Shown here: positions 1 through 64,000 of the stretch, piece after piece
How the letters are laid out: the number at the start of each line of letters is the position of its first letter
Position numbering within the stretch: position 1 is the stretch's first letter
From: Bryum argenteum
Taxonomy: Eukaryota; Streptophyta; Bryopsida; Bryales; Bryaceae
Direction: 5' to 3'
Length of the DNA stretch: 64,000 nt
NCBI GenBank assembly: GCA_037043015.1
Contig: CM073323.1
Location: 13,885,758-13,949,757, forward strand
Program-made: the position numbers and the translations under genes
The notes under the pieces: generated by a model
What the model saw: the letters and a program-made list of their open reading frames with translations, nothing else
Database searches by the model: none
What the model was told of the DNA's origin: nothing

Positions 1-208
1 GTATATTCATAGAACATGAAATACCAATTGACGGAATTGAATATTCAATGGTAATTAATGTCATTAAAGAGAACAGTTATGAAACTATTGTTTTTCCATG
101 TACATATATATTTTTTATAAGCAGAGTTTTTCAATACATAATGTAGTACGTTAACAAGTACGATCGTCTTCACGTCAAACGTACTAATAAGTAACCATTC
201 ATATAAGC

Positions 209-3200
209 CTATTCACTATCTGACGAGCTAGCTACTTCGGGAGCATTTGGGGACGCTCTGATGCTAAGAGCTATTCTAGCTAAAGCTTGAAGAATGTGGC
301 GCTTTGGAACGGTCACACTTGTTGATCCTTCTGCTCGTTTCGGCATCCACGCCGTTAATATAGAAATGACACTAGTCATTTGCTCCTCGTATGTCTCATC
401 AATCTCCCATTTGAAATTTACCGCAGTGTCCCAATTGTCATAAGGACATGACTCTTTCCCTCGCCGTTTGCAAGGCTTGTACCACTGCACTTTTATCATC
501 CTCTCATTCACATCACCGAATGTAAGTATTGGGTCTGAACGAGCTTCTCCTAGCCATATAGGTGCATCATCATCTCAACACCGCGCGTACAAGCAATGAG
601 ATATCCAACCCGACAGGTCTCGGGCTACCCGAAATGATGGTTTTGGTTTCGCGCTTCTTGTCCGATATAGTGATCGTCCTCCGCAAATTAAATCACGCAC
701 TCACCATTTGCGTTGTATAATGTTTGTAACTCAAATGATTGTCTAGTTCGTGGCCAAAATCCCATGCAAAGTACATCCACCGCTTCCATTTCTCGGTTCT
801 TTCAATGCTTCATTCACTCTACTCGATCTCCACAACGTGAGCAAATTTTCGTGTATACTCTCCCGATTTGTCCGCATCACCTCATTGTTTTCCAATGTTG
901 TATGAAGCCTTTAATGCCTCTCACAATGTCGTCTTGCCCCTTCATACCACGAGGTAACATCGCACGTGGGGTGCCCGCGGCGGCAACTTGGGCTTCCCTT
1001 CATGGTCCGCTTTCCATAACTTGATACCTTCGGCAGGCACCATTTCTCATCGAGACATCGCAGACTTATATTGCATCGTGAGGCCATCCACTACCATCCT
1101 CAGAAACCGAAATTGTCGCCCCTTAGAATGTCCGATGAGTTCGTCATCGCATATATCCATCAATGAAGGATTTAAAATGCGGAACTTCTTCGATGAGGGC
1201 GGTACAAACGGTTCGTCATCTAAATCCATGTACGATTTCATCGAGGGGAATTGTTGGATAATCATTCTCCGTAGTTTCATGCTCCACCGTCAAATGATAC
1301 ATCAACATCGTCATGAGTATGTCCAACCAATAAAAACGATACTTGAATTTCCTCAAAAATACCTTTGCCAACCAGCAGTGACCAAAAGCATTTGATATGT
1401 CGACTTTGTTGTCTTTCCAACAATTGTCAAGCTGTACGTGTAAGATGGGAGGTAACGACCGGATCGAAGTTGCAGGTGTGAAAGGTTTTTTCAATATGGA
1501 TTTAACACATTGCTCTGAACCTCCGAGTATTGCTTCGTATAACTCGGTGGTACCTGCACCCAAAAATAAAGATTCTGGCTGTGCTAACTTTGGCGGGTTT
1601 TCGAGATCGCGGAGTAGTTTCGCAATAGACCCAATTGTTTGATTGCTATCTGCTGGATACAAGTCCAAGGCATAGTGAGCGTATTTCTTGTCTCCGTGTC
1701 CGTGCGCCAACATTCCCGTCACTGAAATCGGAAGCTTCATAAGTCCATCCACAGCTTTGTTCTTTGCCGCAAAACATGGAGAAGCTGTTTTTGAATGATC
1801 CACTTTGTCATGCATAATACACAACACTTGTTCAGGGCGATAGCATGATAAAGCTCGACTAAAATAGTAGTGTGCACGCGATGCTTCTTGTTCCCGAAGG
1901 TGAAATGTGAGAAGTTGGTTCGCATGTTTGTACCCAGGGGAACCATGAGTGTGGACATTACGCAATGCAGTTAGTTCGTCACACCTCCCACACCGCGCAA
2001 AATTATCACCTCGTCGCTTAATCTGGTACTCCGAAAAGTGTTCTTTCCGAATCTTACTACAACTGGACTGCGATATGGGTTTCTGACCACATTCTTTTTG
2101 TATCTGCAATACAGTCCCCATTGTTTTAGAATTGTAATCCATCAATGTCTCATATTCGAACTTACCATTTTCGTCCACATGGAGAAATCTGCGATGATAA
2201 AGCTACCAATTGACCACGACTTACATCATCTAATTCAGTCCTATATCTCATGTTCCCAATATACCCAAAAGATTTTATAATAGAATCAATTATCGGAAAG
2301 TTTAAATTCATCCTACATAATCCACTAACACCATATTCGTTTAATTGGGAATTTCTGCAAGATTGGGACTCTCTAAAATCTACAACTGGTATAGATTTTT
2401 CCACAAAATCTATGGTAGTTATAGATTTTAGAGAGTCCCAATCTTGTAGAAATTCCCAATTAAACGAATATGGTGATCCACTCTCTTTTTCTTTTTTTCA
2501 TACGCAACCTCACATAACCCTTATCTTTCTAGCAACTTCATTATTCTTGGAAAATGATGATACTTATGGAAACATACCTTATTAATGTCCTGTAGTATAT
2601 TCTTCCACTTTGTACCAGTTGGAAGAATTCTTTGAACCACCTTCTGACCTTTCATTAACCCTGTTGTTTTAGTCCGTGTCTTGTGTGGCATCGACTCAGC
2701 TGTATTTGTCAATATCATTGACATTGTCTGCACTGCTTGAGCTGTGCTTCTCGAAGTCTTCCGTCTACCTGACAATCCATGATTTTGTGCACGACGCCCA
2801 CTCGCCGCATATGCACGATACCTATAGAAATCTGTCTTGGACACTCCGTGGATCATTCGCCATGCACCCATGCAGATAACCTTCCCTTCTATAACACATA
2901 CTTTCTTTGATGTGTTTGGTATATAGTGGAAGTTTTTATGAACCGCCAATTTAATACTATCTTTTGACTTGCTGTCTACGTGGTGCAATTCGTAGCGTAA
3001 TGTCTCAACAAGAGCTGGGCTAAACTGCGTTATGCATTCTCGCTTGCAGCAAGACTTCGTCAATGTATCTACAATCAACTTTTTGTCAATGAGAACATCC
3101 TTTTGCTTCTTGTTGGGAGGACATGAAGTATTACGAACAGAGAAATACTGCCGACTTCCTCGACGATCCCCCAGGCGAGCTGCTCGTGCATCTAGACCTT

Positions 3201-3630
3201 CGTTGTATATACACTCATGATCGTAAAGGCTGACTCCTTCGTAAAGTACATGTCTTGTAGACCACCGCTGAAGTGTACGAGGTGTTAATGTTGTTTGCAT
3301 TTCAGCAACTTCACATACGACAACTCCCACATACTCCTTTCCGAGTTCTGTTCGACCGTTTATAGACTGCCACTCTTTTGAAAACTCTACAAACGCATAC
3401 CCCACCACTTTTCCCTTCTCGTCTATAAGGGTTACTTCTTTTTTACACCAATCATCTCTACCGATCCCGATGCAAATAGGAATCGGCCTCTCTTCGTCGC
3501 CGATGTGATACAAGACATTAGCATCATCTGAATCTGACTGTATTCCCTGCATTTCAGTCGAAATAATTTCTGTAAGGGTACCGTTATAACAGTGCGGCTT
3601 TAGTTTATTATTCCTAATTATCCTAGGCAC
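209..3630 (-). pseudogene. DUF7869-type transposase-like gene, decayed
   Basis: Coding segments read from right to left. The first (3630 to about 2584) has a Cys-rich stretch (KSCCKREC) and the phrase IHGVSKTDFYRYR, and ends at a good donor, AAG|GTATGT. The second (about 2190 to 1216) has HVQLDNCWKDNK. A third frame (1280-1047) and a C-terminal frame (511-209) follow. The phrase VGHTHDDVDVSF can be read near 1290-1330 in a frame other than its flanks, so small frameshifts are present there. The order DNCW...N, then GHTHDD, is what I recall for the DUF7869 family of transposon-linked proteins; an RNase H-like fold is an inference. The gene is roughly full length but has several frame breaks, so it is probably dead. 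I found no terminal inverted repeats for a parent element. Confidence 0.6.
2329..2475. mobile_element. Foldback MITE inside the DUF7869-like gene
   Basis: This 147-bp element is almost all inverted repeat. It starts CACCATATTCGTTTAATTGG and ends with the reverse complement, and the arms run over 60 bp to a short AT-rich centre. Flanks ATCCACTAA and ATCCACTCT look like an imperfect 9-bp target duplication, which would suit a Mutator-type origin. It lies in the gap between two coding segments, where the host gene has a donor (near 2583) and an acceptor (near 2191), so it may sit in an intron and not be what broke the gene. A second copy is at 31310-31448. Confidence 0.8.
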
Positions 3631-4572
3631 ATTCTTATCATTTTCAATTCCAAATTTATATCAATACCACTGGTAGATTTCAGAGATCCCAATCCAAATG
3701 TTGGATACATCATCATTTAAACAAATATGGGTATACATTAACATTGAAAGTGGTCATAATCTTTGACTACAATCTCACAATGTCGCTTGCAGATGCATCA
3801 CTCTCCATAATTGCCTGACTGATTTTGTACAGTTTATGCTCCACACCCACGTTCTCTGCACATTCTTCAACAACCGCCATCTTCTGACTCATGCTTCCAG
3901 CAAGCATTTATTCGACAGGCCCGGACGTTAACGAATTTAGAAATCGAATGCATGACCGCTATTTTCACAGTTGGTTTGGTATACATGGGTATTCCTTCCA
4001 ATGGGCAACTGCCCTTAGAACTTCTATGTGATTGCAGATTCAACGATTCTTATAGTATACATAATATTATTATTCTACAATTTCGGCATTATTAGAATGT
4101 GCCACTTCTAACGGCGTTCTATACATCAACATCGTTTCCTTCATGATTTACTTTCACCATGTCTCAAAGTGTGCATTACATGGACGAGTTAAGTCACAAA
4201 TGCAGTGGGCAATTGCCAAATGTCTCTGTTATGCTTACCAATGACACTATTCTTAGTACTCGATAATGTAATAATGTGTATAACGATAATCATGATTTCT
4301 CAAGTAAATTACTTCAGAACTCAAAGTGCTCAATAACACGCATCCTACTGTTAGGCTCAAAGTTTGTCATCGCACCTCTGCATATAAAAAGATCTGGGAA
4401 GGCAGTAGGGGTTGGTCGTAAACCGCTCGTGATTCCTCCACTGCTCCCGTCGTACAGAACCTGTCAAGCTTTTATGAGTACACTTACTATTCAATGCCCA
4501 ACTATCCTTCCCGATAATGAATTTAGAAGAATAAGTATGCACAAAATTGGATTTGCATACATGGGTAGTTTA

Positions 4573-4594
4573 CCAGTAGGCAACTGCCTACTGG
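4573..4594. repeat. Variant palindrome with paired changes
   Basis: Arms CCAGTAGGCA and TGCCTACTGG are perfect 10-base complements. Compared with the common form (CCAGTGGGCA and TGCCCACTGG), both arms differ at the same paired position, so pairing is kept. The centre (AC in place of AT) is not self-complementary. Confidence 0.85.
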
Positions 4595-5498
4595 AACTTT
4601 ACTCAGCTTTTCATTACTGCATCCTATACCATTCTCTACACTATACATATTGAACAACCATACTGGCATTTTCAAAAGGGGCCACATGTAACACCTCTAC
4701 ATGCATCAATACAGTTTTCTTCACATAATTTAGGTGCGGTCCCCAAAGATGAATTACTGTCACTTGTTAAGGATCCAGTGGGCAATTGCCCACTTGTCGT
4801 AAGCTCGGTACTAGCATCCTACTTTTACTTCTTCCATACTCGACATTTTTACCCAATCCCAGTAGACTTCTGTAATTCAACATCAGTGATTGCTCGTCAC
4901 TCGTTCTCATTTTTACTCCTATTTTTGTACAAGATTAATTATAACTCAGAGGTTAGTAGTAGAAGCATACCTATTATTAAGAGTTAAAGCAGACAACGCA
5001 CCTCTGGAAATGGTGAGGATGCAGCAGGTCTCACTTCTAATCCGCTCTCCGATATCTTCACATAGCCCGATGTTAACCTACAAAGGCTTGATTATTACGG
5101 TATCAATGTTTTTCTTAAGTACTATACTACAAGATTAAAGAATAACATTACTAATACATCCCAAGTAACTAAAAGTCTATTCAGTCATTTTTCTCTATAC
5201 TAATTCTTAACTAGAATAATTACTTCAATTCTTAACTACAATAATTACTTCAATTCTGTCCTATGTAGTCGTAATTTGATGTTGCGATTTCATCAGTGCT
5301 TCTAACTAATCAGCCTTGTCCAATTGATCAATTGCCTACAATCTAATATGCCCACTGCAGCGCTGTGCTTAGAACTGCAGAACAAGTTTCACTAAAAACA
5401 AATGTAGTATTCAAACGCCTCACGAGTATTTGGCAACTGACATCAAAGATCAGCTATTAAACACTTAACATTTTCACATACTGCTCCAGGAGAAAAAT

Positions 5499-5520
5499 CC
5501 AGTGGGCAATTGCCCACTGG
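5499..5520. repeat. Perfect 22-base palindrome
   Basis: CCAGTGGGCAA followed at once by its reverse complement. Downstream it continues with CACTTC. Confidence 0.9.
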
Positions 5521-5740
5521 CACTTCAAAGATTATACTCATTTAAATCCCTATAATAATGATCATATCTTAAAAAGTGTACTAGTCATGTATTTGAAGAA
5601 ACTGAAGGCGGAAGCTGTTCCGACTTCCGTCTCTAGAGTATTCGTCTAGTCATGTACTTCAAGAAACTAAAGGCGGAAGCTCTTCCGACTCTAGAGTAGT
5701 TGTCTCCTAGATACTTCCGACATTTGACAAACTCATAATA

Positions 5741-6790
5741 CTGAGTTACGACCGGGCAGTTTCAGACTGAACTTCGTGAATTCTCTGCACCACACACTAG
5801 TGCGACCCAATCAATTTAATCTTCATAAACGCCCTTCCCAAAAGTCAATTGCTAACTGGCTCCCTCCTTGACTCAGGCCGACCAATAACCATGATACTAA
5901 GAAACGCTATGGCCTACGAGACTAATCTGCATCATAACTCCATGCTGCAAACTCCTCACTGCTTTTAACTTGTCAAACCTGTTCAATTAATCAATTACCT
6001 AGACAGTGTTTAACATGTGAGTTGTGCTCATATATTAGAAACAAGTTTCTCACTTAAGCGTAGGATTCAAACAACTCTCTTGAGTATTCGAGATGTACCG
6101 TCTGAGGTCAGCTCTTACGCCTCCTTACAAATGAAGACTCTAGTTAATGTCCGTGGGAGACAAATGCCATGGGCAATTGTCCACTGCCACTTAAGAAACA
6201 ACAAACAATGAACATTCGTCTATTAGACAATCAAATATTTATGGCTAGTGGTTGTTTTTACTTGGAGCTACCGACGATGAAATCTATTCCGACTCAAGAG
6301 AATTTGTTTCTTATTTCCTTCACAGACTCTTGACAACCTGATGAATTATATCTAAAACTGCCCGAACTAATTCTGGACTAGTCATTTGCATCACATACAA
6401 GTGCTGCCCGGTCAGTCGATTTTTTCTAAACGCCCTTCCCAGTGGGCAATTGCCCACTGGAAGTATACGAATTTTGCACAAGCTGTACTATACGATGTCG
6501 AATTTAATTTTTTATACCATAATTATATAACCAGAATACAGTGTATAAAAATATTTACATCAAAAGAAATACGAGCTCGTGAAAGACCAACAATGTACGC
6601 TTGAAGAGAAAGCACTCACCGTTGCAATTAGGTCTTTACACATGTAAAAGAACATAAAAGAATACGTTGCCCGCAACTGCCAGGCTTCCACACACCTCTG
6701 ATACGGACCGGCTCATCAGCGGAACCACTACAGGCAACCACAAATCCATTTTTAGACACGAAAACAGCTTTTCCTCGGTCACAAGGAGAA
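5741..6790 (-). repeat. Left copy of a long inverted duplication
   Basis: Two blocks, about 5741-5955 and 6357-6790, match the reverse complement of 22740-23462 nearly base for base apart from small indels. Shared landmarks include CACACACTAGTGCGACCCAA, CTATGGCCTACGAGACTAAT and GAAATACGAGCTCGTGAAAG. About 400 bp in between (5955-6357) is present only in this copy. The block carries palindromes at 5838 (worn), 6166 (worn) and 6439 (perfect). Because the right copy lies 5' of the ParB-like gene, this is probably the 5' region of a paralogue on the minus strand. No ParB-like coding exon follows it; the DUF7869-like gene lies there instead. Confidence 0.75.
6439..6460. repeat. Perfect 22-base palindrome
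   Basis: Lies within the inverted duplication. Its partner on the other arm (23058-23079) has one changed base near the centre. Confidence 0.9.
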
Positions 6791-7816
6791 CAACTACTCA
6801 ATCCAATGAACCTTTTAGTAATCATCATCGAAGGACAATCATAAAACAAATGTACGAGCTTTCAATGGGAGTAGTTCATTACCTTTGCAAACTTGCAAAG
6901 ATCCAACAGATGTACACGCTTGTCTCGAATCCACAAAACAATATACAAGTGGAAAAGCTCCTTGGCATTCACTCCTTTTTGTGTCCTCGAAACCACAACC
7001 ACCATGATAAGATCTCTTTCTTCGTGCAGTTAGTGGACCTTTATAACCTCATGAATACAAGGTGTAACCTTATGTACACGATGTGATGCTTACGACAGCC
7101 TTCTAAGGCGTAGCAAGGTGTCCGTACACCACTCAGCTTCCTTTGATCCTGCATTATGAAAAAGAACAGCTGCACATGAACAACCCGACACTCGACTCAG
7201 CAATGTAGTAATCTTTGCGCATAATGATGAGTAACTAAGTTTAGGGACTCAAACCGTCTCTACAAATGCATTGCAGACAACAGGCCGATAAACAGAAAAA
7301 CTCACGCTGATGATACCAACCAACTAGAAAGCGCACATAACCCTTGATAGCAAAGCTCGATCATAGATGGAAGCAAACAAACCGGGTACAGCATTTACTT
7401 GTAAGTGGTTCACGTGAGCTTCGCTCGGGGAACTCCCTCGTTTCGGACTCTGCTTCTGATCTAGGAGGGCGAGTTCTTTCCAGGTAACAAAAGAAGCATT
7501 GTCGGCAAGGAGCGACACATTCTCAGAAGCGAAAAAGCTAGTTCGACCAGTTTGTCGACCTCCAAGTGCAGTTAGTCGACCTTCATAAACGAGAAACACT
7601 CAGCTGATTCGCCATGGAACCAAGTCTCGCTGGAAGTCGGCAGTCGAGAGCATGAGTTTGGCAATGGGTGCCGACGGTGCAGTTGGAGGACACGCCACGA
7701 GAAACGCTCCTACGCGATTCGCGAGCTCCACATCGTTGATGCTCAACAACGACAGAATGAGGAAGAGTGGTGACAGTGAGTGCAACCACCGCCAATGCGC
7801 CGCCGGCCCACGTCAT
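6628..7816 (-). pseudogene. Possible 5' exons of a minus-strand gene
   Basis: Three GC-richer frames follow one another on the minus strand: 7816-7583 (Met start, Arg/Ser/Cys rich), 7599-7324 (ends in a frame containing FASIYDRALLSRV) and 6849-6628 (contains SADEPVRIRG). A stretch near 6600-6745 is bounded by GCCTGTAG and AACG|GTGAGTG, like a spliced exon, and the right-hand duplicate near 22776-22900 keeps both borders. A possible donor TTACAA|GTAAAT lies in the middle frame. I do not recognise any family. It could be a paralogue's leader and not protein-coding. Confidence 0.25.
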
Positions 7817-7849
7817 CCCAGCTCCTTAATTTCGAAATCGGCTGCGCTT

Positions 7850-9975
7850 TGATTGGAAGTTGGAATTTACGTTTCTATTAATGAAATTACTATGATGTAA
7901 CTTCTCCTCATTAAGAACTACTGTTCGGGAAGTTTTTTAATGAGAATCCATCTACTTTCCCCTTCATGAACTTCTTCGGTAATTCTTTTTGATTCTTCCA
8001 TGGTAATTACGTATTACCCATGTCATACTTTGGTATTATTTAGAATATGAGTCGGAAAAAAACTACACTAAATTTGATAATTAGTGTTAGATTATTATAA
8101 GATTTGAAAATGCTATAAGTTTTTACTTAAAAAAATAATAATTAACATGAGCATTGATTCTGATACTATATAAGGACCCCCATCTCGGCCAATATAGTGG
8201 GTAAAATTATTGAACAACAGTAAAAAATTATAACATGTTTATGTAAATTACTGTATCTAACACTAATTATCAAAGAGTTATAAAATGCGAAATTGGAGAT
8301 ACTTATCTACTTACTATTGAGATTCGGATTTTTTAAACCCTAAACCGTTAAAGAAAATTAAAGACAATGTGCGTTCGCGTTAATTGACATGGGGCCAATA
8401 AACATTCTCCCAAAAACCGTTCTTGCAGTTGGGCACCCTTACATTCGAAATAACTTTAAAAGTGTTCAAAAGCTAGTCTTTGCAATGACATTGCAGAAGA
8501 TGAAGCTGATAATATATTGATTGGTGCAATAAAAATTAATGTAAAAGTTAATGTACTTCCACTGTTCCACATAAGCTTGAAGGTTACTGTGGGTAGATGT
8601 CATATTCTCATCTCAAGAACATGTTTTTGTAGAAGACTTCCTATCCTCTTTATTGTAGGTATGAACCTAATACTTATGATTTTCATGCATTGTTCTGCCG
8701 AAATGTGGTTCTCAAGATTGAGTTCATGTATCAAGCTGCACACAAACAGCTTATAGTTGATTCTTATAGTTTCATATAAATACTTTATCTAGAAAGATGT
8801 CTACTCCACAAAGGTAGAGGAGCCAATTTAAGGAGAATATCCAACAATATTGGACTAATTAAAAAATAGTATCAGTCTCAGCTTCTGGGTAAGAGGCGGG
8901 TGTTTGATATTATTTTCTTGCCATATACAGATATCTATACGTATCGTGCATTTCTTCATGTCTATTTGGTGCTTGTTACCTTAGGGCAAGCTATCATGTA
9001 TCCAGCCGCATACTTAGTGTTACTATAGGTTTTTGAAATAAATCATCTGGTACTTTTGAAGTAAATGTATAAAAAACCACTTAATTGTGTTCAAATTATT
9101 CATTAAATTTGAATTTAAGAAAAGATAATGCGTACCCTTGTCAATGAGCACTATTCCTCTTCGACAGAAATTTAACAAGCAGAGATATCTTCAAACTTTG
9201 AATACTATGGTTGTATAAGAAGGGTTTTAAGCAAATAACATGTCCCTTATCATTTAACATCTATATTTCCTTGTATTTTTAGGAGCTTGAAATCTAAAAA
9301 CTACGACTTTTAGTCTCTATAGACTCTCGGAGGTACATAACAAATATATGTATTTTTTGTAGACTTCCAACCGTAAGATACTGAACCATTCCCAATTTTG
9401 AGGTATTTTTTCCGAAATTGACAGTTAAATGTATTTCATTTTTGATTTCATAACATTCGAAGTTGGAGCAACACTTCCTTCTTTAAGTACAATATGTATC
9501 CATTTATAACAATTTCATCTCATTTACACTAGCCACTTAAATTATAGTCAATTTCTATAGAAAATTATTTAAGTAATAAATGTTGACTAAGAGCATACTA
9601 GAGTCAGAAATTGAATATAGTAGAATTATTTTAAACATTTTCTTCAATAACATATCATTAATTGAAATTTGATTTAAATAGAACTCAGAAATCCTTGGAA
9701 AAGCTATGAACTTTGTAATTTTTACTGTTAAATATATATTAAAATTTATATAATATGAACATTTACTTTCATTGTAGTAAATAAAAAATGTACATTTATG
9801 AAATGCAAGATTATTAAAGAATACTTTATGTAAAACAATACCATTATACATATGTATTGAAGATTTACAGTCCAAATACAAATTCAAATTTATATACAGA
9901 AAACAAAATATTCAACATTGTGCATTTCTCTATACACAAAGAAAAGTAAAAAGAAATAAAATCTAAAAAGAAGCA
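7850..9975. other. AT-rich intergenic DNA
   Basis: No coding signal seen. It holds the CACTA-like MITE at 8066-8275 and one telomere-like AAACCCTAAACC near 8335. The rest is simple AT-rich sequence. Confidence 0.6.
8066..8275. mobile_element. CACTA-like MITE, copy 1
   Basis: Begins CACTAAATTTGATAATTAGT and ends near a worn inverse (TAACACTAATTATCAAA). The interior (TGATACTATATAAGGACCCC...) matches the copy at 54085-54301 in the opposite orientation. Length is about 210 bp, with no coding capacity. Confidence 0.75.
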
Positions 9976-9979
9976 CCAT

Positions 9980-11437
9980 AAAATACTTCTGAGGCTAACC
10001 AATCGCTAGTTAAACGGTCATTGATACCGTCACACGTAGCTTCTCACGAATAGATGATAACCTTGAAAAAAATGTAGACTTCAAACAACGCAATACCCAG
10101 TTGTCCAGGTGGATCAGGTAGTCTTGAACAATGAACTATATCATTCTTTCTTGCACGAAGAATATCTCTCCTATATAAGCAGATTAAAATAGTATCCAAG
10201 AAATTTGGAAAATAAAACCTCGTTTCATTTCCAAAGATCATCTTCTTGACCTACATTCAAAAATATAACTACAATTAAAAACTTAGAAAGAATAAAAACA
10301 AAAAAAAAAAAAATGTATCGTAAAGTTTTAAGAATACTTACCAAATGACTCCCAACCATATAAAAAGCCGTAGTTCGGATCTTCATCGTCGGTATGAGGG
10401 TTACAAGAATAATCCTTCGTAACACTTATTCACGTGTGTAAGGAGATTCACCAACTCTACCAACACCAAATTTGGTAAATTCTCTTTTTCCCAAATCATC
10501 TCCGATTGCTTCCAAGATCATTGGAAATAATGACTTCGAATGGTTGTAGAAGCATAGAAGCTAGCTTATCGCAGATAGTAAATACACAAATCTCTTGCTT
10601 AAATCTGCAAAAACATTTCTTAAGAATAATATTTATATAAAAATAATTATAAAACATTAAATAACAAATAAACAAGAACAAAAAACTGAAAAAAATATAA
10701 AAGTATTATTTGAAATAATATAACTTACCTTCCTATATAGCCAGTGGTTACGAAAAACCATGGCGCATCATTCTTGTGCCACCTTTTATTCCTTCTTTCC
10801 TTGGATCCTTCCTCACAAAGATTACCATTCTTTTCAAGTACAATGCCAAAGAGGTCATCTCCCGCAGACGCCTCTCATTGAATTGTCCATTCACAATCAA
10901 GAAAAACTCATTTGTACCTTTGGATAGGATAGTGGTTGGAGCTGTAAGTTTCTCATAACTTCCCATGGCTGCATGTAAATCGAAGTTCTTCCAAAACTGC
11001 TTGGTATGCTTTCCTCCTTGGTTACCATAAATAACCTTTGGTAATTGAGAACCTCTGTATCTTTGAAGCGATGGAGCGAGGTAAGCATGTTGAGAAACAG
11101 AAAGTGTTTTTGAAACACATGAAGTTCGAGTGTTTGTAATGTGCCGGCAAATTCTCCCTCTAGCAGCACTCCTTGGCGCACTTGAAACTCTTTCTCCCTT
11201 CCATCCAACTCAGACCTTGTTTCAAGAGAAAAGGATAAAACAACTCCAACTTCTCCATGTTCTTGTGAATTCTTCCTCAAAATGATTATCAAGTCCTTGT
11301 CGAAAGAATTGTTTTCTTTGTATGCGGAAATGTAAGAAATCTTCATTTTCTCCTAATATCAAATCTTCACCACTCGGTAAAGTAATATTCTCACGACGCC
11401 GTTTAGACGGTCTCTTTCCACTTCTCTTGCTCGCCAT
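9980..11437 (-). pseudogene. Unrecognised multi-exon gene, probably decayed
   Basis: Coding-like frames run from a Met at 11437 (basic start MASKRSGKRPSKRRRENITL). One continues at 11346-10897 (FSLETRSELDGREKEF) and another at 10966-10748. Downstream on this strand are exon-like pieces: one ending at AG|GTAAGT near 10730, one containing PHTDDEDPNYGFLYGWES that ends at a GTAAGT donor near 10340, and one at 10241-10044 with SRLPDPPGQLG. Codon quality is good but the frame changes between neighbours more than introns alone explain, so small indels are likely. The N-terminus is Lys/Arg rich and could be nuclear. I cannot assign a family. Confidence 0.35.
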
Positions 11438-11639
11438 TCTAAATAAAATAAATAAAAAAACCAATTGGAATCAATAACGGAATTTTAAACTTTTTTACTA
11501 TTATCCAAATTATATAATTAATTTAACAATAAATTTTAATTTTTTCTCCTTAGAAGAGAGATTTTATTAATACTTTTTTAAGTAAAAATAAAATCTATTG
11601 TATACATTAATTAAATAATTATTAAATATTTGAACATTA

Positions 11640-12215
11640 AAAAGAACATTAAAAATCCGAACTGTCAACATTTTTTAAAGACAATCCACCAAATGAATTC
11701 TCACATAAAATGTTCAAATAATATTTTATAATTTTGTCAAAGAACATCAAGAATCCAACTTATCAAGCTTTTGGGAAGATAAGCCACCAACCGAGTTTTC
11801 AATACCATTTTACATTTTACTAAAAATATAATTAAATAAAACATCAACTATCCGAAAAATCAACCCTTTCGAGAAGACCATTCACCAAGTGAGTTCTTAA
11901 ATAAATTAAAAATAATATTTTATAATTTTATCAAAGAACATCAAGAATCCAACTTATCAACCTTTTGGGAAGATAAGCCACCAACCGAGTTCTCAATAAC
12001 ATTTTATATTTTACTAAAAATATAATTAAATAGAACATCAACTATCCGAAAAATCAACCCTTTCGAGAAGACCATTCACCAAGTGAGTTTTTAAGTAAAT
12101 TAAAAATAATATTTTATAATTTTATCAAAGAACATCAAGATTCCAACTTATCAACCTTTTGGGAAGATAAGCCACCAACCGAGTTCTCAATAACATTTTA
12201 TATTTTACTAAAAGT
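11640..12215. repeat. Tandem array, 194-bp dimer of 97-bp units
   Basis: TCAAAGAACATCAAGA recurs at 11737, 11931 and 12125, an exact 194-bp period. Within each unit the two halves are related (CAACTTATCAA...GATAAGCCACCAACCGAG and ...GAAGACCATTCACCAAGTGAG), so the base unit is about 97 bp. A more diverged half-unit starts near 11640. It lies directly upstream of the cluster of captured gene fragments. Confidence 0.85.
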
Positions 12216-12388
12216 ATAAGTATAAGTATAAGTAAAACACAATTGTTTAGCTGGTGTACATCTCTCCATCAACATGTACCTCTTTTCAAAGAAAATATGT
12301 TCGATCATTGATCTCTGATGGTAAAAACTATGTTGTCCCTAAAAGTTAACGATCAGGAGAGGGAAATGTAGTGTAACGGAATAGGCAC

Positions 12389-12726
12389 CTGGCTGTGACC
12401 GGTTCCCAGAAACGATGCAATGCTGGCGAAGACGTCGGGAGCTCCGTTTCCAAGAGGGAGGAGGGAGACGCCAGCCACAGTAGGCGGGAGGCGGAGCAAA
12501 ACAGACAGCTTCTCCAGGGAGCAACAGAAGTAATCAGCGACCGTGTTGCCCAGCATCTAGAAGAGCATCAAAAGCCACACGAAGAAGAGCACATACGCCA
12601 CCCCGGGTGACTTGGAAAACGTGCAGTAATAGGCCCTGATGTATTCAATCACAGTCCCGGAGTGGCACTCCGTGTTGGCTCGCACGTAGCTGCATTCATC
12701 GGGAAATCCCGTATGCTGCCGCACGT
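12389..12726 (-). pseudogene. Isolated exon of a cation/calcium exchanger (CCX type)
   Basis: The exon is bounded by TTGCACAG|AC and CAGCCAG|GTGCCT; its length fits entry in phase 1 and exit in phase 0. It encodes a Cys-containing lumenal segment (ECSYVRANTECHSG), a hydrophobic helix, then GNTVADYFC and the alpha-1 repeat core [20 protein letters not shown]. This is the ion-binding signature of NCX/CCX antiporters, which exchange Ca2+ or other cations across membranes. A TAG at 12559-12557 interrupts the frame between the first helix and the alpha-1 region, where homologues have an ordinary residue. I saw no other exons of this gene, in particular no alpha-2 repeat. This is a fragment, probably a captured copy. 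Confidence 0.8.
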
Positions 12727-12729
12727 CTG

Positions 12730-13385
12730 TGCAAGGCCTTGAGAATTCGAAACATGATAACTTGAGCATGCAATCATCTATGAAGGAAAGATCAACTAGC
12801 CATAGCTCTACTTAAGAAATCGAAATTGTTTCCAAGTCACGGAAGGCAAAGAGCTTACCATGCTTGCGACGGTCTTCGTGAAAACTCGACACTGCATGCA
12901 AGATTCAGCAAAGGTTCCTTAATCGAGGTGCAAAAGACTTCTGCCCTGCACAAAGTTAACCGCACAAAGTTAACCGTTATTTACGACGGAATACTTTGGG
13001 AAGATAGAAACAAGCGGAACGCGCCACAACACATATTACTTGCACACGTTATTACACAATGTTAAACACAATGTTACGCACAGCGCCCCGATAACACGAA
13101 CTCCTTGCATAGTTAGGATATCTATAAAATAGTCATGTGCCATTGCGCAGACAGACGGTTAGTTTTTGGTGGCTGATTGAGTCATCAGAAAGTTTGTACG
13201 TTACGTAGGTGTAAGGATGAGTGAGATCAATCTGATAGGAAAAAGTAAGATTCAGAAACTCACAAAAAGAATCGAGCCAGCACAGAAACTCGATGCAAAA
13301 TCCGAGCGTACGTACGAAGAATAGAACAATCTGTCACTAGCATTTGTCAGTTACAGACATTAAGCTGGACAGAACTCGAAATAGA
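12730..13385. other. Spacer between captured fragments
   Basis: No coding region recognised. It includes a short duplicated CACAAAGTTAACCG near 12955. It is probably intron or flank carried with the captured exons. Confidence 0.4.
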
Positions 13386-13389
13386 GTAC

Positions 13390-13586
13390 CTTGTTCAAGA
13401 TGATACGATCTGCATATGCAATCTGCTCCACTGCTTCATTTACTACACCATCTGGCTTAACTTCCTCTATGTGCTGTGTTGCGTGCTTTGCATTGACTAG
13501 TGTCACAACTCCATCTAGACGCAAGTTGTGTGCTAGGTGCTCCTCAAGGTAAAACGTCTGGATGATTGGAGCAGGATTTGCAAGAC
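13390..13586 (-). pseudogene. Isolated exon of a CobW-domain (ZNG1/CBWD-type) metallochaperone
   Basis: The exon is bounded by TGTGCAG|GT and AACAAG|GTACTC. It is 197 nt, entering in phase 1 and leaving in phase 0, with an unbroken frame. It encodes LANPAPIIQTF, then RLDGVVTLVNAKHATQH, EVKPDGVVNEAVEQIAYADR and IILNK. This is the CobW GTPase region after Walker B, ending in the NK of the base-recognition motif NKxD. CobW proteins hydrolyse GTP to hand zinc or other metals to clients. I found no flanking CobW exons (no CxCC or P-loop), so this is probably one captured exon. Family assignment is firm; function at this locus is doubtful. Confidence 0.8.
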
Positions 13587-13589
13587 CTG

Positions 13590-14070
13590 CACATGCTCAA
13601 TTTTCATTTGCGGGTCCCAAGTTCCTTCGAGTCAAGGACTAACGTCGCCTCTAGCGTCGCCTCGTACTCACAATGAAATTAGGAAGTGCCAAGATGTATA
13701 ACCACCTAGCAAGGGCTGCTGATATATGTGAAGTGTAGATAAGAATTGATTGCAGCCACAAGATGACGTTCAGCCTGCATACCTGATCGAGTGGCACTGG
13801 AGCTGTTTCCGAAGTAGCCACGAGCCTCTTGGAGCAGATTCTGCATTTGTACTAAGTTAATGAATGAATGCTATTGAGGGGACCAGAGCCTCCTTGTCAC
13901 ATGCTCATCAACAAGACTATCCCGTACTCGCAAGCGCCGAAGTAAACTTTCCTGCTCCAAACTAGAACAGATGAAACATACTTTTCGTCTACTGTATGGC
14001 TCCAAGACTGTTGTGAGCCCAAAAATGCACTCGCACACAAACCACGCTCTCTGCAGAAACAAACCAGCTC
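13590..14070. other. Spacer with no recognised gene
   Basis: A 63-residue minus-strand frame (14062-13871) is open but matches nothing I know. It could be intronic DNA carried with the CobW exon. Confidence 0.35.
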
Positions 14071-14075
14071 TCTAG

Positions 14076-15251
14076 TTGGTACTCAGTATCGATCAATTTG
14101 CTCCTTCTGGTCCTCAGTATCGATCGAACTGCTGCTTCGGTTCGAACAGCTCCGCTGGTTCTCATTATCGATCATACGGTGGCCAGCAGACGACATCAGC
14201 ACAATTGGAGTCGAGCAATGCGGCAGTCGCCACAGCTGCGAGTCTTCTGACAGGAGTAGCGCCGACTCAGCAGCAGCAGCAGCAACTGCAGCTGGCTAAC
14301 AAACCGAGCGAGGATTACAACGCATCTGCGCAACGCCCCTCGGAAGTGTCGACAGGAGTGACGCTGTCGGATTCTTCGGAGGATGATTACGACGAGCCAG
14401 AAAGCGGCGAGGGCGTGGAGAGAACAACTTCTTTGTCGAAGAAGCGGAAACGGATGGAGACGTCGGGGAAGTCGGGGACGTCCGCGAAGCTGGACTTTTT
14501 CGAGACTCTGATGAAAAATCTTTTGGATAAACAGGAGAGTATGCAGAAGAAGTTTTTAGAATTTATGGAGAGACGAGAGCAAGACAGGCAAGTGAGAGAG
14601 GAAGCATGGCGGAGACAGGAAAATGCGAGGTTGGCTCGCGAGCATGAACTTTTCATAGGTCCATGGCATCTTCTCAGAAACCAGTCCAATTTTCTCGCTT
14701 ATCTTCTCCAGCTCGTGGTCCTGTTAAATTAGCAAATACATGCGAGCACAGGGAGAATAGCGTAGAGAACATCTCCCGGAAAGGAATTTAACAGAAAACC
14801 GTAGAGGACCAAACTAGGAGTGTGCTGGAACTCGAAGGAACCATAACTGATCTAAAAATGGATGATGCAAGTACAGTGCATAATCTGAAAAAGGTACCGA
14901 GATTTTCGCTTCAACGCACTAAATTCCTAGCAATCTGGCAGTAGGTGGAGACCAGAAGAAAACAACAATCTGGCAGACAGGGAGAGTGCCAGTAACCTGC
15001 CGTTACCTGCAAGATCAGAAGAGGAAGAGCACACGCTAGCTGCCACTCGTGATGCGGCTCTGGTGGCGTTCCTGCAGAAAATCACAGGGCAAACGCTCCA
15101 GCTGCCGCAGGTCCCGACTCGACCTCCACTGGCTGTACCCCCGTTGGTCGTACCCCCGTCGATAGATTCCGTCGTCGCCGCCGCAACTCAGAAACAGCAG
15201 CAGCATCAACACCAGCAACCGAACAGGAAGCAGCAACAGCACGGAATATAA
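14076..15251 (+). pseudogene. Fragment of a GT-2-type trihelix transcription factor
   Basis: The frame from 14076 has a poly-Gln tract (residues 65-70), an acidic patch (SDSSEDDYDE), a basic patch KKRKR (122-126) and the conserved central helix DFFETLMKNLLDKQESMQKK...REQDRQVREEAWRRQENAR, ending AREHEL at about residue 192. The next conserved piece (EEEHTLAATRDAALVAFLQK, then ITGQTLQLPQV) appears at about 15028-15110 and runs into a Gln-rich tail ending at 15251. These two pieces are adjacent in GT-2 proteins, so the 360 bp between them is an insertion or unusual intron. It contains a frame reading EDQTRSVLELEGTITDLK. Neither DNA-binding trihelix domain is present, so the fragment could not act as a normal factor. 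Confidence 0.8.
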
Positions 15252-15427
15252 GAAACTACCGAGGCCAGTGCAGCAAACACCGAGAGCAGAGCCACGAGCC
15301 ACGAGAGCAGGAAGAAACGACACACAAGAACTAAAAGGAAACTAAAAGATGATTTTTTGAAGAGATACTCTTCTTGTTATATACACCTACAAAGAAGAAA
15401 TTTTCAACTCAATAAGAGAGTTGATGA

Positions 15428-15920
15428 ACGGTTCAAGATTCCTCCATTAATAATTAGTGTGGCCTCCGCTGAAATTAGTGTGGGCGGCAGTTAATTAGTG
15501 TGGCCTCCGCTGAAATTAGTGTGGGCGGCAGTTAATTAGTGTAGCCAGAAATTAGTATGGGTTGAGGTTATGAGAAAATGGCTATTAACTAATTACTGCG
15601 ATAAGAAATTAGCATGGGCGGAACATGGAAAATGGCTATTAACTAATTACTGCGAGTAGAAATTAGTATGGGCGAATAAACGGAAATGGGCTATTAGACT
15701 AATTATATGGTTAGAAAATTAGTAGAGGCTAAAAAAATGAAATGGTTATTTAACCGAATACTACGATAAAAAAAAAGATTAGTATGGGAAATTAAATTAA
15801 AATGGCTTTTACCCAAATAATAAGATTAGAAAATTAGTATGGAAATTGAATTGAAATGGCTATATAACCAAATACTAAAATTAGAGAATTAGTATGGGGA
15901 ATTAAATTAAAATGGAAACT
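15428..15920. repeat. Degenerating minisatellite
   Basis: A unit built on ATTAGTGTGGCCTCCGCTGA and ATTAGTGTGGGCGGCAGTTA is present in two near-perfect copies (about 15459-15537). It then continues as ever more diverged units around AAATTAGTATGGG and AATGGCTATTAACTAATTA to about 15920. It lies at the right edge of the captured-fragment cluster. Confidence 0.8.
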
Positions 15921-16195
15921 AGGATTAGAATTTAGAGTCGCTTAAATAATCAAAGAACATAAGTAAAATGAATTAGAGTTTTTAGAAGTTTTTTATAAAA
16001 CATTTACTCAAAATTTGCAAAGTTAAGCAAATCTATGTTAATGAGTCATTTAGATGGCTCACAACTGTCCCTCGAGGAACTATCGCGACTTTGAATACAA
16101 CGATACATGACAGCTAAAAGATCGCCAGGAAACTGACCTTCTCGAGCGCGTCGCTGGATTGGTAATGCAGGACGGAGTCATTTGTTTACCAACAA

Positions 16196-16588
16196 TTGCA
16201 GTCGGAGAAACACGACAGCTGTGAGAATACCTTGGGTAATAGTAAGGCTAGAGATAAGTTTAGTGAACTGGAGTTGGGTAATAGTAAGGCTAGGGATAAG
16301 GTTAGTGAACTAGAGTTGGGTAATAGTAAGGCTAGAGATAAGTTTAGTGAACTGGAGTTGGGTAATAGTAAGGCTAGGGATAAGGTTAGTGAACTAGAGT
16401 TGGGTAATAGTAAGGCTAGAGATAAGTTTAGTGAACTGGAGTTGGGTAATAGTAAGGCTAGGGATAAGGTTAGTGAACTAGAGTTGGGTAATAGTAAGGC
16501 TAGAGATAAGGTGACAAGTTTATTTAACTTAAATTGCTTCATTCACTTTATTAGTGGTAAAATCAAGATGAAAAATAGAATTATTTGA
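16196..16588 (+). CDS. ORF made of 14-residue repeats
   Basis: This 130-codon frame has just over six copies of the 42-bp unit encoding LGNSKARDKFSELE. Copies alternate between Phe and Val at the tenth position, each with its own matching silent changes, so the true period is 84 bp and the array grew by duplicating a pair. Fourteen residues is two heptads, and the spacing of Leu/Phe/Val against Lys/Arg/Glu/Asp suits an amphipathic helix or coiled coil. A basic tail follows the array. I saw no clear intron borders or promoter. It may be a minisatellite that happens to stay open, since the antisense strand is also open across it. Function unknown. Confidence 0.3.
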   Translation: MQSEKHDSCENTLGNSKARDKFSELELGNSKARDKVSELELGNSKARDKFSELELGNSKARDKVSELELGNSKARDKFSELELGNSKARDKVSELELGNSKARDKVTSLFNLNCFIHFISGKIKMKNRII

Positions 16589-16599
16589 GGAAATTTATT

Positions 16600-19500
16600 C
16601 ACTTTAGTATTTTTTATAAAATGTTTATGTTTGAATCTTGGAAATCTCTTTGTATTTTTTATATATTGAGCTCTTTACATGTTGGACTATTTAATTTTAG
16701 ATGTCTTTGCAAAGCTTAACAACGAATATTGACCTGCCCTTTTTACTTTATTATCAAAATCTTTGCAGGTTGGAGCGTTTTATGATATTATTGATCTCAT
16801 GAAGATCAATGGGAACCATTAAGCCCTCACTATTCTTAATACCCAATATGGGTATTTGCAATTTTGGGTAGCCATTTTGAAGGGATTAAAAGTAATATTT
16901 TTGCCTATGATTTTTAAGTATTGATTTTAAGTATTTCATCTAGGATGCCCAAAACAACATAAAACTATTTCATCCTTTAACCCCATAGATATCCATGATA
17001 GCCAATGGCTGTTGCCTATTTTTGACAGCTGAGATGAAGGGTCTAAGTTTAGAATTTTAAGCTATGATTTGACATGAGCATGGTGTCTATGGTATAAATT
17101 TCAAAGTCAAACTTGGATCTAATAATCTATTTATTGAACTGTTTGGTTTCAACCCCAGGTGCACACCATATAAAAAATAAATAAATTATTACCGTTTTTT
17201 TTTCCCGCAGAATTTCATTTCTTTGGAGGTGAATGTACCCTAAATAAATTAAAAGTATGAATGTTGGGATGGTTAGGGGGTTAGGAACTCAAATTACTTA
17301 TTGAGTTTCTTCACTTCCAAATTTTGCAAGATTTGGTCATAAAGGTGTTTGTTTTTTTTGTTTCCGGGCTCTTCTAATCACATGAATTCCCTGTACAATT
17401 CTTTCAAAAGAATCTAAAATAGATTTATCTGTTAACCCGTAAAGTCGAAAGCCCCCAAGACTGCAGAAACTCTTCGAAACCACCCTTGAAACCACCCTTT
17501 TTCACTGCAACATGGAAATATTCAAATTTTGGAGGGTTTAGGGTTTAGAGTTTAGAGGGTCAAAATCATTTATTTATTTATTTATTTCTTTCTTTGAATG
17601 AGGCTCTGCGGATCCATGTTACTACTTGAGTTTCGAGTAAGTTCAAAAAAATTAGGAATTTTTATAAAATCTTAAGTGTAGTAAATGTGAAATTGAGTTG
17701 AAGGAGGTAAGAAAAACATGCATACAAAGGCACGCTTTTGACTCCATATTATTCACACATAACCATGAAGTTTTCAAAATCCCAACGGTGAATCTAGTAT
17801 TTGGTAGTCAATAAACATAGTTTGAAAAAAAAAATTTAAAAATTTAAAAATCCCATCGTAATATGAAGTCCCGACTACAAAGTAATAAAATAAGAGGTGG
17901 GCATGCTCGAAAAAAGGGTTGAAATAAATCAAAAGTATGAATGAAAAAAATAAAACAACTCTCTTAACTAAATAATTGCCTTGCAATGGTGGAACCCCAG
18001 AACTTGCAAAAAATAAAGAAAAATAGACCCTTTCACCAAAATGAATGTTCTCTCTTAACGACATTGAAGAGAAAGTTAAGTTATTCTTCATAAGTACAAA
18101 ATTTTAAATGGAGTCTAATCCAACTAATAATTTTGAAAGTTAACATCTAAGCACACCAAATATTAAGTTGATAATATTGGATGAGAACCCAAAACTTTGA
18201 AGAGGCATATTGTCTTCATCTAGCTTTAATTTTGGCAAACTTGATTGGATTGGATTCCAAACCAAGTCTACTTTTTTCTAATAAAATTCTTATTCTAATT
18301 CAAGATTTTTAAAATTTATGGCATGAAGTTTAATGAGGGTAACAGTAGTTTCTATTTCTTGAAATATGTGGCATATTTTACAATTCCGATTGCAACTTTA
18401 ATTACAATTGTGAAATTCATTATCATGATATGTTTTTAAACACATGTCATTGTGGGTTAATCTAACAACTCTTAAGTTGGAAATTACTTGATGCAACTAC
18501 TTTTTGTGTTAGATTTGCAATGATGTTTCCACAATGAAAAAGTGAAAACTTGATAAATTTTGAACTGCGGTTCCTGTAATGAATAGCAAATAAAATCTAG
18601 TTTTTATGTTACAAACCTTGACTCAATCAAAGTTGATTTGAAGGTAAGGCATAGGTTTGAGTGCAAAAGGTCTAGCCTTTGAATACTTTCCCTTTGTAAA
18701 CTTTTTGTCGATATTCACCATTGGTAAGGTTATTCTTTTTAATCAAGATTTGATTTTTTTTAAATACTTATGGTAAAAAGGTGCTGCTAAGATTAATGTG
18801 AACAAGAATCCATTAGGCATTTCGGAATTATTTTTTTAATGCAATTGCCTCATTAGTATTATTATTACCCCAAAGTAAAAGTCATGGAATTCTGTCATTT
18901 GATTTGTGTACTAATACATTATGATGTAACACTCTGTAGAACCTCATTTCTCAAATTATTATTCACATGGTTTACAACAAGTCTATTAACCCCTAAAGAT
19001 CCTTGATACAAAATTGTCTAACTTATCACAAGGGACCCTCTTCTACTTCAGGCCTAGAAAAAATCAATCTAAGCATTAAATAAAAGATCCAACCGTAGGA
19101 TCTTGAAGTTAACTTGACCCTTTACTCATGTGTCGAATTTGAACCGTTAATTATTCTCCGGTTTTGAGATTTTAATGGTCAAAGTTGGCTGACTTTTTTC
19201 CCGCGGAAATCCCAAAAAGCCATTTCGGCTTTCTTGGATCTTTAGGGGTTAAGGTTGTTAACTTTCCATCTAAAGGTCAAAACCTCTAGATCCAAATACA
19301 TACCTCTGATGCCTTCAAAAAGACGTGAACACATTAGAGGGAGGAAGAAGAGATTTATTATTTAAGTCAAAAGTACAAACTCATGTAATTGGATGTTCAC
19401 ACGGAACGGGGGTAAGATGAATGAAAAAAATCAAAATTTTTATTTTGATTTCATCATTCACATTTGAGGCATGAGCTCTAAAGATCACAAAGTAGGTGCT

Positions 19501-21020
19501 TACATGAGGCATCTCGGATTTGTCAAACATTCATAGTAACAATTGCTATTAATAGCGTTGTGTTTTCTTATCTCGTCTTGTAAATTTTGCGGTACCTTGT
19601 TTTTTCTCCATAAGCTTCTCTCATGCACTTTAAGATTGTATTCTTTACTTATCTTTTATGTTCTTCATTACTTGCTTTTAAGTTTATTTTGATTTACTTT
19701 GTGTTTACAGGATTTTACTTACATAATATCTTCATTATGGATCAGTACTCAAATTCCCAACTAATCCATGTCGAAACTTTTCAATCTTATAAAGGCAACA
19801 TTCAATTTCTACATAAACAAGCTACAATGTTTAATGTGATTTTACATTTTCTTTCTTGTAAAATTCAATAATTGATAGTTTGTAATTTTAGAAAATAATT
19901 TTGTAAAAAAAGAGAAGAATTATAGAGTACGTACTCACAATCCATTATTAGTCCAACTCAAAGACAATGAACGTGATACTTGTTTTACCATATTGTTGTT
20001 TTTATACCTTTTTATAACAAATAAGTCGATGAATGTTCAAAAGGCCAAATGATTTTACAAAACTTTGAATGTGCATGCTCAAATTAGTTATCTACATGGA
20101 CAAAGAGATGAACAAAGTATTTAGGATAACAATCATCAACTCTCCCTTTTCACAAAGTTGACTATGTATGCCAAATTTGGTAGAAAGATATTTTGCATTA
20201 AGTCCTGAAGGCCAACCTATTTGGATTTTTACTACTTTGGGCACCTCATTGGAACAACTGAATTATGGTATTTGGGTTGCAATGTGGTGTGTGTGTGCGA
20301 AACATAGAATCTATCCGTGGTAAAATTTGCGACGCCAAATTCTACTTCTAGATTTTAGCAGGGCTAATTATGGCTACGATATTAGGTGGATTGGTAAGAG
20401 AACGGGTACCCGTCTTCCTTAGTTGCCACTTTATTTTGTTAATTTCATATATGTATTAACATTACAAAATTTGTAAAACGTGAGATTTTGAAAGTTATAA
20501 ATTATTTTATACAACTGATTCGTATATAGGCACAAATCCACAAATCACTTTCTAAGATAAAAAAGTCACTGATAGTGATTTAGGGTAGCGAATACGTACG
20601 AGGATGCAAGAAGAGAGTAGTATTGTTCCAATATCCCCTTGTCCGTTGGGCATCTAGTCATTAGTATTACAAATGGACACTTTATTCACACCGACCCTTT
20701 ATGGGCACAAAGTTTTATTATTATTAAGTTCAGACAACTCTCAAGTAGCCCCCTTCTTTTGACAAGTCTTAGATTATATCTTTATGATTTCAAATTACGT
20801 TTTTTAGAGTGCACATGAGCCCTAATGTACTAAATTTTCAATGAAGATTTTCTATTTATATTTGTGACAACTTCTCAAAGTTTTGCATATGATATATTTT
20901 TATCAAGTACACACTTGGGATTTAACTTTTGTTCACTTTCATAGGAATTTGTTATAAGATGTTATTTGAATTTCATTAATTTTAAAGTTTCAACCATTCA
21001 ATCTCTTACTAGAATAGTAA
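16600..21020. other. AT-rich intergenic DNA with old interspersed repeats
   Basis: No coding region seen. Scattered segments resemble parts of the 45-51 kb region: a piece near 18470-18560 with TTAGATTTGCAATGATGTTT, a piece with ACAACAAGTCTATTA near 18976 (compare 50111), and repeated CTTTAGGGGTTAAG phrases (compare 45293). These point to an old, worn repeat family. A short telomere-like GGGTTTAGGGTTTAG is at about 17538. Confidence 0.5.
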
Positions 21021-21035
21021 GATACCGTCACAGGC

Positions 21036-21152
21036 GGGCGTGGGCGACGGGTATCATGCGGGCGTGGGCGAGGGTATCACCTGGGCGTGTGCGACGGGTA
21101 TCAACTGGGCCTGTGCGCGGGTATCTCCTGGGCGTGGGCGCGGGTATCACCT
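21036..21152. repeat. 23-24-bp GC-rich minisatellite
   Basis: About five copies of GGGCGTGGGCGACGGGTATCA-like units, each ending in a variant of TATCACCT. It is much richer in GC than its surroundings and sits just upstream of a probable transcription start region. Confidence 0.8.
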
Positions 21153-21154
21153 GG

Positions 21155-21216
21155 CCCAACGAGTTTTGGCGGCGCATTTTCTCTCTCCCTCCCGGTTCTA
21201 GGGTTTCGTCGTGAAG
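21155..21216 (+). promoter_or_regulatory. Probable 5' leader start of the ParB-like locus
   Basis: A pyrimidine-rich TTTTCTCTCTCCCTCCC is followed by TTCTAGGGTTTCGTC near 21194-21207. CT-rich initiators and CTAGGGTTT (telo-box-like) motifs are common in plant 5' leaders. The link to the coding exon 3 kb downstream is inferred from strand and order only. Confidence 0.35.
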
Positions 21217-21520
21217 TTTGCGCTGCGCTTGTTGGTCGGATTTCTGCGATTGCTTGAGGGGTTTTGCCGTGTCGCTTGCTTTGCGGAGTTCTGCGATTGC
21301 TGCAGGGGTTTCATCGTGTCGCTTGCTTTGCGGAGTTCTGCGATTGCTGCAGGGGTTTGGCCGTGTCGCTGGCTTTGCAGAGTTCTGCGATTGCTGCTGG
21401 GTTTGGCCGTGGCGCTCGCTGGTCGGGGTTCTCCGATTACTGCTGAGGTTTGGCCGACGCGCTTGCCGTCGGGGTTCTGCGGTTGCTGCTAGGTTTGGCC
21501 GCGGCACTTGCTTTTCGCTT
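21217..21520. repeat. 46-48-bp minisatellite
   Basis: Six or so units built on GAGTTCTGCGATTGCTGCAG and GGTTTGGCCGTGTCGCTTGC. The first units are most alike; later units are more diverged. It is open in several frames on both strands, which is a by-product of high GC and not good evidence of coding. Confidence 0.8.
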
Positions 21521-21539
21521 CTTGCTGGGTTTCGAAGTT

Positions 21540-22735
21540 GGAGGTGCTGGTAACGTGAATCACGAACTGGTATGTGGCCGCCCCCCATCGTCGTTGCATG
21601 AGTTTCGAATTTCATTGCCGACTTCCTCGTATGACTTCATGAGCACCATCTACTAGCAATCTGAAGAATGGTGTATTGCGTCCATAGGCTAGCTAGCGTA
21701 CGTTTTGCTGAGTGTGGAGATCGGGTTCTGACACCAGTTTGCAGTTCAAAACTCTTGTCCATATTCCAGAACTTCGACTTTAGAGATAGAGTGGAATCTT
21801 GTTTACTCACTGCAGTCACATGCAGGTCGACTTCGATGATGTGTAATCTCGATTTCGTTGACTTAGTTGTCTGACATTCTCACATGGAATGATTATGGTT
21901 CTGGCATCTCAGTCATTTAACCTTCTTTCACTTTCCTTCCACTTGACTGTGCCAAATTTTGTAGTAAAGGATGGATTGAATATAATGCAGATTGTGAGCA
22001 TTACAATTGTGAAGATGTCTACAAGGCAGTGAATTCTTACTTTTGAATGAGGCTCAGTGACTTTTAGACTTCTTACAGTTGTATGTCACAAACATGAAGG
22101 TCAACAACGTATCACTATTGCACTTTCGTCATGAAGATAGTAAGTTTAGACATTTCGTCATGAAGATAGTAAGTTTGGACATAGTCGTATTATGATCTAC
22201 AGTTTGTGAAGCATGAGTGAGCTAGAGGTGTCCGTTTCAAATACTGATTGAGAAGCCTGTATGTTGCCACTGGATAATTGCAGCACTTGCTTCGCGTCAT
22301 TTGCGCACGATCTGCACCCAGTTAAGTTGATCAATCTACGTTGTATCCATCAGAAAGTAATTCTCGATCATCGACCTACGAAGCCCCACCGACAGATTTC
22401 GGCCCTCTGCTTTAGTCTCAGGTGACCACAATTTCAGGCTCAGAGTACTTGTCGTCTGAGTACCTAAGGTACTATTCTCTTGCACCCTCCTGTGTTTTGG
22501 TGTAATTTGTGAGAGGAATAGTAAGACTGGCTGGTTAGGATCAAGAAGAAACATGTGAGGGCATTTCGGAACTCTGTGTTTCCAGTCCAATGGACAGTTT
22601 GGACACCACTACTGTGTACTGCTTTTTATCTACCAATGGACATTTCAGTCGAACATGTTGTTCATCGGTAAGCACCAGATCGTGTACTTTAGGCTACATG
22701 TGTTGGTGTATTCTTAGTCCATTGACTCCACCACA
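21540..22735 (+). other. Putative 5' transcribed region, no coding seen
   Basis: No convincing reading frame. A short direct duplication (TTTCGTCATGAAGATAGTAAG) lies near 22125-22175. The stretch is probably leader or intron of the ParB-like locus, given the spliced-looking block at 22776-22900 and the acceptor at 24303. Confidence 0.35.
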
Positions 22736-22739
22736 TCTT

Positions 22740-23462
22740 GTTTTCGTGTCTGAAAATAGATCATTGCTTGCCTGCAGTGGTTTCGTGACTTAAGCCGGTC
22801 CGTATCAGCGGTGTGTTGAAGCCTATGTTGAAGCCTGCCAGTTGCAGGCGACGTATTCTTTTATCTTCTTTTACATGTGTGAAGACGTAATTGCAACGGT
22901 GAGTGCTTTTTCTTGAAGCGTACATTGTTGGTCTTTCACGAGCTCGTATTTCTTTTGATGTAAATATTTTTATACACTGTATTCTAAATAGATAATTATG
23001 GTATAAAAAATTAAATTTGACGTCATATAGTACAACTTGTACAAAATTCGTACACTTCCAGTGGGCAATTGACCACTGGGAAGGGCGTTTAGAAAAAATT
23101 GACTGACCGGGCAGCACTTGTATGTGATGCATATGACTAATCCAGAATTAGTTCGGGCAATGAGGAATTTGCAGCACGAAGGAGTTCTGGTGCAGATTAG
23201 TCTCGTAGGCCATAGCGTTTCTTAGTATCATGGTTATTGGTCGGCCTGACTCAGGGAGGGAGCCAGTTAGCAATTTAGTCATTGAGTACTCGGAAGGGCG
23301 TTTACGAAGATGAGGGTGATTGGGTCGCACTAGTGTGTGGAGGGAGCCAGTTAGCAATTGACTACTGAGAAGGGCGTTTAGGAAGACTAAAGTGATTGGG
23401 TCGCACTAGTGTGTGGTGCAGAGAATTCAAGTTCAGTCTGAAACTGCATCCCGTGTGCAATT
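22740..23462 (+). repeat. Right copy of the long inverted duplication
   Basis: Reverse-complement match to 5741-6790. It contains an exon-like stretch, CCTGCAG|TGG (about 22776) to AACG|GTGAGTG (about 22901), whose borders are kept in the left copy although the reading frame is not. Part of it is further duplicated here: CACACTAGTGCGACCCAATC... occurs twice around 23330-23410. Palindromes lie at 23058, 23272 (worn), 23347 (worn) and 23450. Confidence 0.75.
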
Positions 23463-24135
23463 GCCCACTGAAGCTTGTTAGTGACATTGTTAGACTGACA
23501 CTGTGACTTTCAGCATTTCTTTTCTGTTGAATACGTACCGTTCTGTAGATGTTGACACTTCCAACTTTTCATGTGCAGAAATCTAGCAACATCAAATAGG
23601 ACTTTTACCAGCAGAACTTGGATCTCTGTTTCGCGGACATCTTCAACAACTCTGTCAGTTGTAAGTTTTTACAATATAAGCTCCTAATTCCCAAGTTTGT
23701 AGAATGTTTTATCTTAATGCCGTAAGTAGCATTTTAGAAACTGGACAGGTCCTAACTTTACTGGTCCTAACTTCCTGTTAGGGAAGTAGATTAATTAACA
23801 GTCAGGAATTAACTTTTTGTTACAGGAGATAGTACAAGAAAATGCACCCAGTGGGCAATTGCTGACTGGAACTTGCGACATTGTTAGTGTATTTTACGTG
23901 CGAAAATTCCTTCACTGGAATGAAATTTCCATTAGACCAGTGGGCAATCGCCCACTGGTCCTAACTTGTTAGTGAAGTAGATAAATGAACAGCTGGGAAT
24001 TAACTTTTTGTTAGAAAAGTACTAGATAGTACGTCAAGAAACTGATCCCAGTGGGCGATTGCCCACTGGAACTTGCGACATTTAGTGGTACTTAATGTGC
24101 GAATATTCCTATACTGGAATGAAAATTCCATCAGA

Positions 24136-24157
24136 CCAGTGGGCAATTGCCCACTGG
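24136..24157. repeat. Perfect 22-base palindrome
   Basis: Flanks GA and TC extend the perfect complementarity by two bases on each side, giving a 26-base palindrome. Confidence 0.9.
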
Positions 24158-24240
24158 TCATAACTTCTTGTTGGGAAGTAGATTAATTAACAGCTGGAAA
24201 TTAACTTGTTGTTAGAGGTAGATAGGACAAGAAATTGCAC

Positions 24241-24262
24241 CCAGTGGGCAATTGCCCACTGG
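24241..24262. repeat. Perfect 22-base palindrome
   Basis: The copy closest to the start codon, 45 bp upstream of it, in the presumed 5' intron. Confidence 0.9.
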
Positions 24263-24307
24263 AACTTGCGACATTGTTAGTGACTTCAAGCATCTCTGTA
24301 ACAGGGG

Positions 24308-27300
24308 ATGAAGAAGCGAAAGGAGACGGAGAGGGTGCCTGACATTCCATACACAGGTGCCTTGAAGAAGTTGTTCGATGTAGTTAGAGATGTGAATGTC
24401 CGTGGAGACTGCAATGTGGGCAAGAAGTACCAACTGAAGCAGGCTTTAGCCACTCCTCGGCAATGGTCGATGGAGCTGCAGAAGATGCCCAAGGACAGTG
24501 GGTACTGTCTACGAGTTGTGGTGAACAGCATGCTGCCTCCCAGTACTGAAGTGGCGTATACGACAATGGCGTCCGTTACTGTGACGGATGTAAAAGTGCA
24601 TGGCGACAACCTCATTGTATGGCTGGTCAATGCATCTGGTAGCGTTGCCAACCTCTATTTCTTCCAGGAAGACAGGTTTGAGCCGCGGCCACTTTTAGAC
24701 AGCCTTTTAGTCCACGGCGAGGGAATATCCGAGTTTCACCGCGGTCCTATTCTACCCCAGGACGAAACGCGGGCTTTGAATCAGTCAGCATTACAGAGGA
24801 AGAAGACACTAGAAGCATTGCTGAGAAGAATTGCTGAAATCAACAAGGCGGTAATCCTGAAAGCCACTGCTGAAGTCACACCTCGAAGTCGAAAAAGGCC
24901 CTCCGCACCACCGATTGCTTGTCCTCCAGCAAGCAGCCGCGAGAAAAAGGGCAAACAAAAGAGAATAGATGAGGAACAAGAAGCAGAGGCGGAACCTAGC
25001 ATTGTCGTTGTCGACAGCCAAGTTGTGGGCAGCGGTCTAAAAGGAGAAGAAGTGGCGATGGAGGATGATGAAGACGAAGTCCGTGAAGATACGACCAAGC
25101 CTCTTAGTGCTGAAGGTGATAATACGCCCGGTGGTCAATTGCCCATTGAGAATAGTGAGGAAGAGGAGGTAGAGGAGGTCGTCTCAACTAAACATTCCAA
25201 AGGCCATAAGAAAGCAACTCCGAAAACCAAAAGGAAGTGGACCGGACCAAGCGTCATGAAGAAGTCCGAGAAGCTGGTTCGGGAAGAAAGCGATTCATCA
25301 GCGGAGGTACAAGAGGAAACTAAACCGAAGAAGCCGAAGAGGAAGACAAAGAAGAATCCAAAGAAACACCCCACGAAAGTACCCGAAGGCAAGGAGATAG
25401 ACGTGAAAACTTTTCAGGAGGAGCTGATTGTGTTCATGGACCGAGTCAAGCCCATGTACATTTGGGGACAATCTTTCACGGCCAACGTGGACGTGAAACG
25501 TATGAGACTCGCACCGAAGGAAATGAAGTACCGCCCATTTCACAGCACTCTGGTAGACAGCTTGTTCCAAGTCTTCTTGACGTCTGTACACCCACGGAAG
25601 CAGACACTTACACTCATGCCCATTTGTGATGAGGAACCGGAAACGTACGAAGATGCTTTGAATCTGCCGTTTTATATCATTAATGGGCAGCATTCGTGGG
25701 CAGCGGCGTCCAGACTATTGGCAAGTAAGGACGTCGATTCAACTGTGAAGGACATATACAGAACCTGGACATGCGATTTTGTATGGACGGATGACAACCT
25801 CTTATTGTCAGAGCTTTCAAGAAGGGTGAACAACACAAATCTCTTCCACTGGGACTCCCCAGAGTACCTCCTCCACATTCAGTACGCGCGGGACCTATGG
25901 GTGCACTACGGTAACCCAATTTCCGATGGCAAATCCAAGTCAAACTGGAAGGTATGTCATCTATCATTTTCTTGTTCGTTATTGGATTGATGTTTGCAAT
26001 CCAGTGGGCAGTTGCCCACTGGCTAAGGTGTATATCAACGTTAATAATTGAGGATCATCTTCGTTGCTATTGCTTGTGTAGGAGTTCCAATTGAAAGCAG
26101 TGGAGACTTTAAACGCAATGACAGTGAGGAATGCGAACAAGACTGCAAAAGAGTATCCGGGCGAGTTTCGAGTTATTTGTGCGCCTGATGTGCTGCACAA
26201 TCAGATTATGGATGCCTTCCATTGGTACGAAAGTGGCGATCTTATTAATCCGGACACGGGGAACAAATGGAAGGAAGATGTCAAGCCATGGGAACGCAAA
26301 CACACCGTCGCGTACACGTTCAAGTGTATCCGTGGTATGGGAACGTATAGTTTGACCGAGCTCGTAGCACGAATAACACAGGGCCTTGAGATTAACGGTG
26401 AGCAGACGCCAACGCCGGAAAATGAAGAAGTAGTTCTTCCGCCCAAAGTATACATTGGGTCCAACAGACCTAAGAACAAATTTTGCTACAGTCTGAAGGA
26501 GTGGACTGACAGAAAGAAGCAAAAGAACGCCGTGATTGGCTGGATAAACAAGTACTACCCGGCTATGCTTTGGATAGATGATGACGTAAATCCGGAGGCG
26601 TGGCAACGCTTCAAGACGGAGATAGGTTTCAACTCCGCCCACATGGATGAGTTAATCCGGAGGGGTACTAAGCTCTACCTGGCGAAGTTCATGAAAGCCA
26701 GTGACAACCCGAGGCGCGAGCAAGAGAGCCCTCCGCTTGGGTTTTTAGCGGAGATCAGTCGTGTTCTGAAAAAGAAACCCGTTCTCCGACCCGACTTTGC
26801 ACCCCTGTATGGCGTATTGGAGAAAACTCGGAATTTCACGAAGTTCTCAAAGGTTATCCATGTGGAAAACCAAGACATATGGGGTAAAGTACCTCAGGAA
26901 GATTGGCAAACCGAATTGTCATCGAACATCGCGGGTGGCATTTTAGACTTCCGTCCCATCGACGAATTCCTGGAAGAGGAGGATTTCGAGTTTGATGCTA
27001 TGAGTGGGCGCAGTTACAAATCCATCTTGGACGTGCTACTGAAGCCAGCAGATTGGTTACATCCCCCGTTACACTGGTTGGTGATCTCGCACTGTAATAA
27101 ATCAAAGGAAGTGCAACGCGCGTTGACAGCGTATTTTCCGAATTATACAGTGCAAGAATCTCAGTACATAGCGGCAACGGCGGAGAAATATTTTTTCTTG
27201 AACAGCACGATCAAGAAGGGAAATGGGGTTGTTGTCCTCATCTATTCGAAGAACGATTGCCAACCCTTGGCTTGGAAAGAAGTTCTCCGTAGTGAAGAGA

Positions 27301-28186
27301 AGTTCAAGAAGATTGGCTCTGTGCGAGAGTACCCATCTCACGAGGATGAGCTGCGCATGGAGGTCTACCTAGACTTCATTGAGCAGCTTCAGCGAACTCT
27401 TGAAGATGACAGCCCCCCTGTGAAGCTTATCTGCATTGCTGCGGGTCGAAAGGCGATGATCGCTGCAGTGGTGAGGGCTGCACACATTTTTTATTTCAGT
27501 TTGTAGATCCACTAGGCAATTGTCCACTGTCAGAGAGTTTTGACATATATCGGTTTGCAATTGCGAGTCCTATTTGTATTATTATGGTTCGAACAGTTGT
27601 AAATTCCAGGAAGCTATGGCCCAGTGGCAGGGTTTCCTACACTAACCGGTTTTTTGTTTTGGGCAGATGAATGGTTTGAAACCTATAGCTGTCGCTCTAC
27701 AGGGAGATTCGCTTGATATGTTAGCCTTCAGTTACAAGTTTGGATGTAACTTAACAGGGTTTGCGCACCTTTTCCACCCCGGAAAATCAACTGCCGATGT
27801 CTCAGATCATCATGGCCTGAGTTGGAAATCCAAAGGTACAGAATTTAATCCCGAGAACTCGGATGAGAGTGCCTCAGCTGGTTGCCAAGAAGACATCACG
27901 ACAAATTTCGATGCTGGTACTTTGGCTAGGGAGGACGCCGAAGCTGCAGAAGGCGAATGTGCAGATGTTGAAGTGCACCAAACATTCGAGGATATATGTT
28001 CAGACTCTGGTAGAATTTCCCACTTCATATTTCGATTTCTACAATTATGCTCTTTTGCTGCTTTAAGTTTAAGTTCTTCTGCTTACCTAAGTATACTCAC
28101 TCATTCGTGTATGTAAAGGCGAAGATGAGGACGATGCGGATGAAGGTGAGGACAGCAAAGACTGCCGAGTATTCACCTGCGACTAA
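24308..28186 (+). CDS. ParB-like domain protein with possible degenerate methyltransferase segment
   Basis: Four exons join in one frame of about 1147 codons: 24308-25951, 26082-27470, 27667-28009 and 28119-28186. All borders are GT..AG with matching phase. An acceptor AACAG|GGG lies just before the ATG. Residues 190-360 are Lys-, Arg- and acid-rich and hold likely nuclear signals (KPKKPKRKTKK). Residues about 393-475 run in ParB order: Arg-Pro, a helix, a strand with LTLMP, then FYIINGQHSWAAASRLL, matching the (D/N)G(Q/E/H)HR-type signature of the ParB/sulfiredoxin fold, with Ser in place of Arg. Near residues 995-1032 the phrases VKLICIAAG, KAMIAAV, NGLKPIAVALQGD recall motif I of N6/N4 methyltransferases, without the catalytic residues; that link is weak. 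No helix-turn-helix was recognised. The first two introns each hold a palindrome, as does the coding sequence (residues 275-281). The frame is intact and probably expressed. It could belong to a domesticated or active mobile element. Confidence 0.6.
25128..25149. repeat. Palindrome relic within coding sequence
   Basis: CCGGTGGTCAATTGCCCATT keeps the CAATTG centre and most of the right arm. It is read in frame as GGQLPIE within the acidic linker, so the family can enter or arise in exons without breaking them. Confidence 0.6.
26001..26022. repeat. Palindrome in intron 1 of the ParB-like gene
   Basis: The arms are complete; the centre is CAGTTG in place of CAATTG, a single change. It sits inside a 130-bp intron, well away from both splice sites. 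Confidence 0.9.
27509..27530. repeat. Palindrome in intron 2 of the ParB-like gene
   Basis: CCACTAGGCAATTGTCCACT: the centre is perfect and the arms are worn. It is placed early in a 196-bp intron. Confidence 0.75.
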
Positions 28187-30078
28187 AGTGACTTCGGTCT
28201 TCGAAGGAGATCTCGCATATCCGGAGAGGTTTGCAGCATTGCTCGAGAGTTCGAAGAATATCCTGCCAGACATTGAGGATGGCCATAGGACGGCTACGGA
28301 GATGGCAGCGGCGGAAAGGTCCTCTCTGATGATGGGACGCATTCGTGGCTCAGGTGATTTTCTTCTTATTTTTTCTCCCAAATGCGCCTCGATGCCAAAG
28401 ACGAGCGCAATGAGAACTTTGGCGTAGCGGTTTGCTCTTGTGATGATGGATATAATCATGGAGACCCGGTAACTGAAAGTCGGGATTTTGTAGGTTCCGA
28501 TTATCAGACTGCATCTCAGGAAGGTCCTGTTCGTCAGTGACGGTCTCCGGATGGCTCTGAACCGCTAATTGGTGGGGTCCCAGTCGCAGCGACGACGTCA
28601 TTTGATATCCCAGTGGTCCCAACGCCGGCATGTGAGACTTCAACGGATGGAACTCCGTCTTTTGGCTTTCCAAGGCTTCAACCTATTGAAGGGAGCTTGG
28701 TTGACCCAGTCGATCAATCGCTTGCTGAAGTCACCTCTGCCGTTCCTACAGCCGATGACGTTGCTGCCGTTCCTACGCCCACCGATGATCCTTCGCCCGA
28801 TGGCGGCGTGACCATTTGAACACGTCGGGCGCTGGGCACACCCAAATTTGGCAAAGTGGTCAATTGCCCAGTGGCAGAGAACGCAGGATCGCAGGGAGAA
28901 GACCATCGTATTCTGGAGACCCAAATCTCCATTCCACAAGGTTTTCAGGCTCCTATCGAACAAGATGTCGTTCCTTCGCCCACCGATGATCCTTTGCCCA
29001 GTGGCAGCAGCCATTTGAACACGTCGGGCGCTGAAGGGCACCCAAATTTGGCAGTGGTCAATTGCCCACTGGCAGAGAATGCAGGATCGCAGGGTGAAGA
29101 CCATCGTATTCCGGAGACCCAGCTCTCCATTCCACAAGGTTTTCAGGCTCCTATCGAACAAGATTGTGCCATTGTCCAGTTGGCTGTACCTGTTGACGCC
29201 GTGAAGCAAAGACCATTACCTGCACTACGGGGCACGGGCAGTAAAGGAGGAGATTTCTGGCTCGAAACCTTCGAATATTGAGAATCCCATCTTAATCGAT
29301 AGTGACGAGGATGATCTTCATTATAAGAAGACAGTTGTGGAATATCCCACACCGATCTTGAGTTGTCGAAGGTGTCTTTGCGATGATCTGATATCGATCG
29401 GCATGATAAGAAGTTGTCGCAGATAAAGCTTTGAGGATTCAACGAGGGCAATTAGCAAGAAGAAGCTCGCCGTAATGAGCTAACCGCCCGAAAAGCCGTG
29501 AGCTTGAGATGCGAACAGAAAAACCGATGCGGGAGCTTGAGTTGAAATGAAGGAGCTCGAGGAAGCGGAGAAAACTATCAGGAGTGCTGGGTTGAGTCAC
29601 GTCATCAGTAGGGGAGAGTATACTGACACCCCGTCTACTCCACTTCCGGGCCAAGCCACCACCTCCATTGCATCGGCACCAGAGTTGTCGGGGTCCGAGG
29701 TATGCCCACCGAGAATTCGACCAGCTGCAGAAGAGGTTATTCCATGTACCCAGGTGCGTTCAGTTTTTACATGTAAAATTTTCTTTATATCCTCATTGTA
29801 GCAATGTAACTTAGAAAACAACTGTGGAATGACAGGAATCCATACTACGGGGACGAGATGACTCACTGAATGCAGAGAATGTCCCTGAGGTTAGTTCCAT
29901 TACCATATCCCTCATTTACTCGCCTTAACCACACGTTCTCATTGTTCTGAGTCATGTTGCCCACATTAAATGAAAGGGTGGGGTCTGCCTACAGAGAAAT
30001 TGAAAAACTTCAACTCGATGCGTCTTATGAAGCTGCGGACAGGCCTCAGCACTATGAAGACTGCGTATACCCATAGCC
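28187..30078 (+). pseudogene. Coding-like 3' region in shifting frames
   Basis: After the simplest stop at 28186 coding quality continues. One frame from about 28128 to a donor GGCTCAG|GTGATT near 28351 reads VFEGDLAYPERFAALLESSK. Next come GVAVCSCDDGYNHGDP near 28425-28470 and a Pro/Thr/Asp-rich frame to 28819. Then come duplicated segments (28856-29281), a charged helical frame containing KELEEAEKTIRSAG that runs to CCCAG|GTGCG at about 29754, a small exon at about 29836-29889 (ESILRGRDDSLNAENVPE), and a last piece ending at a stop near 30077. Either the gene has more exons and alternative splicing, or this tail has collected small indels. Transcript data would decide. I do not recognise a domain. 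Confidence 0.35.
28761..29170 (+). repeat. ~205-bp tandem duplication containing palindromes
   Basis: Two consecutive copies share CCCACCGATGATCCTT, TTTGAACACGTCGGGCGCTG, CCCAAATTTGGCA, a palindrome relic (28853 and 29051), GAAGACCATCGTATTC and TTTTCAGGCTCCTATCGAAC. The second copy's palindrome is better kept on its right arm. One copy is out of frame with the other in places. Confidence 0.85.
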
Positions 30079-31309
30079 TTTTATAGCGTACAAGCTATTC
30101 ATAGCATATGTGAATAGAGGGTAGTCACTTTATAGTACCGGACTTTACCCGATAAAACATTTTTTGCGGACTTATAATTTTATATTTTCTTTGGGTTTTT
30201 CTTTGTTAAAAAATAATGAGGAATATTTTTGAAGACAGACAAGACCGTGCAATGGGTCACATGAACCAAACATTTCCGCGAGGGAAATATGGAACATGTA
30301 GTGGACACTAATATTGATTATATTATTTGCAATGCTCAGGGCCATAGAGCTGATGACGATGAACGGTACCATCATTGCAAGGTAAAGTAGAAAAAAAACT
30401 GTAGTTAACTCTTTAAATGCAGTCTACTTTTGTAATTTCTGTGTACAAAGTTGATGAGGTTTATGATGTGATATGGTGAAAAACATTACACTAGTGTTTG
30501 ACTTGCATTGCATGACTGTGGATTGCATATATGCAGCGTGTAAAACCCAGTCCTGACGTTTGGGTAATGCATAAACGTCGCAAGCGCAAGGTCATTAGAT
30601 ATATCTCAGACATGGAGTCATCGTCGTAGAGCTGTACATGCTTGTCAATCATCGTACATGCAGAAGTCAACCATGAAGAGCAGTGGACATTCTTAGCGAC
30701 TCCCACGATACAGAATTTAAAATAAATGTACTAATAAGTTGTAGAATCAATAAGTCAGAATATTGCACACTCCCTTAGTATAGAACTGTAGATGTATTGT
30801 ACTAGATTTAATAATATATACAAATTACATGAAATTTATCGTCTTCAGTTTAGTGTAAGAAATTTTAGATCCATTCGTCTCAAGATTTGGGTAGTGCATT
30901 ACAATACGAGTATACATGTAGACCATCCGGCATTCTGCTCTATAATGTATTCCTTTGGGAATTGATTTAAATAAGAAGTTATAGAACATTTTTTGACATC
31001 ATACATGCCAAAAACCGTTTATGGTACTACACTAACACTGAGGTGATTTAGAGCTACTAAAAATCTTAACTTTCTTGCTAAGTTCATGAACTACAGTTTA
31101 CTATGAACAAAGGTGCAAGAACTTCACTATACCCGGCCTTCGCCAGGCCCACATTCCCAATAATCATTCCCGCTCTACGTCATAATGATTGAACCATCAT
31201 CATTTGACAAACAATTACCACATAAGAATTGTTACAAAAGACAGATATAGTTGGCATATTCGATTTCAGAAAAATGTATATTACGCATTTTCTTGAGAAA
31301 GAATTTATT

Positions 31310-31448
31310 CACCATATTCGTTTAATTGGGAATTTCTGCAAGATTGGGACTCTCTAAAATCTATAACTACCATAGATTTTGTGGGAAAATCTATACGAGT
31401 TGTAGATTTTAGAGTCCCAATCTTGCAGAAATTCCCAATTAAACGAAT
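31310..31448. mobile_element. Foldback MITE, second copy
   Basis: Same family as 2329-2475: it begins CACCATATTCGTTTAATTGG and the arms pair over more than 60 bp. The last six bases of the right arm are missing or changed. The two copies differ at several positions near the loop. Confidence 0.8.
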
Positions 31449-32539
31449 TTTACAGAAAATGGACCTATCTGTATCTTGATGAGAAGACAAGTCTCAGTGA
31501 CTGCAATGGGAACCAAAAGCGAATACTACTCATGAGAGTTCCCAGAGATACTACAGTGTAATCAGTCACTTTCGGTGTTGACCATTAGTCTCCACGTTAC
31601 AGTAATTAACAACACTTCTGCCTTGATTTGGTCCAATATTTTAATTATAAGATTCTTCACAAGTACCATATAAACTGTTTGTAATTGTTAAATTTCTTCT
31701 ACTCCCCACATATTGCACATTATGAATGTTGACTATTAACAGAAGATTCCTCCCTTTGTAAATTTGACTCTAAATGTTAACAATGAAAGACATCCTACAA
31801 AACTACATCCTCTCTCAATGGAATTCTCACATGAACTCTTTACAAACGCATGAATTTATAAATATTAATATTTGTAAATTGCTCAAAAAAGTACTTTTAT
31901 AGCTATTAACTGATAACATAATTATATAGAGGTTAACTTTGATCTATTCTCGAGAGGTAACAATAGAGGGTAGACTGTACTATATAGTGCTAGTGTATCA
32001 TAAAATAATAGTTGAGAAGAAAGGCCTATTAATACGGATTTGAAAAACACAAATTTGTGTCATACTAAGACCACAAAATCTACAGCTCACAAAGATTCAG
32101 TGAAAAAGACAATGAGAATCTTCCAATAAGAAGGAAATTCACATAGCAATGTACAATTACGGAAACTATGATTTGTATAAATCTTTTCTTGAAATTGATT
32201 GGAAGTCTTCGTATGCTATGAGTATATATCGGCAACCAATACAATAGTAATAAACTCCGACTGAACCAAGATGATATCGTTTTCAAAAGTCTGCAGATGT
32301 ATCAATGGATAAGAACTCCACTATCCAAATCGAAGATCGGCTCTTCTACATCTGTTCGTAATGAATTTACCTCAATGGCCACAAGACAAAGATGTTTAAG
32401 AAAAAAAACTACTCATCCCTTTTGGATATAGACACAAACTCTACACGTAACTGTAACTTAACTATAGAAACCAAGATATACTATCCATTTGTGGTGCGAT
32501 TTGTTCAATGGGTGTATAAATGTGATATTGGTGGATACG

Positions 32540-32650
32540 TCGTCACCACGCCGTTCAGTCCTACGGTGGTTAAGGTGTGAGACGTTTGTAGTCGTGCTGG
32601 TCCACGTTCGAACCCCAACGGACTCGTTTGAGCAGTACGCAACCACTAGC
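32540..32650 (+). repeat. Possible tRNA-derived SINE remnant
   Basis: GGTGGTTAAGG followed 40 bases later by CACGTTCGAACCCCA resembles pol III A and B boxes. Flanking stems do not fold into a proper tRNA, so a SINE head is more likely than a tRNA gene. Confidence 0.3.
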
Positions 32651-33080
32651 GTCTTACCCAGAAGCTGAGACTCAAGCACTGCGTTGATACTATTTTCTAA
32701 TTAGTCCATAATTAATTAGATATTCCTTAAATTGGCTCTACCTTTGTAGAGTAGACATCTTTATACGGAACTAAAAGAATCAGACCTCATGTTTGAGTGC
32801 AACTTGATACATGAAGTCAATCTTCTGAAACACATTCTGGTAGAACAATACATGAAAAACATAAGTATTAGGCTCACACCTAGAATAAAGAGGATAGGAA
32901 GTCTACTACAAAAACGTGTTGTCATATTTCCATCTCACCATCAGCCCACGGTAACCTTTAAACTCATGTGGAAGTACCTTGAACTTTTACATTAAATTTT
33001 ATTGCACCAATCAATGTATTATGAACTTCATCTTCTGCAATGTCATTGGAAAGAGTAGCTTTTGTACACTTTAAATGGTC

Positions 33081-33187
33081 ATATTCGTTACATTGAGACA
33101 ATATGTGCACTATATATTGAACATGTTGAACCTTTTTTCTTTATCCCCGGATCGAATGACTCCAAATCGTCTCAATGTAACGAATAT
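33081..33187. mobile_element. Small TIR element (107 bp)
   Basis: ATATTCGTTACATTGAGAC at the left is mirrored as GTCTCAATGTAACGAATAT at the right. The first nine bases, ATATTCGTT, are also found in the foldback MITE ends, so the two may use the same transposase. Confidence 0.7.
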
Positions 33188-35093
33188 CGCCTTTTAAGTT
33201 ATTTCCGTTGCCAGGGTGCCCAATTGCAAGAGCAGTTTTTGGGAGAACGTTTATTGGCCCCATATCAATCATGCCTGAAATTGTCTAAAGGGAGGTAGGT
33301 ACCGCGCGTTGCAAATGTTAAGTTAAACCCTACACATGGTTACTGCGAAAAGCCCAGTGGTGGAATTACAAGCGTGAACGCACATCGTCTTTATTTTTGT
33401 TTTACGGTTTCCGGTTTAAATTTCCGAATCATAATAGTAACTAGATAAGTATTGACAATGTCGCATTTTATAGGGTGAGAGTTCGAACAGCTAGCAATTT
33501 TATAACTCTTTTACTATGAATTTCAATATAAATTTAGTCCCAAATTTAAGGAATAGTTCCAATTAAGCGAATATGGTGTTTTTTGGAATTTTGTTCTAAA
33601 ATTTAAACCGATTGCTCATTTGATCATACACGTTAAAGTGGTCAAATTGAGAATGCATCCTTTACTGTAATTAAATTATCCATTCCTTTATCTATGAGTC
33701 TTGTTCTTCACATACTAACCCCTATATGTATATAATGTCAATTTTTGTCATTTTTGATGAAGTATTGAAACTTTGAAGAGCTATAACTTCTTCATTAACA
33801 ATTTGGACAATTTGGAATTTTTTTGTTAAGTTGGATCTCAAATTGAATCTAGTTTCTATGGTAAATATAATAGATTCAATCAATTTGATATGAATTTATG
33901 GCAATATTTGATTATCAAATTCACACCATAACAAATTAATTGTCCAAATTTCTATTTTACTCTACGTACCTATATTATGAAATTATTGTTTTCAAACCTA
34001 TTTTGATCTTTACTACCTATTATTAGATTCAACCACATATACATGCTTGGAACTCAAATCTCACTTTTGCTTGACAACATATCTTGAATTGTGTACATAA
34101 TGACATAAGGGTTCTAAGACATTGTTGTAGTGGTAATTAGTCTCAAGCTCTTTGATTAAAAATCGTAGGTTTATATCTCTTGAAGTAGAAGTCATTGTTC
34201 TTAAGGTAAGAAGCATATTTTCTTGGAGGAAAACTATTAAGTTATTCCCCACTTTATGCAAATTTTAATTTTTTTTAGAGTAAATGATACTTTTCTAGAG
34301 TTTTGAATAAGTATTTCTCCCCAAGGGATAAATTATGTTACTTTAAAGGTTTTGAAATGCGGTTATGCTAGGGACTGAAAAAGAGCTCTAAGTTATGAAA
34401 GATATCTGGTGAGGCACCTCCCTCCCCGCTTCTACGCTCGGAAGGATGTCCCACTCGCTATTTTCATAATTAGGGCTCCTTTTGAGTTGTCTATTTTATT
34501 CTTCGTAATCTGAAACTATTCTTAGTACTAACCATGACCACTTTAACAATTTAACAATTTGATGGCTCACCAATCCGTCCGACAGAAACACAAGCAAACA
34601 AATAGTAGAAATATAACATAACATATCCCCATTACCTTCATAATGTACCTCCTCTGCACAAAGCTTTTGCAAGCACTGTACTGTACATAACGACCCAAAT
34701 TACACACTTGACAACTTTTGCACATGTTGCACACATAACCGGCACAATGGAAAAGAAAAGAACGTAGGTTTGAAAAGGTCAACCTATCCGAAGCACCACT
34801 TTCATCCCTAATTCAATACATTACTATATGATCACCGGACTGGATATAGGTTGGGAAATAGGTTCTTTTCTAAGTACTAGATATATGGAATGGAAGAGGG
34901 TAAAAGAGATTAGGAAATTAACAGACTAGAACTCAAGCCATTATCCGACAAACGGCTACTAGCTTTAGCTTTACATACTGTCATACTTCATACCACGTAT
35001 CAAGCCTTCAAGTTCACCTTCAAGTTCGAGGCGGAGGTAAAAGCATGCTCCAAACCAATGGAGTTCTCTCTAGAACTCAAATACATTAAACAC

Positions 35094-36704
35094 TTACGAA
35101 TCCTCGTCGGAGATGTGCGCAGGCAGGCTCGCAGTCGCACGGCTGTGGCATGGTGCTGCTACCAAAGCCTCGAGCACCGCATCGGGCGTTGATGCACCCA
35201 CGTACTTCGCATCTGCAGTCAGGTCAAACGCAACAACTCAGATTTGTGCATTGCAAGCTTCTTCAACCTACATGATCATATTCTTTACACTGGCGTCCTA
35301 ATACAGTGACGCTCTAGTCAACTGCTATGAAGCTGAGGTTGCTATAAGGTTTCCAATCCTCGGATTTTCCCGAGTGAGTTTCTTCAGACGAAAGTGGTAT
35401 CTATTGAGGTCCTTCCATCCTAAAAATAGGTTAAGCACACGAAAAATGGTAAGATTTAATCTGGGGAAGTCTGGTATTTCACCAGGCTCTTCACCAGGAA
35501 TGTCTCATTTCACCAAGCCTTGGTGGAAATCTTAGTAGAGTTAGTCGTTCAGCTTGCTGAAGATACTACATTTTTCCACAGGGAAAAGGAAACTATGGCT
35601 TGACGAGATGATTTCGCAGTCCAGGATGTGCTCCAGAAGTTGCCGAAGAAACACCAGATCCTTTTCTCCGAAGATGATCTCGTCCAATTTGCAACCTCGA
35701 GAAAGCTTCTCGATCATCCTTTCAACTTTCGGAACGTATTCAGGAGTCCTGTGCCGGTGATGGGAACATCCTCCCACGTTTGAAAGAAACACTACTTGTC
35801 TTGTGACGATATCGATGAGGCTCTCATGGTCAACGATTCCGAACAGAACTGCCACCAGATTCAACACCCAGTGTACTTTGCCTTCCCGTTCCTGTCCACA
35901 ATGGCGCAATCAATTGAGATTCAATTCCACAAAAGTATCCTTGTTGGAATGGATAGTGATGAATATTGGGGAACGGAACTCATAATGATGTAATGTCTCA
36001 GCATATCTAGAGTCAACTGCTGAACGTGGAGCACAGAAAACATCACCTTGCACCTGATTGTGCAAAGTTGGCACCAAAACTTACCTGAAGTTGGTTCTAA
36101 GTTAGATATGCCATACCCAGCAAATTGAACCACAGTTCTCAAGAAAAATTGAGAGCTAATACCTGTTCATGCAAATGATTGGGTGGTTTTCCGGGCAGCT
36201 CACTTTTCTTTGGATCGGCCTTTGACACTAGCACGCCATGGATATCTGAGATTCGAAAATGGTAAGATGCATATCAAGGAGAAGACTGTAATCAACATGC
36301 ATCTCCATGGCCAAACAAAAAGCAGGAAGCTCCGCATTCAAAGCGTCACGTTCCTCGAAGCAGCTATGGAAGGGGTACACAATCACCATGCAAATTCAGA
36401 CTCAAAAAGTTCACCTGAGTCGGTAGACAGAGTTTTTGTCAACGATGGTGGCAAGGTTTGGACGTCGTCTTGATGCTCATTGATGCTAGGATCATCTGAA
36501 CGAGAGAATATTGTTTGTAAGTCTTTCATCAGATTCAAAATTAAATAAGACGATTGAGAGACGACCATTAGACTCCAGACCTCCACATACACAAAGAATC
36601 AGAGGAATCACATAAGAACCTCTGAGTATGATAATAACTTACATAGGAAAGCGAAATAAGAAAGGAATTGATCACTCACCACTGATGACTTTCATCTGCG
36701 ACAT
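35094..36704 (-). CDS. Five-exon gene of unknown family, copy 1
   Basis: Exons from 5' to 3': 36704-36680 (MSQMKVIS), 36495-36415, 36245-36163, 35891-35594 and 35212-35094. The phases fit throughout (1, 1, 0, 1), giving about 201 residues and a TAA stop. Four introns are GT..AG; the last donor is a weak GTTTCC, where copy 2 has GTAACA. Exons 1-3 encode a variable, charged and Ser/Thr-rich head. Exon 4 encodes the conserved body: LIDIVTRQVVFLSNVGGCS, then RTPEYVPKVERMIEKLS, KLDEIIF and FLRQLLEHILDCEI. Exon 5 encodes VLEAL, APCHSRA, ASLPA and an acidic end. No signal peptide or membrane segment. I recognise no known domain. Conservation with copy 2 across all exon borders shows it is a real gene family. 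Confidence 0.65.
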
Positions 36705-37553
36705 GGTTGCGAAGAGTTCGAAGAAAAATCAAACTGCGTATCTGAAAGCTAGCGTGACACAAGAAGTGTTAGATAAAAATCAGCTTCTTTTTATGATGAG
36801 ATAACAACACCCAAAAGGAAAATCAAAATCAAAATGTACGACGTCAGAACGGATTACACCGAGAACAGAATCAATTACATTCTGTGATCCGGAGCGCCAA
36901 TTCAGCATTTTGAGGAACCCATCCGAGCACGTAATTGAAATTTGTCAGGTCTACGATGTTCTAGCACAATTCTAAGTAATCAAACGTCATCTAAGTAAGT
37001 AAGTATGCAACAATCAAACCAGTGATCATGAAAACTGCATAGATTCTCAACCGAAAAAGGATTGAAAGGAAGCAAGATGATCCAGTGAGTAAAGCATCAG
37101 CTACGTACGTCTCACCAAGGACACTCGAGAATGCTGCTACTTACAAATAATTTGCAATCAGCTCGAAACGTGAGCAGTGAGAGTGACAACGTACAGCCTT
37201 GTTAGACAAAAGTTCAGGAGGCAGGTGTGTAGCCGGAGGTAAGCACTGTCACAACTTCTGATCTGTGGAACTGAGTGGGAGTTCTATGCTAGATTCATCG
37301 GATTGGCGGACGCGATGGTGAACGAAGCCGGTGTGGGGTCCATGAGACTTGAACTCTGGTGCCACTATTCTCGGATATTCTATACTCTAAAGGCCGGCTA
37401 TTTGAGTCTTCCCAGCAACTTCGTCTCACTCCTGCCATGTCTTCATTCCCCCTCTGACTCCAACAGAATCTTCTGTGTAGTTCTGTCTGTACTCAACTTT
37501 TCACTTATATTTTGAAAAAGAAAACGTACAGCTCAGTGAGACAACGTACAGCT
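36705..37553. promoter_or_regulatory. Upstream region of copy 1
   Basis: Non-coding. The part at about 36960-37170 (CTGCATAGATTCTCAACCGA, ACGTACGTCTCACCAA) matches 47650-47830, which suggests a shared promoter or leader region of this gene family. Confidence 0.4.
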
Positions 37554-38176
37554 GGGCAATGGTAAGCTTGGGGTATCACTTTTTGGACACACTAATTAGG
37601 TTATTTTTATTGAAAGCCTCCAAAGTTTGTCTAATTTAGTCATTTTAATCAAGTAAAAAGATCCTAAAATAGAAAATAAAATATCATGCACCTCACTGAA
37701 ATCAGAGTATATATGCCTATAGATTTTCTTTTAGATTTTTTATTTTTTTTGGATCCATTCATAGATGAGGGAAAAAGTGTTGAATTTGGGGATTTGCAGG
37801 CATTATAGTGCACAATGAATTAATTTTTTTATTATTAAATAAATTATTTTGTATTCTATACAAGAAGATGTAGGTCATATTCAAAAATTATATTAAAATA
37901 AAAATGGTTGATATTCCATTTGCTTGATTCTATGGCTTTTAGGTTATTGGGACATGACTTACTTTTTCAACTAAAAAATCAAATAAAATTACTTCAAAAT
38001 ATTTTTTTTAATTTTTAATTTTTTTTCTTGATACATTATAAGTATAGACAACTAAAACTACATCTAATGAAGTCTTATTGTATTACAGTTTAAAAATGGA
38101 TATGTTTGTCACACCAGCATAGAGTGCAATTGTTCATGGGACAACCTTTTTGGGTACCCCAACCAGACTATCACCC
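37554..38176. mobile_element. 623-bp TIR element, 4-bp target duplication, copy 1
   Basis: Starts GGGCAATGGTAAGCTTGGGG and ends with the inverse of GGGTGATAGTCTGGTTGGGG, so the ends are imperfect inverted repeats. It is flanked on both sides by AGCT. Matches 44425-45044 in the opposite orientation along its whole length. No transposase. I could not fix the superfamily. Confidence 0.85.
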
Positions 38177-38179
38177 AGC

Positions 38180-38472
38180 TTTGTTTCGATTTTTTCTATA
38201 CTCATTTTATCTTAGAGGTGTTTTGATGTTTTTACTTTCTGAAAGTTTGGTAAGTTGGAAATCACATTTAATTTACAAATTCTCATTTGGGGTAAGAGAT
38301 TGTTCACAACAAGCCTTTAAACACAAACATGGCAAGGTTTTCTTAGTGTTAGAAAATGTACTATTTTGCGAAACTAATGGTGTTCATTGTAAGTTATTGG
38401 TGGCCCCACTCTTTGTTGTCATGAAATATGTGATTTTGGCCAATCATAACAATTTCCAATCAGTAATGAAAG
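38180..38472. repeat. Older repeat split by the Copia element
   Basis: This piece and 45080-about 45250 are together collinear with about 50440-50790 (shared phrases GGCAATG/GGCAAGGTTT, TTAGTGTTA, CCAATCATA). The Copia element therefore landed inside an older dispersed repeat whose empty relative survives 5 kb away. Confidence 0.7.
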
Positions 38473-38712
38473 TGATAAATCATATTGAAGTAAGTGAAAT
38501 GCAGTTTGTCCCGAACCCATGCATTGGGCTGCCTACGTACCTTCAGCCCGAAGCTTAGGATCAGGGACTCACGTAGTTCTGTACTACATGGGTGTGGGCG
38601 ATTCATCAGAATCGCCACTAGCCTATTATTCATACCATAGTATAATCTGTACTCCACTACTCTTTCCAGATCTCTTCAGAGAACCGAGCCTATACAAGCC
38701 TACGGCTTGACA
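38473..38712 (-). repeat. 3' LTR of the Copia element (240 bp)
   Basis: Minus-strand ends TG...CA (TGTCAAGCCG to TTTATCA). It contains a short inverted repeat around GGGCGATT/AATCGCC and matches the other LTR once that LTR's insertion is left out. Confidence 0.9.
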
Positions 38713-41700
38713 CTCCCCTGCCGGTGACATTGTAAGTAGAGTGAACTTGAATAAGAGCAAATTGCCTAGCGTCGATGAGGGCGCGACATCGGTGGGTAAA
38801 CAAGTCGACACTACTTAGTCTCTTAGGCGGCATTCGCGTCGAAGTGGGATAAGGATCGGAGCTTCATGGTGCGGAGGTGTTTCCAATGCACCGAGGCGGT
38901 AGCGTCTTTGTAAAAATATCGGCCAAATTTGCCGCAGATGTGATCTTCTCAATTGCGGTATTGCCTTGTTTGACTTGCTCCGCCGAATAGAAAATTTTAG
39001 GCGAGAGGTGTTTCGTATTCTCTGTCTTAATATAACTGCGGACATTTGATGCCGTCTTTGCGTCGTTATCTTCAAAAATCTTAATCGGCTCGTCGTCGGC
39101 AATGGGTAACGCAGCAGGTCGACATATATCTTTTAACAAGTTTCGCCGATGGCCTCCTTCGTAGTGTCATAGAGTGCAATCAATTCAAAGATGGTTTGAA
39201 GACGTGGCAACGGTCGGTTGCAACTTGGAGCTCCACGAAATCGGCGACCCCAACGCGAAACGTACCCGGATTGAGAGCGACCTCGGTCGGTAGCGCAGAT
39301 AAATAGCCGCCATCTGCGAAGCCCTCAAAGCGGTGTCGTTCTTCTCAAAAAGAATCCCGAAATCTTTAGTGCCGTTTAAATATCGCAGAAGGTGTTTAAC
39401 GCCGCGCCAATGTCTCATAGTGGGCTCCTTGCTATGTCGTGAAAGGAGATGTGTAGCAAATTTTATATCTGGTCTGACATTGAGTGCGAGCCATGAAACC
39501 GACATGATCGCTTTGACATAAGGAAATTCCACTGTAATATTTCTTCATCTTCCCTCCTTGGGCCATATTCATCTCTCAGTCGGGTCAGTAAGGTGCGAAC
39601 AATAAGTGGTGTGGGGAGAGGATGAGACGCGTCCATAGCAAATTTCTTGAGTAGTCGTTCTGTATAGGTTGTCATATGCATATGGACAGAACCGTTGCTC
39701 AAATGTTCAAGTTCAACACCCAAACAGCCCGGGGTCCTTCCATAATCTTTCACTTGAAATTCCGTTTTCAAGAGTGTAATCAGAAGAACAACGACTTCAA
39801 GCGTGTACCAAAAAGATATTAATGTCATCAACATATATCGCTAACATGACCAAGTGATTCTTCTTTCGATCAACAAAAACACAAGGTGCGAATTTACTTA
39901 CCTGAAAGCCGGAGTCAGTCAAATACTTTGTGAGATGGTCATACCATAAACGTCCACTCTGTTTGAGGCCATATATTGCCTTGTGGATTGTAACGACTTT
40001 ATCGTCGAGGCGTTTTAATTGTTCAATAATGATTTGCCATTAACTGGCCGTGAGATAGGCGCAAACGACACACGTTGATGCGCAGTGCTCACGTTTATGT
40101 TCGCAGCCAACCCGGTGCCAGTTCGGGCAACGGCAGGCTGAGTCGGGGACACACCCTCGTCCAGTAATCCTCAGGTATCTCCATATAGAGGTCTTTGTCG
40201 ATCTTGCTATATAGGTAAGCAGTTACGACGTCCAGTAACCTGAAGGTGAGACTTTCTCTTACAGCTACGACAATAAGGAGTCTGAATGTTACAACATCCA
40301 TAACTGGGCTGTAAGTGAAGTCGTAATCAGTACCATACTTTTGGGTGTAGCCTTTAGCTACAAGTCTCGCTTTATATCTTATGGTCTCTCCGTTGGAGTT
40401 CAATTTCCGTGCATAAACCCATTGAACGAATAGGTTTCATTTCAAGCGTCTTGTCCTGGGGTTTACCGAACACCATCCGTTCTTTCATTGAACCAAGCTC
40501 AGTCTGCATAGCTTTCTCCCATGCTGGCCATTCTTTTGATTGTCTAGCTTGAGTAACCGTCTTTGGTATGTCATTTTGCGTTTGAATGTGCAGGACCGTA
40601 TCCAGCATCAAGCTATGCTCCGGTGGTAAGTGCCTGCGGTTCCATATGTGCCATGTGAATGCAATACTGTTGGCATTTTCGGCGCTGGATGGTGTGGCCT
40701 GTGCTCCCCCTGTCGGTTGCTTCTGGGCAGGCTGTTGCGTTAAAGTCGGCTTATTTTTCGAACCGAGAGGTCGGCCTCTTTTTCGCCGCACCACTGAGAT
40801 ATTGGCTGGGGTTGGATCCGGTGCTATGCGTGCAGGCATATGTTGAAGTTGGAAGTATGGTGTTGTGGAGATCTCTGAGGTATTTGCAAACGAATCCGGC
40901 AATTTCCTGGCTAGCTCTCGTAGTCGTAAGATCCGTCGCACTTCGCTGTCACTTCGTAAGTCTGGATAATCATCATGCTGGCGAGTATTCCAATCGATAT
41001 CAAGTATGGTTTTGGAAATGCTCTGTTCCACGGCCAGCTTTGGGAATGATTGTTCGTCGAAGTGACAGTCTTGAAAGCGAGCTCTAAAGAGATCACCAGT
41101 TGTAGGCTCCAAATACTTAATCAAGGAGTTTCCGATGTTGCCAACGTATATCCCTTGCTTCCTCTGAGGATCCATTTTCTGACGTTTCGTTGGGTCTAAA
41201 GGAACTTCAACTGCACAACCAAATTTACGGAGATGACTAATACGTGGTTTATTGCCGGTTGCAAGTTGGTAAGGGCTGATGTTGTTGTTACTCCTGAGAG
41301 GGGCGGAGGCGGATCAAATCAGCAGCATGCATCACTGCATGTGCCCACGCTGTAAGTGGCAAGTTGGATTTTAATAATAAAGGTCTTGCAATCCACTGCA
41401 AGCGTTTAATAAGATTGTCGGCAAGGCCGTTTTGGAAATGCACTTCTGGCAATGAAACTTCAAGATTATACCAACGGCTGCACAGTATTCAGTAAAGGTT
41501 TTGGAGGTAAACTCCCCCGCTCCGTCCACCCGCAGGTTTTGCACATGATGATCTCGGGAACTTAACTTGTATCTTTGATCAATCAATAAGCATCTTAGCA
41601 AATGCGTGATTTCTTGTGGATAGCACATTTACTTGTCCCATCTTGAGGTAGCATCAATCATAACCATAAAGTAACGAAAAGGGCCGATCACGGGTGAAAT

Positions 41701-44217
41701 GGGGCCAAAATATCAACTTGGACGCGTGTAAGAAATTGGTATGTGTCTTTGTCTTTGAGTTCACGGGCGGTTTGGTGATCGGCTTGCTCTTAGAGCATGC
41801 TATGCATGATTCTCGGGATTTTGTTGCGTATTATAATTTCCTCTGCGCAGAGATCGTAATGTTTTCTCGTAACATCTTAAATGAAGGGTGGCTCAGCGGT
41901 CATGCCAAAGGCATGCATCTTGAGATGTGGGATATAAAATAGCAATAAACTCATCCTGTCTTGATCTCAAAATCTATTAGTCCAAAGGCGGCCGTAGTAA
42001 AACTTCTCTACGACATTACCGTCGTGATCTGTGAATACTTTATATTTCCCGCTTCGTTAAATATGTGTGTGTGGATTTCATATCCGCTATTAAAAACGCT
42101 ATCCTCACATAGGACTTGTCTTCTTGCTGTGGGTATAAATAGTGCTCGTTCTGAATAAATACGTGTCCCACCAGGAAGAACAAAAGTTGCTGGTCCAGAA
42201 CCGTTGACAATGAGGTCAATGCCACTCATAGTTGCAATATTGTAAATTACTGATTGAAATTTGGTAAAATATTTTCAGTGTTTTAATACAGTTGAAGTGG
42301 CTCCTGAATCCAGGATCATGGTGGAGTTAGAATCTTTGATGTCCTGGTTTATCATACCCAGGATCGAATCGTCAGCCTCCAACTCGTCCAGGTAATTGTA
42401 TTCGTCGTCATCCATAGCTTTGGTCGGCTTCTTCGTTCTTTGATGATTCGGCTTATACCACCGCGCCATGGGGATAGGTTGTTGGTTTTCCTGTACTTCG
42501 CGACTACATTGTCCGGTGTGCGACAGTCCTTCGCGAAATGCCGTTTCTTACCGCACCTAAAGCATCTGCTAGGGACTTGGTCGTGGAAACGTTTGTTGTG
42601 GGAAGCTGATTCTTTCGGGTTGGAAGTAATAGCTTTGCGGGCGCCCTTATGCCGCTGCTTCCAGGGTGTCTTCCGTCGACCGGCAGGTTGACTCTGGTCG
42701 GCTTTCTACTTCGGGTCTTTTGCATAATTTAACTCAGGGATCGGTTTGGTGCCTGCAGGTCGCTGATTATTGATGTCCTTCGCCAGATTGTTATACTTCT
42801 CATTTCAGTCAGGTATAACAGCAAATCTCGAGATTCTTTATATTTGATCACCATCAGTGATTCTCTCACCATCATTCGTTGTGGACCCATTGTGGATAAA
42901 ATTTTATAAATTATCTGGTCCTTAGTTACAGGTTTCTCACAATATTGTAATTTTGCGACAAGCGTAAATAAAGCTGTTTTAAATTCTTCAATCTTGTCGA
43001 AGTCCATATATCGCAGGTTTGACCATTCCGTCCAGACTTCAGGGAACAATATTTCCTTCATTATTTAGAAGCGCCGCTTTATCTCTGCCCACAACTCGTA
43101 AGGCTGCTCGAATTGATACATTTGCAGAGCAAGCTCGTCTTTCAAGCGGAGGCGAATATATAAGTTTGCAGTTTTCAATTGCTTGGATGTAAAGTTTCTC
43201 GCAGTGACTGGGATTATGTGGGTCGGATCCTCAGCTTGCATCTTAGTATGTTCCTCAAATTGTGGGTTAGGCATTGGAGGAATGATCGTCTCATCTAAGT
43301 TCTTACTGGCAAGGTATAAGCGTTAAGTGTTAAGTGGGACATGTTAAGTGTCCACATTATATAATTAGATCCGTCGGTTTCTAATGATTTGAAACCAGGA
43401 TTTGAGGGAGTAGTTGTTGTATCAGTAGCCATTGATGGATAGTAAGAATTGACAGAAATGTAGAATATGTGAGAAATGAAATGTTTCTTTCTACTATTGA
43501 AAACGTATGTGAGTACTTATCTCATTTTCATCGTCATAGAATGTATGCTTTAAGATGAAGTAATATGATGGTGTTGCAATACGATATTTCAATGATCAAT
43601 CACATCAAGAGGCGAGCCAGGCCGGCAGGAATCTTCCAAAATCTTTGCCTGCGCTAGGAGACCTCGTCGGCTGGTCATGCTCCAAAATTTAGAAACCAGA
43701 TGTTCAGGCCTCCGTCCTCGCGTCTTAACAGAGGCACTAATTCTGGGACCTGATGAAGCTCTGGCTGGTTACTCCTGCTCTCCGTCACAAATCACGACAA
43801 AAATTTTCGAAGAAGTCGATGCCCGTCTGTTCTGGCGCTGAGGGTTTCTTCTCGCTCGTACGTGCGGGACACCGCGCTACTCGCGGGACGAGCACCATCC
43901 CGGTATCCACGACTACATACAAACATATCAGATACGAGTGGAACGAAGGATTCCGTCCGCGTCGAAGCTTCCGTCGAACCTACGTTGCAGTGTGTCTGCC
44001 TCGCGGACATCACGACGTGCCTGCAATCGCATTGCATACTCTTCCCCCTCCTAACAGAAGAATCTTCATTTTAACGCAATCGCAATCACAAACGTTGGAG
44101 AGCGTATCGCAGTGCTCGCGAAGGTCGGAGTTTTGTCACATTCCAGCCACGATGATTGTCGAACTGAACTATTTTTTTTATTTTTTTTTTTTTTTTTTTC
44201 AAGCAGTGCTGATAACG

Positions 44218-45079
44218 TGATAAATCATATTGAAGTAAGTGAAATGCGATGTCCCCCAACCCATGCATTGGGCCGCCTCGTACCTTGACCAAGCTTAGGA
44301 TCGTGGGACTCACGTAGTTCTCGTGCTACATGGGTGTGGGCGATTCTCAGAATCGCCCACTAGCCTATTATTCAGTACCATAGTATAATACTGTACTCCA
44401 CTACTCTTTCCAGATCTACTGTAGGGGTGATAGTCTGGTTGGGGTACCCAAAAAGGTTGTCCCATGAACAATTGCACTCTATGCTGGTGTGACAAACATA
44501 TCCATTTTTAAACTGTAATACAATAAGACTTCATTAGATGTGGTTTTAGTTGTCTATACTTATAATGTATCAAGAAAAAAAATTAAAAATTAAAAAAATA
44601 TTTTGGAGTAATTTTATTTGATTTTTTAGTTGAAAAAGTAAGTCATGTCCCAATAATCTAAAATCCATTGAATCAAGCAAATGGAATATCAACCATTTTT
44701 ATTTTAATATAATTTTTGAATATGACCTACATCTTCTTGTATAGAATACAAAAAAAAAATTTAATAATAAAAAAATTAATTCATTGTGCACTATAATGCC
44801 TGCAAATCCCCAAATTCAGCACTTTTTCCCTCATCTATGAATGGATCCAAAAAAAATAAAAAATCTAAAAGAAAATCTATAGGCATATATACTTTGATTT
44901 CAGTGAGGTGCATGATATTTTATTTTCTATTTTAGGGTCTTTTTACTTGATTAAAATGACTAAATTAGACAAACTTTGGAGGCTTTCAATAAAAATAACC
45001 TATTAGTGTGTCCAAAAAGTGATACCCCAAGCTTACCATTGCCCGTAGAACCGAGCCTATACAAGCCTACGGCTTGACA
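44218..45079 (-). repeat. 5' LTR of the Copia element, with insertion
   Basis: Same ends as the 3' LTR but longer because the TIR element at 44425-45044 sits inside it with its GTAG duplication. Confidence 0.9.
44425..45044. mobile_element. 620-bp TIR element, copy 2, nested in the LTR
   Basis: Reverse-oriented near copy of 37554-38176, flanked by GTAG on both sides (44421-44424 and 45045-45048). It is younger than the Copia insertion. Confidence 0.9.
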
Positions 45080-45662
45080 GAAAGAAATTTATTGATTCTG
45101 GTTGATATTGATTTTCAATTTTTTAGTGTCTTTGATTCATCATAAAATAAATAGTTACTATTTTAGGAAATTCAACCTTATAGATTTAATTTAGACATTA
45201 TGGTCATCATATTATTTTTGGTGTATTACTTCATAGGAGTTATGAAATGCATATTGTATGACACATCTAAGTTTTTTTCTCAACTCCTTGGGCCTTTAGG
45301 GGTTAAGGCCCAAATTGGTCATTCATGTCAAATAGCTCCGTATTCTACAAGATAGCGAGTTTAGGGTGGTTGGAAAAGTGCTCAGAGATATGTGAATTTT
45401 GGCCATTTTTGGGCTGGAAGTGGTGTAGCTATAATGCATAAGCATTTTCATCCTAAAAGTGAGGTGATACTACACAACCCATCTTGATGTAATAAGTAAC
45501 TTAGATTTTGGTATGAACATGACACTTACAATATTACCATTTAAATGAAATTTGTTATCCAAGACTAATTCATTGAAGGGATTAGGAAGTCATATGTTCC
45601 AACATGGCAAAGGAAGCCCTTATATTTTATCTTTCGAGTAAAGAAGTTCATTGATTTGTGTA

Positions 45663-45700
<38 letters not shown>

Positions 45701-46012
45701 GGAGTTCTACCAGCTATTTCATTTGCGACTATTTACTATGCAAGCAATCACCGAGACGGCCAACGTTGTGTTTTTTTTTTTTTTTTTTTTAATTTTAATT
45801 TTTTTTAATTTTTTTTAAAAAAAAAAACCAAACAATGTAATAATCATTTGAGCAAGACGAGCAACGTTTCATCCACAGTACCAATTTTCTTGTTGATTCT
45901 GCCGAGAATCGTCAACCGTCCATTCACCAATTTCTAAGGTCGGCATGGAGTAAGTATACATGGTATGCTTTTGTTGTCAGGGTTCATAGGCAATTCTTGG
46001 GGCACCAGAATA

Positions 46013-46306
46013 AGGTAGACAGACCCAAAACCGACAGGCGACCAATAACCGATCTAGCCCAATTCCTAGATTTTGAAAGGACAGATGTACCTCAATTGTA
46101 TATTTGAGCATGAGGTCGGTTTTAGGTCGCAAGCAACTTTTCACTTCAAACAATTATAACTATTTGAATAATGCAAATAAAATCACGAAACTTTTTGCAT
46201 TCAACAAGAACCTTATGTTTGCACACATGAAAAATTCTAAAAAATATATATACCTTAATATCATGTGCTAAAATCCTTAAGTTGTCGGTTATAGGTCTGT
46301 CTACCT
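46013..46306. mobile_element. Mariner/Tc1-type MITE (TA flanks)
   Basis: Ends AGGTAGACAGACC and GGTCTGTCTACCT are inverted repeats. The inner halves CCGACAGGCGACC and TTGTCGGTTATA extend them loosely. TA lies at both borders, the usual Tc1/mariner target duplication. About 294 bp, non-coding. Confidence 0.75.
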
Positions 46307-46977
46307 TATTACTTTTTTAGATCAAATTGTAAAGGACTCATCAACAATCCAGAGTATTGAGGCAATTTCCAGTGGACGAGCCGATTTCCCTTCGAGGCAA
46401 ATTCTGCATGACGAGCCGCATCAATTTTGTAACAAAACTTTGCAAACCAAGTCTGTGAACAAGTCAACAAAAGTTGGTTCTCTCTAAAGTCCTTTTAGAG
46501 AGAAACTTAGATTTGTTATAAAATGTGCCTTAACCCCTAAGTGCCCACAATGTTGAAAAATTACATCCGGATGAAAGGCTGCAAAATTCAAGAGCTATAA
46601 CTTCTTCATCTGGACTTCATTTTAGACTAAATTACTTTGCTTGAGTTCCAAATGTAATCTAGTTTGTGTATTAAAAACTGCAGACCTATATGAATGAAGA
46701 ATGAATTAATGGCATGCATATTAGTGAAGGCAAATTTTAATTTTGGGCTTCAAACATTAGGCATGTTTTACCATTGCAAGCCAATTATGTGAAATCAAAT
46801 ATAGTATTTCATAAATTTTTAATTTTTTGCATATTTGTGATCTTGAGATGAATCCCAACTACGTTTTAGTTAGGAGGTATTTGATTCAAATACTTTTGGT
46901 ATTGGATTAGCAATGATGTTCCATGATGGACAAAGTGAAAATATGGATGATATTTGAAGAGACAAAGACACTAACAT

Positions 46978-47042
46978 TTCATCACCTCCGTGGGCGGCAA
47001 CTCACTTATTATCACCTCCGTGGGCGGCAACTCACTTATTAT
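46978..47042. repeat. Short tandem duplication
   Basis: ATCACCTCCGTGGGCGGCAA followed by CTCACTTATT occurs twice in a row. Confidence 0.85.
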
Positions 47043-47649
47043 CGGCAGGCCTATGCATCATAATAAGTGAATCTAGACTAGTTATTCCATTTATTATAAC
47101 TTATAATATGCTTCCTTTAAAAAAATAAAATTTTATACCAAATAGAATCTTATTACGCTTAATTATACCTTGTACAATTAAAAGTATAACAACTAAACAA
47201 AGTGTATACACAAATATGTCATAGAGATTCAAAGTGTACATATATACAATCATCTATGTGAAGAACCTTATTAACCATTCCTTATGCCCTTCTCATAAAT
47301 TTTATTTATTATCTTCACAATAAAATTTATAGGATGTCTTAAAAATTAAGAACCTTCTTCTCCTCACATCTCTGCATAATAAAACAACTTATTTTACACT
47401 TATTATATGTCATATCTTATTGTAGATTTAAACGTTTTTGAAATACACAATACATATTCTAAAAGCTATCAATGTCTACTTTCTAATGAACTACATATCA
47501 TCACAATCATAAGTGATTAAGTCATAGTATTTAATAAAATAAGACTAAATAAATCTTCTTATGATAACTAGGAGTTGCCTCCGTGGGATGAGTTACCTCG
47601 AGAAACCCAAACGTGCACTTAATCAAAACAACTCACTTCCACGCAGTGC

Positions 47650-47870
47650 TAGCACAATCCTCATATGTTCTAAGATTTGTAAGCATATCAATTTCCAACA
47701 ATCAAGCCAATAACCAAGGAAGTGCATAGACTCTCAACCAAAAAATTCATGGATCCAATGACGTACGTTTCACCGAAGCACAACTTACAAATGCAATATT
47801 TTTGCAACCAGAGCGAAAGGTACTCATAGTGCAAACTCTCTAGAGCTTCGCAGAGACAACTCTCAGGGCA
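47650..47870 (-). pseudogene. Relic of the upstream region of a third five-exon gene copy
   Basis: GTGCATAGACTCTCAACCAA, ACGTACGTTTCACC and TTACAAATGCAATATTTTTG line up in order with 36960-37170. No coding exons of the family were seen next to it. Confidence 0.5.
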
Positions 47871-48269
47871 CTGGAGATGAACGTCTTGGAAGGCTCACTT
47901 TTTTTTTCAATGGTCTGCCCGTCCTAAAGCGGTATTCTCCACCGTGCGATAGGCCTTTTTTTGTCCTGGCAGCCAGCGGAGTCGACGGGCAGGCAACGTC
48001 AAGGGGCAGCAGCAAAACAAGGTGTGATATATGGAAAAAGGCGCGCTACAAAGAATCATTCATATTCAAAACACCACGGCTCACGGGCTTGGGGCTCACG
48101 GGCTTGGGGACAACGGGATTGGGGCTCACAATCTCCAGCCAAGGGCCTGCATGATTGATCTTTAATTAAGATCATTTTTAGTTTCTGAAACTCTTGTCTA
48201 TCCCGAAGGGGACTAAGAAATTCGATCAGAAGAAGAGAAACTCCAACCTATTTAGAGGCCGGCGTGAAT

Positions 48270-48985
48270 AGAGTGTTAGTTAGACCTATCCTTGGATGTA
48301 TGCCCGAAGGTCATCACACCAGTGGCGGGACTACTAACCCATCTCGGGGTGAATACTATGCCAGTTCCTACCTAGCCACTACACTAAAATTTATATTTAG
48401 TGTTGGATGACAATTAGTGTAGTACCCACCATCATGCTCCAACACTATTAGGCAACTTGTGGACAATTAGTGTATTGGAGGGCCACCCCTTCTTAATGGC
48501 AACCTCCCTTTTATAGTCAACTTGTAGACAATAGTGTATTGGGGGGCCACCATATCTTAATGGCAGCCTCCCTTTTAGTCACCAAAGTTGCAAGTTGGCT
48601 AACACCAAACCAAAATCTAACACTAAATGTCAACTTCTTCATTTTTCAATTCTTTTATTCTTACTATTGTTCACAATTGGTGTTGGAATTGACAATTAGA
48701 GTTGCTACAATTCTACCCTTGTTGACAATTGGTGTTGTTGTTCGTATTTAGTGTTGCCAACACTAAATATAATTTTTAGTGTAGTGGCTTAGAGTTACTT
48801 GACATGGTATCCCCCCAATGGACTTCGAGGTACCCATACAACAAGGTCGAAGAACCCCCCACCATAGTTGGGTGGACTATGGTGGTTAGCACCACGCCGG
48901 CATGAGGAGTAGAACCCACGACTTCCTCATTGGGGACCATGACCCCTAACCACTATGCCAAGGCTTGTGGTGCCTCAGAAATTTG
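48270..48985 (-). mobile_element. tRNA-derived SINE, interrupted by a MITE
   Basis: Read on the minus strand, TGGCATAGTGGTTAGGGG and, about 40 bases on, GGGTTCTACTCC match pol III A and B boxes. A body follows (GGTATCCCCCCAATGGACTT on the plus strand is part of the inverse). The body resumes beyond the MITE at 48375-48788. Ends are approximate. Confidence 0.55.
48375..48788. mobile_element. CACTA-like MITE inside the SINE
   Basis: Begins GCCACTACACTAAAATTTAT and ends with its inverse; the arms extend to AGTGTTGG/CCAACACT. The interior holds a tandem pair of about 70 bp (TTGTGGACAATTAGTGTATT and TTGTAGACAATAGTGTATTG). It shares CACTAAA...TTAGTGTTRG ends with the copies at 8066 and 54085 but is longer. 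Confidence 0.75.
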
Positions 48986-51489
48986 AGCACGATACTTCTA
49001 TCATGTAGGAATATGGTTTATGAACTTGATTCAACCCCAATTCGGTTACCGGTATTCAATTCTAACAGCAGCATTCCGTAAGAAGGGTGAGGTTTGGGGT
49101 GGTTGAATTTTTGAATAAAAGTGATTAAAATCTCCATCCAAGTGTTCATCTTTTGGAAGATGATCAATTCTCTTAGCATTTTGCATTATCCTTGTCATTT
49201 TTCAATTTACCAAAAAATCAGTATAGGAAGCTCTTCAACCCTTAAACGTATGTAGTGTCAAAAAACGACATTTTGGATAAAGGGCAAATGCTTTGAAGAA
49301 TCATAATTTCTTCCTCCGCACTCAGTTTTGGACTAAATCACTTGGGTTGGGTCACAAATCAAGTCTACTTTGTGTTATAATTAATGCAAACTCATAGAGT
49401 AAAGTAAATATGAAGTATGAATGAATGGCATGCATATTAATGAAGGGAGCTTTTGTTTTTGGGTTTTTAAACATTCGGCATGTTTTACCATTGCAGGCGA
49501 ATCATGTGAGATCATTTTTTTTTTTTTTTTTTTTTTTCAAGAACCTTTTCTACATAATTGTGATCTCTAGATGCATCCCAACAACTTTGTAGTTGAAAGA
49601 TTTTTGATCGGGATAACATTGGTCATCGATTTGCAATGATGTTTTTACTATGAAAAAAGTGAAAAAATGGATGATTTTTGAGGAGCAACATCTCTTTCAT
49701 CCACCGTTAGATTTTGACTTCAAATTTTTGGGAGGAACTCAAAATATATTCTAAATATAGAAACCCTGACCCGATCGAAGATGTATTCAAGATAAGGCAA
49801 GGATTTTAGTGCAAGGGGTCTAGTTTTGAATTAGTTTTCCTTTGTAAAATGTTTGGTGGTTTTCACCATTGCAAGGGTACGATTTGAAGGAAGAAATGTT
49901 TTTGATGAATTTATTTTTTGGTACAATGGAGTCTGTGAGATGAAGATGAATGACTTTCTAGTTGGTGATTATTTGATTGCAAGTTTCATGTTGGTGGATA
50001 TCTCACTTCAAAGTGAAAATGATGGTTTTTAATTGTAGTCGGTTTTTCCCCGTGAAACCGTTATAATCTTGCAATTTATACGGTCCCATGAGTCAAATTT
50101 TGGTTCACATGATATACAACAAGTCTATTACACTCTCGAGAATTCAACAGCTTATCTGTATCTTTATATATGTCACCTTTTATTCAAAAATGATTTTTCG
50201 CTAAAAATAATCCTAGGACTTTAGGGGTCAAGTCTGCTTGGAGTGGGCAAAATGTACAGATGCAAATGGAAGGCCTATTTCAATTAATTTGAATTTGTGA
50301 TGTAAGGATGAGACAATATGTGACTTTCTCATAGAGATATCTATTGACCACTGATTTTCATTCATGATTTTGAGCTATACGTTTCTTTATCATTTAATTT
50401 CTGATTCACATCCAATTTCTGATTTTTTCTTCTTCCCAGACATTTGGTGAGTTAAGATTCACATTCAATTTCCAAGACCTTATTTGGATGTATAGATTAT
50501 CACACCGAGCCTTCAAACTAAGAGTGGCAATGTTTGCTTAGTGTTAACGAACTTACTATTTGGGAAACCTAATGGTATTCTCCTACTTAGGTTACTAGTG
50601 GCATATTCTATTTTATCATAAAATATATATTAGCCAATCATATCAATTATCAGCTCCTAATGATAAAAAATACAATATCTATTGATTTTCAAAGTTTTAG
50701 TCTCTTTGTTTTAGAACAAAACAACAAGATATTACTTGAAGAATATCTAACTTATTGGTATTTTTAAGAATAAAGATATTCATTTTGTCTTCTGGGCAAT
50801 ATTTTGTGAGAGTTGAAGAATGCACGTTTTTTGACGCATCTAAGTTTTTCTCCAAGTTTTTCTCCAAAAATATTGAGTTCTGGGAGTTCTATCCGGATAA
50901 ACAAACACTAAAGAGATAGGAATGACGTAGAGGGAAAGGAGGCAAACCCACTTCCACCCACTTCACTTCCTTGAGCATGTTCAAATTAGCAATTGGTGCA
51001 CATTTGGGGCAAAAGTCCATTGATGTATAACAAGACCAGAAACTCAGGATATACGATACTAACTGTCTAAAATTCTTGTCTCAACATGAAGTCCATATGG
51101 ACTGTACAAACGATCAGTAGTAGGTCACATTATGAACTTGAATATGCTCACAGTACTTGAGGAGCTCCGATGTGCATTGATGAATATGAGCACATCAACA
51201 ATACTAACTCAACACCAGTTTACTCATATCCCAATCCGTGTGACGGAATACACAAGCTGTACATAAATTAAAAACAACTACAAATCACATAAGCATCTCC
51301 TTCATAACTCTGATTGTTTTTGCGCGCACCCGATCATATGAACCTGAACCCACACAACCGCTAACTAAATTCATATGAACACACTGCGGACCACGCATCA
51401 TCCCCCACTTCGAAGCCGGTGTAGACAGAAAGCATGCCTCGGATTGCTCTGAGAGAGACAGAGAGAGAAAACTCAATCACATTGAACGC

Positions 51490-53077
51490 TCAAGGATCCT
51501 CTTCGGTAAGACGTGCAGGCAGACTCGCATTCGCACGGCTGTGGCATGGTGCTGGCTCCAGCAAAGCCTCCAGCACGGCATCACGGCTTGACGTACTCGC
51601 GTTCTCTGCATCTGCAGTCAGATCCAGTCACATTCAGCTCGATGTTTTACAAGCTAAGATATTCTAATGCCTGTAAACTTCTTTATACAAGATATAACTC
51701 GTTAGTCGACTTAATCTCGTGAACTGGGTCAACAAGAGCTCTAGATTTCGTGGTTCGCGGTCTCCGTTGCACTAAATCGACAATCTTTTCAAGGAATAGG
51801 CAATAAATTTTGATACAAACGTGAGCCAACATGGTGAAAACAATACTAGTGATAGAGTACTCAAGCATTGCAAACAAGGCTGAGGTGAAATGTTACCATG
51901 GCTTGACGCAATGATTTCAGAGTCCAGTATGTGCTCCAGAAGTTGCCAAAGGAAAACCGGATCATTTTCTGCGAAGATGATCTCGTCCAATTTGTAACCT
52001 CCAGAAACCTTCTCGATCATGTCTTCAACCTTCGGAACGTATTCAGGAGTCGTGAGTCCCTGAAGGGAACATCCTCCCACATTCGACAGATACGCTACCC
52101 GTCTTACGAGGACATCGATGAGGATCTCGGGGCAATTTTTTGCTAAAAATACTGCCGCCAGATTCGGTACTTCGCCTTCCGGTTCCTGTCCACGATGTCA
52201 AGCAATGGGATTCAAGTGCACGAAGTATTTCTCAAGGGCAAAGCACGGTGATAGTTACGAAGGCATGAAATAAGGAATGGGTGTGATTTCTTAGCATTTT
52301 CGAAGTCAAGTGCTGAAGGTAAACATTATCTTGCACCTGAATTTGCAAATTGGGTACCAAGATCGGTTGTAAGTTAAAAATGCTACACTCAGTTGATCTA
52401 TCAGACTACAATTATCAAGAAGAAATGAATGTAAATACCTGTGGATCTGGAAGAGCATCATTGCGCGGTGTCGTGGGCTGCACATTATGATTCTGTCCGG
52501 GCAAGACAGTGAATACTCCTTCATTTGGACGAGTAATATCGTCCGGTGTCGTGGGCGGGTCACCTCGATTCAGTCCAAGCGCTGAATCCAGTACTTCACG
52601 AGGGTCTACAATTCAAAGTTGGTGACGCATAAGAGGACTGCAAACAAACTTCTACTCAACATGCATCCCCATAGCCAGACAAAAAGCATCAGACTCGCGT
52701 TCAAAGCATCGAAGCCTTCACGGAAGATATAGGCAACAACTATGGTAGTCTCAGAATCAGCATATAAGCTAATTTTACCTGCAAAGAGTGCAATCGAATC
52801 TTCCACAGAACGATTTGGCGTGGATTGAACGTCGTCATGTTGCTCCTTGTTGATACTGGTGACGTTAGATATCGCTACTGTGAATTGAGAATGCGAAATT
52901 AGTGAGTGATCAGATTGAAAATCAAACAAGAAACGACTATAAGACCTCTTGAACATCAGACCTTCAAGTACAAGAACCTCTGTATAACAAACGAAGTAAC
53001 TGGGTGCATAAATCAAAGAAAGAAATGGACCATTTTATTAACTCACCGCCAGTAACGTCCATATCCATGTCCGACAT
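51490..53077 (-). CDS. Five-exon gene of unknown family, copy 2
   Basis: Exons 5' to 3': 53077-53047 (MSDMDMDVTG), 52877-52779, 52606-52439, 52185-51897 and 51611-51490, with GT..AG borders at the positions homologous to copy 1. Exon 4 reads without a break: ILIDVLVRRVAYLSNVGGCS, then TPEYVPKVEDMIEKVS, KLDEIIF and LWQLLEHILDSEII. Exon 5 ends RLTEEDP and a TGA stop. Exon 3 is longer than in copy 1 and holds a twice-used PTTP motif. It is one base too long to keep phase, around GGGCGGGTTCACC, so this copy has either a frameshift or a sequence error there; without it the product would be about 235 residues. Function unknown. Confidence 0.55.
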
Positions 53078-53079
53078 AG

Positions 53080-54084
53080 TCGTGAAGAGTCTTGAGGAAG
53101 AAAAAGTTGCGCTTTCTGAAAATTCACTCAACAAATGTTAGATATCAAGCTGACATTGCCATGCGAGGGAGAAATTAGGTTGTTAATGCACGAATTTCAG
53201 CAAGGAAGATGAACATTGAAGAAATGCACGGCGACAGAGCTGACGGCACCAAGAACAGAATCAAATACAGCGCTCCGGAGTGCTAAGATCTTGGTGACAC
53301 TCAAACACACTGAAGCTAATACTTATCACACTGCAGCTCCTGGAAACCGAACTCGCACTCAAAATTCGTGAGACGCGCTCTCTTGCACTATTCTCGTACC
53401 GAAGCGAAGAGTATCTATCCTCAATTGGAAAGCGAGTGTGTTCTCGTGCAAAGGAGAACACAATGATCGTGGATGCGATCGACAGCTACAAAGCAGAAGT
53501 AACGAGGGCGCTGTGAAAGGCGCTACCTTCGAAGCGAAATTGGTTAGCAAACTATCAATGTTTTTGTGAGTGAGTCAAGTGAGGCAAACAAGGATAACAC
53601 ATAACGACGGACAAGGCAACTGAGGAGCAGAATTGGGTCACGTAGCCATTGGGCTAGCTCAAAGCAAGCAAATTCCGCTCTAAACTAGCGAAGGGAAGAA
53701 GTACTCTGTTCTTCGTCAAGGCAGGTAGTCAATTGAATCATGAGACGATTTGCGAATTGAAACACACAATACGACTAGCAAATTTGAAGATTTAGCAGAA
53801 AATCTCACTAAGAATGTCTCGTGCTGCAACGCCACTGTTCTCTTTGCTTGTAATACATTTATGTATGGGAAGGTGCCGCTCAAACGGGGGAGGGGGGTTT
53901 ACTACTTACAACGGTGCTTACTTGTCACTCGGAATCGGAGAGCAATCGCAGCAGTCTTGCTTGTCGGATCTGGTACCGCAAGAAGGTAGTGCAATCGGAA
54001 GACTGCTGTCGAGGCGAATCAGAAGGAGATCGGAAGGGCAATCTGTATCGGAGAGCTCTCTGGTCTTACATGGTGAAAGCCCTA
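53080..54084. other. Upstream region of copy 2
   Basis: No gene recognised. Short open frames on both strands near 53.3-54.1 kb show no family features. G-rich run near 53888-53897. Confidence 0.4.
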
Positions 54085-54301
54085 CACTAAATTTGATAAT
54101 TAGTGTTAGATACACTAATTTACATAAACATGTTATAAGTTTTTACTCTTGTTCAATAATTTTACCCACTATATTGGTCAAGATGGGGGTCCTCATATAG
54201 TATCAGAATCAATGCTCTTGGTAATTTTTTTAAAACAAAAGTAAAAACTTATAGCATTTTCAAATCTTATAATAATCTAACACTAATTATCAAATTTAGT
54301 G
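54085..54301. mobile_element. CACTA-like MITE, copy 2
   Basis: Both ends intact: CACTAAATTTGATAATTAGT and its inverse. TA flanks both sides. The interior is the inverse of the copy at 8066-8275. Confidence 0.85.
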
Positions 54302-54329
54302 TAGTGAGGGGACTCTGCCCTTACTGTAC

Positions 54330-55300
54330 TCTTCCTCTGTTGACCGGTATCACGTGTAAATCCCCCTCCCCGTTTGACCGGTATCACCTAGAAATCAGTG
54401 CGACGAGCGTTTCTCGGGGGAAGGGAGGGGAGGGGAGGTGCAAAGAGTCCCCTAAAATTTTAAGGTTCAGGCTTAAAATGCCAAGGAGTAGGCCCCCACT
54501 TGTAATTTGGGGCCAAAGATCCCATTTTTGAATTCAAAATTATGAGAAACGGACGTTAGGGGTCCAAATAAAAAATTCCAAGGACTTAGAAGAAAAATTC
54601 TCATTGGCTGATGGGGCTCGTAGAAACGCTAGTAGCACTCATGACCGGATTTGTGTAAATAGCCCCTACAAGGAATCTGCCCCCCTTGAACCGGATTACT
54701 GTACATTATATAATTGTAAATAATCCCCATTAGCCATCATTAGAGATAGGGTGGAGGGGTAATGGAGCCCACTAATTTTTAATGTATTGGTTTAGATTGC
54801 CAAGGAGTATGCTCCACAAAGTAATTTGGGGTTGTAGGTCTCATTATTAATTTTAGAATTACTATATGTGGCCTAGAGGTTCAAATTGAAGATTCTCATG
54901 ATTCATCAGAAAAAAGCCCATTTGTTGGGGCGGCTAGAAGAATGGCTCGTAGGGGCGACTTATTGCAATCCTTTCAAAGCTACCCACCTTTGGATCCACT
55001 TCCCCATGTCCCCAACTTTGTGTCACCACCTAGGTCTCTAACTTTCCTTAAGTTTTTTACTCTAAAACACCATCGTTTATGGAGTGTTATTAATGTAATA
55101 AAAATTGAGATGCTCAATTTCAACTGTATTTTTCTAATAATATATTTATTATAAGTTTTATGGATCAAATTTGAAGTAATGAGGCCACATAGTTTGCAAG
55201 ACCATGATGGATTGTCATTCACTAAAAGGCTACAAAAATTTACAACCTACGACCCCAAATTACTCCGTGGATCATACTCCTTGGCAATCTAAAAAACCAT
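54330..55300. repeat. Diverged tandem and inverted repeats
   Basis: Two related blocks (about 54450-54660 and 54780-54960) share GCCAAGGAGTA, GTAATTTGGGG and a GAGAATTTTTC-like end. A third piece at 55245-55297 is the inverse of 54792-54838 (TTGCCAAGGAGTATG and CATACTCCTTGGCAA). Possibly a non-autonomous element with long inverted arms. No coding. Confidence 0.6.
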
Positions 55301-56144
55301 GGAAAAGGTTCTAAATGGCTTTATAATAGTGAAAACTACCCCACCTTTTATAATGAACTGGAACTTATAGTTAAATCTCTTGCACTTAATTGCATTCCAT
55401 GTTTTCAAGACATTTTCAATTCAACCGAGACTTCTACCATGGAAACCATGCTTATATCATAACCGACTCAATAAATTACCTGGAAACTTGAGAGTTGATG
55501 AGACATCAATGTCTCTTCGAAAACCTGTCAATGACTTTTTGATTTAAAACATTAAAAGCATTATTCATAACCAAAACTATACCAATGAAAAAGTATCAAA
55601 TTAAAGATTTGTTGAGGTTCATATTAAGATCATAATATCATTTTTAAAAGTCACAGAAAAGAAAATTTTGATCCAAAATTTGAGCTCCAAATAGTCAATC
55701 AAGTTCTAAGTTTTACAAGCATGAATTTTTCTTCTCTATATAAAAAAAACTCACTCATACTATTAGTCATGAAACATATGATTAGAGATAAATTTGGCAT
55801 TTTATTTCCTTTCTCAAGAAAAATTTTCTTTTGTCCACCGAGAGCTTTTAAAAACAGTTTGATTATTATCGCAATGATTCATGAGATAAAGTGAACTTGC
55901 CAATTTATTGCATCTTTAAGCTTATTCTTTCTACAATAGTCGGCAAATTTGAGAGCATGTAGCCCTCCTAAAATCTGAAATATTCTAAAAAGTAGGAGTA
56001 AAACTTTTGAAAAAACTAACGGGCGGAGCATTGAACTCGCCACATTCCCCCTCGCTCGCATGCATTGCTCTTGCAAAGCGCAATATGTCCTTTGCATATG
56101 CGTAGGGCATAAAGCTCCTCACGCCCAACATTTAATGCAACTAC

Positions 56145-56205
56145 ACATTTATCAAAATGTCATTTATCAAAATGTCATTTATCAAAATGTCATTTATCAA
56201 ATTCA
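56145..56205. repeat. 15-bp tandem repeat
   Basis: CATTTATCAAAATGT repeated about four times. Confidence 0.9.
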
Positions 56206-56487
56206 GATTTCCATACTTTAGTAGCAAAGCCACAATGCTCAACACTCTTGCTCTTGACGGAGCGAAATACTTTTGGCACTTCCCAAACCCGCTCATATTC
56301 TCGGCCACCTCCGCATCTTCTTTGAATTGCCACCTTCGAAATTAGACTTGGCATTATTCATTGCCTCGATTCTCATTTTGATTGTCGGGATCGGCATCAA
56401 CAATCGACATCACCAATGAAAGCTCTCGCTATGCCAAGTTGGATTTGAGGATTCAAGGTTTAGAGCCAAAATTAGAGTTTTGTACTA

Positions 56488-56509
56488 ACGTATTGTATCA
56501 ATCGTATAC
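56488..56509 (+). repeat. 22-bp direct repeat, left
   Basis: ACGTATTGTATCAATCGTAT plus AC, identical to 61661-61682 in the same orientation; the bases beyond (TATC and GATC) are also nearly alike. Possible element border or target relic around the HUH gene. Confidence 0.7.
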
Positions 56510-56679
56510 TATCTCTGTGAGCCAAAAAACCACCATGGAGTGGCCTTTGGTCACAAGGGGATTGACAAGAACAACACATGAAGAGAGGAACAAGGGAGAA
56601 GAGAAGACGAGAAGAAATGAAGAAGAAACAAGGGGAAGTGAAGAAGAAAACCCCCGCCGGCCTCCTTTTAACCCTCTTC

Positions 56680-57190
56680 CGGTTTTTGGCTCGCCAATGC
56701 TTCATCTTAGCTTCGATTTGGGCGCGCCATAGCTTTTTGGAAAGCTAAGTCAATTTCGCACTCACCCCCAAAATCTCAGAAGCATAGGATCAAAACCCGA
56801 GGACTGATGGCCAAAATACTAGGGCCTACTTCTTTTAACCGCCGGCGGGAAAACCCTTCAACACCCCCAACTTTGGAGGGGTGTTTCTCCCTCTCTAAAG
56901 ATCGGATTGGGGCATGCCATATACCCCTGGAAAGCTCTTTTGGAGCTCTACCTACCCTAGAAATCTCAATAGCATAGAGAAAAAACTCCGTGACTGATTG
57001 CTGTTTGAACAAAGCTGATTTGTTCACTGCCGGGGGGAAACCGTTTTCGACACCCCGACTTTGCGAGCAAATTTCTCCTTCTCTACAACTCGGATTTGAG
57101 CATGCTTACTACCGTTGAAAAGCTCTACTAGAGCTCTATCTACTTTAAAAATTGCAAAGGAGTCGAAGTAGAATTGAGTGAGTTATGGGG
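56680..57190. repeat. ~190-bp diverged tandem units
   Basis: Three units recognisable by a GGCGCGCCATAGC / GGCATGCCATATAC / AGCATGCTTACTAC phrase followed by TGGAAAGCT, GAGCTCTA and a GGGAAAAC phrase near CGACACCCC. Such units can be the leader of an LTR element, but I saw no coding part. Confidence 0.6.
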
Positions 57191-58574
57191 GAAACAATCT
57201 GGCTGGCTTTCATGGGGCAAGAACAAGCTCCTATCTTAACAAAGGAACTCAATAAGGAGGAAGATGAGTGAGGCAAGACAAGCATTTTGAGAAGGGCTCT
57301 CTTTCTCCTAAGTACTAACAATTCAAAAGAGATTATCAAGGTGAACAAAGAGGAGAAGGAGGCCTATAGCCTTCCTCCTCCTAACTAAATAGATGGATAG
57401 GTAGGTCAACAAAATGGAGGAGAAGGAGGCCCAAGGCCTTCCTTCTCCTACTCTAACCTAAACTAAGAGGAGATGGAAGAGGTAGACAAACAAGATGGAG
57501 GAGAAGGAGGCCCATGGCCTTCTTTCTCCTACTCTAACTAGATTGAGTGGGTGATGATAGCTTGGAAACAAGCTATTAAGTACAAAATGAGAGCCGCCAA
57601 AGAGACGGCTCACCCTAAAGCCTAACTAAGGCCTAAGCCCTAACTAAAGCCTCCATGGATGAATAACCGCCACTCCACGTGCTCCGTCCTTGAAGCCTCC
57701 ATTCCATCAACCACTTCATCAATGAATGTAGGCTCACATGCTACCACAAGGTTAGATGGATGAGACTTACAACAATCAAATTTCAAACACAACATGGACA
57801 TCAAAGACTAGTTGTACAAAGCCCATGGTAAAACGCTCAATTCTAATTTAAGCAACTAACCCTATTTCTAATTTAGGATTCACTAGGGGGAATTTTTCCT
57901 CCTCTAGTTCTTCTCCATCATCAATTGGATCCACTAGGGGGAATTTTTCCTCCTCTAGTCCTTCCACACCCTAAAACTTAAATTAGTCTTAAACGTCCTA
58001 TCAAAGGCCTTGCAACAACTAACCCTTAATATACAAATTGCATTCAAAACTAAATTATTGTATATTCATCAATTTACCTCAAGATGTCATGGTTTGCAAA
58101 CACTTCATTAATAAAAGTCATTATTAACAACATTTAAACAAGAGAGCGCTCTCACGCTCTCACAATCTCCCAAAATCTCGTTACTGGTCTTGAAATGCGG
58201 GCCGCAAAGGTGGGCGGAAAATCCAGTGAGAGAGGGTGTGTGAGAGGGTCGAGCTGGTAGTGCTATCCACCTAGGATGTGTGCCGTGTGACGGGGCCCTA
58301 GAGGGAGCTGCATGTCTTGTCCATAGGAGCTTGTCAAGCGCCGCCCCGCCCGCTCCTCCCCCTCAAACATCAACACCATGGCCATTCCGGCTTTGGATCG
58401 CTCATGCCGTAGCAGCAGCAGAAGTCTCGCACTTTGTAGAGTGAGATGAATTTCTAGGACTCTCGAAGTGCACCATGACTCTTGCACTCGTCGTTGGATT
58501 TGCCAAAGGTGTGGAATTCTAAGTGCAATGGTGGTATGAGACTGCTAGTTGGGACAGGTGATAGAAAAGTATCT

Positions 58575-58860
58575 TGCATTCTACTGTTTTTAGATGTGTT
58601 TTTGCTTTTTGTGGCTTTTGGAAGGTCGTTGTTTAATTTGCAGAAGTGCATGGTGCAATACCTACGACAATGCAAAAATGTCAAGTCCTCTATTGTATTA
58701 AGATGTGTTTTTGCTTTTCGTGACTTTTGGAAGGTCATTGTTCAATTTGTTGTTTTTAGATGTGTTTTTGCTTTTTGAGACTTTTGGAAAGTCATTGTTC
58801 AATTTGCAGATGCAATACTGACCTCAATGCAGAAACGTCAAGTCCTGTACAACAACGTGC
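58575..58860 (+). repeat. Triplicated segment
   Basis: TTAGATGTGTTTTTGCTTTT plus GACTTTTGGAAGGTCATTGT and TCAATTTG occurs three times; two of the copies also share a following block with AATGCA and GTCAAGTCCT. No coding. Confidence 0.8.
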
Positions 58861-59166
58861 ATCTTCTAGATTTGAGCCTATTTGGAAAGCAATAAGGTTG
58901 TGTGCATGTTTGTGTTTAGGCCACCGCTCCGATCGGTTTTTGCATTTCTTAGATTTGTTTTTTATTACTATTAATCGAATCGTTCTCATCGTTAGTTTCC
59001 ACAGGTTGGTGGTGGCCGAGAATCAGAGGGTGGGAAGGGGAGGAAGAATTGTAGTCCGGTTGCTTAGGCTTGCGGGTCAGTACAACATCTCAAGATCTAC
59101 TCCAGTGCAGGTAGCAGCTACCATATTAGTTTGAAATTAGAACAAACGATTCATCATCGTGTTTTG

Positions 59167-59971
59167 GGGTAGAAGCACACTAAGGTATACCAAAAAGGTT
59201 GTCACAAAGTGCAATTTCAGAAGATTTATGCATTCAATTCGTTGTCGAGTTTTAAATACTATCTCTTTGAGGGATGGTATGGAAAAATATAGTTGTATAT
59301 ATAGATGAAGAAAAATATTTCTCCTTTCTATTAATAAACTCCTCATGGCTTGGCTGTAGTGAGTATATTTATATACCAAGGTTGTGACAGACAAAGTATA
59401 TTTTTTTGAAAATATACTTCATTTTGTGGGTTTTAGGTTATAGATTTCGATTACCTCTTCATTATAAGTGTAATATATGTTTATGAAGCATATTGTGTGT
59501 AAAAATTCCCAAAAATTTGCTATTTACTCAATAAATATTAAGCAAATTTGGGTTATTTTAGAAAGTGGCTCAACATAGGAAAAAAAGTTTTTTATGAATT
59601 TTTAAATTGGCTCTTGTAGAAGAGATAGCTTATAACGTGGGTCTCCTAAAAGTGTGTGCCGTAGAAGCATTTTCCTACCTAATTCACTAACTTAATAAAT
59701 CCATGGATCTGGCAGGGTGCATATACTATTTGTACTCTTGCAGTACTTCAACATACTTCCTACGGTCATTCGGCCAATGGTAAATGGCCATGTGTCATTC
59801 TAATTCCCACTTTATTGCCAGTAGTCTACTTTGGAAGGCGAAGATTGATCTGATAGAGAGAATCAAAGGTTCCGGCGATTTTACGAAATCCCAAAGCATT
59901 CCTGAAAAGTGATATACTTAACATACTTAGATTTTTGCCCAAAGTGTACCCACCTTAGTGTGCTTCTACCC
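59167..59971. mobile_element. 805-bp TIR element, 4-bp target duplication, copy 3
   Basis: Ends GGGTAGAAGCACACTAAGGT are exact inverted repeats of 20 bp. TTTG lies on both sides. The subterminal ACCAAAAAGGTTGTC and CAATTTCA... resemble ACCCAAAAAGGTTGTC and CAATTGCA in the elements at 37554 and 44425, so it is a distant member of the same family. No transposase found. Confidence 0.8.
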
Positions 59972-60121
59972 TTTGGAGGTATCTGTAGATCCTTATGCAA
60001 GAATTTCAACTTTTGAGATGAAGTAGGGTTCATTTTATTGCTTGGAGAGGAACATAATAGTTTTTTGTTGAGATGACATCATATTGATCTGAATTTGTAT
60101 GTTTTGTGTTTTTGAGGTAGA

Positions 60122-61432
60122 ATGGTTTCTACATCCCAAGCGATGAAGGTTGAAGCCCGGAGGTTGTCTCAACTTTCAGCCTTAGCTGTGCATCTTGGAG
60201 CATCTTCACACACAGCTGAAACTGCACCTTCATGCACTCCAGAGCATAGAGCTGCAGTTGTGACTGCTGAAATTCTCGCAGGTGCTAGGAAGCGTCCACG
60301 TTCTCCTCCAAAGACTGCTCAACATACTCCACAAAATGTTGGAACTGCTCCTCAGACTGTAGCACCTGCAAAGAAGGCCCGTGCAACAGCTGCTCCAAAG
60401 ACTCCAGCAGTGAAGAAGACCCGTGCACCTAGAAGCGAAGCTCCAGCAACACCCTTGGATTTTAGTGTCACCATAGCTGTAGGGTCAGCTGATATTCCTT
60501 TGCATTTGCTAGCAAAGGTTGAGGAGTTCATATATAAGGAGTGCATTTCTGGTATGTGTGTTGTTGAGAGAGGAGGTACTCTTATGAGATTGCACTTCCA
60601 AATGGTTATTAGAATCATATCTAGCAGAGCTCAAGTTGTGAGTAAGCTCATTAAGAAGTATTTGGGTTAGGATAACCCATCATCAGCACCGCCCGGGCAT
60701 CATGTAACATCTAAACTGCTCCAGGGAACTGGTCTTCACACATTCATTGGAATGATAGGCTATTGTCTCAAAGATTGCGGTGAGAATCATTTTCAGTTTG
60801 TCCATCGAAACGTCGCTGACGATATGATGCAGGAGGATATCGATGAGTATGTGAAGTATGGCACACCCCATGCCAAGAACCATGTATATCTCACACACCT
60901 CAACATCATTGAAAAGGCTGTAATGTAGAATCACTACAAGGGGAAGAAGGTGCTTGGATCTACTCTTCTTGGATTTCTACTCAAAATGCTTCGCACCGGG
61001 GTGTATCTTCCTTCTGGCGCACGGGTAGTACCGGTTCGAAATGGTGGTATGGAATTCAATAGGAGTCATGCCCTTTGGAAATGCTATCATGTTCCACACA
61101 CCCTTGAGATGGATGACATTTGTCAAATCTTTTTTGAGGATACTAACCTAGGTTCGAGGCTTCGTGAAATACGAAGGCTTGTGCTCGCTGTGGAGTTGAA
61201 TGAAGCCCGGGAGGGTGCTGCCCATGACTACAATATTCCTACTCTCAACGAGGTGCTAGGCGGTATTATCACGATTGACGATAGTCAAGAGGTACGAGCA
61301 CCGGAGCACGCCAAGGAGGTCGTAGCGGAGCACGGTGAGGAGGTCGAAGCGGAGCACAGTGAGGAGGTCCCAGAGATTGGAGACTACATTCCACTTTTTT
61401 TGCAAGATCGTGACGATGATCATGGATTCTAG
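60122..61432 (+). pseudogene. HUH/Rep-type endonuclease gene, Replitron-like, broken
   Basis: One reading frame of about 437 codons, interrupted by about two in-frame stops. A Lys/Ala/Pro-rich head (about residues 55-105) precedes VVERGGTLMRLHFQMVI (about 147-163), where HFQ fits the H-x-Q metal-binding motif of Rep proteins. Further along the same frame HTFIGMIGYCLKD fits the Y-x-x-K nicking motif of HUH single-tyrosine Reps. A C-terminal acidic repeat (EVVAEHGEEVEAEHSEEV) closes it. HUH Reps nick one DNA strand and covalently hold its 5' end. Eukaryotic Replitrons are the transposon group I think of first; a link to CRESS-DNA virus Reps cannot be excluded. No helicase domain was recognised. 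A 22-bp repeat flanks a 5.2-kb interval that includes it. Confidence 0.55.
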
Positions 61433-64000
61433 TTTAGCGCTTTACACTTTTTTTGTCATTTTCATGTTTTTTTCCCTTTCTTTAATAAAAAATACACTCT
61501 TATTTGAGTTTTTTTGAATATTCCCTTAATTTTACTTCTACTTAGAATGTATCATGTGGCACCCCCTTAAGGGAGTCCATGTGGCAAGAGAGGCCTTGGA
61601 ATAATCAATTAATAGAAAAGTATGGTGAGAGACACTATGCAGCAGCATCTCACTATACAAACGTATTGTATCAATCGTATACGATCCCATTCATTTCAAG
61701 AAGCAAAAGAAACTCCAATATTTGTCTTTTCAGTAATTTTTGTACTAGAGGTATTGTGTGCAGCCATTAAGCAATCCAAGAACAAGAGCTGAAGCGTTTC
61801 ATCTCAAAGGATGATACAATTGGAGCCTTTTCAATTAATAAAAGGCTCAAATGGTGCTCGATCAAAGTCACAACCATTTGAGAGACATTGGCATCATGTT
61901 CAACATTGTTCAAATTCTTGGAGGAGTTATATTTTTACAAATTAGGGTGTAAAGTTCATGTTATCTTTTGCTTTTCTAACACGGGCTCCATTTTGTGCAA
62001 AAAATATTTACAATTAAGTTTCATGCGACATATGAGAACAAAGGCAGTGTTATTTTTTTCAATCCAAAATTCACAATTGGTGCAATTTAGTTGAAATTTA
62101 AACAATTCCAATTGGTCCAATCTCCTAAATACTTTGCAATTTTTTGGATTTAATCCACTTGGCCTCTCCTCAACGATTTTGCAAATTTGAACATTAGTCA
62201 TACTCCAAAAATAAATGTGATATTGTACAAATCCTTGAAAACTGTAGGGTAAGTACAAAGTGGATGTTAACACTTAAAATGGTTGAGAGGTAAGGGCTTG
62301 ATTGCACCCTCTTTTTTGAGTGTCCAAGGAGTGGGTCCTACGTACTATTCTCTCTACACTATAATAGAATACTTTCATGCAAATTTTTTTTCTCCACTAG
62401 CCAATCAAAGAGCCCACACTACTCCAAAAGACTGACAATAAATGAAAAAGTATAAAGAAAAGTCTACAAACAAAGGGGGGTCCTTGTAGAGTGGTTTTTT
62501 ATCCAAGATGGATTTATCTCAAATAAAGACCTAGTGGGGATCTCCTCGCGGAAGGTTATAATGCGTGTAACATTTTTATGCAACCAATGTCATAAGTTAA
62601 TAAATAATGTGAATCTTAAATCCAACCCAAGATGCTCTAGACTTAATCATCACTTTCTAGAACCACTTACTCTCGTAATAAACCTATAGGTCAATTGGAT
62701 AACTTAGGATCCGTCTTTAATTTGGTACAATTGACACTACCCTCACGGGTTCATTTTTATTTCGTGGTCAAGTGGACACAATGACAGGATCAAATTGACA
62801 TTATACACTTAAAGCCTTGAGTCAAATTTATAGCCCACTCACTTATCCAATGCATGAGTCTTACTATAATAGAAGACTTATAGAAGTCTGCTTAATCCTT
62901 CCCATTTGTACCTTCTTTGCCATTTCAATTCCTCTTTGACATCTCTACTTCCATGTGTAAGACATCCTCATAAAAATTAATTCTTCTAAGTAATATTCTA
63001 ATCAAATATATACAATATTAGGGTGATCAAGCCCGACAATGTGTATTTACTTAAATGCATATTGACTAACTTCAGAATCACATTCAATTTACATGCCTCC
63101 ATCATACTTAAGAAGTTAGCTAGACTCCATCGATTCTTCTCATTTGTTGACCAACCTCATCTTCTCTTTCTAAAAGATTTCTTACCGTAGAGAGAAAGGT
63201 ATAGACAATAATGACCTTTGTCATTCTTCACCTTTGTTCTCTCTCAAATAGAAAGGTATCTAAATATGTTTTTTTAAATCTACCTTTTTATTCTTTAAGT
63301 TTATTTGTCTACTCATTTGACAACGTTTCTATTCTATTTATTCAACTTAAAGTCTTCTCACATTCAATTTAGTCTTTAGGTCTCAGAAAGGTTTCTTCCA
63401 CATTAAAGCCCTAGCTAGCTTCCTTGCTTCCTCGAGTGTTGTTCCCCCCCGTCTCTTTGTTGTGTCCTTGGTCGTTGCTCCCTCCTACTTGAAATGATAT
63501 ATTTTCTTTTTGCCTCGAACAATCTCACGCTCCAAATTTGAGTTCGCCATTGCCACTTTTACCAATCAACTTGGTTAGAACAATCTCTTATGCTATTTTC
63601 TTTAATTTGTCTACACCTAGTACATAGATGGCCCTCCTAGCAGATAAAGCCTTTGCTATTCGAGCGTCGGAAGCCAAAGACTCGCTCAAGCAGTATGTGT
63701 GTCTTCTTCATTGCTATGTTTTCTTGAGCTACAAAGATTTTGTTCGGTACGACATGTGATTTTGAGGTGGAATGCAAAGTTTTGCGGTTTCACAAGCAAG
63801 AAGGGCATCTGAGGTTGGTAATGTATTCAGACGAATGTTTGGGAGGACACGGGTTCTACAAACTAATATATATAAAAAATAGAACTAGGTTATCGATCTG
63901 GCAATCCTTCCTACCCACCTACGTACCTACTCACCTACGTACCTACATATCTACATACCAACCTACCAACATACAAACCTACCTACCTATTATGTTTTTT
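61433..64000. other. Intergenic DNA to the window edge
   Basis: No convincing gene. An ATG at 63628 starts an open stretch (ALLADKAFAIRASEAKDSLK) that could be a first exon of a gene running off the window, but support is slight. A CCTAC/CATAC-type microsatellite occupies about 63903-63990. Confidence 0.4.
61661..61682 (+). repeat. 22-bp direct repeat, right
   Basis: Partner of 56488-56509. It lies about 230 bp after the HUH gene's stop. Confidence 0.7.

Follow-up and report, generated by a model that had tools for sequence, protein, structure and literature searches.

Short sequence motifs that crowd the non-coding parts of a multi-copy gene system have been described in Arabidopsis, where, in the published excerpts on VANDAL/VANC (PMC5735166, PMC10398659), a short, dense motif lies in introns and upstream regions and spreads with tandem repeats. 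The VANC motifs of VANDAL21 are themselves tandem repeats in such regions, according to an excerpt of PMC5735166. The moss DNA analyzed here shares these properties, as its motif is clustered in non-coding tandem repeats; however, the VANC21 motif has 9 bases, a single orientation and no palindromic symmetry. CACTA elements (En/Spm, Tgmt*) inspire a further analogy: their clustered motifs are actual or proposed binding sites of a DNA-binding protein that the element encodes, and the Tgmt* subterminal repeats can form palindromes, 2 at the left border and 12 at the right (PMC2613891, in excerpt). CACTA motifs accompany the CACTA terminal repeats close to the ends of the element, whereas those reported here lie mostly in introns and no terminal repeats were found. 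Short palindromes also occur in intergenic DNA and introns of Volvox organelle DNA, but there, as excerpted from PMC2670323, they fill organellar non-coding DNA, measure 14-79 nt (plastid set) and have nuclear copies judged inert. In contrast, the present case involves one 22-mer, one locus and introns of the spliceosomal type.

The window, that is the whole 64,000-nucleotide stretch of Bryum argenteum DNA analyzed, contains one unusually dense family of a 22-base palindrome, CCAGTGGGCAATTGCCCACTGG, whose copies are mainly intronic. At up to 3 mismatches the word has 13 matches in the window as opposed to 0 in 100 dinucleotide shuffles. A comparison with shuffled palindromes of equal composition, suggested in an initial annotation of this DNA, gave 0 window matches at this tolerance for 1000 such words. 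At up to 6 mismatches, 22 places match, all inside 3998-29072, against a mean of 0.1 place in 10 shuffles of the window; a single strand was scanned, which suffices because the word is palindromic. Four copies are perfect (5499, 6439, 24136 and 24241) and five differ at a single position, bearing out the initial impression of four perfect and several one-base-off copies. About 22 copies had been claimed; 21 of the 22 listed match at up to 6 mismatches, but 23272 is out of register and represents a degraded partner of 5838 and 23347, with a half-site at 23263. A place absent from that list, 27606, has 6 mismatches and is probably a chance match. At up to 6 mismatches the word is missing from the remaining ~55 kb of the window, with no match in 6461-23057 or past 29072. 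Every place past 29072 has at least 8 mismatches, which is no better than shuffled sequence (4.9 places per shuffle at 8), in keeping with the early claim that 30-64 kb holds no copy. Among window words of 12-16 bases with at least 2 G/C letters, this is the sole recurrent palindrome. Half-site matches at up to 2 mismatches number 47 in the window, 36 of them at listed copy places. Of the 11 others, one is in 3661-6620, one in 22740-24307, two in 24308-30100, one in 6621-22739, none in 1-3660 and six beyond 30.1 kb. Solitary half-sites are without plain enrichment, and plain clustering is limited to the whole palindrome.

The copies are associated with two genes that have a common leader:

209-3660, minus strand: left gene, with a DUF7869 domain (PF25273, E 6.2e-15)
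6620-6766, minus strand: left gene leader exon, GTGAGT donor at 6619, read by eye
22739-22898, plus strand: right gene leader exon, GTGAGT donor at 22899, read by eye
23579-23660, plus strand: likely second leader exon of the right gene, acceptor TGTGCAG and donor GTAAGT, read by eye
24308-28186, plus strand: right gene, exons 24308-25951, 26082-27470, 27667-28009 and 28119-28186

The left leader exon is homologous to the right one (22739-22898), the outer limits of both being placed where strong homology ends. The inverted duplicate described in the initial annotation is real for the leader, where 5756-6766 pairs with 22739-23447 and similarity fades upstream of the latter, but it does not extend to the coding parts of the two genes, between which no similarity was found. 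The right gene comprises 1147 codons plus a stop, in a frame that is open through the exon joins. Family searches with its pieces returned one sub-threshold Pfam match (DUF2251) and otherwise none, leaving the family unrecognised; IMG/VR and phage records yielded no relatives of these pieces. Modelling of two exon pieces gave no usable structure (mean pLDDT 32.7 and 30.2). The VANC domains DUF1985 and DUF287, as named in an excerpt of PMC5735166, had no Pfam match in the exon ORFs or in three spliced pieces of the gene. In a Pfam scan of 17 of the 54 listed ORFs of at least 110 aa, DUF7869 was detected at the left gene and no CACTA-type transposase domain was seen; a search of open-licence literature for DUF7869 found nothing. 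A ParB-like reading of an INGQHSWAA stretch received no support from Pfam, NCBIfam, PHROGs or PDB and was dropped.

Placement of the copies is less varied than the mixture of introns, leader, exon and intergenic DNA reported initially. Eighteen of the 21 lie in likely introns of the two leader-sharing genes (intron calls at both are based on splice sites read by eye), one lies in a coding exon and two are 3' of the right gene's stop:

3998-6460, minus strand: eight copies (3998, 4202, 4573, 4775, 5499, 5838, 6166, 6439) in the likely left leader intron, in old tandem modules
23058-23471, plus strand: within leader intron 1 (22899-23578), copies 23058, 23347 and 23450 and, near 23263-23272, the degraded partner
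23760-24282, plus strand: ~199-bp tandem array with five copies (23848, 23937, 24048, 24136, 24241), in leader intron 2
25128-25149, plus strand: worn copy with 4 mismatches, in coding exon 1 of the right gene
26001-26022, plus strand: single-mismatch copy, in a coding intron of 130 nt (25952-26081)
27509-27530, plus strand: worn copy with 4 mismatches, in coding intron 27471-27666
28765-29164, plus strand: 198-bp tandem pair with copies 28853 and 29051, 3' of the right gene's stop

It had also been proposed that most flanks differ and that many copies are therefore more than parts of a larger repeat. At higher sensitivity this view is not sustained, as 19 of the 21 copies resemble at least one other copy in their flanks, their carriers being tandem modules and the one inverted leader duplication. 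Flank differences persist between nine flank groups, seven of which are duplicated modules and which are linked by short weak matches only. Over 83 columns that include the palindrome, the region of copy 26001 resembles 23907-23988 at 70%. No flank partner was found for copies 25128 and 27509. Three module pairs lie in the left leader intron:

6294-5932 with 5625-5269: 62% identity
4790-4512 with 4217-3926: 62% identity
6460-6259 with 5859-5655: 64% identity

Conservation of the palindrome above its flanks is modest. When 12 pairs are pooled, identity is 227/259 (88%) in palindromes versus 1617/1986 (81%) in flanks. In the five module pairs of greatest age, the palindromes differ by 27 changes from a consensus that is taken as the ancestor and derives from these very copies, whereas flank divergence would predict 39.8 (one-sided P ~0.02 when pooled; singly 0.13, 0.30, 0.83, 0.16 and 0.02). 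When windows are ranked by likeness, the palindrome comes in the top 1-5% in three of these five pairs, and two of the five show no conservation of it above the flanks; across the 7 other pairs, windows that match or exceed the palindrome in likeness make up 6-76%. Positions 9-14 are changed in 5/126 cells as compared with 48/336 elsewhere in the palindrome, an apparent extra conservation due in part to fewer C/G positions there.

We tentatively favor the idea that each copy is a dyad site for a dimeric protein, and that tandem duplication has built these sites into an array that works like the target arrays of transposon-encoded proteins. The palindrome would act at the DNA level, its two 11-bp half-sites being placed back to back for recognition by a DNA-binding protein that is itself a symmetric dimer. 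Larger modules, duplicated in tandem again and again, may have carried the sites into the leader introns and into two of the coding introns in one multi-copy gene system, and one leader, copied in inverted orientation as well, would have come to head two divergent genes. The likeliest use would be self-directed control, in which a protein from the locus, or from its family, might bind the clustered sites and thereby keep the gene family active or handle its DNA, as VANC does at VANDAL arrays in introns and upstream regions and TNPA at Spm, and the array could have a mobile origin. The excess of full palindromes over chance (13 versus 0), the presence of 18 of 21 copies in likely introns and the retention of the same word in groups whose flanks are past clear matching all argue for such sites, as do the plain clustering of the whole palindrome alone and the shortfall of changes in the oldest pairs, and the VANDAL21 arrays offer a precedent. 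On the other side, no binding protein emerged: the right gene pieces match no family apart from the sub-threshold DUF2251 match, and their structure models were unusable. The palindrome is conserved above its flanks to a modest degree, and no transposon ends were found; specifically, neither CACTA terminal repeats nor a target-site duplication was recognised at the boundary of the leader or between one outer flank and the other, the left end possibly lying outside the window. Moreover, 22 bp is long for the site of a plant factor when the palindrome is perfect and has no spacer.

Nearly as likely is that the palindrome merely belonged to an ancestral repeat unit and was multiplied by tandem or segmental duplication in large introns, the copies being functionless and decaying. 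The flank partners of 19 of the 21 copies, and the several short weak matches that tie groups further, fit such passengers. So does the finding that most younger pairs keep the palindrome no better than the flank (for example, 20/22 versus 93% and 19/22 versus 89%) and that old pairs often combine an intact copy with a worn one (0 and 5, 0 and 6 changes). It is harder to account in this way for a word common to nine flank groups whose flanks have no clear match, for the shortfall of changes in old pairs (27 versus 39.8) and for the two lone copies. The nine contexts would suit a 22-mer that is a minimal transposon, copied into the locus as two abutting terminal repeats; indeed, the word can be read as back-to-back inverted terminal repeats, and the window contains hairpin MITE-like repeats. 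Yet fewer than 2 of the 21 copies have a perfect flanking duplication at any length from 2 to 10 (four offsets tried), so that target-site duplications do not mark these copies, which in the window are confined to one locus and are mostly accounted for by module duplication; we regard such tiny inserts as improbable. Still less probable is an action in intron splicing or processing through RNA hairpins, each transcript copy forming a 9-bp stem with an AAUU-type loop. The two 22-mers folded give a stable single fold (-17.7 kcal/mol), the copies are biased to introns, and three cells are altered on both sides of a pair. Pairing exceeds slid controls, although a palindromic consensus yields that by itself; against shuffled controls, pairing (80.2% versus 80.3%), double changes (3 versus 2.3) and covariation (0.108 versus 0.112) across 18 distinct copies do not stand out. 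Furthermore, the loop is no freer than the stem, 1-31000 has no Rfam match at gathering score, and two copies lie 3' of the stop.

If the dyad sites were bound by a protein from the same family, sequence-specific self-targeting would have arisen one more time in plant repeats, through an unknown DNA-binding protein with a 22-bp site, helping to find how selfish plant genes escape silencing. One could go further and envision a Pfam-less plant gene family whose own leader and coding introns hold an array of perfect 22-bp dyad sites that its own product recognises. Such an anti-silencing or self-handling system would be new, having converged on VANC although its protein differs and its site is palindromic; taken as a whole, this scenario is unlikely. 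If the copies are passengers, they illustrate how tandem repeats of long standing in introns can come to resemble a regulatory array.

The family appears undescribed among the matches listed in searches of open-licence literature: those for the sequence string list papers with only half-site strings, those on short or 22-bp palindromic elements did not describe it, and those on palindromes in moss nuclear introns gave titles mostly on organelle genomes. A perfect palindrome with subterminal sites was not found in this literature. IMG/VR viral contigs and GTDB bacterial and archaeal genomes, collections that do not cover plants, contain no exact 22-mer copy; leaving the four central bases of the palindrome free gave one IMG/VR match, by estimate about the number expected by chance in a collection of that size. 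Two further candidates were set aside. The hairpins 2329-2475 and 31309-31448, considered as ends of one 29-kb element, are each self-contained and have only ~15 further bases in common, and the leader boundary, considered as a terminal repeat, has its reverse complement at 12 other places with 1-2 mismatches of 11. As for the left DUF7869 gene, it is apparently broken over several reading frames, and a hairpin MITE-like insert sits between its ORFs.

The 22-base palindrome CCAGTGGGCAATTGCCCACTGG forms a real and dense family that, as far as the window shows, is tied to one locus. It is matched 13 times in the window at up to three mismatches, against none in 100 dinucleotide shuffles; the comparison suggested in the initial annotation, with 1000 composition-matched shuffled palindromes, likewise gave no window match at that threshold. 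A scan to eight mismatches found 22 places with six or fewer, every one within 3998-29072. Twenty-one of the 22 places listed in the initial annotation were recovered at that level and one, 23272, is out of register; a match at 27606 is probably due to chance. The described four perfect copies and several one-base variants are borne out (four perfect, five with one mismatch). Among palindromic words of 12-16 bases with at least two G/C letters, CCAGTGGGCAATTGCCCACTGG is the only one to recur in the window; the 10-base words add one more, CCAAATTTGG, found at four places, two of which belong to a single tandem pair.

The copies, named by start position, lie within or next to two genes whose splice sites were all read by eye.

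Genes and placement of the palindrome copies
209-3660, minus strand: left gene, DUF7869 (E 6.2e-15)
Between its leader donor and coding part: the left gene's eight copies
Leader exon ending at 22898, plus strand: upstream of the right gene, splice site by eye
23579-23660, plus strand: likely second short leader exon upstream of the right gene, by eye
Leader intron 1, right gene: copies 23058, 23347, 23450
Leader intron 2, right gene: copies 23848, 23937, 24048, 24136, 24241
Coding exon 1, right gene: copy 25128
Coding introns, right gene: copies 26001, 27509
Downstream of the right gene's stop: copies 28853, 29051

The left gene appears broken across several frames. The right gene has four coding exons (24308-28186; 1147 codons plus stop, open throughout) with GT-AG introns; pieces of its product matched nothing in Pfam, NCBIfam, PHROGs, PADLOC or PDB except a sub-threshold DUF2251, and structure models of it were unusable. 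Between the two palindrome blocks lie fragments that, by eye, we take to resemble a plant cation/calcium exchanger (12380-12760, minus) and a trihelix factor (14076-14750, plus).

The left gene shares a homologous leader exon and donor with the right gene, and ordinary self-comparison aligns the two leaders as an inverted duplication, besides finding two tandem arrays, of 199-bp and 198-bp units.

Inverted leader duplication
6359-6766 with 22739-23159: 89%
5790-5962 with 23157-23340: 86%
5756-5867 with 23339-23447: 92%

When each leader was compared more sensitively against itself, against the other leader and against the right gene, the left copies likewise fell in old tandem modules (62-64% alike), 23440-23493 aligned with 24231-24280 (80% over 54 columns), and the region of an intron copy, 25975-26051, aligned with 23907-23988 (70% over 83 columns, palindromes included). 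The 120-base outward flanks were also compared all against all. Over all these comparisons 19 of the 21 copies had a flank partner, so that the impression in the initial annotation that most flanks differ reflects, for most copies, old divergence. Nine groups result, two of them single copies (25128 and 27509). Between groups there are several brief and weak similarities, among them those of 6439 to 4573 (72% over 64 columns), 24136 (84% over 37) and 26001 (83% over 35), so the nine may descend from fewer modules. The family is partly a by-product of module duplication.

How the palindrome has fared relative to its flanks bears on whether the copies form a candidate array of dyad binding sites, tentatively the most likely reading, or are passengers only, which we consider nearly as probable. 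Across 12 pair alignments it is identical at 227 of 259 positions (88%), against 1617 of 1986 (81%) for the flanks. The five oldest pairs show 27 palindrome changes where the flanks predict 39.8 (pooled one-sided P about 0.02; singly 0.13, 0.30, 0.83, 0.16 and 0.02); in three, the palindrome is within the top 1-5% most alike windows, and the other two lack such a ranking (0.49 and 0.31). For the seven pairs that remain, windows equalling or exceeding the palindrome in likeness make up 0.06 to 0.76 of the total, mostly without a palindrome surplus. In old left-hand pairs the better and more worn copies carry 0 and 5, 1 and 4, 0 and 6, and 3 and 6 mismatches, an asymmetry that fits selection on some copies or template correction; tests on single pairs gave only 0.03 to 0.51. 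Columns 9-14 hold mismatches in 5 of 126 cells, against 48 of 336 elsewhere (P 0.0016, copies treated as independent), or 1 of 54 against 25 of 144 after collapse to nine groups (majority words, ties broken by order). Since 42 of 53 mismatches fall on C or G positions, which are fewer in this core, its scarcity of mismatches is owed in part to base make-up. As the consensus was derived from these same copies, the evidence from the pairs is weak.

As RNA, CCAGTGGGCAATTGCCCACTGG would fold into a stable hairpin. Over 18 distinct copies, shuffled controls equalled the real set in covariation, in double changes and in paired cells; pairing was above that of slid controls, which is expected of any consensus that is palindromic. 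The hairpin loop is no freer than the stem, and Rfam gave no match at gathering score within 1-31000. Half-site hits number 47, with 11 outside the listed places; four of these 11 are in palindrome-bearing regions, none of which has more than two, and of the four, 23263 and 28994 sit in copy-carrying modules. Together, the covariation, Rfam, loop and half-site results make an RNA element less likely than a whole-dyad site acting at the DNA level or an absence of function. Perfect flanking duplications of 2-10 bases did not recur in even two of the 21 copies.

The locus inspires analogies with transposon motif arrays. The VANC target motifs of VANDAL transposons are short, are clustered both upstream of and inside the introns of a multi-copy gene system, and spread through tandem duplication (PMC5735166, PMC10398659), features that the present locus appears to share. 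The CACTA element Tgmt* has subterminal repeats of the same anatomy with palindrome-forming motifs (PMC2613891), and is alike in that clustering. The scans gave no ground for assigning the locus to either element type: VANDAL- or CACTA-matching domains were absent from the 17 of 54 longer ORFs and the three spliced pieces covered. No transposon ends were recognised at the boundary of the leader or on comparing the outer flanks; the left end may lie beyond the window.

The window looks eukaryotic and plant-like, to judge from the plant-gene fragments named above, its spliceosomal-type introns, a retrotransposon piece with a PF25597 match, presumably copia-type, and a telomere-like short repeat (57614-57652). 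Two MITE-like hairpins of about 140 bp (2329-2475 and 31309-31448), each nearly its own reverse complement, are 96% alike, and a short piece near 3674-3739 is related to them (72%). Another MITE-like inverted pair, 8062-8274 and 54092-54305 (91%), has a partly self-inverted second copy (71%); a further inverted pair of about 620 bp, 37554-38176 and 44425-45044, is 97.8% identical. Tandem arrays occupy 11636-12219 (194-bp units), 21237-21514 (47-bp units) and 16232-16512 (42/84-bp, the 84-bp unit mismatch-free over 16232-16510). ORFs at 60122-60670 and 60950-61432 match the HUH and C-terminal domains of Replitron (PF21859, PF21860) below threshold.
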